64,000 bases of DNA from Kiritimatiellaceae bacterium (GTDB lineage Bacteria > Verrucomicrobiota > Kiritimatiellia > Kiritimatiellales > Tichowtungiaceae). How positions within the stretch are numbered: the stretch's first letter is position 1; each line of letters opens with the position of its first letter. Under the pieces are notes generated by a model, which saw only the letters and a list, made by a program, of their open reading frames with translations, did not search any database and was not told the origin of the DNA. A program made the position numbers and the translations under genes. The stretch covers positions 310,001 through 374,000 of the forward strand of contig JABFQY010000005.1 in assembly GCA_013141415.1 (NCBI GenBank). Reading direction: 5' to 3'. This document shows, piece after piece, positions 1 through 64,000 of this stretch.

Positions 1-1
1 G

Positions 2-748
2 TTGCGGGTATTGATTCCGACCGGCATCCAGACGGATGTCCTCGACAGTTCCGGGCATTTTAATGTGGATCGCCGCGCGGCGCGTCCGGAGCATTCCGCA
101 GACGGGCACTCCTGGCCGGAAATGCAGACCGTGCCGATGCAGCGGTTTGCGGATGTTTCGGACGGGACGAACGGGCTTGCGGTACTCAGCAACAGCTTTA
201 CTGAAGTTCAGTTGATGACCGATACACATCGCACTCTGGCGCTGACACTGTTTCGCAGTGTACGGAACCGTATCTGCACAGAAGAGCGCTGTACCGGAAA
301 CTTTCCCGAGCAGAAGGGCGGGCAGGTGCTGCAGACCATGGAGTTCGAATACGCCATCTATCCGCACGCCGGGGGGTGGCTGGAAGGCGGGGTTTATGCC
401 GAGGCCGACCGCCTGAACGCCGAGCCGATGTGTTTCCAGATCAGCGCATCGTCTGGCGGTGAACTGCCGTCGGCGACCTCACTCTTCGAATTGTCGTCCG
501 ATGAACTGGTGCTTTCCGGCATCAAGAAGGCGGAAGACCGGGATAGTGCGGTTGTGCGCTTGTTCAATCCCTCTGCCGGAACGGTAGCCGGAGCCTTGAA
601 GATCGGCCCGGCTTTTGGTTCGGCGTATGAGGTTAATATAAATGAAGAGCGGATTGCAGAACTCAAAGTGGAACAGGGCGAAATAAAACTTTCGGTTTCC
701 GGCGGGCGGATCTTGACGATCGAGCTGACGCGGAAGCAGATGAATTAA
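2..748 (+). CDS. Alpha-mannosidase, GH38 C-terminal region (5' partial)
   Basis: The frame is open from the left edge, so the N-terminal catalytic part lies outside the window and the first visible codon is not a real start. The visible 248 residues look like the C-terminal beta-domain of family GH38 alpha-mannosidases: a stretch with PMQRFADVSDG, then GLAVLSNSF, then LALTLFRSV. That order (protein used as a foil, 'nuisance' strand, LTLxRS strand) is typical of the family. The activity, release of alpha-linked mannose, is family knowledge; the catalytic residues cannot be seen here. It is followed after 21 nt by a sugar kinase, an isomerase-like cupin and a polyol dehydrogenase, which fits mannose catabolism. 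No signal peptide can be judged. Confidence 0.75.
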   Translation: MRVLIPTGIQTDVLDSSGHFNVDRRAARPEHSADGHSWPEMQTVPMQRFADVSDGTNGLAVLSNSFTEVQLMTDTHRTLALTLFRSVRNRICTEERCTGNFPEQKGGQVLQTMEFEYAIYPHAGGWLEGGVYAEADRLNAEPMCFQISASSGGELPSATSLFELSSDELVLSGIKKAEDRDSAVVRLFNPSAGTVAGALKIGPAFGSAYEVNINEERIAELKVEQGEIKLSVSGGRILTIELTRKQMN

Positions 749-769
749 CAGATTGAAAAAAGGATGAGC

Positions 770-1951
770 ATGAAAAAAGCAGTTGTAGCGGGGCATATCT
801 GTCTAGACGTGATTCCCGATTTAAGTGAAATGAGTTTAGAGCGCCCCGGCGATTTTTATATTCCCGGTTCGCTGCGTACGGCAGGAGCGGCCAAGCTGAG
901 CACCGGCGGACCGGTGAGCAACACGGGGCTGAATATGACCAAGTTGGGCGTTGAAACCCTGTTGATGGGCAAAGTCGGCAATGATGCGTTCGGTGAAATG
1001 GCCGCCATGCTGCTCGACAAGCAATGGGGTATTCGTGACAGTCTAGTAGTCGATGATGCCGCCGAGACCAGCTATACGGTGGTGATCAACCCGAAGGGCT
1101 ATGACCGGATGTTTGTGCATAATGCCGGTGCAAACGACACGTTCTGCGCTGCGGATGTGGATTATGAAAAAGTGGCGGAATGCGACCTCTTTCATTTTGG
1201 CTATCCCCCGTTGATGAAAAGAATGATCTCTAACACCGGCCGCGAGCTGATTGAAATGTTCCGCAAAGTTCATGAGATGGGGCTGACAACTTCTTTGGAT
1301 ATGTGTCTGCCTGATTTTCAGAAAGACCAGACCGACTGGCCGACGATCTTTAAGTCACTCTGTCCGCATCTTGATTTGTATATGGGAAGTGCCGAAGAGA
1401 CCTTGCTGATGCTGCACCGGGATCGCTATATGGCGTTGCGCAACGCCTCTGACCGCGACTTGCTTGGGGCCTTCACCGGGGACATGTTGCACGAACTTTC
1501 GGGCGAGCTTCTGGATATGGGCGTACGCATCGCCGTGATCAAATGCGGGCCGCGCGGCTATTATGTCCGCACGCCTGAAAAAGCGGTGCTGGCGACCATG
1601 GGTCGTGCCCGGCCGGGCAATCTGGATGAGTTCGCAAATCGCGAGTTCTGGCATCCGGCATTTTATTGCCCGGTTCCGCCGAACGCGACCGGATCGGGCG
1701 ATGCCTCCATTGCCGGATTCTACAGCGCCTATCTGCGTGGACAGTCCCTGCTCGACTGTGTCATCACGGCCACCTGCACTGGCAGTGCCAGCGTTGAAAA
1801 ACCAGATGCGCTCAGCGGCGTACCGGACTGGGAAGGCGTTCAACAACGGATTAAAACCATTCCGCGCGACCCGTTGACGGTGACTGGAACCGGCTGGAAA
1901 ATTGATAAAAAGTTTCCGTTCCTGTGGACAGGGCCGTCGCACAAGGCATAA
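770..1951 (+). CDS. PfkB-family carbohydrate kinase
   Basis: A 393-residue ribokinase/PfkB-type sugar kinase expected to phosphorylate a sugar or sugar derivative with ATP in the cytoplasm. The N-terminal GGPVSNTGLNMTKLG segment (around residue 46) matches the substrate-binding glycine pair. NATGSGDASIAGF (around 304-316) is the C-terminal PfkB signature, with GSGD forming the anion hole and catalytic Asp. It is longer than ordinary fructokinases (about 300 aa), mainly through an insert just before the signature. Two ATGs compete, at 764 and 770; the AAGGA just upstream is correctly spaced only for 770, and residues 1-12 then run straight into the first beta strand. It lies between the GH38 gene and an isomerase-like gene. 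The exact substrate is not readable; fructose or a related hexose is an inference from the neighbours. Confidence 0.85.
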   Translation: MKKAVVAGHICLDVIPDLSEMSLERPGDFYIPGSLRTAGAAKLSTGGPVSNTGLNMTKLGVETLLMGKVGNDAFGEMAAMLLDKQWGIRDSLVVDDAAETSYTVVINPKGYDRMFVHNAGANDTFCAADVDYEKVAECDLFHFGYPPLMKRMISNTGRELIEMFRKVHEMGLTTSLDMCLPDFQKDQTDWPTIFKSLCPHLDLYMGSAEETLLMLHRDRYMALRNASDRDLLGAFTGDMLHELSGELLDMGVRIAVIKCGPRGYYVRTPEKAVLATMGRARPGNLDEFANREFWHPAFYCPVPPNATGSGDASIAGFYSAYLRGQSLLDCVITATCTGSASVEKPDALSGVPDWEGVQQRIKTIPRDPLTVTGTGWKIDKKFPFLWTGPSHKA

Positions 1952-1962
1952 AAAAGGAAGTC

Positions 1963-2796
1963 ATGAGTGTAAACGTTAAACAATTGAGCCAAGAGGCACG
2001 CAGCGAGGCGCTGGCCGCTTATCAGGAACTGTATCAGAAAGCGCTGCCGGGGAGCGGGGGGATTGAGGCGGGCCGCGTTGAAGTGGCAACCTTCAACTGT
2101 TCAGAAACGTTCGAGGAGTTCAGTCAGGTCGGTCTCGGTCTCGAAACCGTTGTGATTTACCGGGATGATGACGGGCAGGGGCATACCGGCAAAGTGCTGA
2201 TTAACCTGCCGGGGCAGCTGCTTCTGGAGCACGGTCATGTCGATACCATCGTGCTGAAAAAAGAGGCGCAGATCGCCGCCGGCTTCGTGAAGCTTTCCGG
2301 ACTAATCAACGGGTTCACCGGAATTAAAAAATATAACAGTGACGCCTCCGTTGCGACGGATGCCGCCGGGAATGAAATCTACCTTTATCGCGACAGGGAC
2401 TTCCAGATTGTGCAGGCCGGAAACGGCATGAGCCGGTATCCGGAAGAAGCCGCCGCCGATGTGGTTGCGGTTTTCCCGGGGAAGTCAGAAACCTTCAAGG
2501 CGGTTTATGGCGATGGAGTCCTTTTTGCTGACACCGCAAAAGTGGTTTATACCCCTGAAGGAGTCGATCCGGACGTGATTCCGGAAGAGCTTCTTCCTAT
2601 GATTGAAAAAGTCCGCAAAGAGCAGGCGATCACCACGAAACGCATGATCTACATGACCAAAGGGATGAACGTGCTGTTGGCGAAAAACACACGGCACGCA
2701 TTTCTTGGCGGACGCAAAGGCTGTGTCTATCTCGAATTTTCAACGCCCTCCATGGACGAGGCTGACCGCTTCACTGACAAGCGAGTGATCCGATGA
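1963..2796 (+). CDS. Cupin protein resembling D-lyxose ketol-isomerases
   Basis: A 277-residue protein whose C-terminus (YLEFSTPSMDEADRFTDK) closely follows the EFST...DE.D.FTD signature that ends D-lyxose/D-mannose ketol-isomerases of the cupin fold. NTRHAFLGG just before it resembles the final cupin histidine strand. If the family activity holds, it would interconvert an aldose such as mannose and a ketose such as fructose, feeding the adjacent kinase. The HGH pair at residues 90-92 could be the first metal ligands, but the glutamate normally five residues further on is not there (it is Val), so the metal site or reaction may differ. The start at 1963 is preferred over in-frame 1924, which would overlap the kinase, because AAAGGAAG lies just upstream. 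The stop overlaps the next start (ATGA). Confidence 0.6.
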   Translation: MSVNVKQLSQEARSEALAAYQELYQKALPGSGGIEAGRVEVATFNCSETFEEFSQVGLGLETVVIYRDDDGQGHTGKVLINLPGQLLLEHGHVDTIVLKKEAQIAAGFVKLSGLINGFTGIKKYNSDASVATDAAGNEIYLYRDRDFQIVQAGNGMSRYPEEAAADVVAVFPGKSETFKAVYGDGVLFADTAKVVYTPEGVDPDVIPEELLPMIEKVRKEQAITTKRMIYMTKGMNVLLAKNTRHAFLGGRKGCVYLEFSTPSMDEADRFTDKRVIR

Positions 2797-3950
2797 GTCG
2801 TACCTTTGTCGGCTTTGGGTTCGGGGCCATTCAATCAGGACTGTTCCTGTATGAGGCCTTCCGCTCGGGGAACTTCGACCGGCTGGTTGTGGCCGAAGTG
2901 GTTCCGGATGTCGTTGCGGCGGTGCGCCGCGCGGGCGGCTATACGCTCAATATCGCCACATCCGGCGGCATTGAGCAGCACCGCATCACGGGTGTTGAAA
3001 TCTATAATCCATCGGTTGAAGCCGATCGGGTTGCATTGATTGCCGCGCTGGCTGAAGCGCAGGAGATTGCCACCGCGCTGCCGAGCGTGGACTTCTTTGA
3101 GCGCGGCAACCCTTCGGTTGCGGCGCTGATGCGCGAAGCGTTTTCTCAAAGATCAGGAAATCCTGCGGTGGTTTATACCGGAGAAAATAACAACCACGCG
3201 GCGGAAATTCTGGAAGCGGCGGTTGGCCTTAACGGGCGGAAGCCAATCCAGTTTCTTAATACCGTGATCGGTAAAATGAGCGGTGTTGTAACCGATCCTC
3301 AACAGATTGCTTGCGACAAGCTGGCCCCGATGACTCCGGGTTCGAGCCGGGCCTTTCTGGTGGAGAAGTTTAACCGCATTCTGATTACGCAAATTACACT
3401 GCCTGAGTTTAAACGCGGGATTGATGTTTTTGAAGAGAAAGCAGATCTGTTTCCGTTTGAAGCGGCTAAACTGTACGGACACAACGCGACGCATGCGTTG
3501 CTTGGTTATTTGGCGAATGAGCGCGGCTGTATCTTTATGTCGGACGCTCCTGCCGATCTGACGGAATTTGCTCGTGCGGCGTTTCTGGAGGAATCCGGCG
3601 CGGCCCTGATCAAAAAATACGCCGGGATTGACCCGCTCTTTACACCGGACGGATTTAAAGGGTATGTCGATGACTTGATGGAACGTATGCTGAATCCTTA
3701 CCTGCGCGATCAGGTGGAGCGGGTGATTCGCGATCCGGTTCGTAAGCTGGGATGTGATGACCGGCTGATTGGAACCATGCGGCTTTGTCTGTCACAGGGC
3801 GTGATCCCTGAAAAATATGCGAATGGAGTTTGCTCCGCGTTGCGGTTTCTGTGGAACGGGCAACGGGATCTTTCTGGCGGATTTCCTTGGGAGGCAGACG
3901 GATTGAGCTGTGAAGAGAAGACTCAGATCCGGGCGCTGATAAAAATATAA
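2793..3950 (+). CDS. Mannitol dehydrogenase-family (polyol long-chain) oxidoreductase
   Basis: A 385-residue NAD(P)-dependent polyol dehydrogenase. The N-terminus has the dinucleotide-binding GFGFGAIQSG turn of mannitol-1-phosphate 5-dehydrogenases. The catalytic K-x4-N-x2-H signature is complete: K226, N231 and H234 within AKLYGHNATH. The family interconverts mannitol(-1-P), altronate or related polyols with the keto sugar, in the cytoplasm. The start codon overlaps the previous stop in an ATGA arrangement, indicating translational coupling with the isomerase-like protein. With the kinase and GH38 mannosidase this suggests channelling of mannose, fructose and mannitol. It is shorter than the ~450-aa mannitol 2-dehydrogenases and nearer to MtlD in length. 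Substrate is uncertain. Confidence 0.8.
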   Translation: MSRTFVGFGFGAIQSGLFLYEAFRSGNFDRLVVAEVVPDVVAAVRRAGGYTLNIATSGGIEQHRITGVEIYNPSVEADRVALIAALAEAQEIATALPSVDFFERGNPSVAALMREAFSQRSGNPAVVYTGENNNHAAEILEAAVGLNGRKPIQFLNTVIGKMSGVVTDPQQIACDKLAPMTPGSSRAFLVEKFNRILITQITLPEFKRGIDVFEEKADLFPFEAAKLYGHNATHALLGYLANERGCIFMSDAPADLTEFARAAFLEESGAALIKKYAGIDPLFTPDGFKGYVDDLMERMLNPYLRDQVERVIRDPVRKLGCDDRLIGTMRLCLSQGVIPEKYANGVCSALRFLWNGQRDLSGGFPWEADGLSCEEKTQIRALIKI

Positions 3951-3973
3951 ACCGAATAAAGTAAGGACGACCT

Positions 3974-5530
3974 ATGAAAACAGGGACTGCGCCTAAATTG
4001 ATATGGACACTTGCTGTATTGAGTGCCTTCACCTCATTTGCCGAGGTCAAGCCAGCTGGCATTTTTTCAGATTACGCGATTCTGCAGCAAGGCGAACCGG
4101 TTCGTATCTGGGGAACGGCGGCTGCCGGGGAGGCTGTCAAGGTGACGTTTGCGGAGCAGACTCTGGAGACAAAAGCCGATACAAATGGCGACTGGATGGT
4201 GACACTGAACAATCTGAAGGTTTGCGCCGAAGGGCGCTCGCTGATTTTTCAAGGTTCGGAAACTGCACAGCCGGTTGAATTGAAAGAGATTCTGGTCGGC
4301 GAGGTATGGATGGCTGGAGGTCAGTCCAATATGGAGTGGCCGATGAACAACTTTAAAAAAACAACCCAGCCGGATATTGCCAGTGCCAATGATCCGTTAT
4401 TGCGGATGGCTCACATCCCGCGTCTTGAATTTGCCGGACAGAATGACGATCGGCCCCAGTGGAAGAAAAGTACGTCGCAAAACGTAGCCGGATTTTCGGC
4501 GTGCGCTTATTATTTTGCAAAAAACCTGCGGAGCACATTGAATGTTCCGGTTGGCGTTGTCGTTTGCGCTGTCGGTGGAAGCCCGGCGGAAGCCTGGATG
4601 AGCCGAAAAACACTGGAAAGCAATGCAGACATCAAGAAGGTTCTCGATGCCTATGAAAAAATCTGCCGGAAAAACTTTTTAAACGAAGAGGATTGTTTAA
4701 AGCAGGGCGAGGAATACGAGCAGGCCAGAAAGGCGTGGTATATCAAGCACGCCGATAGCGAACCCCGTCCGATGCCGAAAATGGGCCCCCATCATTTTCA
4801 AAGACCTTACGGCCTGCACGACGCCATGCTTTCGCAAACCATTCCGTACACCGTTCGCGGCGTCATCTGGTATCAGGGGGAAAACAACTCCGCGTACGGA
4901 TTTCATTACCGCACGGTCTTTTCGGCGCTCATTAAAGAATGGCGGGAGGAATATCAGAATCCGGAGCTGCCGTTTCTTTTTGCCCAGCTGGCCACGTTCG
5001 GGCCTCCTTCGGACTGGACCGAATTGCGCGAATCTCAGAGCTGGGTTGAGGCGCATGTCAAAAATACCGGCATGGCGGTTCTCGTCGATGGCGGTGAAGA
5101 AAAAAATATTCATCCGCATTCCAAGGACAAGGCCGGCCTGCGCCTTTCGCTGTTGGCCCGCAATATGGTGTACGGCGAAAAAGATCTGGTTTGTCACGGG
5201 CCTCGGCTGAAAGAGGCTGTTCGAAAGGACGGGAGCGTGGAGCTGACCTTCCAAGACGCCGATTCCGGTTTGATTCTGAAGCCGGAAGCTGTCAGTGCGT
5301 TTGAAATATGCGGCAAAGATGGGAAGTATGTTCCGGCCAAAGCCGAACAGGCGGGCAATCGAATTATTATTTCCGCCGAAAGCGTTCCGGAACCGCAGTA
5401 TGTCAGGTACGGCTGGAAGCAATGGTTTGTCCCAACGCTGTTCAATGCTGAAGGTCTGCCCGCATCGCCTTTCCGCACCGACGACTTTCCGCCTGTCACA
5501 AAAGACCGCTATCTGCTCGATCGTTCGTAA
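3974..5530 (+). CDS. Secreted sialate O-acetylesterase-like SGNH esterase
   Basis: A 518-residue carbohydrate acetylesterase of the SASA (sialic acid 9-O-acetylesterase) family. A signal peptide occupies about residues 1-23. A beta-sandwich with GWxGxAxxGExVxV-type strands follows, then the SGNH domain: GQSNM with nucleophile Ser118, block GVIWYQGENN, and a D...NIHPHSK...G.RLS segment near residue 380 for the Asp/His pair. The family removes O-acetyl groups from polysaccharides; sialic acid is only the founding substrate. It lies 23 nt after the dehydrogenase gene and 27 nt before a sulfatase, so deacetylation and desulfation are probably co-expressed. Two further members lie at 19126 and 48221. 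The start has GTAAGGACG upstream. Confidence 0.88.
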   Translation: MKTGTAPKLIWTLAVLSAFTSFAEVKPAGIFSDYAILQQGEPVRIWGTAAAGEAVKVTFAEQTLETKADTNGDWMVTLNNLKVCAEGRSLIFQGSETAQPVELKEILVGEVWMAGGQSNMEWPMNNFKKTTQPDIASANDPLLRMAHIPRLEFAGQNDDRPQWKKSTSQNVAGFSACAYYFAKNLRSTLNVPVGVVVCAVGGSPAEAWMSRKTLESNADIKKVLDAYEKICRKNFLNEEDCLKQGEEYEQARKAWYIKHADSEPRPMPKMGPHHFQRPYGLHDAMLSQTIPYTVRGVIWYQGENNSAYGFHYRTVFSALIKEWREEYQNPELPFLFAQLATFGPPSDWTELRESQSWVEAHVKNTGMAVLVDGGEEKNIHPHSKDKAGLRLSLLARNMVYGEKDLVCHGPRLKEAVRKDGSVELTFQDADSGLILKPEAVSAFEICGKDGKYVPAKAEQAGNRIIISAESVPEPQYVRYGWKQWFVPTLFNAEGLPASPFRTDDFPPVTKDRYLLDRS

Positions 5531-5557
5531 CGAAACAGCAAAAGAAGGAGATTGCAG

Positions 5558-7324
5558 ATGACCAAGGGGTTTGTATGGCTGAACAGTGTCCTTGCGGTTT
5601 GTGGAACGGTGTTCGGGGCAGCGCAGCCTCCCTCGCGGCAACCGAATGTGATTTTGATTCTTACCGATGACCAGGGATATGGGGATCTCGGCTGTCACGG
5701 CAATGCCGTGGTAAAAACACCTCATCTGGATCAATTCTATAAAGAAGCTGTTCGCTTTACTAATTTTCACGTGTCGCCCACCTGCGCGCCGACGCGTGCC
5801 GCGCTACTGACCGGGCGATATAACGATGATACCGGTGTGTGGCACACCATCAAAGGGCGCAGTCTTTTGCGAACCGATGAAAAAACACTCGGAGATATGT
5901 TCCATCAGGCTGGTTATGCAACTGGCATGTTCGGGAAATGGCATCTGGGGGATAATTACGAATATCTGCCGGAGCAACGCGGATTTGAAGAGGTTTGGCG
6001 GCACGGCGGCGGCGGAATAGGGCAGACTCCGGATTACTGGGGGAACGATTATTTTGACGACACGTATTGGGTTAATGGGAAGCTGGTTAAATTTAACGGG
6101 TTCTGTACTGAAGTCTGGTTTCGGGGCGCAAAACAGTTCATTGCAAAAGAGGTCGCGGCCAAACGACCGTTCTTCTGCTATCTGGCGCTGAATGCACCGC
6201 ACGCCCCGTATTACGCTCCCGAAAAATATAAACAGATGTATGAGAACAACGCCTATGGTGTTGATCCCGGATTTTTTGGGATGATCACTCATCTGGATGA
6301 GCAATTCGGGTTGCTTCGAACTGCGCTTAAGGAACTGGGTGTCGAAGACAATACGATTTTAATTTTCATGACCGATAACGGCACGTCGGCTGGTGTGGAG
6401 CTCGACGGAAAACACTGGAGCGATAGCTTTGTGGTTAAAGGCTTTAACGACGGGATGCGCGGTAAAAAAGGCTCGGCATATGAGGGTGGGCACCGGGTTC
6501 CGTTTTTTATCCGCTGGCCCGGCGGCGGAATTAGCGGCGGGCGCGATATCAACACACTTTCCGCCCACATCGACATTCTTCCAACGCTGGCGAATCTGTG
6601 TTCCGTTCCGCCGCCGAAGGGCCGTCCGTTGGACGGAACCAGTCTTGTGCCGCTGTTGCGCGGGGATGTCGCGGGGTGGCCGCAACGTACGATCTGCACG
6701 GACAGCCAGCGCGGCGAAAATCTGGTTAAATGGAAAGACAGCGTGGTTATGACAGAGCGCTGGCGGCTGGTTCGCGGTAACGAGCTCTATGAGATCAAAA
6801 ACGATCCGGAACAGCGGACGAATTTGGCGGGCGCCTGTTCGGAGATTGTCACGCCGCTACGTTCAGCTTATGAAAACTGGTGGCAGAAGGTTTCCGATCG
6901 GGAAGCGGTGGATTGTCCAATCTCGATTGGTAACACAAACGCTGGAACCGTTTTGTTGACGGCTCACGACTGGCATAGTCCGGATCAAGAAGCGATTACG
7001 CCTTGGGATCAAAAATTAATTTGCGAGGGGATGCAAACGAACGGGTTCTGGGCGATCCGTACAGAAGTTTCCGGGCAGTACCGGTTTACATTGCGGCGCT
7101 GGCCTGCCGAACGGGGCGGAAAAATTGAAGAAAACTTTTTTCCGGTCAAAAAAGCACGGATTCAAATCGGCGGGATTTCGGCCGATCAGCCCGTTGATCC
7201 CGGCGCGGAGTCTGTCGTATTTGAACTGCCTGTTCCCATTGGCGAAGCCGCCCTCCAAACATGGTTCATCGGCGACAATGAATCCTGCGGCGCATACTAT
7301 GTGGAAGTCGAAGGAATCCGTTGA
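5558..7324 (+). CDS. Secreted type I sulfatase (CAPTR motif) with C-terminal beta-domain
   Basis: A 588-residue S1-family sulfatase. Signal peptide about residues 1-21; metal-binding LTDDQGYGDLG at about 35-45; C76-A-P-T-R is the cysteine to be converted to formylglycine, followed by AALLTGR; FGKWHLG supplies the lysine/histidine pair; a later DNGTSAG segment holds the remaining metal and substrate residues. After the catalytic domain, roughly 140 residues (from about 450) form a beta-rich tail ending in a WFIGDNE/YVEVEGI strand pair, often seen in sulfatases annotated as N-sulfoglucosamine or arylsulfatase-like. The start at 5558 fits AAGGAG 7 nt upstream; the in-frame TTG at 5552 does not. 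It hydrolyses a sulfate ester of a polysaccharide or oligosaccharide; the position and sugar are not readable. Confidence 0.92.
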   Translation: MTKGFVWLNSVLAVCGTVFGAAQPPSRQPNVILILTDDQGYGDLGCHGNAVVKTPHLDQFYKEAVRFTNFHVSPTCAPTRAALLTGRYNDDTGVWHTIKGRSLLRTDEKTLGDMFHQAGYATGMFGKWHLGDNYEYLPEQRGFEEVWRHGGGGIGQTPDYWGNDYFDDTYWVNGKLVKFNGFCTEVWFRGAKQFIAKEVAAKRPFFCYLALNAPHAPYYAPEKYKQMYENNAYGVDPGFFGMITHLDEQFGLLRTALKELGVEDNTILIFMTDNGTSAGVELDGKHWSDSFVVKGFNDGMRGKKGSAYEGGHRVPFFIRWPGGGISGGRDINTLSAHIDILPTLANLCSVPPPKGRPLDGTSLVPLLRGDVAGWPQRTICTDSQRGENLVKWKDSVVMTERWRLVRGNELYEIKNDPEQRTNLAGACSEIVTPLRSAYENWWQKVSDREAVDCPISIGNTNAGTVLLTAHDWHSPDQEAITPWDQKLICEGMQTNGFWAIRTEVSGQYRFTLRRWPAERGGKIEENFFPVKKARIQIGGISADQPVDPGAESVVFELPVPIGEAALQTWFIGDNESCGAYYVEVEGIR

Positions 7325-7386
7325 TCCATCATATTTTTACTGGCTGCGGGGAGTTTATTTTTGAACGGAAACGGAAGGAACTGCCG

Positions 7387-8349
7387 ATGAACCGGTTATT
7401 TAAAGTGAAGACGTGGCTGGCTGCTATAGTTTTTACAAGCTGGATTTGGACGGATGCTTCTGCAGAGAATGGCCGTTCTGCTTCCGTGTTAAACGCTCCC
7501 GAGTTGAGAAAAACAGCAGCGGGAGCAGCGTATCAGTTTTATAAAGACATGAGTTATCCCGGAGCGGAGAGTGAGCAGAAGCTGGATCTTTACATTCCGG
7601 AAGGTGCGCAGGCCGGGTTGCGTCCGGCGGTGCTTGTGATTCATGGCGGAGGGTGGGCGCAAGGCGATAAAAACGACCCGAATCCGCGCGAGTTCTCCGC
7701 CTTTTTCGTGGATGAGGGCTATATTGCGGTCAGTATAAATTACACGCTGAATGTTTATGAAGGGGCTCTCTGGAAAAGCACACGGCTGAAAGCGTCCTGG
7801 CCTCAGAATATTTACGATTGCAAAAGTGCGTTGCGCTGGATGAAAAAACATGCGGCTGAACTTGGAATTGATCCGAATCGTATTGCTGTAGCGGGCGCTT
7901 CGGCCGGCGGTCATCTGGCCTTGCTGACCGGCCTCTCTGCCGGAAATAAAGAGCTGAACAGCGGGGGCTCTTTTTTGGATCAGGACAACTCGGTTCGCTG
8001 TATTATCAATTTTTACGGCATACCGGATGTCCGTCGATGGGGCGGTAACGTATTCATTAATGAAACAGAGAAGGATCATCCGGAAATCTGGGCGCTTGCT
8101 TCCCCGGTTGAACACCTTTCAAAAGAGTCTCCTCCGATCCTGACGATTCACGGAACAGCGGATGCTGTAGTAAAAATCGAACTGGCGGATGAATTTGACC
8201 GAATCCTGAAAGGCAAAGGCCTTCCGCACCAATATGCGGCCGTTACAAATGCAGTTCATGCTTTCGGGCTCAATCCTCCTCAGATGGATTTGCGGCCGGT
8301 AATCCGGCAGTTTTTAAACGATCATTTTTCCGCACCGTCCGGCAACTAA
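7387..8349 (+). CDS. Secreted alpha/beta-hydrolase esterase (BD-FAE-like)
   Basis: A 320-residue alpha/beta hydrolase with a signal peptide (cleavage near residue 26). The oxyanion segment VIHGGGWAQGD (around 85-95) and nucleophile elbow G-A-S172-A-G-G are clear. HGTADAVV gives the acid Asp region and NAVHAFG the catalytic His. This HGGGW/GxSxGG pattern is typical of carbohydrate or feruloyl/acetyl xylan esterases related to BD-FAE. AGGAA 7 nt before 7387 decides the start; the frame is open back to 7321 but without a good site. It is the last gene of the left co-directional run. A frameshifted copy of its codons 34-81 survives at 15557-15700. Acyl specificity is unknown. Confidence 0.85.
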   Translation: MNRLFKVKTWLAAIVFTSWIWTDASAENGRSASVLNAPELRKTAAGAAYQFYKDMSYPGAESEQKLDLYIPEGAQAGLRPAVLVIHGGGWAQGDKNDPNPREFSAFFVDEGYIAVSINYTLNVYEGALWKSTRLKASWPQNIYDCKSALRWMKKHAAELGIDPNRIAVAGASAGGHLALLTGLSAGNKELNSGGSFLDQDNSVRCIINFYGIPDVRRWGGNVFINETEKDHPEIWALASPVEHLSKESPPILTIHGTADAVVKIELADEFDRILKGKGLPHQYAAVTNAVHAFGLNPPQMDLRPVIRQFLNDHFSAPSGN

Positions 8350-8848
8350 AGCGGCATGTCCGGGTTTCCCCGCCGGATTATGCGGAGCTGGAAGAATTGC
8401 CGGTTGTTTTTCAAATTCTGGAAACATAAGGCGGCGCAGGCTTTTATCAAAACGTTGCAAAGCCGACCGAAGAGAATGAGGCTTCGCGCAGCGACAACAC
8501 CTCGCAACTTGTCGCGGTGAGGAATATTAATTGGAAGGCATATCCCGCGACTTGCCGCAACGGGGAACGGTTATGCCGTCTTCTTTCTCTGTCACCCATA
8601 CGGAGAGCACGGGTCAATCAATAAAACCTTTCCTGCATTTGTATACAGGGGAACCCTGTGCGGTTTTTTGACACATATAACAACTAATAAGATACATGCA
8701 AAGGATTGGTTGTTTTGTGGAGACTTGAGTAAATGCCGTCTTGAACTGGGTGGGGTTTTGTCCGGATGCCGCTGCAGAGCCCGAAAAAGATGATGCATAA
8801 AAATGAAGGTTAAGCCCGGGAACCCGGGGATCCTTATGGGAGTTTAAA
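8350..8848. other. Intergenic region with a short coding-like remnant and a shared regulatory element
   Basis: About 500 bp without a gene. Right after the esterase stop, positions 8352-8429 read as an open stretch of 25 residues ending in a stop and containing DYAELEELPVVFQ, which has coding character and could be the tail of a lost gene; support is weak. The right half carries copy A of the repeated upstream element (8650-8697), whose similarity to copy C continues loosely to about 8800. Nothing else is recognised. Confidence 0.4.
8650..8697 (+). promoter_or_regulatory. Repeated upstream element, copy A (before GH3 gene)
   Basis: One of three copies of a roughly 50-bp element (others 13272-13323 and 15716-15766). 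This copy begins GGAACCCTGTGC and ends CTAATAAGATACAT. It contains TTGACA (8668-8673), then 17 nt, then GATACA (8691-8696), so the block could itself be a sigma-70-like promoter; the other copies have TCGACA or CCGACA at the -35 position, which would suit an activator-dependent promoter. The GH3 start codon is about 150 bp downstream. Confidence 0.6.
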
Positions 8849-10474
8849 ATGAAAGAGGCTTTACCGTCGGCTGATCAGATTGCAATTGACCAAATGATCG
8901 CCGGCATGTCCATCGAAGAGAAAATCGGTCAGGTTTTTTGTATTCATTCCTGGAAAAAATCCCCGTCAGAACTGGCTGACATAGTCGGAAAATATTCGAT
9001 CGGCGGTCTGTTTTTCGGATACAAGGCGGTGCAGGAATGTCGCGATATCATGGATGCTGCGGCAAAAGTGAGCAAAATTCCGGTCATTGGAACGGCGGAT
9101 CTGGTCAACGGGGCCGGCTCCCGTATCTCCGGCGGAACATTGTTCCCTTGGCAAATGGCAATCGGCGCAGCCAACTCCGAAGAACTCGCTGAAAAAGTCG
9201 GGATGGCGACGGCAAAAGAAGGCCGGAATGCCGGCATTCACTGGACCTTCGGTCCGATTGTGGATCTTTCGTTAAACATACGTAATTCGATGATGCACAC
9301 CCGTACATACGGCGATGATCCGGCGCACATTACCCGTCTTGCAAAAGCATTTATCCGGGGCGTTCAGAAAGAAAATCTGATGGCAGCCTCCGCCAAGCAT
9401 TTCCCGGGCGACGGTGTGGATGAGTGGGACACGCATATCTGTCCTTCAGTGAACCTTTACGGGGAAGAACTGTGGTTCAAGACATTCGGTTCAATCTGGC
9501 AATCCGTTATCGATGCCGGTGTGTATGCCGTTATGATGGGGCATTTAGCGCTGCCTTGGATGGATGATCCGTATGATTACCGTGGCCCGCGCCCGGCCAC
9601 GCTATCCAAAAAGATTCAGATTGATCTGCTGCGTAAGCGTCTCGGGTTTAAAGGCACAGTGATTTCAGATGCGATTCCAATGGCCGGGTTTGTCGGATAT
9701 GAGTCGTTTGCAAAAGCGGTTCCGATGAACATTGAGACCGGATCCGACATGGTGCTCTGGGCTGAGGCGGAACGGGATTTTCCTCACATGCTGCGGGCGC
9801 TGGAAACGGGCGCTCTGACCGAAGAGCGGCTCAATACTGCGGTCGGTAACGTGCTGGGTCTGAAAATGAAACTCAATCTTTTCAAGGAGGATGTTCGTCC
9901 TGAAGTGACTCCGGAAGACAAGGCACAGTATGCGTCTTGGGCGGAGGAGATCGGTCGCAAGAGTGTCACTGTTATCAAAGATGCAACGGGTGCGCTTCCG
10001 GTGAAAAACCTGAAACCCGGATCCAGGGTGCTGACGATCACCTGCTATTTTGAAAATGACACGCGCGGGTTCATACAGGAGCTGGAAGTCGTCGACGAGG
10101 AACTGCGTAAGCGCGGGTTTATTGTGGATCACCTGAGAAACCCATCGTGGGAGAATGGGTTGAAGAATGCCGACGACTATGACGCCATCTTTGTGAACCT
10201 CCATATTGTTGCACGTTACGGCAGTACCCGGTTGCTGGCTGGCGTAGCCGATGTCTTTTGGACCGGCTTCTGGCACGATCGGGAAAACGTGATCTTCACC
10301 TCGTTCGGGGATCCCTACAAACTGGCGGAGATTCCGTTTGTGCCGAACTACATCAATTGCTACAGCAATACGCCTGCATCTCAGAGGGAGGCCGTACGAG
10401 TCTGGATGGGCGAGTCTCCCGGAAACGGACATGTGCCGACTTCTCTTGAGGGATTTTACGAAAGAACCGTTTGA
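8849..10474 (+). CDS. Intracellular GH3 glycosidase (beta-N-acetylhexosaminidase type)
   Basis: A 541-residue GH3 enzyme. The TIM barrel carries GGLFFGYKA, the KHFPGDG segment (K183-H184) and D194-T-H196, the Asp-His dyad used as acid/base by NagZ-type GH3 members. The nucleophile Asp274 lies in TVISDAIPMAG. A second domain of about 150 residues follows, ending near 541. There is no signal peptide, so it should act in the cytoplasm on imported oligosaccharides. Start supported by GGGAG upstream. It is followed by a broken HAD gene and an intracellular sulfatase. The D-x-H dyad points to beta-N-acetylglucosaminidase or a phosphorylase-like variant, but the exact sugar is inferred. Its promoter region carries copy A of the shared element. 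Confidence 0.85.
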   Translation: MKEALPSADQIAIDQMIAGMSIEEKIGQVFCIHSWKKSPSELADIVGKYSIGGLFFGYKAVQECRDIMDAAAKVSKIPVIGTADLVNGAGSRISGGTLFPWQMAIGAANSEELAEKVGMATAKEGRNAGIHWTFGPIVDLSLNIRNSMMHTRTYGDDPAHITRLAKAFIRGVQKENLMAASAKHFPGDGVDEWDTHICPSVNLYGEELWFKTFGSIWQSVIDAGVYAVMMGHLALPWMDDPYDYRGPRPATLSKKIQIDLLRKRLGFKGTVISDAIPMAGFVGYESFAKAVPMNIETGSDMVLWAEAERDFPHMLRALETGALTEERLNTAVGNVLGLKMKLNLFKEDVRPEVTPEDKAQYASWAEEIGRKSVTVIKDATGALPVKNLKPGSRVLTITCYFENDTRGFIQELEVVDEELRKRGFIVDHLRNPSWENGLKNADDYDAIFVNLHIVARYGSTRLLAGVADVFWTGFWHDRENVIFTSFGDPYKLAEIPFVPNYINCYSNTPASQREAVRVWMGESPGNGHVPTSLEGFYERTV

Positions 10475-10478
10475 GGGA

Positions 10479-10562
10479 ATGGGTGTGAATATCAAAGCGG
10501 TTATTTTTGATCTCGGCGGCGTACTCCTGAGAACCGATGAACATTATTATGAAGAAATATAA
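10479..10562 (+). pseudogene. N-terminal remnant of a HAD-superfamily hydrolase
   Basis: ATG at 10479 with GAGGG upstream opens a 27-residue frame that stops at 10560-10562. It reads KAVIFDLGGVLLRTDEHYY, an excellent match to the first strand and motif I of HAD phosphatases (beta-phosphoglucomutase and relatives), and then ends. A whole HAD protein needs about 200 residues. The 3' end overlaps the start of the sulfatase gene in another frame. The simplest reading is a deletion that removed the rest of the HAD gene and joined its first codons to the sulfatase. Confidence 0.6.
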
Positions 10563-12018
10563 CATTGTCATCATTAACCCGGATCAGATGCGTTGGGATT
10601 ATATGACGCCCAACGGCCATCCTTTTATTGGGACGGAACATCTCAGCCGTCTGGCGGCCATGGGAACCAACTTTCGTCAGGCCTTTTGCTCCTGCCCGAT
10701 GTGCGGCCCGAGTCGCACATCAGCGGTTACCGGTCGCTATCCATCGGAACACGGGGTTCGCAATTACGTGGGGCGGATGAATCCAGCCCATCCAAACCTG
10801 TTTGACGAACTGAAAAAGGCGGGATATCACCGCGCTTTGTTCGGCAAGGATCATATTACGTTCAGCAATGCAATCGGCGTACATTATGACGAAGGGGAAG
10901 ATACTTGCATCGGGAATATGGATGAACATCCTGACTACCGGTACAGTTGGAGCGCCGGGCCGCTCGATCCCGCCAGTCCATGGAATCTGACGGAACGGCT
11001 GACAACCGCCGGACTGGACTATATCACTCGGCGCAGTAAAACGGATCAGCCGTTTTTTGTGACACTCAACTATCAGGATCCGCATCCCTATTTCACAGCT
11101 CCGGAACCCTATGCCTCTTTGTTTTCTCCTGACCAATTTGAACTTCCGGAGAATTTCCGAAGGGAGCCGGTCGCCGGAGAGCCCCGCCGTCTGGAAATAT
11201 GGCGGACTCACTCCCGCTCGGGAGAGGCGACGGAAGAGGATTTCAAGAAAGCCATGGCCATGTATTGCGGCCAGATCCGTTATGTGGACGATCAGGTTGG
11301 ACGGGTTTTGGATAAGCTGGAAGAGTTGAATCTTCTGGAGAACACCATTGTTCTTTTCTGGAGCGATCACGGCGAACTTCTGGGGGATTACGGGGTGACC
11401 CATAAGCTGCCGGTTTTTTACGATTCTCTGGTTCGTATTCCGATGGTTCTGTGGGATCCAAGCGGACGGATCGCTCCGGGAACCAATACCGATTTAGTGG
11501 AAGCGATGGATATTTTTGCTTCCGTTCTGGATATTTGCCAGGTGCATCAGCCGGAAGGCAGCCGTGCGCGGAGCCTGACCGGAAAAGAGTACCGCCCCCG
11601 TGCAGACGTTTTCGCGGAGGGCGGACTTCTTATAGCGCCTGTGGAGCAGGCAATTCCGGAGCTCAACCTGCGGGCGCCGTATCAGCCCAGTCAGTTCGGC
11701 CCGGGAGCTATGCTGCGGACGGGCAAATGGAAGTTGTGTGCGCACAGTTTTGACTGCTGGGAGTTGTATGATCTTGAAGAGGATCCTCATGAATGCCGCA
11801 ATGTATTCAATGAGCCGGTCAATGCGTCTGTCGTGCGTGAACTGACCGTTCGACTGGTTCAGCGCATGATGTGCTGCGGACAGTCGCCGGAAGACCTTTG
11901 CCGTCCTGTGATCACGGGTATCGGAAGCGACGGAATCCCGCTGTGGGATGATGAGTGTACACGGATTATGAATTGCGCCGGCATATTGCCCGGGGACGTT
12001 GCGGAACGTGAATTCTGA
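10549..12018 (+). CDS. Type I sulfatase without signal peptide (CGPSR motif)
   Basis: A 489-residue S1 sulfatase. C52-G-P-S-R is the formylglycine site, followed by TSAVTGRYPSEHG. The N-terminal metal-ligand segment is DQMRWDYM rather than the usual DDxGYGD, a pattern of the choline-sulfatase/iduronate-sulfatase-like branch. FGKDHITF replaces the common GKWHLG. SDHGELLGDYG gives the distal Asp/His ligands. No signal peptide is visible, so it should desulfate imported oligosaccharides in the cytoplasm together with the preceding GH3. ATG 10537 is also in frame; 10549 places the start directly before the first strand. No strong Shine-Dalgarno serves either, so translation may be coupled to the upstream HAD remnant. 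Confidence 0.9.
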   Translation: MKKYNIVIINPDQMRWDYMTPNGHPFIGTEHLSRLAAMGTNFRQAFCSCPMCGPSRTSAVTGRYPSEHGVRNYVGRMNPAHPNLFDELKKAGYHRALFGKDHITFSNAIGVHYDEGEDTCIGNMDEHPDYRYSWSAGPLDPASPWNLTERLTTAGLDYITRRSKTDQPFFVTLNYQDPHPYFTAPEPYASLFSPDQFELPENFRREPVAGEPRRLEIWRTHSRSGEATEEDFKKAMAMYCGQIRYVDDQVGRVLDKLEELNLLENTIVLFWSDHGELLGDYGVTHKLPVFYDSLVRIPMVLWDPSGRIAPGTNTDLVEAMDIFASVLDICQVHQPEGSRARSLTGKEYRPRADVFAEGGLLIAPVEQAIPELNLRAPYQPSQFGPGAMLRTGKWKLCAHSFDCWELYDLEEDPHECRNVFNEPVNASVVRELTVRLVQRMMCCGQSPEDLCRPVITGIGSDGIPLWDDECTRIMNCAGILPGDVAEREF

Positions 12019-12100
12019 TCGCTGACCCGGAGTCTTACTGATGGATAAAAATATAAATTGGTCTCCTCATGACGCGAGGTGAAGGACATAATGACCGGCC

Positions 12101-13237
12101 ATGGAAAAACACCATAACATTTTGTTCCTTTCTCAGTATTATACGGAGAATCTTCATCGTGGAGTGGCCCAGTATGCTCTCGAGGCAGATTGGCATTTGA
12201 ATGCCGCCTCAGCCCGGGGATATCCGGTTCCTGAATTCAAGTGGAGCGGTATTATCAGTTCGCTTTTTCCAGGCAATAGATTTCTGGAAAATTTTCTAAA
12301 AAACGGCTCTGCGCCGATGGTCAGCCTGACGAAAACAATCCATTGCCCTTGTGTAATTTCCGATCATGAAGCGGTTGGTCGATGCGGGGCGGAACATTTT
12401 ATTGAACAGGGGTATCAGAACTTCGCCTTTTACTTTAAAGAGTCCGATTGGCATGAAAAAACACGCTTCCACGCTTTTAAAAGCAAATTGAACTCCACTC
12501 TCCACCGTTGCTATCCGATTAACTATACGCCAACACCTCGCGCCCGGACTCAATCTGTTGAAGTTCGTATACGCATGTTGCGCCGGGTATTGAGCCGAAT
12601 CCCCAAACCGGTCGCGTTAATGGTGCCATTCGATTGTCTGGCTGTGGAGGCCCTGGACGTTTGTCAGGATATGGGGCTGCATGTGCCTAAAGAGGTCGGC
12701 ATTCTGGGGGTGAATAACGATGCACTGATCTGTGGTTTTACCCGGCCCGCTCTTTCCAGTGTTGATGATGATGAATATCGCATCGGCTATGAAGGCGCGG
12801 CGTTGCTTGACCGGCTGATGCGTGGCGCCCGGCTTCCGAAGAGACCTGTTTTAATTCAGCCGAAAGGCGTTGTGGCCCGTAAAAGCACAGACCTGCTTGA
12901 TCTTACGGAAGTTCCAGACCGGTATGTTGCGAAAGCAGTTCGTTTTATTACGGAACATTATGCGGAACCGATTACAACAAATGAAGTGGCGCTTGCAGCC
13001 GGCGTTTCCAAAGGCATGCTGCAGAGTCGGTTTACGGAGCACATTGGCTGTACCATTCACGAGCAGATTGAAAAAAAGCGGCTCAATCATGCTAAACGGT
13101 TGCTGACCGAGACGGATTTAAAAACATCCTCTATTGCAATCGAAAGCGGCTTTGGATCCCGCGAGCGGTTCAGCAAACGGTTTAAACAGATTACCGGTGT
13201 AACGCCGATGGAATACCGGAGTTCAAATACCCGCTGA
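12101..13237 (+). CDS. XylR-type regulator: LacI-like sensor domain plus AraC HTH
   Basis: A 378-residue transcription factor. Residues 1-270 follow the type I periplasmic-binding fold used by LacI/XylR sensors (NILFLSQYYTENLHRGVAQYA at the start; PFDCLAVEALDVCQDMGLHVP; VGILGVNND). Residues about 275-375 are a two-HTH AraC domain (PITTNEVALAAGVSKGMLQSRF, then SSIAIESGFGSRERFSKRFKQITGVTPMEYR). This order matches E. coli XylR, an activator responding to a sugar. There is no N-terminal LacI HTH. In-frame stops just upstream force the start to 12101. The three copies of the ~50-bp element flank this gene, making it the natural candidate to bind them; that link is inference. GAAGGA at 12081-12086 is spaced better for an out-of-frame ATG at 12091. 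Confidence 0.88.
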   Translation: MEKHHNILFLSQYYTENLHRGVAQYALEADWHLNAASARGYPVPEFKWSGIISSLFPGNRFLENFLKNGSAPMVSLTKTIHCPCVISDHEAVGRCGAEHFIEQGYQNFAFYFKESDWHEKTRFHAFKSKLNSTLHRCYPINYTPTPRARTQSVEVRIRMLRRVLSRIPKPVALMVPFDCLAVEALDVCQDMGLHVPKEVGILGVNNDALICGFTRPALSSVDDDEYRIGYEGAALLDRLMRGARLPKRPVLIQPKGVVARKSTDLLDLTEVPDRYVAKAVRFITEHYAEPITTNEVALAAGVSKGMLQSRFTEHIGCTIHEQIEKKRLNHAKRLLTETDLKTSSIAIESGFGSRERFSKRFKQITGVTPMEYRSSNTR

Positions 13238-13271
13238 AACGAACGTGCGAGTGGTTCGTCCGGCCGCGCAT

Positions 13272-13323
13272 GGAAAGCCGGTACGACATATTTTCGACAC
13301 ACACAACAGGTAATAAGATACAT
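13272..13323 (+). promoter_or_regulatory. Repeated upstream element, copy B (before GH141-like gene)
   Basis: Begins GGAAAGCCGGTACGACA and ends ACAGGTAATAAGATACAT. It matches copy C almost base for base over the last 30 nt (CGACACACACAACAGG plus TAATAAGATACAT) and copy A with scattered changes. Similarity to copy C continues a little downstream (ATGCTGGGTGTTT against ATGTTGGCTGTTT). It lies 62 bp before the start of the 13385 gene and 35 bp after the regulator gene. Confidence 0.65.
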
Positions 13324-13384
13324 CGGCATGCTGGGTGTTTTTAACGGGATCAAATAACTTTAAACGAAAGTAGAGGAGATCAAT

Positions 13385-15523
13385 ATGTTACATGCTCAAG
13401 CGCTTCGAGATTGCCGGATTGTATCGCTTTGTTTTGTCCTGATGGGAACAACAGGATACGGTGCAGATTTTTACGTTTCGCCCTCCGGGGATGATGCTGG
13501 CGCGGGAACGCTGGCGCAGCCTTTTGCCAGCATTCAGCGGGCGCAAGCGGCAGTGCGGGATCTGAAAGCAAAAAAACCGACCGGCGAAATTACAATTGAA
13601 CTGCGCGGCGGATTATACGAGATGGACAAACCGGTGGAGTTTCGTCCGGAAGATTCCGGACGTGCGGATCAGCCGGTTATTTATCGGGCTTTTCCAGGTG
13701 AAGAGCCGATTTTTTCCGGAGCTCGGCCCATTCGCGGCTGGCGAAAGGCGGATATGCCGGTTGAAGGCGTCAATCGGCTGGCGGCCGGAAAATTATGGAC
13801 GACGACGGTGGAAAAGGGCTGGTCGTTTCCTTATTTGTATATTCACGGAAAGGCGTACTACCGTTCAGTTTGGCCTAATACGGATTTGTGGAAAGAGTGG
13901 CCATTAGCCCGCTGTGAAGGAGAGTTGCTGACGCTGCCCGCAGAGTTCCATTTTCGCCTGCCAAATCGCCGCGACGTCCAAATCAATTACATGCCGACAC
14001 CTCACTCTAAATGGATCAACCTGTTTAACACAGTGACCGAGATGAAAGCCGGGGTGATTCATCTGCAAAAACCGGTTTTGCAAATCGGCATTTTAAAGCC
14101 AACCGAGCAGGTACCGTTTCGTATCGAAAACACGCTCGAAGGAATTGACCGGCCCGGTGAGTGGTGCGTCAACACAGAAACCGGGGTGATCTATTTGTGG
14201 CCTGCGGAGAACACCGCTTCAAACTTCACGGAACAGGTTTGTGCTCGGCAACTGGATAAGGCTTTTATTCTGTCCGGAGATTCGTCCGCCGGACGGAAGG
14301 TGGAGTACCTCACGGTAGAGGGAATTTCGATTCAATATGTCAATACAGGGATTTCACTCACGGCAGCAAAAAACTGCACGATTCGCGCGTGCCGGATCGA
14401 GTCGGTGGATGCGATAGGCGTTTCGGCTGCTGATATCCAGAATGTGGCCATTGAACACTGTCTGATTGCGAACTGCGGAAAGTCGGGGCTGTCCATCGCG
14501 GTGACAGACAAAGAACCTGAACTTGCCTTGCAGAACACAAAGAACCGGATTGAGCATAACGAGCTTTATAATTGCGGACAAATGCATTGGCAGAGCTCGG
14601 CGATCAGTGTGATGACCGACTGCAGCCTTATCCGTTACAACTATATTCATGACGTGCCGTATGCCGGGATTACCGTGAATGGACAGCGGTTTTATATTCT
14701 TAAGACCGAGCTGGCAAACGCCGGCAAGACGACGGAGGGTATTGCTGAATCGGATATGACCATTTACGGACTGAAACGATATGTGCCGGGTCACAACCGG
14801 ATCGAAAATAATGTCGTGCATGATGCCATGATGCAGCTGGATGACGGCGGAGCGATTTACTGCCATGCCTCGCACCATAATCTGCTCAAAAATAATATTG
14901 TGTACCGCCTGCACGGAAGCTATGGGATCGGTCTTTATTTCGATGACGATGAGATGTTTTCCACCATGGAAAATAATCTGATCTTCACTCGGGACGGAGA
15001 TCCGGTGCCTCGTTTCGCGATACATGTTCATGCCAATGCCTGCAACTATGTCTTTCGCAATATTGTGGCGTTTGGTGCAAAGCCGATTTCCACACCTCGC
15101 AGCTATGGGGGCCATGTAATTGCTCAGAACGTGTTCTTACTGAAGGCGGATGGCCTGGATCAAGGTGATTTATCCCGGAACAGCGGACGGTATAAGGATT
15201 TAAAATGGGATGCGGGCCAGCCGGTCATGGACAACAATCTTTATTGGAGCAGTGATGACGGAAAGCAGGCATCAGCCTATTTAAGCGGGCGGCAGGGGAA
15301 GGGGTTCGATACACATTCGACGGTTGCCGATCCGGGGTTTTCCGAAGCTCGGAAAGGCCGATTCGGTTTCGATACCACATCACCCGTCTGGCAGATGGGG
15401 ATTGAACCGATTGATACATCCGAAGTCGGGATTTTCAGCGACTGCAAGGCGGTAGACAAAAAAACGCGCGGCGGGAATGTCGATTTCTTCATGAAACCCG
15501 TTGCCGACGGAGAGAAGCGGTAA
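13385..15523 (+). CDS. Secreted right-handed beta-helix protein, GH141-like
   Basis: A 712-residue secreted protein with a signal peptide (cleavage near residue 27). The mature start (ADFYVSPSGDDAGAGT, PFASIQRAQAAVRDLK, IELRGGLYEM, FRPEDSG, VIYRAFPGEEPIFSGARPI) is the characteristic opening of family GH141 and related beta-helix carbohydrate-active proteins. Coil repeats follow (IEHNELYNCG, IRYNYIHDVPYAGI, IENNVVHDAM, DDGGAIY, LLKNNIVYRLHG). GH141 contains an alpha-L-fucosidase and a xylanase, so fucose-containing polymers are possible, not proven. AGGAG lies 8 nt before the start. The gene stands alone after the regulator and carries copy B of the shared element upstream. Confidence 0.75.
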   Translation: MLHAQALRDCRIVSLCFVLMGTTGYGADFYVSPSGDDAGAGTLAQPFASIQRAQAAVRDLKAKKPTGEITIELRGGLYEMDKPVEFRPEDSGRADQPVIYRAFPGEEPIFSGARPIRGWRKADMPVEGVNRLAAGKLWTTTVEKGWSFPYLYIHGKAYYRSVWPNTDLWKEWPLARCEGELLTLPAEFHFRLPNRRDVQINYMPTPHSKWINLFNTVTEMKAGVIHLQKPVLQIGILKPTEQVPFRIENTLEGIDRPGEWCVNTETGVIYLWPAENTASNFTEQVCARQLDKAFILSGDSSAGRKVEYLTVEGISIQYVNTGISLTAAKNCTIRACRIESVDAIGVSAADIQNVAIEHCLIANCGKSGLSIAVTDKEPELALQNTKNRIEHNELYNCGQMHWQSSAISVMTDCSLIRYNYIHDVPYAGITVNGQRFYILKTELANAGKTTEGIAESDMTIYGLKRYVPGHNRIENNVVHDAMMQLDDGGAIYCHASHHNLLKNNIVYRLHGSYGIGLYFDDDEMFSTMENNLIFTRDGDPVPRFAIHVHANACNYVFRNIVAFGAKPISTPRSYGGHVIAQNVFLLKADGLDQGDLSRNSGRYKDLKWDAGQPVMDNNLYWSSDDGKQASAYLSGRQGKGFDTHSTVADPGFSEARKGRFGFDTTSPVWQMGIEPIDTSEVGIFSDCKAVDKKTRGGNVDFFMKPVADGEKR

Positions 15524-15556
15524 TCTTGTGTGGTGCAAAATGACGCCAGGCCTGAT

Positions 15557-15700
15557 CTGTGCTCAATACTCCTGAATTGAAAAACAGAGGCGGGCGCAGC
15601 GTATCGCTTTTATAGAGACATCAGTTATCCCGGCGCAGCGAGCGATCAGAAAGTGGATGTTTGCGTTCAGGAAAAAGCGCAGTGCGGCTTGCGTGCAACG
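15557..15700 (+). pseudogene. Frameshifted fragment of an alpha/beta esterase (paralogue of 7387-8349)
   Basis: This stretch aligns with 7485-7630, codons about 34-81 of the upstream esterase. With a 2-nt deletion near 15582 the translation gives GAAYRFYRDISYPGA and then SDQKVDV, against GAAYQFYKDMSYPGA and SEQKLDL in the intact gene. No start, GxSxG or C-terminus remains. It directly precedes copy C of the regulatory element, in the same order as the intact esterase precedes copy A. Confidence 0.75.
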
Positions 15701-15715
15701 TCTGGACTTTCTTTG

Positions 15716-15766
15716 GGAATCCCGTGCAACAAATTTCCGACACACACAACAGGTAATAAGATACAT
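15716..15766 (+). promoter_or_regulatory. Repeated upstream element, copy C (before 15882 gene)
   Basis: Begins GGAATCCCGTGCAACAAATT and ends CAGGTAATAAGATACAT. Its last 30 nt are nearly identical to copy B. Downstream similarity to copy A persists for about 100 bp (TTGGCTGTTT, then TAAATGC, then GAGGTTTTACCCGGA), so copies A and C derive from one longer ancestral segment. The start codon of the next gene is 116 bp away. Confidence 0.65.
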
Positions 15767-15881
15767 ATGAAATGTTGGCTGTTTCACACAGGCCTGATAA
15801 ATGCACATTCAGTTCGGGCGAGGTTTTACCCGGAGCCCGCAAGCTGTGACGCAGAATAAATTGTTAACGTGGAGGTGTGTT

Positions 15882-18800
15882 ATGGAAAGAGCCAAAAGGT
15901 CATCGCCGGTCATACGTACCATACTGTTGATGCAGTTATTCGGGGGTGCATTGACCAATGCGTATCCCGCACTGTTTGTGCTTTTGTCCACAGGCGTATT
16001 GACCAATGCATATCCCGCTATACGGGAGGTCGGCCCGACTTTCACGTATACCACGATCACCAGTGCAGTGGCTGCGGCTAATGCCAATGACGTGATTCTC
16101 ATCCATGAGGGCGTATATCCGGAAACCGTGACGGTGACAGGAAAGACCAATCTTTTCATTAAGGCCGCGCCGGGAGAGCATGTTCTCATCACCGGTTGCA
16201 ACACGTTCACGAATTGGCTGGTTGATACTGCAAACAGCAATATCTACACATCAAGGTTGAATAGCATTGATGTAAATTTGGATCATCCGGATGTTTTCAT
16301 TAATGGAAAGTTAATGGCCCCGGCAGCATGGCCGAATCTTAACCCCGAGGATTTTCACTACAACTGGTGGGGTACAAACTCATATGCTTTTAACGGCAAT
16401 AACGGCACAGCGACGGTAGGTATCGTCACGGGCAGTGCCGGCAATTACTGGGCTGGCGGCACCTACCTTGGGCTCAACGGGATGGCCTGGGTATCCATTG
16501 AGGGAAAGATCGTCGCTTCCACCATTTCGGGACTGACCTGCAGTAATCTTACAACGACCTACTGGAAGGATCCCGCTAACACGAAAATGGTTGGCTTGGG
16601 GCAAGGAATGATCCTGTTTCATACCAACGCATTGGATTCGGCCGGTGAATGGTATTGGGATGCTGGATCTAAAAAGCTTAGCCTGTATGGCGGCAATCCA
16701 GGCACCAATGTTCAGGTGCGCGTCCGCGCATTGGGCATGAAACTGGACAAATGTAAGAATGTCACTGTGCAGGGTCTGAACTTTCGCGCAGCGAGCGTAA
16801 AACTGGTTGGCACGACCAACTGCAGTCTGCTGGATTGTTCGGTTCTGTACGGAACATCTTTCTATGACCGAACCAACCAGACCGAAAATGCGGGCGAGTA
16901 TTCCATTTCTACAGACAACGCGTGTATCAGTAACAAGGTGACGGGTTGCTATGTGGCACATGGCTGGGGCGGCGGTATTTTGGTAGCTGGGGGCGGCATG
17001 CTCGTCGAAGATTGTGTCATTGAGGATTTCGACTGGAATGGGGGATGGCAGGCGGGCATATTTTTCAACAGCGGTTCTACGAATTGCACGGTCAAACGCA
17101 ATACGATCAGCAAAACGGGAAGGAGCGCCATTTCGGGAGTCCCATCAGACAGCCTCATACGATACAACCGGCTTAGTGACACCATGATTCTCAGTCGTGA
17201 TGGCGGCGCGATGTACCTGAAAGAGTCCACTGGCGGCTATGGCCGATTTCCCGCCGACGTCGCATACAATTGGATTGAGCACTGTTACGATTTCATTAAT
17301 CGCCGCCACGGTGTTGTGAGTTATAACGTTGCGACGGGACTCTACAGTGATAACGGTTCTGACGCGTTCAGATTTCACCACAACGTGATTTGGAGGACGG
17401 ATGAAGGGTTGAGGCTTAACGGACAGCCGGGTCTCGATTCCGTTACAAATGCCCGAGTTTATAACAATACCATCTGGGACATATCGGGGTTTCCCATGGA
17501 TGGTCTTTCCACAGATTGCACGCTGAGCATTAAGACCTACAACAATTTAGCCATGACAAATCACTGGGTGGGCGACGATATCAGAAACAATATGACGAAC
17601 ACTGCGGCAAATCTTTTCGTCGATTCAACCCCTGACGAATTGATCGACTTCCGGCTCAAGGCCGGCTCGGTGGCAATCAATTTTGGTACCGTCGCAAACG
17701 GCATTCCGGCAACAGATGAATATCAAGGGACAAACCCCGAGGCAGGAGCCTATGAGTATAGTTCCGGCAACCTCATGGACAAATGGGAGGCGGGCGCAAA
17801 CAGCCGTTATGTCGCCATTGACGAATTTGAGACCGGCGGCATCTCAGGGGGTGGAGGCTGGGTCAGCAGCTGGACGCTGACAGGACAGGCTTTCATTACC
17901 AACATCGCCGGACGCACAGGTAATTACGGCCTGATGTTGCGCGGATCGGCTGGAAGCGATTCTGCTGCGCGGACGCTTAGTCTAAAAAACCTGATGGTTC
18001 CCTCCCTGACGTTCTGGTGGAAAGCAACCGGGTTCGACGGTGCGGGCGAAAAGGTGACCGTAAAAATTATCGACGGGACGGTTACCAATACGGTTAAAAC
18101 CATCACAGGAAAAATGGCGGATGGGTACTGGCACTTCGCCACGATCGATCTGACACCCTTCCATTTTACCGGTGCCAGCCAGTCTTTGATTTTTGATGCC
18201 GCAGGCCTTAGCGGTACAAGCGATACCCTCCGAATGGATGAGCTGACCATCAATGAGTACGGAGCCTGTCCGACGGCATGGTGGCGCATGACGGGCACAG
18301 AGAACACGGCGATCAGCTCGGTGGGTAACTATGGAAATAATAAATCAATCGGCTCGGCTTTCGCCGGCACTGGTACGCCGCGTTACGGATATGATGTTCC
18401 GGATAACAGGAATATAAATGAACCGCTGAGCGGAGTAAATTATACGAATATCTCCTGCTTTGGTAATGCCGTATCCAACAGCCTTGTGGTAAGCAATTGC
18501 ACGGTATTCCTTAGCCGCGAATTCACTATAGAGTGTTTTGTCAAGCTGACCACTAATGCCGCATTTGGCTGGGGCGGAAACGCTATCGTTTCCAAAACAA
18601 ATACCAGCTCGACCGCCTCATGGGCGTTGCTGGTGTATGGAGGAGCAGGCATCAACAACGGATGCCTGTACAGCCAGCTCAATGACGGTGTAAATAATTA
18701 CTGCTCGGTTATCAGCACAAATCCAATAACCGACGACCAGTGGCACCACATCGCCATGACGGTCAAAGGGAATGATTCGTCGCCGACTGTAAATACCTAT

Positions 18801-18983
18801 CTTGACGGCGAATGTTTTTCTTCGAAATCGATTCCCGCAAGCTCGGTGGCCGGAATTGTAGAAACTTCTGGGAATCTGGTTATTGGTAATATGACAGCGG
18901 CTGGTTTGGTCAGTGCTGAAATTGATGAGGTGCGCTATACCGCCCGGGCGTTGGATGTAACCGGATTTCTTCTCAATTACTAG
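15882..18983 (+). CDS. Large secreted beta-helix protein with LamG-type C-terminus
   Basis: A 1033-residue secreted protein. The leader is followed by a DUF1565-like start (FTYTTITSAVAAANANDVILIHEGVYPETVTV), then beta-helix coils with RYNRLSDTMILSRDGGAMYL. From about residue 640 there is a MAM/CBM-like sandwich (FETGGISGGGGW, SLTFWWKATGFDGAGEKV). From about 795 a LamG/concanavalin-like domain follows (AWWRMTGTENT, FTIECFVKL, DDQWHHIAMTVKG). GGAGGTG upstream fixes the start; the frame is open back to 15801 without a site. The leader holds an odd in-frame duplication: LTNAYPA occurs twice 20 residues apart, each after a hydrophobic stretch. It is probably a polysaccharide-binding or -cleaving enzyme; no catalytic residues can be assigned. 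Confidence 0.8.
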   Translation: MERAKRSSPVIRTILLMQLFGGALTNAYPALFVLLSTGVLTNAYPAIREVGPTFTYTTITSAVAAANANDVILIHEGVYPETVTVTGKTNLFIKAAPGEHVLITGCNTFTNWLVDTANSNIYTSRLNSIDVNLDHPDVFINGKLMAPAAWPNLNPEDFHYNWWGTNSYAFNGNNGTATVGIVTGSAGNYWAGGTYLGLNGMAWVSIEGKIVASTISGLTCSNLTTTYWKDPANTKMVGLGQGMILFHTNALDSAGEWYWDAGSKKLSLYGGNPGTNVQVRVRALGMKLDKCKNVTVQGLNFRAASVKLVGTTNCSLLDCSVLYGTSFYDRTNQTENAGEYSISTDNACISNKVTGCYVAHGWGGGILVAGGGMLVEDCVIEDFDWNGGWQAGIFFNSGSTNCTVKRNTISKTGRSAISGVPSDSLIRYNRLSDTMILSRDGGAMYLKESTGGYGRFPADVAYNWIEHCYDFINRRHGVVSYNVATGLYSDNGSDAFRFHHNVIWRTDEGLRLNGQPGLDSVTNARVYNNTIWDISGFPMDGLSTDCTLSIKTYNNLAMTNHWVGDDIRNNMTNTAANLFVDSTPDELIDFRLKAGSVAINFGTVANGIPATDEYQGTNPEAGAYEYSSGNLMDKWEAGANSRYVAIDEFETGGISGGGGWVSSWTLTGQAFITNIAGRTGNYGLMLRGSAGSDSAARTLSLKNLMVPSLTFWWKATGFDGAGEKVTVKIIDGTVTNTVKTITGKMADGYWHFATIDLTPFHFTGASQSLIFDAAGLSGTSDTLRMDELTINEYGACPTAWWRMTGTENTAISSVGNYGNNKSIGSAFAGTGTPRYGYDVPDNRNINEPLSGVNYTNISCFGNAVSNSLVVSNCTVFLSREFTIECFVKLTTNAAFGWGGNAIVSKTNTSSTASWALLVYGGAGINNGCLYSQLNDGVNNYCSVISTNPITDDQWHHIAMTVKGNDSSPTVNTYLDGECFSSKSIPASSVAGIVETSGNLVIGNMTAAGLVSAEIDEVRYTARALDVTGFLLNY

Positions 18984-19068
18984 TGCGATATCCCGGAGAT
19001 TGTTTTCAGCGCATGGAATGCGTCCATGAAGGAATGATTCGGTGGATAGCGTAGTCGGGGAGATGGCG

Positions 19069-19102
19069 GCACCACAAAGTGCGGCCTTCTTTACTGTGGT
19101 GC
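19069..19102. repeat. Inverted repeat between large secreted genes
   Basis: GCACCACA (19069-19076) pairs with TGTGGTGC (19095-19102), leaving an 18-nt loop, 24 nt before the next start codon. It is followed by an A-run rather than a T-run, so it is not a forward terminator; it could affect translation of the downstream gene or be an operator. Confidence 0.35.
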
Positions 19103-19125
19103 AAAAAATCGAAAGTGATCTACAG

Positions 19126-22062
19126 ATGAAAAAGTTTATAACACGAATTGAAATATTGCTTTGTTTTGCCAGCGCCTTGGGAACAGCGGCGGCCGCGAAT
19201 CTGAACGAATGGACATTTGAACAGGATGCCGCCGGGATCACGCTGTCGCAGGCGGTAAACTCCGGAACCGATCAAGCCGCATTCGCAAACGGCGGATCAG
19301 GATTTCTGGAAACGGACGGCGCCGGGAGTCTGCTCTGTACACATACCGGCGGGGGAACAAACGGCATGTGGTCCAGCGGAGCAATATTGGATGCCAATGT
19401 GACAGATAGTTTTTCGGGCATTAAATATCTACGATGTGATTTCAGTTATGCTTTGGCAGATTCAAAGCATGTCGGCGGTACAGTTCTCGGGCTAAGTGTG
19501 GTCGATAGTTCAGGCACCAATGTTGCCGGCGCGGTTTTTTCATGCGACTGGGGAGGCACCAGTATCCCTGCGGAACACCAAGCGGATGTCGTTGCAACCA
19601 ATTTGTATAACTCCGGCAGTATCTCCATGATTGTGAAGGTGGATATGGATGCCAAAACCATGGCCTTCTGGTACAACTTGACCGGGTCGAACAGTTTCGA
19701 TGAACATAATCCTGTCGCAACGAATGTTCCGATCAATCTCACATCAATTGATAAACTGCGGTTTCAAGCCACCGGCGACTTCCGGCCCGCCGGTTCAACG
19801 GATTATGCGGCTGTGGACAATATTCGTACCGCTGCGACCTGGGAAGAGATTGCCGCGCCGATTCCGGCCGTCATTCCTTTTACGGTACACGCTCTTTTTC
19901 ATGACCATATGGTTTTGCAGAGAGATATGAATGTTCCTGTATGGGGCCGCTCCAACCCCGGTAATGTGGTCACCGTCAAGCTCGATGGCGTGACGGTCGG
20001 TACCGCAACGGCGGATTCCAATGGCCGGTGGCTGGCAAAAATCGGATCACATGCCAACGATGGCGGACTTCCGCATATCATAGTGATTTCATCGGCCCAA
20101 TCTCCTGACATTCAGATTAACGATGTAGTATTCGGAGATGTGTACCTCGCTTCCGGCCAGTCCAATATGGCAAGACCCATGATTAATGGCATTACCGGAT
20201 ACGCCGAAGAGGCGGCCGAGGCGGATGCATACCCGATGATTCGTCAGATTACCGTCGCTACGAACAGTTCGACGACAGAATGGGATGAGCCGGTTTTTAG
20301 CTCAGGCTGGACGCCGTGCAGCGCATCTTCCATCGGAAACTTCACTGCAACCGGTTATTTTTTCGCAAAAAATATGTATCTGAAAACCGGAGTGCCGGTT
20401 GGACTGTTGCTTTGTGCATTTGGCGGGCAGCAGATTGAGCAGTTTGTGTGTCCGGCAGGTATCGCCGCCGTACCGGAGCTTGCGGGCATGCGGCAATATG
20501 AGGAACAGGGGCTTGTTACGGGTTTCTATGACATTTACAACGCTATGGTTGCTCCGCTGATTCCTTATGGGGTGCGCGGCACCATCTGGTATCAGGGAGA
20601 ACGCAATGCCAACAAGGGTGACGGAGATATTTATCAATACCTGATGCGGGCTTTGATGCGCGGTTGGAGGCAAAACTGGGGGCAGGGCGATTTCCCGTTT
20701 TATTTTGTCCAGTTGCCGAACTATATTGCGTCCGCCAGTTGGCCGGAACTGCGGGAAGCGCAGACGCGGGCCATGTCAGAGACTAATACCGGCATGGCTG
20801 TACTCATTGACGTGGGAAATGATGAGGACATTCATCCGGCCAACAAATTCGATCCAGGCTTTCGTCTGGCACAATGGGCACTGGCAAAAGATTTTCAGCA
20901 AAAAGTTTCCTATAGCGGGCCTCTATACCGCAGTTCGCTGATTGAGGGGTCACAGATCCGGATCATTTTCGATTACGCCTCACCCGGGCTGATGGCCGGA
21001 TCGAAAAACAGCACCAATCCGGTGGTGCCGGTTGCCGGGCCTTTACAGAGTTTTGAAATTGCCGGATCGAATAAAACCTTTGTGAATGCAACTGCGGTTA
21101 TAGATAAAGATACGGTCGTCGTTTCCAGCCCGGCGATTCCCGCGCCGGTCTATGTGCGCTACTGTTACGCCAGCGCACCGGCGGGTACCAATAAACTCTA
21201 TAACACCGATGGGCTTCCGGCTTCGCCGTTTCGCACCGATGCGACATATAAACTGGATGTGAAATCGGGCACCGGAACTTCCATAGGGACAGCTCCGGGC
21301 ACACAGATCGGCATCGCGGCAACCGCTCCCGCTGCCGGACGGGTATTCGATCGCTGGATCGGTGGCGCGTCGGCAATCGACCATCTCAATGAACCCAATG
21401 CAACCGTAACGATGCCTTCACACGACTTGTACCTGCTGGCAACCTATCGGAATACTAATGCTGCGGTTTACACCCTTACCGTCAACAGCGGGTTTGGCGG
21501 AGGCACCTCACAATCCGGTTCCATCCTGAACATCGAGGCCTCATTGCCTCTGAACGGAAAGCAGTTTGATCACTGGGCTGGCGACACACAGGACGTTGTG
21601 AATGTGGCCGCATCAGCCACCACACTGCGGATGCCGACGAACGATGTCACTGTAACAGCAGTTTACCGTACGGTGGACAGTGTTGGTGACGGCATTACCG
21701 ATGCCTGGCGGGTTTTGTATTTTGGAGGCGACGGCACAACGACCAACGAACAGTCTGCCGCCGCGGCCGACCCCGATGGAGATGGAATGAATAATCTCCA
21801 GGAATACAAGGCAGGCACCTCGCCGATGGATGCGCTGTCTGTTTTGCGGCTTAATGGATCTTTTTCCGGCGGCACCGCCGCCCTGAATTTTCAGAGCACC
21901 GGCAGTTGCCGGTACCGGCTGGAAACGACAGATGATCTTACGTCGTCCGCATGGCAGACCTTGCTTTACAGTATCGACGGTAACGGCATGCAGAAATACG
22001 CCGGGCTCAGCACGGAAGCGGCTTCAAAAGGGTTTTACCGCCTTCGCCTGATAACCGAATAA
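19126..22062 (+). CDS. Multidomain secreted acetylesterase (SASA family) with repeats and Ca-type tail
   Basis: 978 residues. Signal peptide to about residue 24 (ASALGTAAAANL). Residues 25-245 are a LamG/CBM-like beta sandwich (LNEWTFEQDAAG start, VDNIRTAATWEEI end). The SASA SGNH esterase domain follows from about 250: ASGQSNM near residue 345, GTIWYQGERN and D.GNDEDIHPANK, all catalytic blocks present. Two InlB-type bacterial repeats come next (YTLTVNSGFGGGT, FDHWAGD). A tail with DPDGDGMNNLQEYKAGTSP follows, a thrombospondin-3/dockerin-like calcium-binding motif common in this group, and a final beta domain. ATG 19126 fits the leader; no strong Shine-Dalgarno is visible. Role: removal of acetyl groups from extracellular glycan. 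Confidence 0.85.
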   Translation: MKKFITRIEILLCFASALGTAAAANLNEWTFEQDAAGITLSQAVNSGTDQAAFANGGSGFLETDGAGSLLCTHTGGGTNGMWSSGAILDANVTDSFSGIKYLRCDFSYALADSKHVGGTVLGLSVVDSSGTNVAGAVFSCDWGGTSIPAEHQADVVATNLYNSGSISMIVKVDMDAKTMAFWYNLTGSNSFDEHNPVATNVPINLTSIDKLRFQATGDFRPAGSTDYAAVDNIRTAATWEEIAAPIPAVIPFTVHALFHDHMVLQRDMNVPVWGRSNPGNVVTVKLDGVTVGTATADSNGRWLAKIGSHANDGGLPHIIVISSAQSPDIQINDVVFGDVYLASGQSNMARPMINGITGYAEEAAEADAYPMIRQITVATNSSTTEWDEPVFSSGWTPCSASSIGNFTATGYFFAKNMYLKTGVPVGLLLCAFGGQQIEQFVCPAGIAAVPELAGMRQYEEQGLVTGFYDIYNAMVAPLIPYGVRGTIWYQGERNANKGDGDIYQYLMRALMRGWRQNWGQGDFPFYFVQLPNYIASASWPELREAQTRAMSETNTGMAVLIDVGNDEDIHPANKFDPGFRLAQWALAKDFQQKVSYSGPLYRSSLIEGSQIRIIFDYASPGLMAGSKNSTNPVVPVAGPLQSFEIAGSNKTFVNATAVIDKDTVVVSSPAIPAPVYVRYCYASAPAGTNKLYNTDGLPASPFRTDATYKLDVKSGTGTSIGTAPGTQIGIAATAPAAGRVFDRWIGGASAIDHLNEPNATVTMPSHDLYLLATYRNTNAAVYTLTVNSGFGGGTSQSGSILNIEASLPLNGKQFDHWAGDTQDVVNVAASATTLRMPTNDVTVTAVYRTVDSVGDGITDAWRVLYFGGDGTTTNEQSAAAADPDGDGMNNLQEYKAGTSPMDALSVLRLNGSFSGGTAALNFQSTGSCRYRLETTDDLTSSAWQTLLYSIDGNGMQKYAGLSTEAASKGFYRLRLITE

Positions 22063-22166
22063 TGGTGAAGCCGATGAGGTTGCCGGAGGCTGTTCAAACA
22101 CGTCTGGTTCGGAATCCCGATGTCAGAGTTGATGGCGAAAATCCGGAAAATATATGACACAACAGT

Positions 22167-22180
22167 TGTTCGATTGAACA
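22167..22180. promoter_or_regulatory. Perfect inverted repeat TGTTC-N4-GAACA
   Basis: TGTTCGATTGAACA lies about 140 bp before the PEP-CTERM gene at 22323. Just upstream is ATGACACAACAG, faintly reminiscent of the ACACAACAGG core of the three-copy element. It may be an operator; only one copy was seen. Confidence 0.3.
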
Positions 22181-22322
22181 CACCCGTAAGATCGCTTATT
22201 CCGTCTCGAATTTTTATAAACGTCATCGTTAATTTTATTGGCGGCTTCTGGACTCATGGCTCGAGTGAAGAAACGGGCATAACCAGAAGTGAAAAAATGA
22301 AACAGAGAAAAAGGAGAAGAGT

Positions 22323-23123
22323 ATGAAAATGCAGAGAGTCATCGAATGGTTGCCTAAACTTACAACCGCAGGGATTGCGTTCGTCGCGATTCTCTTTGCG
22401 GCCTTGCCGCTTCAGGCGGGGATTATCCTGAGTCAGGATTTGAATACAAATACCAACGGGATTTCTCTCGTAGCGGGTGGTGGAACGGCAGATCGCACGG
22501 GAACGGAATCTACCATCACAGCGGTTGTGGGCGGCAAGAGTATTGTTCTCAACAATACAAGTGCTACTGGAAATCCGACAGCTACTGCTTCGTTTGCTGT
22601 GGATAATACGAATCAGTCGCTGAAAATTTCGTTCGATTATTTCTCCTCGGTAGCGGCGGGCACATCAGAAAACCCATCCTTTCAACTGAGAAATGCTGCT
22701 AATTCTCCGGGGATTCAGTTAGTAATGAAAAATGCGGTTGCTGGTGCAGACCAAGGTAAGTTCGGCTATCACAACGGAACAGCTTTTCAATATTTCAATG
22801 TCGTGTTGGCCACAAACGATTGGTACAACATAGAAGTTATTGCTTCAGCGCAAAGTGCTGCTGTTAAAACATTTGATCTGAAGGTTACCAAGTCAGACAA
22901 TACGGTTGTGATCGACCAGACTGGCCTTAGTTTCCGGAATCAATTAGCAAACTATTCTTCTGTGCAGTGGTTCTATAATGCGGCTGTCAGCGGTACGACC
23001 GGAAGGATGCAACTCGACAACATCGAGATATCTTCCATTCCTGAGCCGGCTACGATATCCATGCTGGGAATCGGAGCTTTCTGTGTAATGCTTATGCGCC
23101 GGTCTTTGTCTTCCCGCAGCTGA
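22323..23123 (+). CDS. PEP-CTERM secreted protein, concanavalin-like
   Basis: 266 residues. Signal peptide to about residue 38 (ALPLQAG). The body is a beta-sandwich (SLKISFDYFSS, FQLRNAANSPGIQLVMKN, GYHNGTAFQYFNV, DWYNIEVIAS, RMQLDNIEISS). The C-terminus is a textbook PEP-CTERM sorting signal: IPEPATISMLGIGAFCVML, then the basic RRSLSSRS. Such signals are processed by an exosortase at the inner membrane; none is encoded in the window. AAGGAG precedes the start. It is related in its middle part to the next gene product, and a strong terminator follows. Function unknown; glycan binding is plausible. Confidence 0.8.
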   Translation: MKMQRVIEWLPKLTTAGIAFVAILFAALPLQAGIILSQDLNTNTNGISLVAGGGTADRTGTESTITAVVGGKSIVLNNTSATGNPTATASFAVDNTNQSLKISFDYFSSVAAGTSENPSFQLRNAANSPGIQLVMKNAVAGADQGKFGYHNGTAFQYFNVVLATNDWYNIEVIASAQSAAVKTFDLKVTKSDNTVVIDQTGLSFRNQLANYSSVQWFYNAAVSGTTGRMQLDNIEISSIPEPATISMLGIGAFCVMLMRRSLSSRS

Positions 23124-23138
23124 GGAAGCAAGGGGGTT

Positions 23139-23175
23139 CTCAGAGGTATTCATCCGGATACCTCTGAGTTTTTTT
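23139..23175 (+). terminator. Rho-independent terminator after PEP-CTERM gene
   Basis: CTCAGAGGTAT (23139-23149) pairs perfectly with ATACCTCTGAG (23158-23168) around an 8-nt loop and is followed by seven T residues. It ends the 22323 transcript, so the related downstream gene probably needs its own promoter or readthrough. Confidence 0.9.
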
Positions 23176-23235
23176 AGGAGGCACTGGCTCCTTCTTTATT
23201 TTTGACGGGAACCGAAAATTACAAAGGGAGAAAGC

Positions 23236-23955
23236 ATGAAAAAAGCAGTATTCTTGAGTCTAACCCTCTTCGGTGCGTGTGCAGTTCAAGGAGCCGAGCC
23301 GGTAGCGGACGGCTTCGAAACTTATACCATCGGAAGTGCGATTCCCAATGGATCCAACGGCTGGACCAATCTTTTTGTTACAGCCACTCAGGGCGGCAAG
23401 GTGGTTGCGACGAACTCGGCCTTCGGCACAGGGTCTAAGGTGCTCCAGTTTAAGGATACGGATTCAAACAATAGCGGTAATCCTTCAGTTCAGAACAAAC
23501 GCACGCAAAGTGTGACCGAGGATGTGATCAGTTTTGATTTCTGCCTGAACAGCTATCTGCAAAATCCGATATTCCATCTTAAAAGCGGTGCTATTAATGG
23601 AATATCACTGACGCTCTGTTCGACTGGCAAGTATTTGCAATATCACAATGGAGCTGCATTTGTTGATCTGATCAATATGACGAACAATCTAGGCAAGTGG
23701 TACCGGGTTGAGCTCACGGTGGCGGATGTTACTACTGCTTCAGATACCTTTAATATGCGCATTCTGCAGGCAGACGGCGGATCGGGAACGGAAATCGGCA
23801 GCTGGACGAACCTCAGCTTCAGAACCGGCGTTGCCAGTCTGGATAGAGTTGAATTCGGGATGAACAGCACGGCCACCTCAACGGGTGGTGATTATTATCT
23901 GGATAATATTCAGGTGGGCCGACAGGCCAGACTGGCTCTAGTTCTGATACACTAA
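23236..23955 (+). CDS. Secreted concanavalin-like protein, relative of 22323 product lacking PEP-CTERM
   Basis: 239 residues with signal peptide (cleavage near AVQGAEP). Its body repeats the previous protein's plan: SFDFCLNSY, FHLKSGAINGISLTL, QYHNGAAFVDLIN, GKWYRVELTVAD, YYLDNIQV. The shared YHNGxAF and W-Y-x-(I/V)-E-(V/L) strands argue for duplication. It ends without a sorting signal (RQARLALVLIH). In the neighbouring frame the last codons would read GPTGQTGSSSDTLIE, a more natural linker, so a late frameshift is possible. GGGAG precedes the start. Its coding sequence follows the terminator and precedes an MFS transporter by 53 nt. Role unknown; glycan binding possible. Confidence 0.7.
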   Translation: MKKAVFLSLTLFGACAVQGAEPVADGFETYTIGSAIPNGSNGWTNLFVTATQGGKVVATNSAFGTGSKVLQFKDTDSNNSGNPSVQNKRTQSVTEDVISFDFCLNSYLQNPIFHLKSGAINGISLTLCSTGKYLQYHNGAAFVDLINMTNNLGKWYRVELTVADVTTASDTFNMRILQADGGSGTEIGSWTNLSFRTGVASLDRVEFGMNSTATSTGGDYYLDNIQVGRQARLALVLIH

Positions 23956-24008
23956 TCGAATAATTCATTTCAGATGTGCGGTTCTTCAGAAGAGGCGGGA
24001 ATAATTTT

Positions 24009-25442
24009 ATGAAGAATAGGGGAATCGCAGATACAGAATCACCCGGAACCGGGTCGAAGGTTTACCGTGTCGGTACATTAATTTATACTTTGCCGACGTT
24101 GCTGACGGTGATGTTCTGGATGTTGCTGGGAGATCTTTGCCTTCAGATCATGGAGCAGTTGCCGGCCTCTCTCGTTCCATTGCAACTCCGGTGGGCCACG
24201 GCCTCAGATACCTTGATCGGGTTTGTTTCCGGTAGTCTCCCGGCGGTGCTGGGGCTTCTGCTCAATCCGGTGATCGGTGTTCAGAGTGACCGCTACCGAA
24301 GCAAGTTGGGGCGGAGACGTCCGTTTCTGCTGTGGAGCACGCCCCTTGTGATTGTTGCTCTGCTGGGACTTGGGTTTGCCTCGCCCATCGCATCGGTTAT
24401 CGGCGGATGGGCGCACGCGCAGTCCTTGGAAGCGCTGAAGATCGGATGGATCAGTGGTTGCATGGTGGTCTTTGTGGTGGCGAACACCTATATCATGCAG
24501 GTCTATCAGTTCCTTTTTGTGGACGTGATTCCCACGCAAGTCATGGGGAAATTTGTCGGCTGTTACCGTGCCATCGGGGGGCTGGGAGCTTTTGTTTTCC
24601 ACCGCTTTATGTTTGGTCAGGCCGAAACCCGCACGGCGATGATCTATGTGATCTCGGCGATCCTTTACGGAACCTCCTTTTTCCTGCTGATTTGGAAAGT
24701 GAAAGAGGGAAGTTACGGCCCGCCGCTCCCGAAGCAGACTCTGGCAAAAACAACGACAAGTTACTTTGCTGAGTGTTTTGGCAACACCTTCTATCTCAAA
24801 CTCTATTCGCTGGCGTTTTTCTTTTGGAGCGCGATCGTACCGTTCTGGACGTTCCTAGTCTTTTTTGGCACGAACTCAGGTCAGAATTCCGGCTATGCAG
24901 CTACTTTGGGACTGAGCCTGACGGAATTTGGCCGCGTGCGGGGCTGGTGCGCGCTTGTGCAGGTGCCGGTTTTCTTTCTGATCGGTCCGTTGGTGGATCG
25001 TTTCCATCCGTTGCGGGTGGGACTGGTGGGACTGATGCTTTCGAGCCTGACATTTTTTGCCAATTTCTTTTTTGTGCATGATCAGGCGGGCTTCACGCTT
25101 TGGCTGATCATCAATTTCTTAGCCCAAGCGGTTTACTTAGGGGCTTATCTGGCCATTCTGCCTCGGCTTCTTCCACGCCAGAAATATGGCCAGTTTTTTA
25201 CGGCCAATCAATGCTTCGGCTTTATAGGGGTCGCTCTGGCTCCGGTGCTGTGCGGCTGGTTGCTGGAGACCGTAAAGGATTACCGCTTCATCTTCGTCTG
25301 GTGCGGAGCCTGTACGTTGGCTGGATTTATCATGTGTCTGCTGCTCTATCGCCACTGGCTTGCGCTGGGAGGAGATGCCGGATACCGGCCTCCCGGATAC
25401 GAACTTGATCCGGAAACCGCCGCACCTCCGGCTTCCCACTGA
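24009..25442 (+). CDS. MFS sugar transporter (GPH/SLC45-like)
   Basis: 477 residues with about 12 membrane helices. The cytoplasmic loop after helix 2-3 reads GVQSDRYRSKLGRRRPFL, the D-R-x3-GRRRP motif of sugar:cation symporters of the GPH/SUC type. It should import mono- or oligosaccharides across the inner membrane. ATG 24009 begins just before the N-terminal tail; the frame runs back to 23976 with no better site, and GGGA lies about 10 nt upstream. It follows the small secreted proteins and precedes a MITE-like repeat that begins one base after its stop codon. The substrate is probably an oligosaccharide of the island's target glycan. Confidence 0.85.
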   Translation: MKNRGIADTESPGTGSKVYRVGTLIYTLPTLLTVMFWMLLGDLCLQIMEQLPASLVPLQLRWATASDTLIGFVSGSLPAVLGLLLNPVIGVQSDRYRSKLGRRRPFLLWSTPLVIVALLGLGFASPIASVIGGWAHAQSLEALKIGWISGCMVVFVVANTYIMQVYQFLFVDVIPTQVMGKFVGCYRAIGGLGAFVFHRFMFGQAETRTAMIYVISAILYGTSFFLLIWKVKEGSYGPPLPKQTLAKTTTSYFAECFGNTFYLKLYSLAFFFWSAIVPFWTFLVFFGTNSGQNSGYAATLGLSLTEFGRVRGWCALVQVPVFFLIGPLVDRFHPLRVGLVGLMLSSLTFFANFFFVHDQAGFTLWLIINFLAQAVYLGAYLAILPRLLPRQKYGQFFTANQCFGFIGVALAPVLCGWLLETVKDYRFIFVWCGACTLAGFIMCLLLYRHWLALGGDAGYRPPGYELDPETAAPPASH

Positions 25443-25642
25443 TACGAAATTAACTTAATGAGTATTTTTTACCACCCGCTTCGCAGAGCAGACATCGGAG
25501 CAAGGCAGAGAAATTTTCGCAACAAACGAAACCGATTCTATCTGATGGAGTCGAATATTCTGATAAAAATAATTTCATATGACTTCTGAATTCAACCTCT
25601 GACCCTCTCGGATATCCCTCTAGCGAAGCGGGTGGTAAATAA
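25443..25642. repeat. MITE-like element, copy 1
   Basis: Terminal inverted repeats TTTTTTACCACCCGCTTCGC (25465-25484) and GCGAAGCGGGTGGTAAATAA (25623-25642) enclose about 140 bp. It corresponds, in reverse orientation, to 57036-57319: both share the ends, the sequence inside the right end (CTCTCGGATATCCCTCTAGC against its complement) and a 16-nt tail outside one end (TACGAAATTAACTTAA, 25443-25458). No transposase frame is present. Confidence 0.7.
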
Positions 25643-25761
25643 TATTTTCGGGATCTCGATCAATTCCCGAAAACGCTACTTTGCAAAGCCGACTCGAGCG
25701 GTTTCAAAAATTCTATAGCCGTTCTTTTCTTCTGTGGGTGCGGACGGTGGCCGCGCCTGTA

Positions 25762-25785
25762 CCGAACATCATGCGGTTTTGGTAT
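25762..25785 (+). repeat. REP-like repeat, copy 1
   Basis: CCGAACATCATGCGGTTTTG followed by GTAT. It differs at one base from copies at 54578-54601 (same strand) and 55611-55634 (opposite strand). Here it stands alone between the MITE-like element and the palindrome. Confidence 0.65.
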
Positions 25786-25901
25786 CACAACCAGCCGTGA
25801 TGATTAACGAACGCATTGAACGACAAAGACATCTCTCTAAGCTGGTATCTTTTCGATATTTATCGGTTGCGATAAAGTGGGTTTTTTTGTCAAAAACCAC
25901 C

Positions 25902-25917
25902 AAATTAATATTAATAA
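25902..25917. promoter_or_regulatory. AT-rich palindrome, copy 1 (operator candidate)
   Basis: Matches TTATTAATATTAATAA at 14 of 16 positions. TTGTCA (25887-25892) lies 16 nt before the TATTAA at 25909-25914, so the right arm could serve as a -10 box. It is 155 bp before the 26073 start. Confidence 0.55.
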
Positions 25918-26072
25918 TTAACTTGCGGCCATGGTCATTTGAGTTTACAGAGGGGGTGTCTCCGGTGGGCATTTGTATGCCTTCGGAAAGGCGTAGAAGA
26001 AGGGTTCAACTCGATATGGATTAGGGAGAGAGAGAAGCGAAAATCAGTTACTAAAAAGAAGGGTGGGTTGTT

Positions 26073-28286
26073 ATGAACGGTATGAGTAGACGATGTAGGT
26101 CTGTGAGTATACTTGTTTGGGCGGTTACCTTATTGCTGTTCGCCAGAGCATCGGCGACGGTATCTACGTTTCAAACGGCAAATGGTAGTTTCGCAGCAGC
26201 GGGGAATTGGTCGGACGGTTCCTTTCCGGTCAGCGCCACGGTTACGGGGTGTGTGCCGGTCAATGCTTATCTTGCCGTCCCAGCCCTTTCTTCGCAGTCG
26301 TTCTTCTACATCGGGAAAGGTGGTACAGGTTCTATCGTTACCTTTAAGAGCGGCAGCCAATTCGTCAGTACCAAGGATTTGTGTATTGGTGACACAACCA
26401 ACGGCACGCTCGTCGTGGAGGGGGGCAGTCACTCGATTCGGAATTTGAAGGTTGCAAGTACGGCGGGCACAACGGGCAGCGGCACTCTGAGGTTTGTTAC
26501 CAACGGAACCTTGACGGTTACAGGCAATGCGGTCGTCGGCTCCAGCGGAGTTGGCACGATCGTGTTTGATGGAGCAGGGCGTCTGGTTGTATCCAACGGC
26601 GTCGGCTTATACCCAACAACCGGCGGCGACGAAACGGTTTTCAAGTTCAACGGAACGACCAACAGCGGGCTTTTAGAGATATATAAAGGCAACGGAGGGA
26701 CGAACTGGAACGGGCACACCATTGTACTGGATATCGGATACACTCCGGCAGCGTTTACTAATACATTTCTGAAAATCGTCGGAAGCACGTTTCCTCTGAA
26801 CCAATTTTTAATTGTGAATGAGGGGCGGTATTTTTCTGCCACGGTGACAAAAGTAACGACCGGCAGCACGAATTCCTACGTTTTGACTCAGCAGAAAATT
26901 ACAGAATTCCGTTCAACTGCTGAATTAACAACACTCCTGGATGTTTTTCCGGTGAGCCCCTGTCCTTTGACCGGGGGGAATCAGACCTTCACGGCCACAG
27001 AGACTTATACGAACAGCGGTTCTTCCTGGTGGGTTCCATTTTCTGAAGAACACGTATTTCAGGCCCGCCTGGTCAATATACAGTCCAACAACGCCGTGCC
27101 GCCCGTGTATGACAGTATGCGTTCCTGGGATCTGCGCATTGGTAAAGGGGGGCAGATTTATTCGCTGAAGGGTAGTTTCGGCGAGGCGATCCCTCCGCAG
27201 TACCGAGGTTTAGATATACCGACCGCTTATGATCGAGTTGTTGCATACGGGCCATATTTCGCTCCGTGGGTGGACGAAGTTTTTCAGACTGTTTTTGTGG
27301 ATTCGACACAGAATGTTACGACTGATCCATATTTCCATCATCAGGCAGGCGTATATCTGGTGGATACCAACGCAGACGCTAACGGCGGGGGTGTGGTTCC
27401 TTTTTACTCACCTTACCTCGGCGGACTTGCAGACATTTCGAAGAGAAACTACAGGATTGTCAGCTGGCCGCAGCAGGCGCATATTCCCACCACGTTTGCA
27501 TCAGACCTCATCTGTTACACGGAATACCGGGATGTCGGGCAGGGTATTCTGGAGGTAAACCATCTTGTTTATAATTTCGGCTGCTATACGCAAAGTTATA
27601 TCAATCTTCCTTGGGGCGGGGTGAGGCATACTTCGTTCGGGAACTATTTCATCAGCAATCCAGACGGAACGATGCGGCCGGCTGATAGTACTGAAACCAA
27701 CTTTAACGATACGGCTGGCTGGGCCCTGTTATGCCATGGAACAGGCCCCTCCAGTGATACGATCGGAATCGTATTTGGGAAAGATGCTGACCCGTTGAAA
27801 TCAGGGCAGACTGCCAAAAGCCGCTGGGGGAATGGATCTCCAGATATTGTTACACCCTCTGGAACCCCTGAAGATGAATGGCGAAACTATTTCAGAATAA
27901 TGACAGTCCGAAAAATGAGGATCAAGCCGGGAGAAACCTTCTTCGGCCGGTACTATCTGGTGTTCGGTCGGCAAGACACGGTTACCAACAACCTGATCGG
28001 CCCTTACGGACTGGTCGCCAATTGTGACTATAGTGTGTCTTCAATAACAATCGGTGAAGCGCAAACCATGAACTGGTATCAAGCCGCGAGCGGGTTGCCC
28101 ACGACCGCAGTTAACGGTTCGATCATTGCAACCACCTACAATAAGCCGGTAGCCGGGAAAAAGCCTCTTTTCGTTATAGAGAACACCTTAACCGGGGCAA
28201 TTTCTTTGACCAATAATCCCTATGCGCTCTCCGATAAGCCGTATGACGGAACGACAAAAATCCTCGGCTTCTTAGGGTATAATTAA
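26073..28286 (+). CDS. Unrecognised secreted 737-aa protein with beta-repeat N-terminus
   Basis: Not assigned to a family. A signal peptide (cleavage near RASATVS) is followed by about 220 residues of autotransporter-like repeats (SFAAAGNWSDGSFP, GTLVVEGGSHSIRNLKV, GTGSGTLRFVTNGTLTV-type units), as in other proteins of the island. From about residue 285 a separate domain of about 450 residues is rich in aromatic and acidic positions: WVPFSEEHVFQARLV, FHHQAGVYLVDTNAD, CYTEYRDVGQGILEVNHLVY, YINLPWGGVRHTSF, PEDEWRNYFRIMTVRKMR, ETFFGRYYLVFGR. It looks like an all-beta enzyme core, perhaps a lyase or hydrolase of a supersandwich fold, but no catalytic motif is recognised. The start has GAAGGGTGGG upstream. 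It is transcribed alone behind palindrome copy 1 and ends at a terminator-like hairpin. Confidence 0.75.
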   Translation: MNGMSRRCRSVSILVWAVTLLLFARASATVSTFQTANGSFAAAGNWSDGSFPVSATVTGCVPVNAYLAVPALSSQSFFYIGKGGTGSIVTFKSGSQFVSTKDLCIGDTTNGTLVVEGGSHSIRNLKVASTAGTTGSGTLRFVTNGTLTVTGNAVVGSSGVGTIVFDGAGRLVVSNGVGLYPTTGGDETVFKFNGTTNSGLLEIYKGNGGTNWNGHTIVLDIGYTPAAFTNTFLKIVGSTFPLNQFLIVNEGRYFSATVTKVTTGSTNSYVLTQQKITEFRSTAELTTLLDVFPVSPCPLTGGNQTFTATETYTNSGSSWWVPFSEEHVFQARLVNIQSNNAVPPVYDSMRSWDLRIGKGGQIYSLKGSFGEAIPPQYRGLDIPTAYDRVVAYGPYFAPWVDEVFQTVFVDSTQNVTTDPYFHHQAGVYLVDTNADANGGGVVPFYSPYLGGLADISKRNYRIVSWPQQAHIPTTFASDLICYTEYRDVGQGILEVNHLVYNFGCYTQSYINLPWGGVRHTSFGNYFISNPDGTMRPADSTETNFNDTAGWALLCHGTGPSSDTIGIVFGKDADPLKSGQTAKSRWGNGSPDIVTPSGTPEDEWRNYFRIMTVRKMRIKPGETFFGRYYLVFGRQDTVTNNLIGPYGLVANCDYSVSSITIGEAQTMNWYQAASGLPTTAVNGSIIATTYNKPVAGKKPLFVIENTLTGAISLTNNPYALSDKPYDGTTKILGFLGYN

Positions 28287-28601
28287 AAGTACGAGAGCGG
28301 ATTCGAAAATCGCTGTAGACAGTTACGGACGGCTTAAAGCCGTCCGTAACCTTTTTCGAGCATCGTTTGGCATCTCATGCCGATCCTGTTTCCATCATGG
28401 AGGGACGGCGGCCTCGCCGTCCCTGATCGCGGCTCGACTGAGCTCACCGCAGTCCGACAGGTTGGCCGATTTTCTGTAGCCGAGCACGGCCTGCCCTGAG
28501 TTCATCGAAGGGTGGGCGCGGTAATGAAACCGAAGTCCGTAGTCAGCGCACGCAGATTGCTTCTTCCAATGGTTGGACGGCTCGGATTCAGTCCGCCGTA
28601 A
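28287..28601. other. Convergent intergenic region with hairpins
   Basis: About 315 bp between convergent genes. It contains the terminator-like hairpin 28322-28356 and a second GC-rich hairpin, GGGACGGC (28402-28409) with GCCGTCCC (28416-28423). After that comes CTGCCCTGAGTTCATCGAAG, a type of dispersed repeat frequent in environmental bacterial genomes; a related GTTCGACAGGCTCACCACGG occurs at 55685. No gene seen. Confidence 0.5.
28322..28356 (+). terminator. Terminator-like hairpin after 26073 gene
   Basis: GTTACGGACGGC and GCCGTCCGTAAC form a perfect 12-bp stem around a 5-nt loop (28322-28350), followed by CTTTTT. It sits 35 nt after the stop and may act for the plus-strand gene. Confidence 0.75.
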
Positions 28602-30179
28602 TCAGTTAAAGAAAATATATAGGCCGATCATTACAGCGATGAGGGATCCCCATATCCATTTTACATTCCGTTGTATCGGTCCGGCGGCGCGATAGGTTTC
28701 GATGAGTGAGGGCAGGGGGCTGACTTCGCCCGGCTTACGAGTGACGAGGGATACGATCACCATGAAAACGCAGAGACCCGCGAAGAGGAAGAAGGAGAGT
28801 AACAGAAAGTGCGGCCAGAATTCTTTATTGGGCCAGTTCAGGAGATAACAAACACCGGTTCCTAGACTCACGGCGGTTCCAATGGTCAATACGGCGTTAG
28901 CCGCTTTGGCCGTGGCCCGTTTCCACAGCACGCCGACGGCAAAGACGGCGCTTAGCGGCGGAGCAAGAAAGCCTAGAATTGCTTGGAACAGGCTGAATAG
29001 ATCGAGACCGCTCAGCTTGGCGATAGCCAGTGCGAGGAAGATTGAAATTAAAGAGCCGACTACCGTAACAATCCGACCGACCTGAATGGTTTCTTGTGTC
29101 GAGGCTTCGGGGCGGAACCGTTTTTGATAGATATCGAGGGTAAAGACGGTGCTAAGTGCATTGAGTGCCGAGGCGATGGTGCTGACCAGTGCGGCAATCA
29201 GTACGGTCATAATCAGGCCGATCAGCCCGTGCGGAAGCAATTGGCTGACCATGGTCATATAGGCTTCGTCTGGATTTGCAAGGTTTGGAAAAATAATCAG
29301 GCAGATGATGCCAGGCAGGAAAAAGAGAACCGCATCGAGGATCTTCAGCCCGCCGCAGAAAGAGGTTCCAAGCCGTCCGCTTTGCAGGTTTTTCGCGCCT
29401 AGAACGGATTGTACCATCGACTGGTCGGTGCACCAGAACCAGATGCCGAGCACCGGATAGCCCAGCAGAATGGCGTGCCACGGGTAGTTGGCGTCGTTGG
29501 ACGGAAGTAGCAGCTTCCAGTAGCCCTCTGGAACGCCTTGATAAATGGCGACGATTCCGCCGGCTTTAACGACACCGAAGGCGACTAGAATCAGGGAAGC
29601 AATAATCAGCAGTGACATCTGAAAGACGTTTGTATTTGCAACGGTTTTTAGTCCGCCGGCTAAGGTGAAGAAGGCGGAAAAAATCACTAGAGCGGTGATG
29701 GAAAGCCAAAGCGGCCAGTTCATAATCTGGGTGACAAGAATGCCGCCAGCATAAAGCGTCATGCCGAGCCATGAGACAAGGATGGTGATGATCGAATACC
29801 AAGCCAGCAGTTCGCGTGAGCGCTGATTGAAGCGCTTGCCGATAAATTCGGGCAGGGTGCTGGTTTTGGCTTGCAGGTAAAAAGGGGCAAAAATAAAGGC
29901 CAGCAGGAAAAGGAATACAAAAGCGTACCATGAAAAATTGGCGGCAACGATGCCGGTGGTGTAGCCGATGCTGCACGAGGCAATCAGCATGGATGGGCCG
30001 ACGTTGGTACCCCACATGGTCAAGCCGATGCTGGTCGCACCGAGCGAGTGTTGTGCCAGAAAAAGGTTTTCACCATGCTTCTGTCGCAGACTAACCCATG
30101 CGCCGATGGCACACATAATTAGCAAATAAACTACAATAACCGCCAGATCAAGTCCGTTGAGAAGTTTATAAATTTCCAT
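28602..30179 (-). CDS. Sodium:solute symporter (SSS family)
   Basis: 525 residues with 13-14 predicted membrane helices, SGLT-like. Characteristic segments: AQHSLGATSIGLTMWGTNVG in helix 1-2, the WSAGS-like GYTTGIVAANFSWY, LPEFIGKRFNQRSRE, TLAGGLKTVANTNVFQ with the conserved GG, and the region around DQSMVQSVLGAKN. It should import a sugar or other solute with Na+. This is the only complete minus-strand gene. It is divergent from the 30325 operon, and the 136-bp gap contains palindrome copy 2 and, on this strand, TTGACA (30238-30233). ATG 30179 opens MEIYKLLNGLDLAVI, directly entering helix 1. The substrate is inferred to come from the same glycan. Confidence 0.88.
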   Translation of the reverse strand: MEIYKLLNGLDLAVIVVYLLIMCAIGAWVSLRQKHGENLFLAQHSLGATSIGLTMWGTNVGPSMLIASCSIGYTTGIVAANFSWYAFVFLFLLAFIFAPFYLQAKTSTLPEFIGKRFNQRSRELLAWYSIITILVSWLGMTLYAGGILVTQIMNWPLWLSITALVIFSAFFTLAGGLKTVANTNVFQMSLLIIASLILVAFGVVKAGGIVAIYQGVPEGYWKLLLPSNDANYPWHAILLGYPVLGIWFWCTDQSMVQSVLGAKNLQSGRLGTSFCGGLKILDAVLFFLPGIICLIIFPNLANPDEAYMTMVSQLLPHGLIGLIMTVLIAALVSTIASALNALSTVFTLDIYQKRFRPEASTQETIQVGRIVTVVGSLISIFLALAIAKLSGLDLFSLFQAILGFLAPPLSAVFAVGVLWKRATAKAANAVLTIGTAVSLGTGVCYLLNWPNKEFWPHFLLLSFFLFAGLCVFMVIVSLVTRKPGEVSPLPSLIETYRAAGPIQRNVKWIWGSLIAVMIGLYIFFN

Positions 30180-30240
30180 AAATTTGAATCTCCATTATGC
30201 TTTATCAAGAGGTACCAGTTATTTACCTGTTTTGTCAAAA

Positions 30241-30256
30241 TTATTAATATTAATAT
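30241..30256. promoter_or_regulatory. AT-rich palindrome, copy 2 (between divergent units)
   Basis: TTATTAATATTAATAT matches the palindrome TTATTAATATTAATAA at 15 of 16 positions. It touches the -35 box of the plus-strand promoter and lies 3 nt from the TTGACA of the minus strand, so one site could control the symporter and the large operon together. Confidence 0.6.
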
Positions 30257-30284
30257 TGTACCTGTAAGGTCAGGGGCCTATACT
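30256..30284 (+). promoter_or_regulatory. Sigma-70-like promoter of the 30325 operon
   Basis: TTGTAC (30256-30261), a 17-nt spacer, then TATACT (30279-30284). The start codon is 41 nt downstream. It abuts palindrome copy 2. Confidence 0.55.
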
Positions 30285-30324
30285 GGCACTACGTTTAGAT
30301 AAATTTTTTGAAAAGGTGGGCCGG

Positions 30325-32943
30325 ATGAGACCGACGGTGAAGGGAAAATACTTGTTTAGAGGGCTGAGTCGGATGCTTTTGTTTGCGATAACTGCCGCAG
30401 TTTGCGGGAGATCGCCAGCAGAGGCCTTAAAATCTTCGGAATTACAAAGCGGGTCGCGGGATTACGGGGTGATCTTCTGGCGCGACGGAATCCGTGGAAC
30501 GGATGAGCAGGGTCGCCGTCTGCTCTGTATCCAGACCGGCTTTTACGGGGCGGAATTTGATGTGGAAAAGGCCTCGATGATTCGTCTGGGGGCCATTCGC
30601 AATGCGCCGGATTATGAAACGGCTGTTGCCGGATTCAATAAGCTGATGGACGCGGTTCCGGCGTCTTCATCGCAATTAACGATCGAGGCCGGCGGGCAGA
30701 TATATCATTGCTCGCGCGGCGCGGAACCTTGGATTGTTCGGAAAGAACCCGTTCAGAACTATTGGGTGATTGAGCAGGAGCCGGGGCGAAAGCTGCTGGA
30801 CGACCAGCGTACCGCCAACAAGACGACGAATATGCGGTTGAGAGAATATGGCCGTTACCGGCAGAATTTTGAAATCGACCGCCTTATTTTTAAAAACGAG
30901 AAGGGCGAACTGCTTCCGATCCGTGTTCGGCTTTTGGTCGAAAGCTGGCCCGATCTGCTGAAACTTTCGCTGGAAATCGTACCGAATGAGTCCCTGACGG
31001 GTGCCATGGCTCAGATTTCCATTGATGGCCTGAAGAAGGCTGAAGTCCGCACCGAAAAAGCGGAATGGAAAGCGGGGGTTCGTCAGACCGTTGCGCTGGT
31101 AATTCCCTTCACTGAGGCGATGGCTTCCGGCGGTACGGACGTGCAGGTGACCGACCGGATGACCGGCAAAAAGGTGCCTGTTTGCTATGACGCCGCTTTA
31201 GATGCATGGAAGGTTCAGCTGAACAACCATACTTATAAACCCGCTGTGCTGAATAATCTGGATCGATACGACATACACCTGAGCAATCCGACGGATCGCG
31301 AGCGCGTGTTCCGAATTCTTTTTGCGAATGAAATGGGCTGGCATGAGCGCAATTTGCCTCCGGCTGAGCAGGGACTGCGCGATTGTGCCGGCGTTATGGG
31401 CGCCCAGATGATTTTGAGAGATGAGAAGGGGAATCCTCTCGGGCTTCCGCTACAGGTTGCTCATAATTGGCCAACGATCAAACAAACCCGAAAAGCAACG
31501 CCGGATATGCAGCCGTGGCTGGATCTGGATACGTGGGATTATAACTCCTGGCTGCGCTACACAGCGGTCGGGCGTATTCCGGCGAAAAGTGAATGGGCCG
31601 GACGGGCTGATATGACCCACGCTCTGTGGGGCGGGGTGCCGCAGGCCAGTTATTATTTCCTCACCTTGATCGGCTGGGGCTATTACACAGATTGGGACGT
31701 GGCCATTCAGGGAAACTGGGGCGAGAGCGTTTGCTATGCGATCGGCGGCTATGCCGACTCTGACATCACCGATATGCGCCCGCTCTACGTCCGCTCCTAC
31801 GACTCTCATCGTGCGGTCCCGTTCGAATGGACCCCGAATCAGGGCGGCGGAAATTTCCTGCATTATAAAGTTAACGGAGAAAAACAGTATCTGGTGACCC
31901 GGCGCTATACGCCTGTTCCCGGCCCATGTCTTACCCGTACCGGGTTTTACGGTCTGACCGAAGACCGTAAAATTGAGTTTCGGATTACGGCTGAACATCC
32001 GCGAACCGACGACATCAACCGTTCCTATTACCGGTTGCAGTACAAAGTGCTTGAAGACACTGAATTCGATCAGCTTGCCTTTTTTCAGTACGGTAGCCCG
32101 ACCTACAATTTTTTCAACCCCAAGGCTGTGGCATGGGGCAGCCGGAATGGGCTGGAATTTGAGAAGGAGTATCCATTAGAAGGCCGGGTGGAATATGTTG
32201 AGCGCGGCATTCCGTTCCAAGGCGATGCGCCTTGGTGGTTTTCTATGCATCGTTCGGATAAAGAGGAAGGACGCGGCGATCAGGGGTCACTCGGTCAGGC
32301 CAGCCGGGGGCTGGTGGTTCGTTCATGGAATGCAGTGCTCGGCGGAGAGCGGGTTGAAAAACCTCACCTGTCTTTCATGGGAACGAACCACCGCTATCCC
32401 GGACTGCTGGCGGAAATCTCGCCGCCTCCGGAACTGAAGAGTTTGAAAAAAGGCGATTATGTCGATATGCAGATCGAAGTGTTCCTTGTTCCGAAAATCC
32501 CGGGAAGTTATCTGGGAACCAACAAAGCGCTCAAAGAATCGTTGCCGGAAACGGCTGACACATGGAAAGCGGCGTACCGGCAGGCCAAAGGCAACGATCT
32601 TCAGTTGAATGTGACGCACGGAACCTTGCAACGCGCGTTGCCGGTTGAAATTGCGGTCGGGGCCGACGGAGCAGCCATGGTGGAAGTAACCGGCGGCATG
32701 GCGTATGTTCCGTTTACTTTCACAAGAGCTCCATCAGCCTCTGCGCCATCGCTGGTTGAGTTGAGAAGCGGCGTTTCTATTCCGGTGGATCAGTCTGACC
32801 ACGGGAACGATTTCTGGCAGGCGGAGCGCGATTCTTCAACTGGGCTTTACCGGATTACCTATAACCTGAATCTCGACACGCCCAAAGATCAGCCGCAGAC
32901 GCGGCGGTTCCGCTTTGAATCCGAAACAAAAAAAGAGAAGTAA
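30325..32943 (+). CDS. Unrecognised large secreted protein, shared family with C-half of 42359 product
   Basis: 872 residues, signal peptide ending near AEALKS. No known family is recognised, but residues about 200-860 align with residues about 590-1390 of the 42359 product. Common blocks: GNPLGLPLQVAHNW / GNPVGIPVQLSKNW; GGVPQASYYFLTLIGW / GGIPAASHAQLCLVGY; GNWGESVCY / GCWNESLCY; DMRPL / DSRPL; FFQYGSPTYNF / FFQMGADSYNF; SRGLVVRSWNA / NRGFIIRSWKA; DHGNDFWQ / VHGNDFWQ. Conserved Glu, Trp, His and Asp suggest an all-beta catalytic domain acting on glycans, which is inference. ATG 30325 suits AAAGG at 30312-30316; the GTG at 30316 overlaps that site. It is the first gene of the 12-gene run. Confidence 0.75.
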   Translation: MRPTVKGKYLFRGLSRMLLFAITAAVCGRSPAEALKSSELQSGSRDYGVIFWRDGIRGTDEQGRRLLCIQTGFYGAEFDVEKASMIRLGAIRNAPDYETAVAGFNKLMDAVPASSSQLTIEAGGQIYHCSRGAEPWIVRKEPVQNYWVIEQEPGRKLLDDQRTANKTTNMRLREYGRYRQNFEIDRLIFKNEKGELLPIRVRLLVESWPDLLKLSLEIVPNESLTGAMAQISIDGLKKAEVRTEKAEWKAGVRQTVALVIPFTEAMASGGTDVQVTDRMTGKKVPVCYDAALDAWKVQLNNHTYKPAVLNNLDRYDIHLSNPTDRERVFRILFANEMGWHERNLPPAEQGLRDCAGVMGAQMILRDEKGNPLGLPLQVAHNWPTIKQTRKATPDMQPWLDLDTWDYNSWLRYTAVGRIPAKSEWAGRADMTHALWGGVPQASYYFLTLIGWGYYTDWDVAIQGNWGESVCYAIGGYADSDITDMRPLYVRSYDSHRAVPFEWTPNQGGGNFLHYKVNGEKQYLVTRRYTPVPGPCLTRTGFYGLTEDRKIEFRITAEHPRTDDINRSYYRLQYKVLEDTEFDQLAFFQYGSPTYNFFNPKAVAWGSRNGLEFEKEYPLEGRVEYVERGIPFQGDAPWWFSMHRSDKEEGRGDQGSLGQASRGLVVRSWNAVLGGERVEKPHLSFMGTNHRYPGLLAEISPPPELKSLKKGDYVDMQIEVFLVPKIPGSYLGTNKALKESLPETADTWKAAYRQAKGNDLQLNVTHGTLQRALPVEIAVGADGAAMVEVTGGMAYVPFTFTRAPSASAPSLVELRSGVSIPVDQSDHGNDFWQAERDSSTGLYRITYNLNLDTPKDQPQTRRFRFESETKKEK

Positions 32944-32982
32944 AATGAGTTTTTCTAAACAACATCACGGAAAGCGAACGAG

Positions 32983-33489
32983 ATGAAAAACGAACCATGT
33001 CCTCCTATTGATGAGTCAACAACCCCTCTCCGGGGAATGAACCGCCTCGCTGTGTCGCATTGGTTCGTCGCGTTATTCTGCGGGATTATTCTTTCGACCG
33101 GAATCGCTCGGGAAATAGTCCGGCAGGGCAGACCAAACCTTAATTGGGCCGCAGAAATCAAGGAGGCCGAACAGCAGGGCGCCCTCATGGCAAAAAGATC
33201 GCCGGAGCAAGTTTCGGTGGTCGGCGAAAAACTGAGTGCCTATAACAGAAACATCGCCAACTGCCGGTTGCTGGCAGAATTTTCTCAGGATGAACAAAAT
33301 AAGATCATCGACCCCGTTCTAAAGGAGCTCATCGGCAAATCGGCCAAATACGAGAAGAGTAAGTTTGCCTTCAAAGAGTACGGTACGGTAACCGCCTTAT
33401 TTATCGGGGCGTTCTCGGTGGTTCTCACGGCCTCTGTTTCATGGCTGCTTCTGTGGCCGTTGGTTCAGCTGGTCAGGGTCAAATTCTGA
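32983..33489 (+). CDS. Hypothetical membrane protein with two helices
   Basis: 168 residues, family not recognised. A membrane helix at about 25-44 (HWFVALFCGIILSTGIA) and another at about 138-160 (VTALFIGAFSVVLTASVSWL) enclose a charged, helix-rich segment of about 90 residues that should lie in the periplasm. Between the unknown enzyme and the GPH transporter it may be a transporter accessory or a leftover of the locus. The upstream site is poor (GGAAAG), but a 13-codon frame from ATG 32945 ends TGA across this start (ATGA), so translation could be coupled through it. Confidence 0.6.
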   Translation: MKNEPCPPIDESTTPLRGMNRLAVSHWFVALFCGIILSTGIAREIVRQGRPNLNWAAEIKEAEQQGALMAKRSPEQVSVVGEKLSAYNRNIANCRLLAEFSQDEQNKIIDPVLKELIGKSAKYEKSKFAFKEYGTVTALFIGAFSVVLTASVSWLLLWPLVQLVRVKF

Positions 33490-33523
33490 TTAATCGTCAT
33501 ATTATCAGTCAGCAAGGACATAC

Positions 33524-34912
33524 ATGAAAATATCTGTTCCCGGAAAAATAAAAGCGCGTCAAATGGTGGCGTTTGCCAATGGCAGATTCACCGAAGCGCT
33601 CATACAAAATACGATTCAGGTTCTGGCTTTGCCCATTTACAGCATCGGTCTTGGGGTAAACCCGGGGTTGGTCGGTTTGGCAATAAGTCTGCCCAGACTC
33701 TGGGAGGCTTTTACGGATCCGTATATAGGATACTTGTCTGACAACTTCCGAAGTAAGTATGGCAGGCGCAAGCCGTTCATGGTTGTCGGAGTTATTCTGG
33801 CCGGGTTGTTTTACGCGCTGCTCTGGTCGCCCCCGGCCGGTATGGGCAGCACAGTTGTTTTTCTATACTTCCTGATCATCTCGTTGGCGTTCTACACGGC
33901 GGCTGCGGTTTATCTGGTGCCGTATTATGCTCTGGGGAATGAACTGACCTCTGACCCGCAGCTGCGCGCCAAGCTGATGACTTTTTGCGCGGTTTTTATT
34001 TCCGTGGCCGGACTGATGACGCCATGGGCGTATAGTTTGAGTTTTATACCTTATTTCGGCGTTAACGAAATCGAGGGCGTGAGGGTCATCGGTATCATTG
34101 GAGGAACGCTGATCATCATCACAGGTATGCTGCCCTGCCTGATGTGCAAGGAACAGGTGACGGCCCAGACACAGCCGAAGTTCCATTTCATGTCGGCACT
34201 GAAAAATGCCTTCAAGACGCGGCCGTTCGTCATTCTTTGCAGCGTTTATATTTTGGGCCTTTTCGGCATCTTGCTGGTGAGCCCTCTGGCCTTCTATGTG
34301 GGAACCTATTACATGTTTGATGGCGATAAGGCGGCGATGTCAAAACTTTACGGCTGGCTGGGCTCAAGCTGGGCGCTGACGTCGATACTTTCATCTCCTT
34401 TTATTTACTGGCTCATAAAACGGTTTGAGAAAAAAGCTGTCCTGATCGCTTCACTGGTTCTTGTGCTGATCGGGCAGGCGAGTCAGTGGTGGCTGTTCAC
34501 ACCGAGCAATCCCTACCTCTCCATCATATCGTTTGTGCTGTCCTCGCCCGGAATTATATCGTTGCACATCATCATATACTCCTGGCTGGCGGATGTGTGC
34601 GATTACGACTACTTGCAAAGCGGACTGAGACGGGAAGGTCTCTTCAGCGCGGTCTATGGTCTGGTTGTAAAATCCGCATTCGCACTGGCGATCTTCTGCA
34701 GTGGAATCATCATTTCGATCGCAGGGGTGAACACCGGACAGGATGCGATCCAATCTCCTGAGGTGATTTTGCGGCTTCGTCTGCTGTTCTCCATCGTGCC
34801 GCCCGTTGTGATCGTGATCGCCATTGCAGTTGCGATTGGATATCCGCTGACCAAGAAACGAATGGCTGAGATTCAGCAGACTTTAGAGCAGAGAGAATCT
34901 GCTTCGGTTTAA
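33524..34912 (+). CDS. GPH-family glycoside:cation symporter (MelB-like)
   Basis: 462 residues, 12 membrane helices. The loop DPYIGYLSDNFRSKYGRRKP is the hallmark D-x4-G-x2-D...GRRKP motif of glycoside-pentoside-hexuronide symporters, and SWLADVCDYDYLQSGLRREG matches the conserved middle loop before helix 10. It imports glycosides with Na+ or H+. AAGGA lies 7 nt before the start. It is followed 37 nt later by a cytoplasmic propeller hydrolase likely to cleave what it imports. Confidence 0.92.
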   Translation: MKISVPGKIKARQMVAFANGRFTEALIQNTIQVLALPIYSIGLGVNPGLVGLAISLPRLWEAFTDPYIGYLSDNFRSKYGRRKPFMVVGVILAGLFYALLWSPPAGMGSTVVFLYFLIISLAFYTAAAVYLVPYYALGNELTSDPQLRAKLMTFCAVFISVAGLMTPWAYSLSFIPYFGVNEIEGVRVIGIIGGTLIIITGMLPCLMCKEQVTAQTQPKFHFMSALKNAFKTRPFVILCSVYILGLFGILLVSPLAFYVGTYYMFDGDKAAMSKLYGWLGSSWALTSILSSPFIYWLIKRFEKKAVLIASLVLVLIGQASQWWLFTPSNPYLSIISFVLSSPGIISLHIIIYSWLADVCDYDYLQSGLRREGLFSAVYGLVVKSAFALAIFCSGIIISIAGVNTGQDAIQSPEVILRLRLLFSIVPPVVIVIAIAVAIGYPLTKKRMAEIQQTLEQRESASV

Positions 34913-34949
34913 ATTCACAGCACAAAGAGAATGTTAATTAAGGATTAGA

Positions 34950-36059
34950 ATGCAAGAGACATGTGAAGAAGTTGTTTTTTCTGAGTTCTGTAAAAAGATT
35001 CAGCCCTGCGGGCGGATTCTTGAGCAGGATGGCTGGAATGTATGGTGCTGTTCGCCGATCTATGGTGAAGACGGCCGGGTGCATGTGTTCTATTCCCGCT
35101 GGCGCAACGATTTTAATTTCTGGGTGGCCGATTGCGAAATCGGGCACGCGGTGGCCGACCGGCCTGAAGGGCCTTATACGCATGTTGACACCGCCTTAAG
35201 TGGACGCGGCGGAACCGCTTGGGATTCGTGGAGCGTCCACAACCCGACCATTCATAAAGTCGGTGATCGGTATGCGTTGCTTTACATGGGAAGCGACGGT
35301 TCCGGACTGGATATCACGAAGGAAGATTTGCCCGGTATGGACTGGGACACGTATCAGCCGTACTTCATGCGGCTGGTGGAAAGTAAACGGATTGGGCTGG
35401 CCGTGTCCGACAGTCTCGATGGGCCCTGGACGAGGATCAGCGATGAAAAACCGCTGTTGGAGCCATCGCCCGAAACGGCTTGGGATGACATGCTCACCAC
35501 GAATCCGGCGTTACTGCAACTTCCCGACGGAACGTTCCGGCTTTATTACAAATCGATCGACTGGAAATCATGGAGAGAAATTTTCGGCATTCGCCGTTTC
35601 GGCACGGCATCAGCAAAGCGGCTTGAAGGGCCTTATGTGAAATATAAGGGCAATCCGGTTTTGACGTTTGAGCACCTCAAGCCGCGCTTCATCGCCAATG
35701 GTACTGTTGCGGTGTCCAAGGAGAAGGAATATGAATTTGAAACCGCGCAGGTGGAGGATGCTTACGTCTGGCAGGAAAATGGAACCTTTCGTATGATTTG
35801 CCGCGACATGGGGTTCTTCAACCACGAGTACGGCCTCTACCTCGAGTCAGACGACGGGCTGAATTGGACAGGGGCTCCTCAGGTGGCGTATCGCGATGCC
35901 GCATTTTACTTTGATGAAAAAATGCCGGGACTGGCGCGCGAGGGACGATTTGAGCGGCCTCAGGTGTTGATGAAAGACGGGCGTCCCGCCTATCTGTTCT
36001 GCGCCTGGCGCGGTGGAAAATATCGCACGTCGTCCGGTGTGGTGCTTAAAATTAAATGA
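34950..36059 (+). CDS. Intracellular five-bladed propeller glycosidase, GH43/GH117-like
   Basis: 369 residues without a signal peptide. It shows repeated propeller blades of the GH43/GH117 kind: GRVHVFYSRW near residue 48, WSVHNPTIHKVGDRYALLYMG near 93, RIGLAVSDSLDGPWTR, TTNPALLQLPDGTFRLYYKS, and a final FERPQVLMKDGRPAYLFCAW. The Asp and Glu residues that act as base and acid cannot be assigned with certainty. GH117 members release 3,6-anhydro-galactose from agar or carrageenan oligomers, and GH43 acts on arabinose or xylose; this protein could belong to either or to a neighbouring family. The preceding symporter suggests its substrate is imported. AAGGA precedes the start. Confidence 0.65.
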   Translation: MQETCEEVVFSEFCKKIQPCGRILEQDGWNVWCCSPIYGEDGRVHVFYSRWRNDFNFWVADCEIGHAVADRPEGPYTHVDTALSGRGGTAWDSWSVHNPTIHKVGDRYALLYMGSDGSGLDITKEDLPGMDWDTYQPYFMRLVESKRIGLAVSDSLDGPWTRISDEKPLLEPSPETAWDDMLTTNPALLQLPDGTFRLYYKSIDWKSWREIFGIRRFGTASAKRLEGPYVKYKGNPVLTFEHLKPRFIANGTVAVSKEKEYEFETAQVEDAYVWQENGTFRMICRDMGFFNHEYGLYLESDDGLNWTGAPQVAYRDAAFYFDEKMPGLAREGRFERPQVLMKDGRPAYLFCAWRGGKYRTSSGVVLKIK

Positions 36060-36077
36060 ACTAAGGTATAACACGCT

Positions 36078-37811
36078 ATGAAAAACAGATCCTTGAACTT
36101 CTGTCTGACGAGCCTGCCGACAATCGCGATGCTGGCGGGATCCGCCGTTGCCGCTGAACAGCCGAACATCGTATTCATCCTTACCGATGACCTGGGCTAT
36201 GGCAGCGTGGGTTGCTATGGTGCCGACAAATCGCTGGTGCGCACACCGAACATTGACCGGCTGGCCGCAGAGGGAATCCGCTTTACGGATGCTCAGGTTC
36301 CGGCAACGGTCTGTAGCGCTTCTCGATATAGTCTGTTGACGGGCCGTCACTGCTGGCGCACGCCGGAAAATCACGGTGTGCTTGGAGTCTATGCGCCGTT
36401 GCTGATCGAAACCAACCGGATGAACATGGCATCCCTGTTGAAACAGCAGGGCTATGCTACGGCGGCGATCGGTAAGTGGCATCAGGGGTACGGCCTTCCG
36501 CCGAGGACTGATTTCAGAGAACCTCTAGTGCCCGGGCCGTTACAGGTCGGGTTCGATTACCATTTCGGTGTCGCCGCCAATCATGGCGATGAAACCGGTG
36601 TTTATATTGAAAATGAAGGCGTCTGGGGCTTGCGATCCAAAACATTAACGCCGCGACCGGGCTGCTTTTACAGACCGTATACCTATCTCGGGTTGGATGC
36701 TCCGCAGCGCAAGGATGACGAAGCGATGGACTTCCTGACCGGCAAGGCGATTTCCTGGATGGAACAACAGCCCAAGGGGAAGCCGTTTTTTCTCTATTTC
36801 CCCATGCTGGCGGTGCATGAACCCATCACACCGTCAAAAGAATCCAGCGGAACCAGCGCCGCAGGTCCGTATGGTGATTTTATTCATGATATCGATCTTT
36901 CTGTCGGACGCATCCTGAAGGCGCTGGAAAAGCTTGGCGTATTGGATAATACACTGGTTATTTTCACATCCGACAATGGCGGATCGTATCCGGACTACGG
37001 CCCGAATAAAGTGATCCAGCAGGCGGCCGATGCCGGTTTGAAAATCAACGGCCCGCTTCGGTGGCGCAAGCTGAGTATTTTTGAAGGCGGCAGCCGCGTT
37101 CCGTTTGTCGCGCGCTGGCCCGGACGGATTCCGGCCGGTAAGGTCAGCGATGAAACAATCAATCTGATCGATATGACCGCCACCTTTGCAGAACTGACGG
37201 GTGTAGCGCTCGCACCGGATGCCGCTCAGGACAGCATTAGTGTGAAGGGGGCTCTACTGGGCGGCACGAGTAGCCGGACTGAAACCTCCGCAATGATCAC
37301 GCACAGCACAGACGGAAATTTTGCGCTCCGTCAGGGCCAGTGGAAATATATTGAGGGTAAACCGGCCTATCCATGGCCCGGGAAACTGGCCATGTTTGAA
37401 GAGGGTAAATCTTCCCAATTATACGACCTGCAGAATGATATTGGAGAAACAACAAACCTGCTTAGTCAGTATCCGGAAAAAGTGCGGGCAATGCAGGCGG
37501 AGATCGCCCGGCAGAGGGATCAGGGATTCAGTCGTCCCAGTGCTTTGCCATATGACCGCAACGATTCCCCTAAAATCGCGCCGACCGCCGCCGTTCCGGC
37601 GAAACCGACTGCAAAACTGGCCGCAAAACCGCCGCCTCGTGAGCAGACGTTTATGCAGCTGGATCGGGATGGTAGCGGAACATTGAGCCCGGATGAGTTT
37701 CTTCCGGCCTGTCCGCTCAAAGGAGATGCCGGCAAAGAAAGATTCCGGGATCTGGATCGCAATGGAGACGGATATCTGTCGAAAGACGAGTTCATTAATG
37801 CCGGGAAATGA
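36078..37811 (+). CDS. Secreted type I sulfatase (CSASR) fused to two EF hands
   Basis: 577 residues. Signal peptide to about 26. LTDDLGYGSVGCYG supplies metal ligands; C79-S-A-S-R followed by YSLLTGR is the formylglycine motif with Ala at the usual Pro position, still within the C-x-(P/A)-x-R consensus. IGKWHQG and TSDNGGSYPD complete the site. After about residue 485 comes a Pro/Ala/Lys-rich linker (PTAAVPAKPTAKLAAKPP) and two EF-hand loops: DRDGSGTLSPDE and DRNGDGYLSKDE, with all ligand positions filled. Calcium could stabilise the enzyme or link it to other EF-hand or repeat proteins. It is 18 nt after the propeller gene; TAAGG lies upstream. Confidence 0.93.
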   Translation: MKNRSLNFCLTSLPTIAMLAGSAVAAEQPNIVFILTDDLGYGSVGCYGADKSLVRTPNIDRLAAEGIRFTDAQVPATVCSASRYSLLTGRHCWRTPENHGVLGVYAPLLIETNRMNMASLLKQQGYATAAIGKWHQGYGLPPRTDFREPLVPGPLQVGFDYHFGVAANHGDETGVYIENEGVWGLRSKTLTPRPGCFYRPYTYLGLDAPQRKDDEAMDFLTGKAISWMEQQPKGKPFFLYFPMLAVHEPITPSKESSGTSAAGPYGDFIHDIDLSVGRILKALEKLGVLDNTLVIFTSDNGGSYPDYGPNKVIQQAADAGLKINGPLRWRKLSIFEGGSRVPFVARWPGRIPAGKVSDETINLIDMTATFAELTGVALAPDAAQDSISVKGALLGGTSSRTETSAMITHSTDGNFALRQGQWKYIEGKPAYPWPGKLAMFEEGKSSQLYDLQNDIGETTNLLSQYPEKVRAMQAEIARQRDQGFSRPSALPYDRNDSPKIAPTAAVPAKPTAKLAAKPPPREQTFMQLDRDGSGTLSPDEFLPACPLKGDAGKERFRDLDRNGDGYLSKDEFINAGK

Positions 37812-37858
37812 TTTATAAACCTGGACGAGAAAACGGAAGCCAGAGAAAGGATCAGGAA

Positions 37859-38923
37859 ATGAAAAAGTTAATCAGTATGCTGCTGCTATTCGGAATGGGG
37901 TCGTCAAGCTGGGCGGCGGTAGTGACGTACACACGTGTTGCGACAGGGAGTTGGACGAATCTGGCGCAATGGAAAGATAATGCCACGGGGTCATTTGTTT
38001 TCTCAACCGTTCTGCCGGGAGCGGCGGATCTTGTAGTTATAAATAATAATCTTAGCTTGACGGCGAATGCCGATGCGACCGTTGGAACTCTGCAAGTCGT
38101 GAATAATGCAACCGCCGGCACGTTGACTATGAACAGTGCAAATACGCTGAGCGCAGGTGTGCTTCAGGTCGGTGTTACTTCTACAGGGACTGGTATCGTG
38201 AATCAGACGGCGGGAACTATTTCGGCCATCACAACGACCGTAGGCCGTGCGACGGGAAATGTTGGCACCTATAATCTGTCCGGAGGGAAGCTGGATGTGA
38301 AGTCGACGCTGACAGTCAGTGCGACGGGGCTTGTGGATGTGAAAGGTGGCACACTAAGCCTTTCGGGAGGCGGTACTCACACTATCAGTGGAGTCGGTAC
38401 GATTAAGCTGTCCTCCGGTTTGTTTGAGATCGATGCGTCGATGGCAAACACCAACGTATTGAACTTCACGCCCGGCCTCTTTGACGTGAGCGGCGGAACT
38501 AATAATTTGGATGCTGTGGTGCGGGTGGGAAGTTTAACCGCCCAAACGGAATTCAGGGTGGTGGGGGACGCTGCCACGATCAATATTTCCAAGTTGCAAC
38601 AGGCGTCTTCTGTCACAACCAATGGTGTTTTTCATTTCATCTTCAATGCAACCGGCATCAGCACCATCAATTCCAGTATCTTCCAAACTATGGACGGGGC
38701 AAAGATTGTGGTGGACGGCTCGGCCTACACCGGCCCCGACGGGACGTTCACCCTGTTTGATTCGCCGAATCTGTCGAGCCTTGTAGATACGAACAACATC
38801 ACGATTACCGGGTTTGGCAGTAAAACTGTTTCTATTGTGCAGGATCAAAGCGCTGGCAAAGACTGGGTGCAGCTGGTGGTCGTTTCTCCGGTTAGATCCC
38901 TTTCGCTTGTCATTATCCAATAG
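37859..38923 (+). CDS. Secreted autotransporter-like beta-helical repeat protein (module family 1)
   Basis: 354 residues, signal peptide ending SSSWAA. The body is a series of Gly/Asn/Thr-rich coils: GSWTNLAQWKDNATGSFVF, STVLPGAADLVVINNN, LQVGVTSTGTGIVNQTAG, VGRATGNVGTYNLSGGKLDV, VVDGSAYTGPDGTFTLFDS. The whole length is paralogous to 55937 and, for about 300 residues, to the N-terminus of 49751. No beta-barrel, LPXTG or PEP-CTERM signal is present, so it is probably released or attached through a partner. AAAGGA 7 nt before 37859 sets the start. Between two sulfatase genes it may act as a scaffold or glycan-binding surface protein; that is inference. Confidence 0.75.
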   Translation: MKKLISMLLLFGMGSSSWAAVVTYTRVATGSWTNLAQWKDNATGSFVFSTVLPGAADLVVINNNLSLTANADATVGTLQVVNNATAGTLTMNSANTLSAGVLQVGVTSTGTGIVNQTAGTISAITTTVGRATGNVGTYNLSGGKLDVKSTLTVSATGLVDVKGGTLSLSGGGTHTISGVGTIKLSSGLFEIDASMANTNVLNFTPGLFDVSGGTNNLDAVVRVGSLTAQTEFRVVGDAATINISKLQQASSVTTNGVFHFIFNATGISTINSSIFQTMDGAKIVVDGSAYTGPDGTFTLFDSPNLSSLVDTNNITITGFGSKTVSIVQDQSAGKDWVQLVVVSPVRSLSLVIIQ

Positions 38924-38991
38924 TTTTCAAAGAGACCGTTTAGATGTCTGTGGCGCCAGTCGATGGCTGGCGCTGATTTGGGAGTCGAAGC

Positions 38992-40683
38992 GTGAAACGC
39001 AAAAGGTTACTCACAACAACAGTAGTGGGGTCAGCAGGGCTGGCGCTGCTGAATCCGCAGGTCGGCTATACGGCAGGAACTCCGGCGATCCGGCCCAATA
39101 TCATTGTCGTTGTGATGGATGATTTCGGTCTCGGTCAGTGCGAGGCGTACAGCCGCACGCTGGGGGCGGGCGATATGGATCCGCATCTGGTCGAACTGGT
39201 CACCGGCGGACATCGTAATTTTAAGCAGCACGATCCGTCCGAAGGGTTGCAAGCGTCACGTCAGGCTATGCCTTTTTTGACAGGGCTGGCCGATGCCGGC
39301 GTGCGTTTTAATAACGCCTACTCGGCCTCTTCGCTCTGTGCTCCGTCGCGGCAGGCGCTTCTTTCCAGCCGTTACCCGCAACGCTGGGGAGTGTACAACA
39401 ACGCCGCCGCCGATGAAACCGGCGTGCCGCTTGATCAGCGCTGTCTGCCCGAATTGCTCCACGAAGCCGGTTACGCTACCGCCGCTATTGGCAAATGGCA
39501 TGTGGCAAGGGTCGATGATTCGTTGCGCGACAAGGTACTTGATGCCGAAGGATGGAAGGGTTCGCGCCACTGGATGCAACTGCGCAAGGCCAGTCCCGCG
39601 ATGTACAAAAAAGCGATTGCTGAAACCGGGTATTGCGGCGCGAGCGTTTTCGCGCAGCATCCGTTGCGCCGGGGATTTGATTATTTCTTCGGCTACAACT
39701 GGTCCGGCGCCACCTATTACAAGGCCGATAACATCTGGGAAAATGACACATTTACAGGTGTGCGCCCCGACGGCGAGTACAACACCGAGCTGTTTACACA
39801 GAAGGCCGTTGATTTTCTTGATCGCACCCTGAAGGATGGAAAGCCTGCTTTTATTTATCTCGGTTATCACGCGGTGCACGGCTCGCTGAATTATAAGCCG
39901 CCGCTGAAATATCTGGAAAAATTTAACAGTAAACAGGAATGGGTGAACAGTTTCTACGGACACGTCAACGCCGTGGACGAAGGGATCCGGTCTATCTTTG
40001 AAAAGCTGAAGTCTTATGGGCAGGCGGACAACACCCTTTTCATTTTCACTACCGATAACGGAGCTTCCGGAAACTCGTACGGCGCGATTCTGCCGTTTAA
40101 CGCACCGAGTAAGGGAGCCAAAGGAGAGGCCTGGCAGGGCGGGCACCGGGTGCCGATGATTGCTTCGTGGCCTGGACGCATCAAAACCGGACGGGTAGAG
40201 GAAGGACTGGTTTCTCTGATGGATATTATGCCGACAGCAGTCGAGGCCTCCGGGGCCCCTGTTCCGGCGGGGCTGGATGGACGCAGTCTGCTGCCGTTGC
40301 TGAACGGACGCGAAAAAGGGCCGGTGCATGACACGCTCTTTTTCTTCGGCATCCATTCGACCATCTGGAGTTTCCCTGACGATCATTATAACGAAGGCGA
40401 CGAGCGGCAGGCGCCTCTTTTTGCCGCCGCACGGCAGGGCGACTGGCTCTACAAAGTGATCGGCTCCATTCCGCCCGGACTTTATCCGGACCTGCCGAAC
40501 GGTCAGCCGAAACAGGTGCTACTTTTTAACATCAAGAATGACCCCGGCGAAAAAAATAATGTAATTGCCGGGAATCCTGAAGTTGCCGAGGCGCTGCGGA
40601 AGAAGCTGAACGGCTGGACGGCTGAAACCAAACCGCCGCTTTGGGTACTCAAAGAAAAATGGGAAGAGATCGTGCAACCGTGA
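38992..40683 (+). CDS. Secreted type I sulfatase (CAPSR), GTG start
   Basis: 563 residues. The start is GTG at 38992 with GGGAG 7 nt upstream. A basic-hydrophobic leader (KRKRLL, then GSAGLALLNPQ) closely resembles that of the next sulfatase. VVVMDDFGLGQCEAY is the metal segment; a long insert of about 50 residues separates it from C116-A-P-S-R-QALLSSRYPQRWG. IGKWHVARV and TTDNGASGNSYG complete the active site. The insert and SSRYPQRWG resemble the arylsulfatase branch acting on galactose or fucose sulfates, but the substrate is not readable. No EF hand here, unlike its neighbours at 36078 and 40714. Confidence 0.92.
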   Translation: MKRKRLLTTTVVGSAGLALLNPQVGYTAGTPAIRPNIIVVVMDDFGLGQCEAYSRTLGAGDMDPHLVELVTGGHRNFKQHDPSEGLQASRQAMPFLTGLADAGVRFNNAYSASSLCAPSRQALLSSRYPQRWGVYNNAAADETGVPLDQRCLPELLHEAGYATAAIGKWHVARVDDSLRDKVLDAEGWKGSRHWMQLRKASPAMYKKAIAETGYCGASVFAQHPLRRGFDYFFGYNWSGATYYKADNIWENDTFTGVRPDGEYNTELFTQKAVDFLDRTLKDGKPAFIYLGYHAVHGSLNYKPPLKYLEKFNSKQEWVNSFYGHVNAVDEGIRSIFEKLKSYGQADNTLFIFTTDNGASGNSYGAILPFNAPSKGAKGEAWQGGHRVPMIASWPGRIKTGRVEEGLVSLMDIMPTAVEASGAPVPAGLDGRSLLPLLNGREKGPVHDTLFFFGIHSTIWSFPDDHYNEGDERQAPLFAAARQGDWLYKVIGSIPPGLYPDLPNGQPKQVLLFNIKNDPGEKNNVIAGNPEVAEALRKKLNGWTAETKPPLWVLKEKWEEIVQP

Positions 40684-40713
40684 ACAGCAATCTGTTCGTG
40701 CGAAGCGGAGAAA

Positions 40714-42336
40714 ATGATGAAACGAAATAATCTACTCACACCGGCGGCGATGGGCTCCGTAGGACTGGCATTGCTGAATCCGCAGACCGGCCTGACCGCG
40801 CCATCGGCTAAGCCGAATATTGTATTTATTTATGCCGATGACTGGGGGTGGGGCGATCTGTCCAGCCACGGGCATCCCTACGTGAAGACCCCGAACCTTG
40901 ACCGGTTGCGCGCCGAAGGAACCGACTTCACCCAGTTCAATGTGCTCAGTCCGGTTTGTTCCCCGAGCCGGGCGGCGGTGATGACGGGACACTATCCGGC
41001 ACGGTACAGCATTCACCAGCATTTTGCCTCTCCGGAGCTGAATCGCACAAACGGTATGCCGGACTGGCTGGATCCGCAGGCGGTTACAATTCCGAAACTG
41101 CTCAAACAGGCCGGATACAGCACGGCGCACTTCGGCAAATGGCATTTGACCGGCGGAGGGACTGCGGGGGCCCCGACGCCTGATGCCTACGGGTATGATG
41201 AATCGATTGTTTTCAATGGCGGTGCCGGCTGGCCTGCGGCGATTCGCGGGAACGAACACGCTACGGCAGACAATACGGCAAAGTTTATTCTGGCTAATAA
41301 AGACCGGCCGTTTTTTGTGAATGTCTGGATTCATGAAAGCCATACACCGCACACGCCGACGGCAGAATCGATGGCCGAATACAGCCATCTGGACAACCGG
41401 CAGCAGGTGTACGCCGCCGTGATTGCCGATGGCGACAAGGCGGTTGGTGCCGTGCTGGCTGCGATCAAGGCCGCCGGTGTAGAACAAAACACACTCGTTA
41501 TCTTTTCCAGCGACAACGGGCCGGAGTCTCAGGGGGAATCAGAGAGTCAGAAAAAACTGGGCAGCGGATACGGCACATACTACAGCGTTGGCCAGACCGG
41601 AGGTCTGCGCGGACATAAACGCAGTTTGTTCGAGGGTGGCGTTCGCGTGCCGTTCATTGTGCGCTGGCCCGGTAAAGTCCCGGCTGGAGTGGTTAATGAC
41701 AAAACCGTGGTCACCGCGGTTGATCTATTACCGACATTCTGTGCCATTGCGGGAGTCAGTCTGCCTGCCGGGTACACTCCGGACGGCGAGAATATTTTGC
41801 CGGCCCTGACGGGTCATACACCGGTGCGCAACAAGCCCGTCTTCTGGGAATGGAAAGGTCATGCTGGCGAACCGGACTGGTGGCCGCGTCTGGCGGTGCG
41901 CGACGGCGACTGGAAGCTCGTGATGACCTATGATGGCAGTCGTGTCGAATTACATCAGCTCATCAATGACCGCGCCGAGTCGAACGATGTATCGAAAGAG
42001 CACCCTGAAATCGTCAGCCGTCTGAGCAGACTGGCGCTCGACTGGAAAGCCACTTTGCCGGCGGCACCGGATCATGAGTGCATCAGTAAAGCGGCCGAGC
42101 CGGTTAACGTTGAGCAGAAAGCCCCTGCAGCGGGAAGCCCGGCTGCCGCTAAACAGACCGATCGTACCAAAGCCTTCGAGAGGATGGACAAGGATAAGAG
42201 TCAGGATCTGACCCTCGACGAGTACGTATCCGGACTGAAAGGGGAGGCTAATCTTGAGGCCCGCTTCAAAAACTTTGATAAGGATGGTGACAGCAAACTG
42301 ACGCGCAAAGAGTTCGTTACGCCGGGCGCGAAGTAA
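40714..42336 (+). CDS. Secreted type I sulfatase (CSPSR) fused to two EF hands
   Basis: 540 residues. The leader has GSVGLALLNPQTG, almost the same as the previous gene. YADDWGWGDLSSHG; C82-S-P-S-R-AAVMTGHYPARYSIHQHFAS; FGKWHLTGG; SSDNGPESQGES. HQHFASPE plus GMPDWLDP also occurs in the 58848 sulfatase, so these two belong to one subfamily. The C-terminus (from about 480) has EF loops DKDKSQDLTLDE and DKDGDSKLTRKE after an Ala/Pro-rich linker; loop 1 has Asp at its seventh position and lacks the central Gly, so it may bind weakly. Two ATGs (40714, 40717) follow GGAG. It is 30 nt after the preceding gene. Confidence 0.93.
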   Translation: MMKRNNLLTPAAMGSVGLALLNPQTGLTAPSAKPNIVFIYADDWGWGDLSSHGHPYVKTPNLDRLRAEGTDFTQFNVLSPVCSPSRAAVMTGHYPARYSIHQHFASPELNRTNGMPDWLDPQAVTIPKLLKQAGYSTAHFGKWHLTGGGTAGAPTPDAYGYDESIVFNGGAGWPAAIRGNEHATADNTAKFILANKDRPFFVNVWIHESHTPHTPTAESMAEYSHLDNRQQVYAAVIADGDKAVGAVLAAIKAAGVEQNTLVIFSSDNGPESQGESESQKKLGSGYGTYYSVGQTGGLRGHKRSLFEGGVRVPFIVRWPGKVPAGVVNDKTVVTAVDLLPTFCAIAGVSLPAGYTPDGENILPALTGHTPVRNKPVFWEWKGHAGEPDWWPRLAVRDGDWKLVMTYDGSRVELHQLINDRAESNDVSKEHPEIVSRLSRLALDWKATLPAAPDHECISKAAEPVNVEQKAPAAGSPAAAKQTDRTKAFERMDKDKSQDLTLDEYVSGLKGEANLEARFKNFDKDGDSKLTRKEFVTPGAK

Positions 42337-42358
42337 TTGCTGAGGAAACGCTCATGCG

Positions 42359-45300
42359 ATGAAAATCCACGTCAAAAAAACCGCTGTAATCACGCTGACC
42401 GTTGCGGCGTTCTTGCTCATGACGGAGCGGGCCGGGGCGGCCGACGGCACGTGGATGAATACGGTCAGCGGCGGTTTGTGGAGCGCGAGTAACAACTGGA
42501 GCGGCGGTGTGGTTGCCGACGGCTCCGCGTTCACGGCCGATTTCAGTACGATTGACATTACCGCAACCCATACCATTTATCTGGATAGCGCCCGCACGAT
42601 CGGCAAGTTGATTTTTGGCGACACGGCCACGGGGACAGCTGGCAGCTGGATTCTGGACAACAACGGCACGGCGGCAAATATTCTAACCCTCGCCGGAGGC
42701 ACCCCCGCGATTACCGTGAATGCATTGGGTGCGGGCAAGAGCGCAACGATCAGCGCGAAGCTTGCCGGTTCGGCAGGGTTTGTCAAAGACGGTTCCGGCA
42801 CACTGATCCTGACCACCAACAGCACCTGCACGGGGAACATAGTGATCGGCAACGGTGTGCTGAATCTCTCTTCGGGAAGCAGCAACTTTCCAACGGTGCT
42901 TGCCAGTACAAATATCACGGTCGAGAGCGGCGGCACGCTGGCGATCACCGGCGGGAATATGCTCGGCGCTACGATGGCCGATAACTGTCAGCTCAACGTG
43001 CAAAACGGCGGAACGCTTCAACTGGACAAGATTTTAATTGCCAAGTATGCGCAGTTCGACACGGGGGCTTTGGTTTCGGGCGCGAACCTTATGTATTTTA
43101 ACGCCACCAACTCTACGGTGAGTAATCTCCTGACCATCGGGTCGGTGGATTTCCCCGGCGCAGGTGTGATTCTGCGTCCGGATGGCGGGGCGGCTGACCC
43201 AACGCAGACGCTCAGGTTTGACGGCACCGGCGCCGGGGCCTCGATCAATACGCTTTATTTGCAAGCCGGCGTAAACACGGCATCGACCGGCATCCACAAT
43301 TACATCATGGACATCGCCGACAGTGCCGCCGCCGTCAATGATTTGGCGGTCACAACGCTGAATACGGCGGGCAACAATACGAACGGCGAGACGCGCATCA
43401 TAACCAAGCAAGGGGCGGGCACCCTGCGGGTCAGTAATGACGTGGGTTCCAGCCCCGGAAATTTCAATCTGAACGTCAACGAAGGGACGATGATCTTCGG
43501 CGGCACCGCGAACTTTAAGAGTATGGCCGTAGGCGCCTCCGGTACGCTCCAGTTTGACAATACGGATAGTTTCACTGTCGCCGGTGTTATCAGCGGAAGC
43601 GGGGCGGTGATCAAGTCGGGTGCCGGCATGCTGACGTTGACCGGTACAAATACGTTCACCGGTGCGACGATAATCAATAACGGCACGCTGACGGGCGTGA
43701 CCGGCGGCGGAAGCTCCAGCGGCGCTGTTTTTGTGGCGGCCACGTCCGGCAATTCGGCCACACTAAACATTGTGGTCACGGACACCGCGAAGCCGTGGAC
43801 GTGTGCGGGCCTGACCGTCACCAATGCTGGCGGCAGCTCCAGTTTAAATTTCGACTTCGGCACGCAGGTTCCCGACGGCACCGTAGCGCCGTTGAAGGTT
43901 ACTGGCGCCGCCACCTTTACCACGCCGCCGACTGTAACGGTTGAGCTGGGCGGCTCCGTCGGCCCCGTAGGTACACGATACCCGCTGATGACATGGGGCA
44001 GCGGAAACGTTGCGGCCCCTGCAACCGTGACGTTGATTAAGGACGGCATCATCGCCGCCGCGCATTTGACGGTATCGGGCAGCACGCTGTATCTGGTGAT
44101 GGACGCGCCACTCAACCACACGCTGCCTGCACGGGCCTTTGCCAACGCCAAAGATTACGGGTTTACGTGGTGGATCAATGATGTTCGCGTATCGTCCAAC
44201 GTGTGGCGGATCAAAACGAGTCGCTATGCCATGTCTTTCGCGTATCGCGACCTGAACCTCACCACCATTTTCCCTCTTCTGGTCTCTGTTCCTGAATCTG
44301 CCGCTTTGGTTGAAAGCGAGCTTCAGAGTTTTCCAGCATCCGTTCCTGTTTCCGGCAGTTCCTGTACGCTGATTTCTTCAGGTGTTACCAACACGCTGGC
44401 CGCCTGCTCGACGAACGCTGTCAATAACGCGCAATTCATCGAGGCGGGCAAGTTCTTCCAGCACCGCTGGGATAAAATAAAAACGACGGCCGGGCCGACC
44501 GGTCTCAACACGAACCAAAGCGGGGTGGATATCTGCGCATGGCCTGATCGCGTCTCGATGGTTTACCGTGTCGTGCCGACGAATTCCATCAGTTCCGGCG
44601 GTCTCGATTACCGGCTTAATTTGAGTGCTCTTTACAGTAACCGGGTCACGAGCGGATCAGCGCAGGGTTTAATGGCCGCCAACGGCAGCGGGTATATCGT
44701 TTTCAAAAGTGCCGGGAGCAGCTCAATCGCCGTGAATCCCACCAATGCCGTCATAACCGTTCATACCGATGGCGGCATCTGGAACGCAGGTGAAGAACGT
44801 TCTGTCGGGTTGATCATTTATCCCGTAACCAATGTGGCCGAAGCCATCGCAGAGACGGATGCCTTGGAAAATATTCCACTGGGGTTGACCGCTGATCAGA
44901 TCGCTCCCGTGATGGAACCCAATCTGGCTGGGTATGATGCGGATCGCGGCTGTTATGTTATCAATATAAAAAACTACACAGGGTGGGATGATAACCGGTT
45001 TGAGCGCACGGTGATTACTCTGACCAATGCGACCTCCAGCGACCAGGTGGTACGGCTGGATTTTGCCAAGACAAACGGGCTGTGGCCGGGGGCGGTCGGC
45101 ACCGTGGTAATCCTCCGGGATTTGAATGGGAACCCTGTTGGGATTCCTGTTCAGCTCTCAAAAAACTGGCATCATGCGACAGAAGACCGCTGGATCGGCC
45201 CTTGGTTTCACGGGCTGACCATGCTTACTGTGCCTGCGAACACGGCGCTCAGTTTCGAGGCCGATGTGGTGACACAGAACTATGGCGGCATTCCGGCGGC

Positions 45301-46984
45301 CAGCCACGCGCAGCTTTGTCTTGTGGGCTATGCAGGCAACAACCAGCAATGGGATGAAGCTGCTATCGGATGCTGGAACGAAAGCCTTTGCTATGACCCG
45401 AATAGAAATTCGATTGGCACGGATTCGCGTCCTCTGCACCTTCTCGGCATAAACGGGGAGACGAACCGGTGGACGGGTGGAAACTTCGGCGGATGTGACT
45501 TTTTAAATTACACCAATAGCGCCGGTGTCCGGCAATATCACAGCCGCATTCGCACCCAGTATAAGCATTACGGCCCGAACCTGACCGACGTTATCTTCGC
45601 CGGAAAAACCGCCGACTCCAGCATCGAGTTCACTTATAGCGCCGGTCTCTACCGATCAAGCGACTATACGCGAGGGCTTCATCGCATCCGGTATGATGTC
45701 ACGGCCAATACGGGCTTTAAGCGCATGGTATTTTTTCAGATGGGAGCCGACAGCTACAATTTCAATTCCGGTACCAACATGGCTTACGGCTACGGGAACC
45801 AGATCGCGCCTGTTCTCCAATGGACCAATATCAACCAGACCATACCCATTCAGTTGACCAATTCAACGCCTTGGTTTTCAACCATCGACGGCTTCACGGC
45901 CCAGAAAGTTGACGACGGCGTCACAAATTATTATCGCGCCGCCAACCGGGGATTCATCATTCGTTCATGGAAAGCCAGAATCAACGGTCAGGACAATGTG
46001 AAGCCGTATTTTGTCTCCAGCGGAAATTGCGTTAACCTCGTTCCGCCCGCTGGCGTTTCCAACCTGCTTGCCGGTGACTATGTGGAGGCCGAGATCGAGC
46101 GAGTTTACCTGCCAAAAAATGCGGGTGATTACTACGGAAGCGACGCCAATCTGGTCGCAGCCATGGCGAGTTATGACAACACGCATAGCCTGGTTGCGCG
46201 CGAAGCGATCGGCAACAATTTGGCGGTGACGGTTCAGGCGGGCACGCTGACACAGACCTACCCGCTGGCAATCGGAGTGACCAACGACTACGCGCAATTT
46301 TCGGTGACCGGTGGGATCGGGTATGTGCCGGTGACGTTTTCCGGATTGTCTGCGTATCAAAATCCGATGCTCGAAGAGCGGATCGGCACGGATTGGGCGG
46401 TGGTGGATCAGGCGGTTCACGGCAATGACTTCTGGCAGACCGACTATAACAGCACGAACCTCAGCTGGGAGATCACCTACAACCTTCCGCTGGGCAGCGC
46501 CGATTATCAGGATATTTCCGATCTTCGGACGAACGCCGTGACACGCACCTTCCGTTTCCGGAGTCTGAGTGATGTCACCACCGGACCCTTCGAGCTTTGG
46601 ATTAACTTGTTCTCCGGCATTCCCGTCGTTGATCGCACGGCCGCAGCCGATCCGGACGGCGACGGGCGGAACAATCTGGAAGAATTCATCGCCGGAACCG
46701 ATCCCAACGTGTTCGACTTTTCGGGATCCGATCTGAGCGGACTCACCATCACAAATGCTTCGGCAAAAATTCTCGTAAACTTTACCGCCCATGCCGCGAC
46801 CGGCAACGGCTACGCGGGGCTGACCCGCTGGTTCGATTTGCTCAACTCACTCAACCTTGCCGCCGGCCAGTGGTCGGGAGTGTCCGGTTACACCGGTATC
46901 GCCGGAGGAAACCAGGCGGTCACGCACACCAATGCGGCCGCTACGAACGCAGCTTTCTATAAACTTCAGATTCATCTCCAATGA
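42359..46984 (+). CDS. Giant secreted protein: beta-helical repeat module plus unrecognised enzyme-like domain
   Basis: 1541 residues. Signal peptide to about 28 (ERAGAADG). Residues 29 to about 560 are autotransporter-type repeats with PATR-like units (GTLILTTNSTCTGNIVIGNG, GAGMLTLTGTNTFTGATIINNG), paralogous to the 52537 protein along nearly 400 residues. Residues about 590-1390 belong to the unrecognised family also seen at 30325 (blocks GNPVGIPVQLSKNW, GCWNESLCYDP, NRGFIIRSWKA, VHGNDFWQ). The tail has DPDGDGRNNLEEFIAGTDP, a calcium-binding-type motif, and a final beta domain. There is no membrane anchor. GAGGAA lies 11 nt before the start. Probably an extracellular glycan-active enzyme carried on a beta-helix. 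Confidence 0.78.
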   Translation: MKIHVKKTAVITLTVAAFLLMTERAGAADGTWMNTVSGGLWSASNNWSGGVVADGSAFTADFSTIDITATHTIYLDSARTIGKLIFGDTATGTAGSWILDNNGTAANILTLAGGTPAITVNALGAGKSATISAKLAGSAGFVKDGSGTLILTTNSTCTGNIVIGNGVLNLSSGSSNFPTVLASTNITVESGGTLAITGGNMLGATMADNCQLNVQNGGTLQLDKILIAKYAQFDTGALVSGANLMYFNATNSTVSNLLTIGSVDFPGAGVILRPDGGAADPTQTLRFDGTGAGASINTLYLQAGVNTASTGIHNYIMDIADSAAAVNDLAVTTLNTAGNNTNGETRIITKQGAGTLRVSNDVGSSPGNFNLNVNEGTMIFGGTANFKSMAVGASGTLQFDNTDSFTVAGVISGSGAVIKSGAGMLTLTGTNTFTGATIINNGTLTGVTGGGSSSGAVFVAATSGNSATLNIVVTDTAKPWTCAGLTVTNAGGSSSLNFDFGTQVPDGTVAPLKVTGAATFTTPPTVTVELGGSVGPVGTRYPLMTWGSGNVAAPATVTLIKDGIIAAAHLTVSGSTLYLVMDAPLNHTLPARAFANAKDYGFTWWINDVRVSSNVWRIKTSRYAMSFAYRDLNLTTIFPLLVSVPESAALVESELQSFPASVPVSGSSCTLISSGVTNTLAACSTNAVNNAQFIEAGKFFQHRWDKIKTTAGPTGLNTNQSGVDICAWPDRVSMVYRVVPTNSISSGGLDYRLNLSALYSNRVTSGSAQGLMAANGSGYIVFKSAGSSSIAVNPTNAVITVHTDGGIWNAGEERSVGLIIYPVTNVAEAIAETDALENIPLGLTADQIAPVMEPNLAGYDADRGCYVINIKNYTGWDDNRFERTVITLTNATSSDQVVRLDFAKTNGLWPGAVGTVVILRDLNGNPVGIPVQLSKNWHHATEDRWIGPWFHGLTMLTVPANTALSFEADVVTQNYGGIPAASHAQLCLVGYAGNNQQWDEAAIGCWNESLCYDPNRNSIGTDSRPLHLLGINGETNRWTGGNFGGCDFLNYTNSAGVRQYHSRIRTQYKHYGPNLTDVIFAGKTADSSIEFTYSAGLYRSSDYTRGLHRIRYDVTANTGFKRMVFFQMGADSYNFNSGTNMAYGYGNQIAPVLQWTNINQTIPIQLTNSTPWFSTIDGFTAQKVDDGVTNYYRAANRGFIIRSWKARINGQDNVKPYFVSSGNCVNLVPPAGVSNLLAGDYVEAEIERVYLPKNAGDYYGSDANLVAAMASYDNTHSLVAREAIGNNLAVTVQAGTLTQTYPLAIGVTNDYAQFSVTGGIGYVPVTFSGLSAYQNPMLEERIGTDWAVVDQAVHGNDFWQTDYNSTNLSWEITYNLPLGSADYQDISDLRTNAVTRTFRFRSLSDVTTGPFELWINLFSGIPVVDRTAAADPDGDGRNNLEEFIAGTDPNVFDFSGSDLSGLTITNASAKILVNFTAHAATGNGYAGLTRWFDLLNSLNLAAGQWSGVSGYTGIAGGNQAVTHTNAAATNAAFYKLQIHLQ

Positions 46985-46997
46985 AAGGTCTCCAACG

Positions 46998-48206
46998 ATG
47001 CATATAAACAGGATCACGTTCGCCGCACTTTTGCTGATGCCGCTGGCCCGCTTGCAGGCAGATGAATTTTCCGCACAGCGCGAACAGGTTCTTACGCTGG
47101 GTAAACTCACCAACGCGCCCGCAATGCACATGGCCGATGGCTTTGCATCAACGGCTGATTTGAAGGCGATTTATTATGATGCGCTGGATTGGAAAGGTTC
47201 GCCGACCAAAGTATTTGCCTGGTTGGGTCTTCCGGAAAACCGCTCCGGCAAAGTGCCCGGCATTGTGCTGGTGCATGGCGGCGGCGGAACGGCTTACAAG
47301 GCCTGGGTGACGAACTGGACGGCCCGCGGTTTTGCCGCCATCAGCATTGCGGTCGAAGGTCAGACCGATGTGCTGGTCAGCGCGCCGAACAACTGGCAGC
47401 AAACCGCATGGCCCGGCCCGAAGCGCATCGGCATCTATGCAGACTCATCTGAACCGTTGGCCGAACAGTGGATGTATCATGCCGTCGCGGATACCGTGCT
47501 GGCCAACTCACTGCTGCGCTCCCTGCCGGAAGTGGATGCGGATAAAGTCGGTGTGATGGGCGTTTCCTGGGGCGGTGTCATCACCAGTACCGCTATGGGC
47601 ATAGACGACCGCTTTGCCTTCGCCATTCCGACGTATGGCTGCGGACATCTGTTCGATTCGGATAACCAATACGGACGGGCGTTGGGCAACAACCATCTCT
47701 ACAAGCAGGTTTGGGATCCAATGGTGCGCATGTCGCGGGCGAAAATGCCGGCGCTTTGGCTCTCGTGGCCGACCGATAAACATTTTCCGCTCGATTGTCA
47801 GGCCGCAACGTATCAGGCGGCTTCCGGCCCGCACATGGTGTCTCTCATTCCCGGGATGAACCATTCGCATCCGTCGGCCTGGAATCCGCCAGACAGTTAT
47901 GCCTTCGCTGAAAGCATCGTTCGGGACGGCCAGCCGTGGTGCCGCCAGATCAGCTCGCAGATTTCTCAGGGGGTTGTTCGCGTTGAGTTTTATTCCGCCC
48001 GTACGCTGGATCGTCCGGTGCTGGTTTCAACGACGAATACCGGTTTTACAGGTTCCCGGAAATGGGTTGAGTCGCCTGCCATGATTGAACAGAACGGCAG
48101 CGTCTGGTCTGTTACCGCAACCAATCCTGCCGGAACCACCGCATGGTTTGTCAACGTGCATAATGGTAAACTCACGGTGAGTTCCGATTATCAGACAACC
48201 AAATAG
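46998..48206 (+). CDS. Secreted alpha/beta hydrolase (acetyl xylan esterase/dienelactone hydrolase-like)
   Basis: 402 residues, signal peptide to about 21 (RLQADEF). IVLVHGGGGTAYKAWV gives the oxyanion region; nucleophile Ser190 lies in GVSWGGV; SWPTDKHFPLD and PGMNHSHPSAW supply the Asp and His regions. The fold is of the acetyl-esterase/prolyl-oligopeptidase-like kind, with an extra C-terminal beta domain (residues about 315-402). AAAGG precedes ATG 46998; the frame is open further back into the previous gene but without a site. It lies 13 nt after the giant protein gene and 14 nt before an SGNH esterase, so two deacylases are co-expressed. Confidence 0.82.
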   Translation: MHINRITFAALLLMPLARLQADEFSAQREQVLTLGKLTNAPAMHMADGFASTADLKAIYYDALDWKGSPTKVFAWLGLPENRSGKVPGIVLVHGGGGTAYKAWVTNWTARGFAAISIAVEGQTDVLVSAPNNWQQTAWPGPKRIGIYADSSEPLAEQWMYHAVADTVLANSLLRSLPEVDADKVGVMGVSWGGVITSTAMGIDDRFAFAIPTYGCGHLFDSDNQYGRALGNNHLYKQVWDPMVRMSRAKMPALWLSWPTDKHFPLDCQAATYQAASGPHMVSLIPGMNHSHPSAWNPPDSYAFAESIVRDGQPWCRQISSQISQGVVRVEFYSARTLDRPVLVSTTNTGFTGSRKWVESPAMIEQNGSVWSVTATNPAGTTAWFVNVHNGKLTVSSDYQTTK

Positions 48207-48220
48207 ATTTAAGGAGAGGG

Positions 48221-49702
48221 ATGTCGAAGATGAATAAAAAATCAGTGTGGCGCCATGTGCTGTCCGGTGTGTTTTTAGCGGCCGGTCTTGTGTTTGCGGA
48301 TTCGGCTTCGCCTTCCGCAGTTGCTCCGGTTGCTTTCAAGGTGTCGCGGATATTTGGCGACGGCATGGTTCTTCAACGGGGGCAGAAAGTTCCGGTATTC
48401 GGAACGGCTCCGGACGGGGAAACGGTTACCGTGTGTTTTGCCGGGCAGACGAAGTCGGCCACAGCCTGCGCCGGACGGTGGATGGTTTACCTCGACGATC
48501 TTTCGGCTGACCGCATTGCAAAGGATATTTCGGTCACGTGTGCCGGATCTCAGATTAGTTTCACCAACGTCGTTGTCGGGGAGGTGTGGTACGCCAGCGG
48601 TCAGTCGAATATGGGACTTCAGCTCTGGTATGCGGAGCGTCTGCCTTCGGCGAATACGGTTTTCCCGACGGCCGGTCGCCGCCTGATACGGCGGTTTGCG
48701 GTGAACCTGATGACGGATCCCGGACAGGAAGATATCGGTTCGTGGAGCGTGGTGACGGACGAAAATGCCGGAAAGATGTCCGCCGTGTGCTATTACTTTG
48801 CCGACAACCTGTCTGCGGCACTCGATGTTCCGGTCGGCATGATCGAGTGTCAGTGGGGCGGCACAAAAATCGAGTCATGGATGAATCCCGGTTTATTGAC
48901 GAACAGCCCGGCATTCGCTTATGCCGCTGAAGCCCGCAACGCTAAGCAGACCCTCAGTGCGGGTGATGGCCAGCGCACGGAGCGGAACATTCCGGGAATT
49001 CTGTTTGAAAGCATGACCGCCAAAGTGATTCCGTACGGGATCAAAGGAATGCTCTGGTATCAGGGAGAGCATAATTCGAGTCAACCGCAGCTCTATCCGG
49101 CGCTGCTAGAAAATATGGTGCGCGATTTGCGGGCCCAATGGCGCGAAGGGGACTTCCCGTTTTATATCGTGCAGCTGCCGAAGTATAAAAACGGGAACTG
49201 GCCAGTCATGCGCGAGGCGCAGATGAAATCCAGTCAGATGATTTCCAATGCCGATATCGTGGTAGCGATTGATACAGGGGCTCTTGACGATAATAGAGCC
49301 GTGGATCCGATGGGTGCGGTGCATCCGCGGGATAAGCGACCGATCGGCGAGCGGCTGGCGCTGCTGGCACGGGCTAAAACGTATGGGGAAAAGATTGTTT
49401 ATTCCGGCCCGCGAGTCCGTTCATGCAAGCTGAGCGGATCGCAGATGGAGATTTCATTTGATCACATCGGTGGCGGACTGACGGCGCTGGGCGCGGGGCT
49501 GCCGGGCTTTGAAGTCTGCGGGGCAGATCAGGTATTTAAGCCGGCGGCGGCTGTCATTGCGGACGACAAGGTGATTGTATCCAGCACTGAAGTTACTGCG
49601 CCGGTGGCCGTGCGCTATGCATGGAGTATGGGCCCCGACCTTTCGCTGGGTAACCGGGAAGGTCTTCCGGCGTTTCCGTTTAAAATCAGTGTGGGCAAGT
49701 AG
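48221..49702 (+). CDS. Secreted sialate O-acetylesterase-like SGNH esterase
   Basis: 493 residues. Signal peptide to about 27. IFGDGMVLQRGQKVPVFGTA opens the N-terminal beta domain; GQSNM with Ser129; GMLWYQGEHNSSQ; AVHPRDKRPIGERLALLAR for the catalytic His region. In this copy the usual 'D..HP..K' block is interrupted by a short insert (DDNRAVDPMGA). Same family as 3974 and 19126. AAGGAG is 4 nt before ATG 48221, with ATG 48230 as an alternative. Role: removing O-acetyl groups from the polysaccharide outside the cytoplasm. Confidence 0.88.
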   Translation: MSKMNKKSVWRHVLSGVFLAAGLVFADSASPSAVAPVAFKVSRIFGDGMVLQRGQKVPVFGTAPDGETVTVCFAGQTKSATACAGRWMVYLDDLSADRIAKDISVTCAGSQISFTNVVVGEVWYASGQSNMGLQLWYAERLPSANTVFPTAGRRLIRRFAVNLMTDPGQEDIGSWSVVTDENAGKMSAVCYYFADNLSAALDVPVGMIECQWGGTKIESWMNPGLLTNSPAFAYAAEARNAKQTLSAGDGQRTERNIPGILFESMTAKVIPYGIKGMLWYQGEHNSSQPQLYPALLENMVRDLRAQWREGDFPFYIVQLPKYKNGNWPVMREAQMKSSQMISNADIVVAIDTGALDDNRAVDPMGAVHPRDKRPIGERLALLARAKTYGEKIVYSGPRVRSCKLSGSQMEISFDHIGGGLTALGAGLPGFEVCGADQVFKPAAAVIADDKVIVSSTEVTAPVAVRYAWSMGPDLSLGNREGLPAFPFKISVGK

Positions 49703-49750
49703 AGACATCGCAGCCGATCTTTGGCCGTCCAAGGACTGGAAAGGAAAAAA

Positions 49751-52327
49751 ATGAAAAAGGTAATCAGTATATTATTAGTGACGGGGTTGAGCCTGTCCAG
49801 CTGGGGGGCAGTGTATGCCCGCAAAGCGTCCGGCAACTGGTCCACTTTAACGCAATGGCAGGATAATGCCACTGGCTCTTATATTACCTCTACGGTTTTG
49901 CCGGGATCATCTGACACAGCCGTCATTAATAACAGTATGATAGTGGCGCTGAACACGGATGCGACCGTTTCTCTGTGTCAAATTGTGAATAACGCCAACA
50001 GCGGGATGTTAAACGTCAGCAGTACAAATATGCTAACGGTGTCCTCGCTTCAGGTCGGCGCTAATTCAACCGGTACCGGAACTTTGAACCAGACGGCGGG
50101 AACTGTTTTTGCGGCCACCACCACGGTAGGGCGCGCGACCGGCGCACCCGGAACCTATAATCTGACCGGCGGAACGTTCAACATGAACGGGACGCTTACC
50201 ATCAACAGCACCGGCTTGTTTGATTTGAATGGAGGTGTGCTGAGCAATTCCTATAGCGGGGCGAATCGCACCATCGGCGGCACCGGAATCTTCCGAATGT
50301 CGTCGGGAGCGATCATCATAAACGGAACCCCGGCGACGAACCTGTTCATCGTGAGTGTCGCCACGTTTGATATGACCGGAGGTGAAATCGTAACGGAAAA
50401 ACAATTCCAGCTGGGTACAGCGACCGCCAGCGCGGTTTTTAATCTGGGCGGAACCGGCCGCGTATTTGCAGACAGTTTTTCGGCGCTCTCCTCTTCAAAA
50501 ATGAATTTTCAGGGGACAAATTCCGCCTTGTATCTGGGCGGACAGAATCAGCGCAGTGCCATCACGGCGGCGGCGGCGTCCGGGCGCATCCAGATTGACG
50601 GAACCAATGTCTTAGACTCGTCTTTCTTTGTTTACGAAAACGTCAATGTGGCAGGGAAAGACTGGACCAAGATTACGGTTTTTAATCCCACCACCGTGCA
50701 GCTTCCGCCGGTGGACGCAACCACGCTGAATGGAAAGGTTCTATGCGGATATCAGGCCTGGTTTACAGCGGCAGGCGATTACGGAAGTAATACCCGCTGG
50801 ATTCACTGGGCCAGAAATCATGCAATGCCGGCCGGCACCAATCTGACGATTGAAATGTATCCGGATCTTTCTGAATACGCGGACGATGAGCTGTTCGCCA
50901 CGACGATGACTAAAGGAGGTCAGCCCGCTATGCTCTATTCCGGCACACGGTATAAAACCGTCCGGCGCCATGTGCGCTGGATGCAGGAATACGGCATTGA
51001 CGGGGCGTTCGTTCAGCGCTTCGTCGTTACGCAGGCCGGAGCAGACACATCGTATAAAAACCATATGCTGAACGCCCTGAAGAACTTCCAGACCGGCTGC
51101 GAAGAGTATGGCCGGGTGTTTGCGGTGATGTACGACGTGTCGGCTATGGCGGCGACCAGCAGCTGGTGGAGCGTTATAACCAACGACTGGACGATGCTGG
51201 TGGACTCCGGAATTGTCGGCAGCGACCGCTATCTGAAACACAACGGCAAGCCGGTGGTGGGGATCTGGGGTTTCGGCTTCAAGACCGATCCGCACGGGCC
51301 GGACGATCCGGCGGTCGCCCTTGCGTCGATCAACTGGTTTAAAACCGGCGCGCCGGCACAATACCGTGCCACGGTGTTCGGCGGAGTTCCGGGACAGTGG
51401 AGGACAAGAGACGGCGACTCGTTCACCGCCTCCGGGTGGACCGGCGTTTACCACGCCTTTGATGTGGTGAGTCCGTGGACCGTCGGGCGCTACAACAGCA
51501 ATTCCGGAGCGGACACTTGGAAAACGAGCAGAATTGTTCCGGACATAGCGGACACTCAGTCCGCTGGAATCGGCTATTGTCCGGTTATCTGGCCCGGGTT
51601 CTCGTGGTACAACTTAAACGCCGGTCCAAAAAATGAGATTAAACGCGACGGTGGGAACTTCTATTGGCGGCAGGCTCACAATGCCATTTCGGCTGGCGCG
51701 ACGAATATGATTTATATCGCGATGTTCGATGAGGTGGATGAAGCCACGGCAATTTATAAAACAGCGCCGACGGCGGCCCAGACTCCCGATCAAGGCTATT
51801 GGCTGACGCTGGATGCCGACGGATATTCGCTGCCCAGCGACTGGTATCTGCGGCTCGCTTTTGAGACCGGTCGCATGCTCCGCAAAGAAACCGCGCTTAC
51901 CGCGACCCGCCCTTCAAATCCGGGGCCGTTCTCGACCGTCCACGGCACCGCTCTCTCATGGTTGAACACCCATCAGCTCATCACCGACGGGGCTGAGGTG
52001 GCGGACGCGGAAGATCCGGACGGCGACGGCTTTAAAACCTGGCAGGAATATCTGGCGGGAACCGACCCCACCAACGCAGCATCTCTTTTCCGCATGACGG
52101 GCATCAGCTTTTCCAACGGTGCGGCAGTTGTGTCGTGGTATGGAACGGCTGGCGGGTCTGCGGCCCCGTGGAGCATGTATGTCAGCACCAACTTGTCCGG
52201 AGGCTGGACCTTGGCTGCCAGCAACAGCATTCCCAGAAACCCCGTAAACGGAACCAACCGCTGGGTGGACAGCTCGGCGACGAATAAGCAAATCCGATTT
52301 TACCGTCCGGCAGTTTTCGGCCCGTAG
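49751..52327 (+). CDS. Beta-helical carrier module fused to a GH71/99-like glycosidase domain
   Basis: 858 residues. Signal peptide ends SSWGAV. Residues 20-320 are module family 1 (GNWSTLTQWQDNATGSYI, STVLPGSSDTAVINN, LQVGANSTGTGTLNQTAG, VGRATGAPGTYNLTGG). From about 321 the sequence switches to a TIM-barrel-like domain resembling GH71/GH99-type proteins: GYQAWFTAAGDYG, RWIHWARNH, LTIEMYPDLSEYADDELF, RWMQEYGIDGAFVQRF, KPVVGIWGFGF, VIWPGFSWYN, MIYIAMFDEVDEATAIYK. GH99 enzymes act on alpha-mannosides; here specificity is inferred only. The tail holds EDPDGDGFKTWQEYLAGTDP (about 755) and a beta domain. AAAGGA precedes the start. Confidence 0.78.
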   Translation: MKKVISILLVTGLSLSSWGAVYARKASGNWSTLTQWQDNATGSYITSTVLPGSSDTAVINNSMIVALNTDATVSLCQIVNNANSGMLNVSSTNMLTVSSLQVGANSTGTGTLNQTAGTVFAATTTVGRATGAPGTYNLTGGTFNMNGTLTINSTGLFDLNGGVLSNSYSGANRTIGGTGIFRMSSGAIIINGTPATNLFIVSVATFDMTGGEIVTEKQFQLGTATASAVFNLGGTGRVFADSFSALSSSKMNFQGTNSALYLGGQNQRSAITAAAASGRIQIDGTNVLDSSFFVYENVNVAGKDWTKITVFNPTTVQLPPVDATTLNGKVLCGYQAWFTAAGDYGSNTRWIHWARNHAMPAGTNLTIEMYPDLSEYADDELFATTMTKGGQPAMLYSGTRYKTVRRHVRWMQEYGIDGAFVQRFVVTQAGADTSYKNHMLNALKNFQTGCEEYGRVFAVMYDVSAMAATSSWWSVITNDWTMLVDSGIVGSDRYLKHNGKPVVGIWGFGFKTDPHGPDDPAVALASINWFKTGAPAQYRATVFGGVPGQWRTRDGDSFTASGWTGVYHAFDVVSPWTVGRYNSNSGADTWKTSRIVPDIADTQSAGIGYCPVIWPGFSWYNLNAGPKNEIKRDGGNFYWRQAHNAISAGATNMIYIAMFDEVDEATAIYKTAPTAAQTPDQGYWLTLDADGYSLPSDWYLRLAFETGRMLRKETALTATRPSNPGPFSTVHGTALSWLNTHQLITDGAEVADAEDPDGDGFKTWQEYLAGTDPTNAASLFRMTGISFSNGAAVVSWYGTAGGSAAPWSMYVSTNLSGGWTLAASNSIPRNPVNGTNRWVDSSATNKQIRFYRPAVFGP

Positions 52328-52423
52328 ATGGTTTAATCGTTGGAACCACATTACAGACAATAGATTACATCACAATAGACAGGGAGAACGTAGTCCGCCA
52401 AAGAAACATTTTTAAAAAACCAG

Positions 52424-52455
52424 TTGACCGGAAAATCGAATATTAGTATTAATAA
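52424..52455 (+). promoter_or_regulatory. Promoter with AT-rich palindrome, copy 3
   Basis: TTGACC (52424-52429), 17 nt, then TATTAA (52447-52452). The palindrome ATATTAGTATTAATAA (52440-52455, 14 of 16 to the consensus) contains the -10 box, so a bound protein would block RNA polymerase. It is 81 bp before the 52537 start. Confidence 0.6.
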
Positions 52456-52536
52456 TTATCGGGCAAGGATTTTGGGCCGGATTTTTGGTGAAACAGGAGC
52501 AGAAGAAAACGGAAATCAAAAATAGGAGAATGAGTC

Positions 52537-54399
52537 ATGAGAAGTATAAGTAAAAGATTAATAGCCATGCTCGCGCTGATCGCGTTGAGCGGTGTGGCGC
52601 AGGCGGCCAGCGGGACGTGGACGAACCTTACCAGCGGGTTGAACTATGGCACGCCAGGGAACTGGCTGGGCGGCGTTGTGGCTGCCGGCGGTGCCGGGAT
52701 GACGGCGGACTTCAATACGCTGAACATCACAGGCGATACGACGGTTAACCTCGAAGCAGCGCGCGGCATTGAAGACCTTGTTTTCGGTGACACCGACACA
52801 AGTACAGCGGGTAGCTGGATTATCAGTAATACAAACACCCTGACTTTTTCCGGAACGACACCTTCGATCACGGTGAATGCACTGGGCGCGGGCAAGAGCG
52901 CAACGATCAACGCCAAGGTTGGCGGAACGGCTGGATTGACCAAAGACGGCGTGGGCACGTTGATACTGGCTACCAATGCCGTCTATACCGGCAACACCGT
53001 GATCAGCAACGGCACACTACAGCTTTCACTGCAATTAGCTACCGGTACCGGACTCTCCAGCACAAACATCACGGTTAAGAACGGTGGTACGTTTGCCCTC
53101 GCTGGCGGTGTTTTTAACGGAACGGCTCTGGCCGCAGGCACCTTTCTTGATGTAGAAAATGGCGGCACGTTGCGTTTGGATAAGTATTTGGTCGGCAAAT
53201 ATGCAAAATTTGCCACCGGCGCCTCTGTTACAGGTACGAACCTTCTATATCTTAATGTCGTCGATGCGGCGACGAGAAAGGTTTTGACGATGGGGTCGGC
53301 AGATTTTTCAAATTTGGCCGTGGTTTTGCGCCCAGATAATACAGTCAATCCTACGCAGACGCTCCAGTTTGATGGTACCGGCAACGGTGCCACGATGAAG
53401 GCTCTCACGCTTCAGCCCGGCGTAAATGTGGCATCAACCGGTATTCACAATTACATTATGGACATCGGCGACAGCGCCACGGCGGACAATGATCTGACCG
53501 TCGCAACGCTGACAACTTCCGGAGATGGCACTCAGACGCGCATTATGACCAAGCAGGGGTTGGGAACCATGCTGGTCAGCAATAACGTTACTGGGAATAA
53601 CGCGAATTACGACCTGAACGTCAACACGGGCAAAATGATTTTCGCTGCCGCCGCGAACATGAAGAGCATAACCGTCGGTTCGTCCGGCACGCTCCAGCTC
53701 GGCAATGATGCCGCAGGCGGATCGTCCACGACAGCTATCGCCAACAACGGCACGGTGGACTTTAAGCGCACTGACGCCTACACCCACTCCGCGAACATCA
53801 GCGGCTCCGGTCTGGTGAATAAATCGGGCACAGGGGATCTGACGTTCACCGGTGCGAAGACCTACACCAATACGACGACCGTTTCTGCCGGCAAGCTGAT
53901 CGTAGACGGCAGCCTGCTCAGTCGGCAGATCGATGTGTTGAACGGTGCCACGCTGAGCGGTTCCGGAACCGTGCAGAGTGTGACGCTGAATGCCGGCGCC
54001 ATTCTGGCTGTCGGTAACAGCCCCGGCACAATGACCTTTGCCAGCGACGTGGTGTTGTCCGCAGGTTCGACCAATATCATGGAAATTTTCACTGTGGGCT
54101 TCGATGTATTGAAGGGTTCCGCAACCAACACGCTGACGATGGCTGGAGCAACCATCTTTGATTTCACCGGTAATACGGTTACCACCGGCACAACCTTTAA
54201 TGTTGTGCAGAACTGGGGAACAGTCACGACCAACGGTGCAACGTTCTCAGTTGTCGGTCTGGGTGAAGGTCAAGACCTTGACTACAGCCAGCTGGTAACT
54301 AGCGGTATCGTGACGGTTATTCCTGAACCGGCGACGATCGGAATGCTGGGTCTGGGCGCTCTGATTACGCTGATGCTGCGCCGCATGCGTACCCGCTAA
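52537..54399 (+). CDS. PEP-CTERM autotransporter-like repeat protein (module family 2)
   Basis: 620 residues. Signal peptide ends AQAASG. The body consists of PATR-like beta-helical repeats (GTLILATNAVYTGNTVISNG, GTGDLTFTGAKTYTNTTTV, SGKLIVDGSLL-type units). Residues 25 to about 430 align with the N-terminal half of the 42359 protein, including TPSITVNALGAGKSATI and IHNYIMDIGDSA. It ends with a complete PEP-CTERM signal: VIPEPATIGMLGLGALITLM, then RRMRTR. It should therefore be anchored or sorted by exosortase, whereas its enzyme-fused paralogue is not. AGGAG precedes the start; a strong terminator follows at 54421. Confidence 0.85.
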   Translation: MRSISKRLIAMLALIALSGVAQAASGTWTNLTSGLNYGTPGNWLGGVVAAGGAGMTADFNTLNITGDTTVNLEAARGIEDLVFGDTDTSTAGSWIISNTNTLTFSGTTPSITVNALGAGKSATINAKVGGTAGLTKDGVGTLILATNAVYTGNTVISNGTLQLSLQLATGTGLSSTNITVKNGGTFALAGGVFNGTALAAGTFLDVENGGTLRLDKYLVGKYAKFATGASVTGTNLLYLNVVDAATRKVLTMGSADFSNLAVVLRPDNTVNPTQTLQFDGTGNGATMKALTLQPGVNVASTGIHNYIMDIGDSATADNDLTVATLTTSGDGTQTRIMTKQGLGTMLVSNNVTGNNANYDLNVNTGKMIFAAAANMKSITVGSSGTLQLGNDAAGGSSTTAIANNGTVDFKRTDAYTHSANISGSGLVNKSGTGDLTFTGAKTYTNTTTVSAGKLIVDGSLLSRQIDVLNGATLSGSGTVQSVTLNAGAILAVGNSPGTMTFASDVVLSAGSTNIMEIFTVGFDVLKGSATNTLTMAGATIFDFTGNTVTTGTTFNVVQNWGTVTTNGATFSVVGLGEGQDLDYSQLVTSGIVTVIPEPATIGMLGLGALITLMLRRMRTR

Positions 54400-54420
54400 T
54401 CAATGCGGCTTGAAAATAAA

Positions 54421-54450
54421 AAACCCGGCTTCGATAAGCCGGGTTTTTTT
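54421..54450 (+). terminator. Rho-independent terminator after 52537 gene
   Basis: AAACCCGGCTT and AAGCCGGGTTT form an 11-bp stem around CGAT, followed by a T-run. It lies 22 nt after the stop codon. Confidence 0.93.
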
Positions 54451-54548
54451 ATGAACTGAAACGGATTTTATACCAAGTGCGAATGAAATTTGGCATTTAA
54501 CCAGACCCGCTGCCCCGAAGTTTCGTGGGCGGCCTACAAAATCTGTAG

Positions 54549-54567
54549 GCCCGGTCCCCGACCGGGC
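54549..54567. repeat. GC hairpin before REP-like repeat
   Basis: GCCCGGTC pairs with GACCGGGC around CCC, immediately upstream of REP-like copy 2. It may be part of the same repeat unit. Confidence 0.4.
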
Positions 54568-54577
54568 GTTCTTTATG

Positions 54578-54601
54578 CCGAATATCATGCGGTTTTGGTA
54601 T
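54578..54601 (+). repeat. REP-like repeat, copy 2 (left of HAD gene)
   Basis: CCGAATATCATGCGGTTTTG then GTAT. It is the exact inverse of copy 3 at 55611-55634, so the two bracket the HAD gene. Confidence 0.75.
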
Positions 54602-54648
54602 TATTGATTGGAATGGTTGGCAAACGGCGCGGGGAGAACTTTTAAAAC

Positions 54649-55611
54649 ATGAATAATTTTTTAGAAACGGATGAATTGACTGCGTTGCCGCAGACGGCGG
54701 ACGCGGCGTTTAAGAGCGGTGAGAACGGTGTAATTTCGGTGAAAACCATTGCCGACCGCAAGGTGGAGTTTGTGTCGTTTGAAAACGGCAAGACGCTGGC
54801 GCTGGTGAAGTCGGCGATGGGTTATCCGGCCTATTATCCGCTTCATCCGGTCAGCATTGAAAAACCGCTGAAGGCCGTGCTGATGGATCTCGACGGAACG
54901 ACCGTTCACAGCGAGCACTTCTGGATTTGGATTATCGAAAAGACCACCGCCAGCCTGCTGGGCGATCCGAAGTTTAAACTTGATGCCTGTGACGAGCCGC
55001 ATGTTTCCGGACATTCCGTTTCAGAGCATTTGCAGTACTGTGTCGGCAAATACTGCCCCGAAAAAACCGTCGAAGCGGCGCGTACATGGTATTTCAAGCA
55101 CACAAATTTCGAGATGAACGAAATTCTGGCCGGACGCGGTAAAAAAGGGGCCTTTACTCCGGCACCCGGTATCAGGGAGTTTCTGTACGAACTCAAAGCG
55201 ATGAAGGTGAAAATCGGACTCGTTACGTCCGGGCTTTACGAAAAAGCCTGGCCGGAAATTCTGGATGCTTTCCAAACATTGGGAATGGGCGATCCGAATG
55301 AGTTCTACGATGCCGTCATCACCGCCGGACACGCCATCCGCCCCGGCGAACCGGGAACGCTGGGAGAGCTGTCTCCTAAGCCGCATCCGTGGCTTTATGC
55401 CGAAGCCGCCCGCGTCGGCCTCGGTATTCCGTTCGAAGAGCGGCACAGCGTGGTTGGTATTGAAGACAGCGGGGCGGGGGTGGTTTCCATCCTGCTGGCC
55501 GGATTCGCCCCCATCGGGATCGGCGGCGGGAACATCATTGAGAGCGGAACGAAATCACTGTGTACGCACTATGAAGAAAACTTTGAGCAGGTGCTACGAC
55601 AGTTGAAGTGA
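54649..55611 (+). CDS. HAD-superfamily phosphatase/phosphoglucomutase-like protein
   Basis: 320 residues, cytoplasmic. Motif I is LMDLDGTTVHSEH with nucleophile Asp80 and acid/base Asp82; motif II GLVTSG; motif III Lys in LSPKPHP; motif IV GIEDSGAG. All four are intact, as in HAD subfamily IA sugar-phosphatases and beta-phosphoglucomutases. About 70 residues precede motif I (usually about 5), an unusual N-terminal extension. GGGGAG lies 12 nt before the start. The gene stands alone and is bracketed by inverted copies of a 24-bp repeat; the right copy starts on the last base of its stop codon. It may dephosphorylate a sugar phosphate; not clearly part of the degradation operons. Confidence 0.82.
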   Translation: MNNFLETDELTALPQTADAAFKSGENGVISVKTIADRKVEFVSFENGKTLALVKSAMGYPAYYPLHPVSIEKPLKAVLMDLDGTTVHSEHFWIWIIEKTTASLLGDPKFKLDACDEPHVSGHSVSEHLQYCVGKYCPEKTVEAARTWYFKHTNFEMNEILAGRGKKGAFTPAPGIREFLYELKAMKVKIGLVTSGLYEKAWPEILDAFQTLGMGDPNEFYDAVITAGHAIRPGEPGTLGELSPKPHPWLYAEAARVGLGIPFEERHSVVGIEDSGAGVVSILLAGFAPIGIGGGNIIESGTKSLCTHYEENFEQVLRQLK

Positions 55612-55634
55612 TACCAAAACCGCATGATATTCGG
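55611..55634 (-). repeat. REP-like repeat, copy 3 (right of HAD gene)
   Basis: ATACCAAAACCGCATGATAT then TCGG, the inverse of copy 2. Its first base is the final A of the HAD stop codon. A degenerate direct copy (CCGAACCTCATACTCATTTT) lies at 55727-55750. Confidence 0.75.
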
Positions 55635-55936
55635 TTTATAAACAAGGCAACCGGGACGGTTGCGATACGTACCGCCGCCGTCTAGTTCGACAGGCTCACC
55701 ACGGGCCGGCGGCCTTGCCATAAATACCGAACCTCATACTCATTTTGTATGACCCCCAGAAGGGCGGATCCATCCAGACCTTGGAATATCCGTACAGGCC
55801 GGGGAATACAATGGCTGGGGTTTTCTCTGACTAAAGTTGACGGCAAGCTTTTTTATTAGTATTAATAATGAGAATGTAGAGCGGCGCCGCAGACGATGCG
55901 GACGAAGGTCAGGCAAACGTAGTGAAAGGAAACCAG
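55612..55936. other. Intergenic region with repeats and promoter
   Basis: 325 bp without a gene: REP-like copy 3, a GTTCGACAGGCTCACCACGG dispersed-repeat segment (55685-55704), a degenerate REP-like copy (55727-55750) and the palindrome-bearing promoter (55837-55868). Confidence 0.5.
55837..55868 (+). promoter_or_regulatory. Promoter with AT-rich palindrome, copy 4
   Basis: TTGACG (55837-55842), 17 nt, TATTAA (55860-55865). The palindrome TTATTAGTATTAATAA (55853-55868) is 15 of 16 to the consensus and covers the -10 box, the same geometry as copy 3. The start codon is 68 bp downstream. Confidence 0.65.
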
Positions 55937-56956
55937 ATGAAAAAAATAGTCAGTATATTGGTTCTATTGTCATTAGGTGCTTCCGGCTGGGCGGCGCCTT
56001 TGTTTACCCGTACGGCAGATGGTAACTGGTCTGCGCTGTCTCAATGGAAGGATAATGGTTCCGGCAAGTTTGCTGCCTCCTCGGTATTGCCGGGATCCGA
56101 AGACAATGTGGTCGTAAATTCTAACAGGAAGGTGACATTGGACACCGACTCAAGTGTTGCACTTTTTCAAATTATAAATAGCGCCAGTAGTGCCATAGTA
56201 GATGTTGACGGTGAAAATACGCTGACGGCGGAGTTAATTCAGGTCGGTTTGAATTCAACAGGGCTCGGCATTTTGAACCAAACGGCGGGGACTATTTCTT
56301 CTCCTAAAATCTGGGTGGGTCGTTTGGCAGGGAATCCGGGAACCTACAATTTGTCCGGCGGGGCATTGGATATGAACGGGTCGCTTAACATAAACAGCAC
56401 CGGGCTGATGAATGTGAATGGCGGCACGCTGAACAATTCATTTAATGGAGCGGTTCGTACAATCAGTGGAGCCGGTACGATTAAACTGTCAGCCGGTTCT
56501 ATCAATCTAAAGGGTACTTTAGAGACGGATCGGGTCGATCTGAATGGCGCTCTTTTTGAAGTGAGCGGCGGGACAGTTAATTTGGGCGCTCAGGTGCGGG
56601 TTGGCGGCAAAGTGCCGGCGGAATTCAGAGTGGTCGGGCACAATGCGGCCATTACGTTTGGTGCGCTGGATCAGGACGTCGCCACGAAAGGGACGTTTAA
56701 ATTTGTTTTCGATACGACCGGCATCAGTCCTATCCAAGTGACCGACTCGATGAAGCTGTCACAGGCCAAGATCGTTGTGGACGGTTCAGCCTACACCGGC
56801 AACGGCGGAACATTTACGCTGTTTAGTTCAGCCGGTCTGGTGAGCGTGGCGGATATCAATAATATCACTATTATCGGGTTCGGTTCCAAAACCGCCGCTA
56901 TTGTGCAAGATGAGGCGAATGGTAAAGTGCAGCTGGTGGTTACACCTTCAGTGTAG
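55937..56956 (+). CDS. Secreted autotransporter-like beta-helical repeat protein (module family 1)
   Basis: 339 residues, signal peptide ending GASGWAAP. It follows the 37859 protein nearly throughout: GNWSALSQWKDNGSGKFA, VLPGSEDNVVVNSN, IQVGLNSTGLGILNQTAG, VGRLAGNPGTYNLSGGALDM, ISGAGTIKLSAGS, IVVDGSAYTGNGGTFTLFSS, GFGSKTAAIVQD. No anchor signal is visible. AAAGGA precedes ATG 55937; the GTG at 55922 is less suitable because the site overlaps it. It is separated from the downstream sulfatases by a MITE-like element. Function unknown; probably a surface or matrix component. Confidence 0.75.
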   Translation: MKKIVSILVLLSLGASGWAAPLFTRTADGNWSALSQWKDNGSGKFAASSVLPGSEDNVVVNSNRKVTLDTDSSVALFQIINSASSAIVDVDGENTLTAELIQVGLNSTGLGILNQTAGTISSPKIWVGRLAGNPGTYNLSGGALDMNGSLNINSTGLMNVNGGTLNNSFNGAVRTISGAGTIKLSAGSINLKGTLETDRVDLNGALFEVSGGTVNLGAQVRVGGKVPAEFRVVGHNAAITFGALDQDVATKGTFKFVFDTTGISPIQVTDSMKLSQAKIVVDGSAYTGNGGTFTLFSSAGLVSVADINNITIIGFGSKTAAIVQDEANGKVQLVVTPSV

Positions 56957-57346
56957 TCGGATAGCCTGATGACCGTAACCGGCAGGGTGTAATACGGAAT
57001 CAATCTGATTTGTATTGAGCGGAATCCGAAAAAGATTTTTTACCACCCGCTTCGCTAGAGGGATCTCCGAGGGGGTCAGAGGGGAAGTTCAGGAATCAGG
57101 GGTCAGAAGTCAGATGGAATAAACGGTGTCCCATAGTTTAGGGGCAGCCCTGTTGGCAAAGGGCTTGATTCGGAGTAGAGATCGCAAGTAAAAACGAGCT
57201 TTCACTTGAGATCTCTGCTCCAAATCTGTTCCGTTTGTTGAGAGAAGCTCTCCGACTTACTCCGAAGTCGGCTCTAGCGAAGCGGGTGGTGAAAAAATAT
57301 TGATTAAGTTAATTTCGTATATGGGTTTGTAAAAAAGGTCAAAACT
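56957..57346. other. Intergenic region dominated by a MITE-like element
   Basis: 390 bp between the repeat protein and the sulfatase pair. Apart from the element at 57036-57319 no gene or clear promoter is visible; the sulfatase start follows 28 nt after the element, so its promoter may lie within it. Confidence 0.5.
57036..57319. repeat. MITE-like element, copy 2
   Basis: Ends TTTTTTACCACCCGCTTCGC (57036-57055) and GCGAAGCGGGTGGTGAAAAA (57277-57296). Compared with copy 1 it is inverted, about 85 bp longer between the ends, and shares the outer tail TTAAGTTAATTTCGTA (57304-57319). Internal matches include CCGTTTGTTG (57231-57240) and CTAGAGGGAT (57055-57064). No open frame for a transposase. 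Confidence 0.7.
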
Positions 57347-58834
57347 ATGAGAAGAACCGGAGTTTACAATAAAACGGCACAGCTCTTTTTTACAGGCCTG
57401 ATGGGTCTGAGTGCAACGGGCTATTCGTTCGCGGCCGAAGCGCAAAAACCGAATATCGTTTTCATTCTTACCGATGATCAGGGGTACGGGGATATGGGCC
57501 GCACCGGCAACCCGATTCTTAAAACACCAAATATCGACCGGTTGTACGACCAGAGCGTGCGGTTCGATAACTTCTGTGTTGCAGCGGCCTGTGCGCCGAC
57601 CCGGACCGCCCTGATGACCGGATTGCATCACTTTAAATCCGGAGTGACCCATACGATTCCGCCGCGCGAGCATATGGCGAAGGAGCGCACAATTCTTCCG
57701 CAGTTTCTTAAGCAGGCGGGCTATATGACAGCCCATTTCGGGAAATGGCACATGGGGGACGGGCCGGGATACAGCCCGAAAGACCGTGGATTTGATTATG
57801 ACGTGTCGATTGCTGACGCGCAGGGCGAGAAGGGTTTTTTTAACCCGGTCGCCAGACGTAACGGGAAGTCGGTGCCGAGTCAGGGGTTCCGTGAAGATGT
57901 GCTTTTTGATGAGGCCATTCGTTTTATTGGCGAAAACAAGGAGAAGCCCTTCTTCTGTTATCTGGCCACCTGGTCGCCGCACGATCCGTTGCGCGCACCG
58001 GAGGAGGATATTGCGCCGTATCGCGGCAAGGTGGATGAAAAAACCGCTGTGTTTTACGGAATGGTCGCCAATGTTGATAAAAATGTCGGTCGGTTGATGG
58101 CGCGGATTGAAGAACTGGGACTGAGCAGCAACACCATTGTGATGCTGATGAATGATAACGGCGGAACGTATGGCGTCGAGACGTATAACGCTGGCATGCG
58201 CGGGTGCAAATGCACGTCATGGGTCGGTGGATTCCGTGCTTTTTCGCTCTGGAGCTGGCCCGGTAAATGGCAGCCGCATAATGTGGATGTACTGACGGAT
58301 GCGGTGGATGTTCTGCCGACGCTCACTGAAATTGCCGGCGTATCTCTTCCTCCGGAACTTAACGCTTCGAAGGACGGCTTCAGTCTGGTTCCGCTGCTCG
58401 AAGGGCGTTCCGTTGCATGGGAAGACCGGATGGTTTTCCAGCATGTCGGGCGCTGGGCGGGCGGCATGGCCGCGCTCAGTAAATATACCGAAGCCGGTGT
58501 GCGCTGGAAAAATTTCATGCTGGCCCGCCGGGAACCTTCCAGTGATCCGCAAGGCTTGAGCGCGGCCGAAAAGCAGGCCTCCAATAATAACCTCCTGCGG
58601 ATACAGCGGGGCGAGATCAGTGCGCCCTATACCAAAACCAATGCGCAATTTCATTGGGGTCTGACGCAAGGCTGGGAGCTTTATGATGTGGTGGCCGATC
58701 CGGCCTGCCAAACGAATCTATCGGCTCAGATGCCCGAACTGACTCAGCGGATGGAGAAAGCCTACGACACATGGTGGGACGGCATGTTCCCGCAAATGAT
58801 GGAGCAGGGCGGAGATGAGAAGTTGAAATATTAG
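57347..58834 (+). CDS. Secreted type I sulfatase (CAPTR motif)
   Basis: 495 residues. Signal peptide to about 30 (GYSFAAEAQ). LTDDQGYGDMGRTGN; C82-A-P-T-R-TALMTGLHHFKSGV; FGKWHMGDGPGYSP; MNDNGGTYGVETYNAGMRG. The CAPTR motif and DDQGYGD are as in the 5558 sulfatase, but this one lacks the C-terminal beta tail. AAAGG lies 8 nt before the start. It is followed 13 nt later by another sulfatase, so the two are probably co-translated. The long segment WGLTQGWELYDVVADPACQTNL near the end is the usual sulfatase C-terminal strand pair. Substrate unknown. Confidence 0.92.
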   Translation: MRRTGVYNKTAQLFFTGLMGLSATGYSFAAEAQKPNIVFILTDDQGYGDMGRTGNPILKTPNIDRLYDQSVRFDNFCVAAACAPTRTALMTGLHHFKSGVTHTIPPREHMAKERTILPQFLKQAGYMTAHFGKWHMGDGPGYSPKDRGFDYDVSIADAQGEKGFFNPVARRNGKSVPSQGFREDVLFDEAIRFIGENKEKPFFCYLATWSPHDPLRAPEEDIAPYRGKVDEKTAVFYGMVANVDKNVGRLMARIEELGLSSNTIVMLMNDNGGTYGVETYNAGMRGCKCTSWVGGFRAFSLWSWPGKWQPHNVDVLTDAVDVLPTLTEIAGVSLPPELNASKDGFSLVPLLEGRSVAWEDRMVFQHVGRWAGGMAALSKYTEAGVRWKNFMLARREPSSDPQGLSAAEKQASNNNLLRIQRGEISAPYTKTNAQFHWGLTQGWELYDVVADPACQTNLSAQMPELTQRMEKAYDTWWDGMFPQMMEQGGDEKLKY

Positions 58835-58847
58835 AGGAACCGAAGGC

Positions 58848-60557
58848 ATGAAAAAACGAACATCGAAACGGTTTGGTCGGTTGAGTTTACTTCAAGGTGC
58901 AGCCGGGATGTCTTTGCTGGCTTTGGCCTCCCGCAGTTCCGCCGCACCGGTTCCTTCTCAGGAAGCCCGTCCGAATATCATATTTATTTATGCGGACGAT
59001 CTTGGCTGGGGCGACTTGGCCGTGAACGGGAATACGAATATTTTTACTCCCAATCTGGACAGGCTGGCTTCGGAAGGGATGAATTTTTACCAGTTTACCG
59101 TCAACAACCCGGTCTGCTCGCCGAGCCGGGTTGCTTTGCTGACCGGAAATTTTCCTTCCCGGTTCGGTGTGCACCAGCACTTTGCTTCGCCGGCGGAAAA
59201 TCAGAAGCGCGGCATGCCGGACTGGCTTGATCCTGACGCCGTAACCTTGCCGAAAATTTTGAAACAGGCCGGGTATGCAACGGCGCATTACGGCAAGTGG
59301 CACCTTTCTCTCGCCGGAGCGGGTAAGGAAGCTCCGGAATATCCTGCGTACGGCTATGATGATGCGGCAGTTTATGCCTGGGCGGGACCCAATACACGCG
59401 ACGTATTCACCGGAACATCCGTAGAAAGCAAAAAAGGGCAACCCCATGAAAGAGAACCTTCTGCCTATCTGACTGTTGCTGCGGTTGAAAACACGCTTAC
59501 GTTCATCGAAGCTCATAAACATGAACCTTTTTTTATCAATTTATGGATTCATGAAACACATACCTATATTGCCGCCCGCCCTGAGGATCGCATTCCTTAT
59601 AAAGACGTTCCGGAGCCCGAACAGACCTATTATTCGGCCGTGACGCGGGCGGACACCCAGATCGGTTCGGTTCTCAGGAAGCTTGATGAACTGGGATTGA
59701 AGGATAACACCATCGTGGTTTTCTCCAGTGATAACGGGCCGGAAGTTCCGAATGAAACTCCAGCAGCGATGACCTATTACAGCCGTGGCAGTGCCGGCGG
59801 GTTGAAGGGACAAAAACGCAGTCTCTACAGCGGCGGAGTCAACACGCCGTTCCTGATCCGCTGGCCGGGCAAAATTCCTGCCGGTAAAATTGATAAAACC
59901 ACCATGATTTCGGCCGTTGATATGCTTCCTACACTGGCCGCCGCCGCCGGAGTGAAGCAACTGCCTGCAGGCTATCAGAGCGACGGTGAAAATATGTTGC
60001 CAGCGATGTTCGGAAAACCGATGGATCGCTCCAAACCGCTTTTCTGGAAATGGAATGGAGATCATAGCGGAAATAACTGGCCGGCGTATGCGATGCGTGA
60101 CGGACGATGGGTTTTCCTGATCAACGAGGACAGGAGTCGGATTGAACTGTACGATGTAATCACCGATCGCGATCAAAAAAATAATCTGTTTGCACAGGAG
60201 CCTGAGCGCACGAAGGTGATGCAGGCGGCAGTAGAGCGGTGGATTGAAACCCTGCCGAAAACAGTTCCCGTCCGTCTAACCGCAGGTGGACAGGCGCAGT
60301 CCGCACCAGCTCCTTCGCCCGTGGTGGAGAAGGTTCAGAAGATCCCGGTCAGCACGGCGCAAGGACCGGCGGCGGTCCGCACGAACCTCTTTAAGAAGCT
60401 TGATGCCGATCACGACGGGTCGGTGTCCTTTGCTGAATTTCTTGGAGCCCGGCAAGACGACGCAGCGGCGTCCCTGCGGCAGCGGTATGATTCCTTTGAC
60501 ACCGATAAAGACGGAACGCTGACAGAACAGGAATTTGTCAGTGCGGGGAAAAAGTAA
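58848..60557 (+). CDS. Secreted type I sulfatase (CSPSR) fused to two EF hands
   Basis: 569 residues. A basic leader (KKRTSKRFGRLSLLQGAAG) is followed by a hydrophobic core and ASRSSAAP. YADDLGWGDLAVNG; C90-S-P-S-R-VALLTGNFPSRFGVHQHFAS; GMPDWLDPDAVTLPKILKQAG shared with the 40714 sulfatase; YGKWHLSLAG; SSDNGPEVPNE. After a Pro/Ala/Val-rich linker (about 475-515) come EF loops DADHDGSVSFAE and DTDKDGTLTEQE, complete for calcium. The tail (TDKDGTLTEQEFVSAGK) is nearly repeated by the free EF-hand protein encoded 40 nt downstream (TNKDGTLTEQEMVNAGK). GAGGAA precedes the start. Confidence 0.93.
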   Translation: MKKRTSKRFGRLSLLQGAAGMSLLALASRSSAAPVPSQEARPNIIFIYADDLGWGDLAVNGNTNIFTPNLDRLASEGMNFYQFTVNNPVCSPSRVALLTGNFPSRFGVHQHFASPAENQKRGMPDWLDPDAVTLPKILKQAGYATAHYGKWHLSLAGAGKEAPEYPAYGYDDAAVYAWAGPNTRDVFTGTSVESKKGQPHEREPSAYLTVAAVENTLTFIEAHKHEPFFINLWIHETHTYIAARPEDRIPYKDVPEPEQTYYSAVTRADTQIGSVLRKLDELGLKDNTIVVFSSDNGPEVPNETPAAMTYYSRGSAGGLKGQKRSLYSGGVNTPFLIRWPGKIPAGKIDKTTMISAVDMLPTLAAAAGVKQLPAGYQSDGENMLPAMFGKPMDRSKPLFWKWNGDHSGNNWPAYAMRDGRWVFLINEDRSRIELYDVITDRDQKNNLFAQEPERTKVMQAAVERWIETLPKTVPVRLTAGGQAQSAPAPSPVVEKVQKIPVSTAQGPAAVRTNLFKKLDADHDGSVSFAEFLGARQDDAAASLRQRYDSFDTDKDGTLTEQEFVSAGKK

Positions 60558-60597
60558 ATTGCGGGGATCAGGGAAGTAAAACAACAGGAGGTCTATG

Positions 60598-60885
60598 ATG
60601 AACAAAAGGAATACCGGTAAAGCGTTGGTGATGGGTTCAATTTTTGCGCTCACGTTATCAATTTGCGGCGAGGCCCGTGCGCAGGATCCGGCGGCAGCCC
60701 GTGCAAGCGTCTTCAAGAAATTCGATACGAATCGTGACGGATTCATGTCATTCGATGAGTTTATTCCGGCCTGTCCGCTCCGAAATGATCTGGCAGCGAC
60801 CCGAGCACGATATGATTCATTTGATACCAATAAAGATGGAACGCTGACCGAGCAGGAAATGGTCAACGCAGGTAAAACGAATTAA
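60598..60885 (+). CDS. Small secreted EF-hand protein (free-standing sulfatase-tail homologue)
   Basis: 95 residues. Signal peptide to about 28 (CGEARAQDP), then only two EF hands: DTNRDGFMSFDE and DTNKDGTLTEQE, both with full ligand sets. The sequence between them (FIPACPLRNDLAATRARYDSF) matches the EF-hand tails of the 36078 (FLPACPLKGD) and 58848 sulfatases. AGGAGG ends at 60591; ATG 60598 is better spaced than ATG 60595. Probably a calcium-binding periplasmic or extracellular protein made by duplication of a sulfatase tail. It may bind calcium or the sulfatases themselves; no enzyme activity is expected. Confidence 0.85.
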   Translation: MNKRNTGKALVMGSIFALTLSICGEARAQDPAAARASVFKKFDTNRDGFMSFDEFIPACPLRNDLAATRARYDSFDTNKDGTLTEQEMVNAGKTN

Positions 60886-61170
60886 ATGTTCCTGAGCGTT
60901 GTTCCGACCGTGCGCCGGATTCCGGCGGTGGCGACAGGGTGAGGGGCTGGGGAAACTTCGTTACTTTGCATCCATAACGGTGGATAGGGGCAGGAGCTGA
61001 GTTTCTCCGGCCATTAAAGCGATCCGGACGGCGCTGGGAAAAACTATCTTTTCGAAGACGCCTTCGGAGCTCTTCCAAATTTTGCCACTTCGATTCCGGC
61101 ACCTTGGTGCGCTCCGGAAAGAATTCAGTTCTCTCGGGGCGCTGTCACCGTCCCGAGGTGTATCCATCTA

Positions 61171-64000
61171 TCAAGGTCCGAGGATTTGAATTTCGGTGGC
61201 GGACAGGGCGCGGTTATAGATGCGCACGTCACGCATGATTCCCTCGAATCCGTAACCGATCAGAAGGTCGTGGGCGTTATGCTGGATGAGCCCGGTCGTG
61301 GTGAGCCGGGATTGCTCAACTCCGTTTTTATAGATGATGAGTACGTTGCCGTTGTAAGTGCCCGCCACATGAATCCAGCTTCCGCCGGTGCTTGTTTCCG
61401 GATAAGTGGTCTGCTTCACGCCGCTGCCCGTCAGGATGCGATTCCCAAGGTCGTCCGTGTCGGCACCCAAAACTCCCAAATGGTAGCCATTCGTGGTCGG
61501 GAAGTCCTGTTTGCTGACCAGAATCGGGGTGCCGCAAACCATTGAAGCGAAATTCGTATAGGGCATAATCCACGCGGAAATCGTGTAGTTTGTCACCTGT
61601 AGTGGGTGGGGGTTAGACAGCGGGTAAAACTCCTGTATGTAGGGGTCGTCAGCTACAATTACAGTATTAGCGGCGCCGCCTTGGAATTCCAAGTGGTATT
61701 GGTTGTCGCTGTCTGTGAACCAATCGGTTGCGGAGGGGTCGATAACGCCGAAACTCCGGTTTCCAGACACGTCGCTCAGGAGCGTGGGATGGCCATTATC
61801 CATCGGCCAGCGGGCAATCAAGCTGGTGTCCATCTTCATATCGACCAGCGTTTGAAGATCGGATCCCGTCAGGGCTTCATTGTAAATCCGGACTTCGTCC
61901 ATCCATCCCTTGAAATTATATCCCAGTTTCAGCGCAGTCGTGTCATGAGTGATTGCCGCCGAGGTGACGACCTCAGACTCCAGCACCCCGTTGCGGTAGA
62001 TGCGGAGATGGGTTCCATCGTAAATCCCCGCCACATGGATCCAATTCGTCGAACTGTTCTCATAATAAGTGGTCTGCTGAGTAGCGGTTGATCGGAAGCG
62101 CATTCCGATCCGGTTATCGTTGGTGTACAAGCAGCCCAGCAGGTAGCCGCCGGTTGCGCTTTGTTTATGAACCAGAGACGGGTAGGTGGACAGGTTGCTC
62201 AATACCATGTCGGGCTTGATCCATGCGCAAATCGTGAATTGTTGCAGATTCGTCAACGTAGGGCTGCTCGGCACCGTGACATAGGCGCTGCCGTCGAAGT
62301 GAACCGCATTGCCGCAAAGGCCGGCAGCTTTGGTGGCGGTTGTTCCGACCATTGTACCGTTATTTCTGTATCCGCTGGAATCCGCCAGCACACCCGTATT
62401 GGTTTCCATTTTCCAGTAACCGATCAGTTCCGGGCTGATGATGGAGGGGAGGTAGTTGGTTTGAGGGCCGGCGTTGTCAACCACCCCGGAGCGGAGGCTG
62501 TCGTTATTGGAAATGTAATTTGTCTGTTCAATATGTACGGTGTGATTAAACACCCGATGCTCGACCGGAAGGATGACGTTGTTGGAGACGGTAATGCCTG
62601 AACTTCCGTTATCCAGATAAATGGCGGCAAGAGCACCGCCGGTGTCCTCGGTCCAGCGTGAACGCCGGATATCATGAATATAGTTATTCATGATCAGTGT
62701 TCCAGGTTGTTTGGAGAGGGTATAAATTCCGCCGCCGTCATGCAACAGGTTCATCACATGATGGATGTGGTTATATTGAATGGAATTGGTCATGGCCGGG
62801 TTAGCATCAGCCATCCACCCCCAGCCGATGCTGATACCTGTGTACGGCATGTAGGCGACTTCATTAAAGGCGACCGCAGTATTTTTAACGTAGCCTCCGA
62901 AGATTCCTACCGACCCCCAATAATCCACGGCGCAGTCAGAGAGGTAATTGTTCCAGATATTGTTGTCCGAGCAGGTCGTGCGTGAGTCCGCAGGATTTAA
63001 AACCACCGCCATGTCCACGCTGATGCCATTCCCAGAAATATCATAGACCAAATTGCCCCGGATCGTATTGGAGTGGCAGGCCGAATAAAGGGTGAGCGCC
63101 TGACCGCCCATGTGGGCAAAGGTGTTGTTTTCAAACAGCAGGGAGTCCGCCTTGTCCGCCACAACGCCGGATTTCATATTGGCGACTTTCACGTTCTGTA
63201 AGGCGTTAGTATGGCAGAAGCCGGCCTGCAGACCGATGTATCCTTCATTGTCAGGGGTATTCCAGGTGGTGTGCGCGAAGGTGAGCCCGATGAACTGAAT
63301 ATGGTGAATCGGGGCGGACAGACTGGCACCCTGAAGATTGATCAGAGTATCAATTTTCGGAGCAATAATAACAGAGCTGGCGATCGATTCACCGGTCACG
63401 GGTTTATAATAAAGGATTCCGTTGGGGCCCAGAAACCACTCATCTTCCGAATTGAGGAAGGAAAGGGAGTTTTCGAGATAGTATATCTGATCGGGTTGTT
63501 GAGCCGGTGGCAGGTTGGCAAAAGCAATCGTGCTTTCTGGATTTTTAAACTCGAGATCAGCCGTGCTGCCATTGACGGTACAGTTGGTCACACGTAAGCG
63601 ATTTTGATTCCAGTAGCGGGCAATAACCATTTCGGCGGCGCCGGCCGTGTTGATGCCAGTGATATCCGATGTGTTTACGGTGATGTGTGAGGCCGCGTTA
63701 TCCCAGGAGACGATGCGTGCAAAGTTGCCGATCTCAGGAGTGCGGGCACGGATGGCGCGGCGTCCGTTGACATACAGTTGCCGGAACCGGTTCGTGCCGA
63801 CATTGACGGTGTAGATGCCGTCGCCGTCGCTGTCTGTCCAGCCGGTAATTCGTGTGCCGCCGCTGATCACGGGGATTTCATTGGTGTAAGCCTGATAAAT
63901 GACGCAACGATTGATCTGAGATCCGGAATCGTTCGTGGTGAAGTTGACCGTGTTTGTCTGATAATATGTGCCGCCGCGCACATAAACAATAATGTTCCCG
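61171..64000 (-). CDS. Secreted beta-helix protein, GH141-like, with two LamG domains (5' partial)
   Basis: The frame is open to the right edge, so signal peptide and first residues are missing; the visible part is about 943 residues. It starts IIVYVRGGTYYQTNTVNF, then VIYQAYTNEIPVISGGTRITGW, the GH141-like opening also seen at 13385. Beta-helix coils follow (LLFENNTFAHMGGQALTLYSA, NNIWNNYLSDCAVDYWG, IQYNHIHHVMNLLHDGGGIYTL). Two LamG/concanavalin-like domains complete it: IGYWKMETNTGVLADSSGYRN with FTICAWIKPD and NWIHVAGIYDG, then LIARWPMDNGHPTLLSDVSG with YTISAWIMPY and SWIHVAGTYNG, each ending DEVRIYNEAL or RDVRIYNRAL. LamG domains probably bind glycan. It converges with the EF-hand gene; no clear terminator was seen in the 285-bp gap. 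Confidence 0.8.
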   Translation of the reverse strand, partial: GNIIVYVRGGTYYQTNTVNFTTNDSGSQINRCVIYQAYTNEIPVISGGTRITGWTDSDGDGIYTVNVGTNRFRQLYVNGRRAIRARTPEIGNFARIVSWDNAASHITVNTSDITGINTAGAAEMVIARYWNQNRLRVTNCTVNGSTADLEFKNPESTIAFANLPPAQQPDQIYYLENSLSFLNSEDEWFLGPNGILYYKPVTGESIASSVIIAPKIDTLINLQGASLSAPIHHIQFIGLTFAHTTWNTPDNEGYIGLQAGFCHTNALQNVKVANMKSGVVADKADSLLFENNTFAHMGGQALTLYSACHSNTIRGNLVYDISGNGISVDMAVVLNPADSRTTCSDNNIWNNYLSDCAVDYWGSVGIFGGYVKNTAVAFNEVAYMPYTGISIGWGWMADANPAMTNSIQYNHIHHVMNLLHDGGGIYTLSKQPGTLIMNNYIHDIRRSRWTEDTGGALAAIYLDNGSSGITVSNNVILPVEHRVFNHTVHIEQTNYISNNDSLRSGVVDNAGPQTNYLPSIISPELIGYWKMETNTGVLADSSGYRNNGTMVGTTATKAAGLCGNAVHFDGSAYVTVPSSPTLTNLQQFTICAWIKPDMVLSNLSTYPSLVHKQSATGGYLLGCLYTNDNRIGMRFRSTATQQTTYYENSSTNWIHVAGIYDGTHLRIYRNGVLESEVVTSAAITHDTTALKLGYNFKGWMDEVRIYNEALTGSDLQTLVDMKMDTSLIARWPMDNGHPTLLSDVSGNRSFGVIDPSATDWFTDSDNQYHLEFQGGAANTVIVADDPYIQEFYPLSNPHPLQVTNYTISAWIMPYTNFASMVCGTPILVSKQDFPTTNGYHLGVLGADTDDLGNRILTGSGVKQTTYPETSTGGSWIHVAGTYNGNVLIIYKNGVEQSRLTTTGLIQHNAHDLLIGYGFEGIMRDVRIYNRALSATEIQILGP

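Follow-up and report, generated by a model that had tools for sequence, protein, structure and literature searches.

A short repeated element around a XylR-type regulator gene of a Kiritimatiellaceae bacterium is probably the private operator of that regulator

How are the genes around a XylR-type regulator controlled in a bacterium that probably degrades polysaccharides? The question is raised by a 64,000-nt stretch of the genome of a Kiritimatiellaceae bacterium (GCA_013141415.1, contig JABFQY010000005.1, positions 310,001 to 374,000), called the window here, to which coordinates refer unless otherwise indicated. A preliminary description reported a repeated element before three carbohydrate-degradation genes of the window and took it for the regulator's binding site and core promoter in one. 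Direct reading of the sequence bore out the three copies. In an ungapped alignment, the part truly shared by all of them is a 28-nt core, GACACANNNAACANNTAATAAGATACAT, with the layout GACACA-NNN-AACA-NN-TAATAAGATACAT. Another block described as common, CGACACACACAACAGG, is present in B and C only, and copy A reads TGACACATATAACAAC.

8670-8697, + strand: 28-nt core of copy A, putative half-sites GACACA (8670-8675) and GATACA (8691-8696)
13296-13323, + strand: 28-nt core of copy B, putative half-sites GACACA (13296-13301) and GATACA (13317-13322)
15739-15766, + strand: 28-nt core of copy C, putative half-sites GACACA (15739-15744) and GATACA (15760-15765)

All three cores have the orientation of the gene that follows. 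Copies B and C had been called nearly identical over 30 nt, and they agree at 29 of these positions; A agrees with either at 24 of 28. The distance from core to start codon is 151 nt (A, GH3 gene), 61 nt (B, GH141-like gene) and 115 nt (C, beta-helix/LamG gene), in line with the 60-150 bp reported before. These distances were measured to the likeliest start codons, and a plausible ribosome-binding site is present at each. For copy C, the mechanical open reading frame opens at 15801, and the start at 15882, behind a GGAGG ribosome-binding site, was chosen.

8849-10474, + strand: GH3-family enzyme, downstream of copy A; the closest solved structure is the beta-glucoside phosphorylase BglX (5VQD)
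10537-12018, + strand: sulfatase, 62 nt after the GH3 gene
12101-13237, + strand: XylR-type regulator of 378 aa, proposed binder of the element
13385-15523, + strand: beta-helix protein, downstream of copy B; related to 9RX2 and to the GH141 enzyme BT_1002 (5MQP)
15882-18983, + strand: beta-helix/LamG protein, downstream of copy C
19042-22062, + strand: SASA-type esterase, 58 nt after the beta-helix/LamG gene

The genes fall into three units, namely GH3-sulfatase-regulator (A), the GH141-like gene (B) and beta-helix/LamG-SASA esterase (C). Judging from the spacing, the sulfatase and the regulator probably belong to the transcript of copy A, and the esterase possibly to that of copy C. Further sulfatases lie in the window at 36078-42336 and 57347-63981, some of them with EF-hand tails, and a GH141-type/LamG gene is found at 61171-63981 (- strand). 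These additional genes indicate a large region for the degradation of sulfated polysaccharides. Together with the PEP-CTERM content, the sulfatases would fit a polysaccharide degrader of the PVC group.

The gene between copies A and B was described as a regulator with a LacI-type sensor and an AraC-type DNA-binding domain, and its product is indeed XylR-like over the full length. Pfam searches identified an N-terminal LacI/GalR-type sensor (Peripla_BP_3, residues 97-263, E 8.9e-31) and a C-terminal AraC-type double helix-turn-helix (HTH_18, residues 297-374, E 1.8e-21). The protein is homologous from end to end to the solved XylR of E. coli (PDB 4FE4, residues 11-377 to 15-388, E 1.5e-35). It is one of two XylR-type gene products of the genome, and Pfam scans found no second regulator among the main open reading frames of the window. 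Among 42 other genomes of the order, no close orthologue suitable for footprinting was found, the best-scoring relatives being about 37% identical. A single-sequence structure model of the regulator was discarded (pLDDT 35.6).

Genome-wide searches were pattern searches with up to 3 mismatches, and the matrix scan had a smaller scope than the genome. Within 3 mismatches, the window holds the three core matches and no more, and 100 dinucleotide shuffles of the window gave none. The whole genome (2.22 Mb, 95.5% complete) contains exactly three copies at the same threshold, all within 7.1 kb around the regulator gene, and the exact 13-mer TAATAAGATACAT occurs three times in the genome, solely at this locus. 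The same pattern search found no core in 42 other genomes of the order. Many genome copies unrelated to carbohydrate genes would have spoken against the proposed regulator site; each of the three copies stands before a carbohydrate or sulfatase unit. Since the core is found before three neighbouring genes and nowhere else in the genome, it is most likely a private docking site of the regulator. We assign a probability of roughly 0.7 to the reading that the element is the private operator of the regulator encoded at 12101-13237, through which it would activate the three units. The binding site proposed earlier thus gains support from the arrangement of the locus. The matrix scan also gave a weak match at 52343-52370, 166 nt before a gene for a PATR/PEP-CTERM secreted protein. 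With 16.4 bits against 43-46 for the three copies, and a score reached in 1 of 60 Markov sequences, it is near the chance limit and was not counted as a fourth site.

The extent of the element had also been drawn to include an upstream GGAA-CC-GT-C motif, and this part did not hold up well. The distance from the GGAA-CC-GT block to the core, counted directly, is 20, 24 and 23 nt in A, B and C. In copy A, GGAACC..GT forms the loop and arm of a hairpin, ACAGGG-GAA-CCCTGT, followed by TTTTTT (8644-8660), and the T-run passes directly into GACACA.

8644-8669, + strand: terminator-like hairpin with T-run, adjoining copy A; predicted fold -10.3 kcal/mol

Transcription of the operon upstream, with an esterase gene at 7321-8349, probably stops at this hairpin. 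At the block in B and C, the hairpins predicted are weak. The three-way similarity is a little beyond chance: it is reached in 0.6% of shuffles and in 1.5% of random segment triples. Because of the variable spacing and the terminator in A, the block was rejected as a shared regulatory box.

The element could in principle have another origin or another binding partner. If the element were a remnant of local duplication, or a small mobile repeat, and had no regulatory function, this would account for the 29 of 30 identical positions in B and C; the two genes behind these copies are also distantly similar. Nevertheless, the similarity ends at the element. The flanks show no in-register alignment beyond about -5 to +45, and the two genes are only about 24% identical over 225 residues, so that the near identity of B and C points to conservation at the level of the site and not to a recent duplication of the region. 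Moreover, copy A precedes an unrelated GH3 gene, and there are just three copies, all directly before genes and in the same orientation. This origin is considered highly improbable. The element might also be bound by a different regulator that happens to control these genes, for example a response regulator, an alternative sigma factor or another protein of the AraC or LacI type. The genome contains about ten AraC-type domains, and LacI/AraC-type matches lie just past the end of the window (G000:C5:375009-376083). Even so, all copies surround the 12101 gene and, at up to 3 mismatches, the genome has none elsewhere; an alternative sigma factor should have a larger set of targets, and the only other full XylR-type gene of the genome has a different element of its own. 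Binding by such a protein is thus quite unlikely.

The same holds, with slightly less force, for the proposal that the regulator site doubles as a sigma-70 core promoter, in which TTGACA/TCGACA/CCGACA would be the -35 and GATACA the -10, separated by a 17-nt spacer. Copy A does carry a perfect TTGACA 17 nt from GATACA, the position and orientation of the element before genes suit a promoter, and activator sites can overlap core promoters. The hexamers are poor, however. The matches to the -35 consensus fall from 6/6 in A to 5/6 in B and 4/6 in C, and GATACA matches TATAAT at 3 of 6 positions and ends in A instead of the final T. The spacer shows the same degree of conservation as the hexamers (13 of 17 positions between A and B or C, all 17 between B and C), unlike a sigma-70 spacer. 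Sigma-70 promoters would have hexamers conserved above the spacer and a -10 with A2 and T6, which is not the pattern of the element. Furthermore, the TT of TTGACA in copy A lies inside the T-run of the terminator, which accounts for the TC of B and the CC of C at these positions, and a promoter scan did not report the hexamer pair. The assignment of the two hexamers as -35 and -10 is therefore probably wrong. A direct repeat, GACACA/GATACA, with a spacing of 21 bp is the better reading of them.

In all three copies, GACACA and GATACA are exactly 21 bp apart, and 21 is the top-scoring of the shifts 8-33. Taken as a pre-specified spacing, it has a shuffle fraction of 0.035 (column shuffles); over the full set of shifts, the best score is reached in 58% of the shuffles. 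In pairwise comparison, shift 21 ties with other shifts. The pattern GAYACA-N15-GAYACA occurs three times in the genome, solely here, and the reversed-pattern control gave one match. In the genomes of relatives it is no commoner than the reversed control, so this code is not clade-wide. The GAYACA pair may represent the half-site spacing of AraC/XylR proteins in the form of an imperfect repeat, with modest statistics. The claim of a tandem repeat draws on what is already expected of AraC-type proteins and on parallels elsewhere, not on this sequence alone.

Such parallels were sought in E. coli, in this genome and in the order. When the E. coli xylA/xylF region was analysed by the same shift test, 21 was the best shift on the xylA side, untied (TGTGAATTATCTCAA/TGTGAAATAACATAA), and ranked third on the xylF side. 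The second XylR-type gene of the genome (locus L085, G000:C3:436000-455000) is accompanied by its own, different repeated element with the core ATTAAA..ATACG.

Locus L085, near 755 (- strand), near 9055 (- strand) and 10279-10315 (+ strand): repeated elements, one of which contains a clean direct repeat at 21 bp

In L085, AATACCGAAACCATTAAACCA|AATACGGAAACCA precedes a GH78-type gene; its two units, 21 bp apart, are identical at 14 of 16 positions. Related copies stand before a GH65 gene and one further gene. A pattern made from these elements matched no other place in the genome, that is, it is private to that locus. In a congeneric genome (L086, G008), GACATC/GATATC are found at 21 bp before sulfatase and GH42 genes, beside a XylR-type gene. 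At another locus (L079, G036), units resembling TTCCAANNNTTGGAA recur at 21 bp; they are palindromic and may be LacI-type sites. A further locus (L127, G009) has TGCGTA repeats at 22 bp. Counting that of the genome's second XylR, the 21-bp spacing appears from the sequences to recur at two or three further XylR-type loci of the order.

A survey of 80 XylR-type loci yielded about five with a multi-copy element of this kind, one of them at 22 bp. Repeated upstream pairs were found in 8 of the 80 loci and in 3 of 40 random loci, which is not clearly above random, and the support from the parallels is hence qualitative. Only the internal 21/22-bp repeat sets apart some of the eight pair-bearing XylR loci. 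An apparent enrichment of 21-bp spacing in the non-coding DNA of XylR loci (count 7 at 21) stems partly from tandem 7-mers and palindromes and was not used as evidence. In one control locus of a congeneric genome (L184, G009:C1:100000-117000), the regions upstream of the open reading frames 1-817 (-) and 1116-4046 (-) share 50 identical bases, probably the result of a recent duplication. Palindromes resembling TTCCAANNNTTGGAA, in some cases as pairs at 21-22 bp, precede genes near XylR-type regulators in relatives (L079, 2666-2703 and 4098-4134; L087, 4999-5036; L210). They are possibly operators of the LacI-type or XylR-type family.

Downstream of the core, all three copies carry a block T(T/G)GG-N2-GTTT at an unchanging distance, 36-45 nt after the core start. 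Of the 42 columns 3' of the core, 10 are identical in all copies in fixed register (shuffle fraction 0.0004) and cluster at T-GG..GTTT, as compared with 4 of 42 columns on the 5' side. Activation by AraC-type proteins would place both the -35 of a class II promoter and the outer contact made at the second half-site here.

8706-8715, + strand: downstream block of copy A, TTGGTTGTTT, candidate outer half-site contact or -35
13332-13341, + strand: downstream block of copy B, TGGGTGTTTT, candidate -35 region
15775-15784, + strand: downstream block of copy C, TTGGCTGTTT, candidate -35 region
8730-8735, + strand: candidate -10 of copy A, TAAATG

The promoter thus probably lies just downstream of the core. 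Weak -10 candidates of the sequence TAAATG follow the block at 17-18 nt in A and C (17 nt in C), and B has no clear one. These promoter candidates match the consensus poorly, worst in B. The leaders of A and C (8730-8780 and 15797-15845) also share AATGC and, about 25 nt on, GGTTTT(G/A)NCCGGA, a stretch that is absent from B and is possibly a leader structure.

Taken as the regulator's operator, the element suggests the following mode of action. Each core would offer two directly repeated half-sites, GAYACA with flanking bases, at 21 bp. This spacing equals two helical turns, which would let a regulator dimer place its two AraC-type DNA-binding domains one behind the other on the same face of the DNA. 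The dimer, when its LacI-like domain holds a sugar ligand, would activate the weak promoter directly downstream. It would touch or overlap the -35 at the conserved T-GG..GTTT block (class II activation) and recruit the polymerase. The GH3-sulfatase-regulator unit, the GH141-like gene and the LamG/esterase unit would be switched on jointly. As the regulator gene follows the GH3 and sulfatase genes with gaps of 62 and 82 nt, the regulator would raise its own level in a positive feedback loop.

Comparable systems are well known. In the I1-I2 site of araBAD, AraC recognizes two direct half-sites 21 bp apart, next to the promoter -35. The putative half-site pair of the core resembles this site in spacing, and differs from it in half-site sequence; AraC itself has a cupin sensor in place of the LacI-type sensor of the 12101 protein. 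E. coli XylR has the same two-domain layout over the full length (4FE4/4FE7), and on its xylA side the shift test gives a tandem direct repeat at 21 bp. The half-site sequence is different, and the E. coli targets are xylose isomerase and transport, whereas polysaccharide and sulfatase units are concerned here. A close precedent is XylRA of Vibrio, a LacI-AraC hybrid shown by gel shift (EMSA) to bind motifs of two direct repeats before several operons of one xylan locus (PMC12125979). Deletion and partial complementation showed that XylRA is needed for growth on xylan and xylose (PMC12125979). The likeness lies in the hybrid regulator and in sites with two direct repeats, putative in the present case, that precede several operons of a single polysaccharide locus. 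In contrast, the XylRA effector is xylose and its sites are AT-rich and XylR-like, while the half-site here is GAYACA. The proposed local regulon of the XylR kind is ordinary but well delimited, and its control principle is already known.

A pattern of private elements was seen for both XylR-type genes of the genome and for two or three others of the order. It is tempting to generalize that each XylR-type regulator of the lineage has its own unrelated, locus-private tandem operator before each neighbouring carbohydrate or sulfatase unit, that many such modules arose independently, and that helix-turn-helix domains and half-sites co-evolve fast. This idea is tentative, and we lean somewhat against it. 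Publications on cultured Kiritimatiellales (PMC10880615, PMC6388578) make no mention of AraC or LacI regulators or promoters. If the operator reading is true, it would provide a concrete operator for a XylR-type regulator, a kind of which sulfatase-rich polysaccharide degraders have many. It would also suggest which neighbouring genes act on one substrate, and the element could provide a sugar-inducible promoter.

Follow-up and report, generated by a model that had tools for sequence, protein, structure and literature searches.

A large secreted domain family encoded twice in a polysaccharide gene run of a Kiritimatiellaceae bacterium: predicted supersandwich fold and putative action on sulfated fucose-rich glycans

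The window, i.e. the whole 64,000-nucleotide stretch of Kiritimatiellaceae DNA analysed here, contains two intact open reading frames whose large products share an uncharacterised domain (table 1). From the first of these genes onward, the genes are co-directional and intergenic gaps are mostly shorter than 70 bp, just as an operon would be arranged; the in-frame ATG at 30325, used as the start in an original prediction made from the letters alone, lies inside the first reading frame. BLASTP aligns the two products with 31% identity over 662 amino acids (251 bits, E = 3e-73), which at the level of sequence is far above chance, and the conserved blocks on which the original prediction was built are present, so its central claim of one domain occurring twice in one operon holds. 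The similarity extends upstream of these blocks to a DYG...W motif at residue 49 of member 1 and about residue 599 of member 2, and multiple alignments place the limits in member 1 between DYG...W..G at about residue 49 and HGNDFWQ...TYNL...R.FRF at about residue 869. The domain thus comprises about 820 residues in member 1 and about 800 in member 2, with a shared stretch of about 650–820, and the genome encodes these two copies only. Secretion, as originally proposed, is supported. In member 2, PATR repeats lie ahead of the domain, and the tail of this protein, DPDGDGRNNLEEFIAGTDP, is plausibly a TSP3 calcium-type repeat by the resemblance of its DPDGDG motif, although its score lies under the curated cut-off.

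Table 1. Features of the window discussed in the text (coordinates in nucleotides of the window).
Feature	Coordinates	Strand	Remarks
GH174-like endo-1,3-fucanase, N-terminal beta repeats	26073..28286	+	PDB 8jd7 E 1.8e-41, 9k1g E 8.5e-28
Family member 1, P0001, 875 aa	30316..32943	+	signal peptide and family domain, residues ~49-869; derived clade
N-W-P codons 384-386, member 1	31465..31473	+	SKNWH motif of relatives; AHNWP here, K383 and H386 lost
E470 codon, WGES motif, member 1	31723..31725	+	E 108/108
D486-M-R488 codons, D.RPL motif, member 1	31771..31779	+	D 108/108, R 109/109
Codons 566-569, member 1	32011..32022	+	D566 110/110, R569 107/110
168-aa membrane protein between family gene and MFS transporter	32983..33489	+	similar-sized ORF at same place in sister genome
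MFS_2 sugar transporter	33524..34912	+	
GH43/GH117-like glycosidase	34950..36059	+	
Sulfatase with EF-hand tail	36078..37811	+	
Sulfatase	38992..40683	+	
Sulfatase with EF-hand tail	40714..42336	+	
Family member 2, P0002, 1541 aa	42359..46984	+	nearly all conserved residues kept
PATR (autotransporter-type beta-strand repeats), N-terminal, member 2	42446..44131	+	E 1.2e-10; limits approximate
Family domain of member 2, residues ~599-1402	44153..46564	+	pairwise and multiple alignment
TSP3-like DPDGDG tail, member 2	46649..46708	+	E 0.05, under cut-off
AXE1-type esterase	46857..48206	+	
SASA carbohydrate esterase	48221..49702	+	
GH141 enzyme with LamG domain	61171..63981	-	BT_1002, 5mqp, E 1.9e-66

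Member 2 lies between sulfatase and esterase genes, as had been stated for the family, but member 1 heads the gene run near a sugar transporter gene. Upstream of the run, and separated from it by a divergent SSF transporter gene, lies a gene whose product (26073–28286) has no Pfam match but is a homologue of endo-1,3-fucanases. Its D–E pair (401/402) and a later Glu align with D121, E122 and E220 of 8jd7 (our own count), and we call it GH174-like because these residues correspond, with an offset of two, to D119, E120 and E218 reported for the GH174 enzyme Fun174A (PMC11943901). In a sister genome, a relative of this protein (E = 1e-159) is likewise encoded upstream of a family gene, which is followed, in the same order as here, by genes for a 173-amino-acid protein, an MFS transporter, a GH43-like enzyme and a sulfatase. 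At the far end of the window lies the GH141 gene, a family that includes endo-fucanases (PMC12786026), and an L-fucose isomerase gene follows about 2.5 kb past the window end. Neither GH29 nor GH95 (PF14498) was found in the genome, which is 95.5% complete, so that the release of fucose would be unexplained unless the GH141 enzyme, the GH43/GH117-like enzyme or the family itself carries it out. The GH43/GH117-like product has no obvious signal peptide and shows weak PDB similarity to 3,6-anhydro-alpha-L-galactosidase. Also in this polysaccharide region, 12101–13237 encodes a regulator composed of a periplasmic-binding-protein-like sensor and an AraC-type DNA-binding domain, and 49721–52327 an 868-amino-acid protein with N-terminal beta repeats, a TSP3-like stretch and a central domain that looks GH99/GH71-like by eye and has no Pfam or PDB-sequence match. 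Promoter and terminator scans gave signals near chance level.

No match to the domain of either protein was obtained in Pfam, NCBIfam or PDB sequences, and a profile of 55 family sequences found nothing among PDB sequences either, which confirms by sequence search that no known family is recognisable. Among other members the only consistent match was to LamG/ConA-like domains, present in 11 of the 55. EF-Tu and one other match, with E-values of 0.05 and above, were rejected as chance; GNAT/aminoglycoside acetyltransferase matches came from a single member and were set aside, as were TafC matches in ten members, a number close to that of the LamG-bearing members (compared by count only). Searches of viral structures and of plasmids yielded no trace of the family, and narrow literature searches no description of it. 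As judged by these sources and by Pfam, NCBIfam and PDB sequences the family is undescribed, but a CAZy/dbCAN number may exist.

With a single peptide pattern, a scan of genome contigs picked up 263 relatives; 80 of them were retained. The family has hundreds of members, chiefly in Verrucomicrobiota and Planctomycetota, with others in Lentisphaerota, Hydrogenedentota and Armatimonadota and, sporadically, in a few Bacteroidota. It is present in 22 of 289 genomes of its own phylum, and the one positive among 148 Bacteroidota genomes was the Flammeovirga query genome itself, so that we rejected the idea of a general Bacteroidota feature. Flammeovirga aprica (genome G289, the source of locus L075) has about four family copies, one of which (contig C414, 23779–26196) carries in-frame stop codons and is possibly a pseudogene; nearby, this contig also encodes a GH29 enzyme.

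Across about 108 sequences, W385, W460, E470, D486, R488, G511, D566, G608, W641 and D714 (numbering of member 1) never vary, and W505, R569, R669 and R755 are nearly invariant; E470, D486, R488 and D566 correspond to E1008, D1022, R1024 and D1102 of member 2. The conserved Glu, Asp and Trp of the original prediction are therefore real, but its His, in HGNDFWQ, is found in only 79 of 99 sequences. The Glu of (G/N)ES, which had been singled out, is indeed invariant, but no more so than D486, R488, D566 and several Trp. In the SKNWH motif of relatives, K is kept in 102, W in 108 and H in 101 of 108 sequences.

Five residues that are each present in at least 94% of the other 52 sequences, namely K383, H386, Q448, N457 and D513, are missing from member 1 and from its relatives in the sister genome; member 2 retains all five. 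An alignment artefact was rejected as the explanation, because the pairwise alignment is unambiguous at these positions and the sister-genome copies carry the same changes. The derived clade that unites member 1 with these relatives has a long stem (2.0 changes per column), and member 2 falls into a separate clade with Bacteroidota and Planctomycetota members. Because the clades differ, a recent duplication was rejected; the two copies are therefore old paralogues, which probably differ in specificity or activity. Thus, going by its missing near-invariant polar residues, member 1 need not act as member 2 does. It is unlikely, however, to be a decaying leftover, because the derived type is the only one found in the sister genome.

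In other genomes, the strongest contextual evidence comes from fusions. The family domain sits C-terminal to a sulfatase in two genomes and to a SASA esterase in one further genome, and in a fourth it follows an AXE1-type hydrolase and an Alginate_lyase domain within a single protein of 1738 amino acids (locus L149, 2590–7806); most members, however, stand alone. Among 74 genes adjacent to family genes, 11 encode sulfatases and five GH29 alpha-L-fucosidases. From genome-wide counts, taking about 850 genes per Mb, we calculate an expectation of about 1.4 and 0.13, respectively, with the proviso that related loci are not fully independent. Similarly, 30 long loci contain 22 sulfatase genes against an expected 4.3–9.6. 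Some loci of relatives contain no obvious glycan genes. The association with GH29 is clearest in Bacteroidota, where all four loci have such a gene, either adjoining the family gene (L106, L101) or elsewhere in the cluster (L075, L058). These loci also encode sulfatases (L075, L058), an FGE-like protein (L106), an HTCS regulator (L075), SusC-like receptors (L075, L106, L101) and SusD (L101). Fusions and neighbours thus agree with the glycan-degradation setting first proposed, as does a fold that resembles those of carbohydrate enzymes, and they point beyond it to fucose-rich sulfated glycans as the likely substrate.

AlphaFold2 models built from a 55-row alignment (full protein, pLDDT 85.8, pTM 0.89; residues 305–875, pLDDT 86.2, pTM 0.90) are nearly all beta, with short helices. 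In the predicted architecture, an N-terminal beta domain, which a LamG lectin domain interrupts in some relatives, is followed by a galactose-mutarotase-like supersandwich, and the C-terminal domain is Ig-like. In Foldseek searches of the PDB, E. coli OpgD/MdoD/OpgG (GH186) came top for both models (E = 2.0e-5 for the full protein; E = 1.9e-8 with a probability of 1.00 for residues 305–875), at low TM-scores of 0.28–0.36 (0.28–0.32 for residues 305–875). The periplasmic domain of YidC followed (TM by target about 0.5), along with sandwich domains of GH36, GH38, GH101, PL17 and PL26 and aldose epimerases, all of a fold class which we take to be the galactose-mutarotase-like supersandwich. According to the models, the novelty of the family therefore resides in its sequence and not in its fold, which is already known.

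Taken together, these data incline us, with modest confidence, to see a secreted catalytic family that acts on glycans and whose most likely role is the extracellular cleavage of a sulfated polysaccharide rich in fucose. The GH174-like neighbour and other endo-fucanases would open the chains, sulfatases and esterases would desulfate and deacetylate the same glycan, and the family domain would cut one linkage in it. By analogy with GH186, candidate active-site residues on the supersandwich would be E470, D486-x-R488, D566 and R569, with W385, W460, W505 and W641. A more specific version is possible, albeit doubtful: the members would cleave fucans and constitute a glycoside hydrolase family of their own, distantly allied in fold to GH186 and with the supersandwich itself being catalytic. 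Such a family would supply a cleavage step where, as in this organism, a fucan locus and L-fucose isomerase are present and both GH29 and GH95 are absent.

The fucose link is suggested by the neighbours, and context and fusions suit a binding module equally well; moreover, supersandwich folds also occur without catalysis, e.g. in the YidC periplasmic domain matched here. The main alternative is that the family is non-catalytic and serves in glycan binding or surface display: its supersandwich and Ig domains, along with LamG where relatives have it, would keep the polysaccharide within reach of sulfatases, esterases and lyases that are fused to it or encoded nearby. Like binding modules, the domain is fused to varied catalytic domains, and the LamG domains, the PATR carrier of member 2 and the persistence of the gene in the clade of member 1 despite its five losses would all fit. 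About 800 amino acids are too many for a typical binding module, however, most members are not fused to anything, charged residues (E, D, R and D) are too strictly kept, and the top fold match is a catalytic family, so that we regard a purely binding role as unlikely.

A polysaccharide lyase, built like known lyases with the supersandwich as its C-terminal half, could be envisaged from the PL17 and PL26 fold matches and from the member placed behind an Alginate_lyase domain. In PL17-type enzymes, however, the lyase active site is in a helical toroid, which most members lack, and a lyase would require uronic acid, which is absent from pure fucan chains though present in glucuronofucans. With a hydrolase family as the top fold match as well, this reading appears improbable. 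Most improbable of all seems another reaction on the glycan, such as ester removal or epimerization, or action on a sulfated glycan other than a fucose-containing one: aldose epimerases do share the fold and recognizable glycan genes are not part of every locus, but family sequences matched no esterase or epimerase family, and the neighbourhood already supplies esterases and sulfatases.

If the family is indeed catalytic and directed at fucose-rich polysaccharides, this would matter because fucoidans and sulfated fucans are degraded slowly and are relevant to carbon storage, and to our knowledge only a handful of enzyme families are known that cut their backbones. For the missing steps, a direct candidate would be a widespread, unnamed family like this one, whose genes recur beside those of sulfatases and fucosidases. 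It would also add another case, beside GH186, of a supersandwich used for catalysis.

In fold, the family resembles GH186 (the MdoG family, with the beta-1,2-glucanase/transglycosylase OpgD/OpgG) without being a member of it. Common to both are export and, as far as a top fold match with low TM-scores indicates, probably a supersandwich followed by an Ig-like domain, with action on a polysaccharide being a prediction in the case of the family, which in contrast to GH186 has an extra N-terminal beta domain and occurs in fucose-glycan loci. PF04349 (GH186/MdoG) gave no match at E-values up to 1, and a profile–profile link was rejected, since hhalign of the 55-row family profile against 30 MdoG sequences gave a probability below 1%. 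In EcOpgD of GH186, D388 is the general acid, with a D300/R359 relay (PMC10514313). The family segment FFQ.G..YN...A.G...GL may, by eye, correspond to the segment of OpgG that carries the general-acid Asp, with an invariant Gly instead of this Asp.

GH36, GH38, GH101, PL17, PL26, aldose epimerases and the YidC periplasmic domain share the fold class with the family. Most enzymes of this group have their catalytic site in a separate barrel or toroid, and the sandwich is accessory to it. Such a separate barrel or toroid is absent from nearly all family members; specifically, the N-terminal alpha/alpha toroid of PL-type enzymes was not found in the all-beta models and is seen in a single member, as a fused domain. 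Searches of Pfam, NCBIfam and PDB sequences revealed no homology of the family to GH107, GH168, GH174, GH187, GH141, GH29 or GH95. The fucan and fucoidan depolymerases among these, i.e. GH107, GH168, GH174, GH187 and GH141, nevertheless likely belong to the same pathway and substrate class as the family, whose two genes share the window with a GH174-like and a GH141 gene.

Follow-up and report, generated by a model that had tools for sequence, protein, structure and literature searches.

Three exported sulfatases encoded in the stretch of Kiritimatiellaceae DNA analysed here (64,000 nucleotides, hereafter the window) end in a pair of EF hands held under purifying selection, and a fourth gene encodes such a pair as a separate secreted protein. 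Judging from sequence, the pair may be a portable, calmodulin-like, Ca2+-filled module by which sulfatases are tethered to a target that its free copy could also occupy, a reading to which a probability of about 0.4 is given. The fusion of calmodulin-like EF hands to sulfatase domains has been described in verrucomicrobiae (PMC7016017), with the same architecture and in the same bacterial group as the window tails; in the accessible part of that source it is named in one sentence, with no signature, gain and loss data or free copy. A search of titles and abstracts in the open-licence literature found no report of a free EF-hand twin of a sulfatase. Thus, whereas the fusion itself is already known, the constraint on the tail, its optional presence, its residue signature and flush end, and the free copy with a shared 27-nt tract are new.

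PVC bacteria have a very large number of sulfatases, most of them uncharacterised, and the roles of the accessory domains of these enzymes are largely obscure. The occurrence of the same enzyme with and without a tail, together with the tail alone, provides a natural experiment, by which the contribution of calcium-binding add-ons to polysaccharide breakdown outside the cell becomes directly testable.

Architecture and constraint of the sulfatase tails

The first-pass annotation had placed a linker followed by two EF loops at the C-terminus of the sulfatases starting at 36078, 40714 and 58848, an arrangement that both Pfam and the sequence bear out, the linker being of low complexity. The features concerned are:

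36078..37811, + strand: exported sulfatase, 577 aa (PF00884, E 8.5e-51, plus EF hands); EF tail at residues 521-577
37638..37808, + strand: EF-hand pair of the 36078 sulfatase; loops 37662-37697 and 37755-37790
40714..42336, + strand: exported sulfatase, 540 aa; EF tail at residues 484-540, loops 42187-42222 and 42277-42312
58848..60557, + strand: exported sulfatase, 569 aa (Pfam, AF2 model); EF tail at about residues 508-569
60258..60368, + strand: low-complexity linker of the 58848 sulfatase, residues 471-507 (AF2 pLDDT, pN/pS)
60369..60554, + strand: EF-hand pair of the 58848 sulfatase; loops 60402-60437 and 60498-60533 (Pfam, AF2, pN/pS)

The three proteins score 173.5, 176.1 and 182.5 bits against PF00884 (cut-off 25), and their translations contain VCSASR, VCSPSR and VCSPSR, formylglycine-type motifs of the form C/S-x-P/A-S-R that we take to characterise S1-type sulfatases. 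Two EF hands are found by Pfam in each (EF-hand_1 E = 3.5e-11, 1.3e-7 and 8.9e-11 in the 577-, 540- and 569-aa enzymes). In all four EF-hand proteins of the window, including the free one, sequence and Pfam agree on two 12-residue loops with ligands at positions 1, 3, 5 and 12, in which the pattern D-x-D/N-x-D/S ... E is kept; glycine occupies position 6 in 6 of the 8 loops, the 40714 tail being the least canonical, with Q and S there and no Gly. The whole genome holds 33 Sulfatase matches, one of them a fragment, and among these the EF tail was found solely on the three window enzymes. Among proteins of solved structure, those closest to 58848 are carrageenan and N-acetylgalactosamine-6-sulfatases, by which its substrate is not fixed.

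Selection on the tails was assessed as pN/pS (Nei-Gojobori) against a genome of the same genus (G012), in which the 58848 and 36078 proteins have orthologues and the 40714 protein is represented by a more distant relative. In the order catalytic domain, linker, EF pair, the values were 0.175, 0.527 and 0.140 for 58848, 0.153, 0.529 and 0.174 for 36078, and 0.406, 0.639 and 0.303 for 40714 and its distant relative. The constraint on the EF pair thus matches that on the enzyme, while the linker is looser; purifying selection acts on the EF part of the tails.

The AF2 model of the 58848 sulfatase (26 sequences) shows an EF domain with block means of pLDDT from 71 to 93, behind a linker falling below 50 at residues 486-505; helix-loop-helix occurs twice in its EF pair and likewise in the model of the free protein. 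Structural comparison of the EF pair with Foldseek gave a best E of 8.2e-3 and none at 1e-3, and VIA-align gave Z 9.2 against 4zcu_A (rmsd 2.0 over 63 residues), where helical folds with a Z below about 13 count as weak matches. The rows listed by both methods are all EF-hand, calmodulin-like proteins, the top ones being calcineurin B, calmodulin, polcalcin, RASEF and SCaMC, though such a listing leaves room for a different fold. This calmodulin-like fold, together with the regulated roles suggested for bacterial EF-hand fusions in general in the part of PMC7016017 consulted, would fit a calcium sensor, the tail switching activity or release as external Ca2+ changes; the exported location and the long linker speak against such a switch, and on sequence grounds it seems very unlikely.

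Tail presence among related sulfatases

The frequency of EF hands behind sulfatases in related genomes, proposed as a check by the first-pass annotation, was determined in a public-genome scan with the 58848/40714 family. Among the best 80 of 573 candidate loci, 18 carry an EF pair at the C-terminus, mostly in Verrucomicrobiota and with one Pirellulales record, and 62 count as untailed, among them L074, which a contig end truncates and whose state is therefore uncertain. In a tree built from 103 sulfatase domains with the tails excluded (a quick one with long branches, in which L074 enters as 'none'), tail state changes at least 12 times, 9 of the changes being forced by starred branches, as compared with a shuffled mean of 25.5. 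Catalytic domains 73-85% identical to tailed ones occur without a tail; at the upper end, the untailed L091 is 85% identical over 442 residues to the tailed L099 and L103. Eleven untailed loci with a stop were examined, and none has an out-of-frame EF pair behind it. Because the state changes repeatedly and 85%-identical enzymes differ in it, the tail is an optional accessory outside the enzyme core. A contrast between marine and freshwater habitats was considered as the driver of its presence and dropped, as marine-looking genomes of the same order are also tailed; the tailed records are freshwater-looking, an impression we take from isolate names.

EF domains often serve as calcium-stabilised folds, and sulfatases as a family bind calcium in the active site. 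Calcium-coordinating residues have also been named for Kiritimatiellales sulfatases (PMC6388578). The EF pair could therefore be thought to stabilise the sulfatase, or to aid its folding or the filling of its catalytic calcium after export, and the purifying selection on the tail would agree with this. Against it stand the close homologues that manage without a tail, the untailed majority among the best 80 loci, and the long linker of low confidence in the AF2 model. Stability of the core, one of the roles named in the first-pass annotation, is thereby weakened as the main one; it and the supply of catalytic calcium are unlikely, as is this explanation as a whole. The accompanying idea of a separate module with a non-catalytic role is supported by the predicted fold, the purifying selection and the tail-less close homologues.

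The free EF-hand protein and its origin

The small gene that follows the 58848 sulfatase comprises these features:

60586..60591, + strand: Shine-Dalgarno-like AGGAGG of the free EF gene, 6 nt before the ATG at 60598 (sequence)
60598..60885, + strand: free secreted EF-hand pair protein, 95 aa; loops 60724-60759 and 60823-60858; the ORF also opens at 60595
60754..60780, + strand: 27-nt tract of the free EF gene, shared almost unchanged with the 36078 sulfatase tail
37692..37718, + strand: corresponding 27-nt tract in the 36078 sulfatase tail, 26/27 identical to 60754-60780

The position of AGGAGG 6 nt before the second ATG makes a 95-aa product likely, with a start 40 nt after the sulfatase stop. 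The 96-aa ORF contains EF hands alone (EF-hand_1 E = 9.4e-13), and the earlier description of the protein as little more than a tail with a signal peptide, 40 nt behind the sulfatase, is confirmed by Pfam and the ORF. The near-exact repeat of the tail end was also found as described: YDSFDT-KDGTLTEQE is nearly identical in both, and a local alignment with the 58848 tail gives 41 identical residues of 67. The genome encodes four more small EF proteins elsewhere, three with two loops and one with only one.

Derivation of the gene from a sulfatase gene by loss of the catalytic domain was rejected, the region at the 5' end from 60595 having no DNA similarity above shuffled levels to any of six sulfatase starts in the window. 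The free gene is about equidistant from the 58848 tail of its own genome (108 of 162 nt) and that of G012 (111 of 162 nt). This points to a probably old split, the gene having been lost from G012 or never present there; at the orthologous G012 locus no free gene lies behind the sulfatase, which another gene directly follows.

With respect to the 36078 tail, 26 of 27 sites match inside the tract and 64 of 135 outside it. A match as high was reached in 238 of 200000 codon shuffles, uncorrected for the choice of pair, and the G012 copy of the stretch differs more. The match suggests that a local exchange may have occurred between the 36078 tail and the free gene. Outside the tract, the free protein rather resembles the 58848 tail. 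Homogenisation of the tails within genomes was rejected, tail and catalytic identities being correlated (r = 0.73, 1275 pairs); the 27-nt tract in the window is the sole sign of local exchange.

The free gene might be a by-product, a duplicated tail with a captured signal peptide and no role of its own. This would accord with its absence behind the orthologous G012 sulfatase, and with the presence of just one other free EF gene, of a different type, within the flanks of the best 80 of 573 sulfatase loci. The latter belongs to Aliiglaciecola (L085) and lies 95 nt ahead of a same-family sulfatase that has no tail; most of the signature described below is missing from it. However, the window gene retains all calcium ligands, the signal peptide and a strong ribosome site, and its pN/pS of 0.27 against the 58848 tail (pS 0.77) argues that it is probably not decaying, although part of the constraint behind this value falls on the sulfatase branch. 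A by-product is consequently considered rather improbable.

Sulfatase-type signature and proposed tethering role

A 23-row tail model matched 45 of 288 genomes of the phylum at E <= 1e-9. Among 30 loci fetched with it, 20 have long frames, and 19 of these 20 are sulfatases of several subfamilies, a proportion biased towards sulfatases because the model was built from sulfatase tails; two of the 20 are the window's own locus and that of G012. Less similar EF tails occur elsewhere on an arylsulfotransferase and an Lcl_C protein.

In model columns, 51 sulfatase tails were compared with 30 free EF proteins, the window's free protein being excluded. Four residues, none of them a calcium ligand, distinguish the two sets: R19 (41/51 vs 3/30), R52 (43/51 vs 5/30), F56 (35/51 vs 3/30) and R66 (35/51 vs 2/30). 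Moreover, the tails end almost flush, with a median of 2 residues past the model match as against 14 in the free proteins. The window's free protein has R19, R52, F56 and the flush end, R66 being missing, and set beside the 30 it is the sole genuine free one with the first three residues together; one other row with all three is a sulfatase end cut at a locus border. By this signature, the protein is indeed a module of the sulfatase type, distinct from ordinary EF proteins. The ordinary free EF-pair proteins of Verrucomicrobiota (L169-L185), which are common, likewise have a signal peptide and two EF loops, but they are without the arginine/phenylalanine signature and the flush end, and mostly have no sulfatase nearby (1 of 17 neighbourhoods of free EF proteins contains one).

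The four columns presumably correspond to F12, M51, V55 and F65 of calmodulin, at or near its target-binding groove, so that the tail arginines would fall at positions that, by our reckoning, are hydrophobic in calmodulin. Lined with conserved arginines, such a groove would be fitted for a ligand that is acidic or sulfated; alternatively, the arginines may have a structural role or reflect common descent of the tails. Pairs of the calmodulin and calcineurin B type likewise have two EF loops with intact ligands; unlike them, the window module is exported, consists of a single pair and ends a few residues past the second loop.

According to the tethering reading, the tail would be a portable EF-hand pair, flexibly linked to the C-terminus of exported sulfatases and constantly filled by Ca2+ in the periplasm or outside the cell, so that calcium would act as a structural ligand and not as a signal. 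The folded tail would hold the enzyme to a sulfated polymer or a surface partner through the arginine-lined surface of the sulfatase-type version. The 60598 protein would then be an enzyme-less module of this type, exported alone, which arose from a tail like that of 58848, has a patch in common with 36078 and could occupy or bridge the target of the enzymes.

Tailed sulfatases are not generally accompanied by such a free twin. In G053 and G151, with 6 and 7 matches to the tail model, all matched frames are long, so neither has a free twin at E <= 1e-9. A constant partner gene behind tailed sulfatases was also rejected, since the next gene on the same strand varies, another sulfatase being the commonest (within 200 nt at 7 of the 18 tailed loci among the best 80 of 573). 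Secreted repeat proteins (37808, 42359) follow two of the three tailed window sulfatases, and likewise two of three in G012.

A different explanation, raised in the first-pass annotation, is a calcium-mediated multi-enzyme assembly in which the tails dock with each other or with a scaffold and the free protein serves as adaptor or cap. The tails resemble cellulosome dockerins in being a C-terminal pair of calcium loops on several extracellular enzymes, but differ in being canonical EF hands below the PF00404 cut-off. In the genome, the best dockerin score is 12.7 bits (cut-off 22.9), outside the EF genes, and the best for cohesin (PF00963) is 16.5 bits (cut-off 24.1), none being over the cut-off, although absence of cohesin is not certain in a genome 95.5% complete. 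The DPDGDG motifs attributed to possible scaffolds are real in three window proteins (19042, 42359, 49721), in which Pfam finds no TSP3 family at E <= 1e-4. Clusters with several tailed sulfatases, such as L166 with four of these enzymes, and a four-loop EF module common to several enzyme types favour an assembly. The inconstant next gene and the missing twins of G053 and G151 count against it, as does the divergence of the window tails, since with the other two only 36-37% identical to that of 58848 no common receptor site is evident. On sequence grounds, an assembly of this kind would be rather unlikely.

The four-loop module was matched in 13 of 288 genomes. It is carried by sulfatases, GDSL esterases, a SASA/GDSL protein, a histidine phosphatase and a 3-keto-disaccharide hydrolase, and such a spread over enzyme types would have the look of a common tag. 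To extend the tethering reading to PVC bacteria at large, as a cohesin-independent, Ca2+-filled EF docking tag for polysaccharide desulfation and deacetylation, whose arginines would replace the calmodulin groove and grip a sulfated or acidic ligand and whose free copies would be adaptors or competitors, is speculative and quite improbable as a whole. In G012, one cluster encodes both a sulfatase with a four-loop EF tail and, at 41% identity, a secreted four-loop EF protein standing alone, a second, independent case of tail plus free protein. Among the related genomes, the module is free in one and esterase-fused in another; it stands N-terminally on an AXE1 esterase encoded 12 nt behind a tailed sulfatase.

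Sulfatase loci of other genomes

The C-terminal EF-hand pair (EF tail) is found in a cluster of another genome, locus L166 (G151:C95:24000-42500), where nine sulfatase ORFs lie within 18.5 kb and four of the nine are EF-tailed. An EF-pair tail is also carried by an arylsulfotransferase-like protein (L034:3834-5678) in G012, a genome of the same genus, with a sulfatase adjoining. In Aliiglaciecola lipolytica, a gene for a small secreted EF protein (L085:5574-5900) is located 95 nt upstream of a sulfatase of the same family which bears no tail, both being within a sulfatase cluster.

The four-loop EF module

A separate module of four EF loops occurs in G012 both as a free protein and at the C-terminus of a sulfatase, and in G205 it is N-terminal on an AXE1 esterase encoded immediately behind a tailed sulfatase.

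Four-loop EF module cases (G012, G205)
L030:11202-11549
L030:14143-16011
L230:7025-10522

Other secreted proteins of the window

The secreted proteins at 19042, 42359 and 49721 present DPDGDG-type calcium motifs close to their C-termini, and no TSP3 match was found in these three with Pfam. The products of 22323-23123 and 52537-54399 end in sequences of PEP-CTERM sorting-signal type. Three secreted paralogues (37808-38923, 49721-52327 and 55922-56956; 40-51% identical) are encoded close to the sulfatases, and in G012 a homologue follows the orthologue of the 58848 sulfatase.
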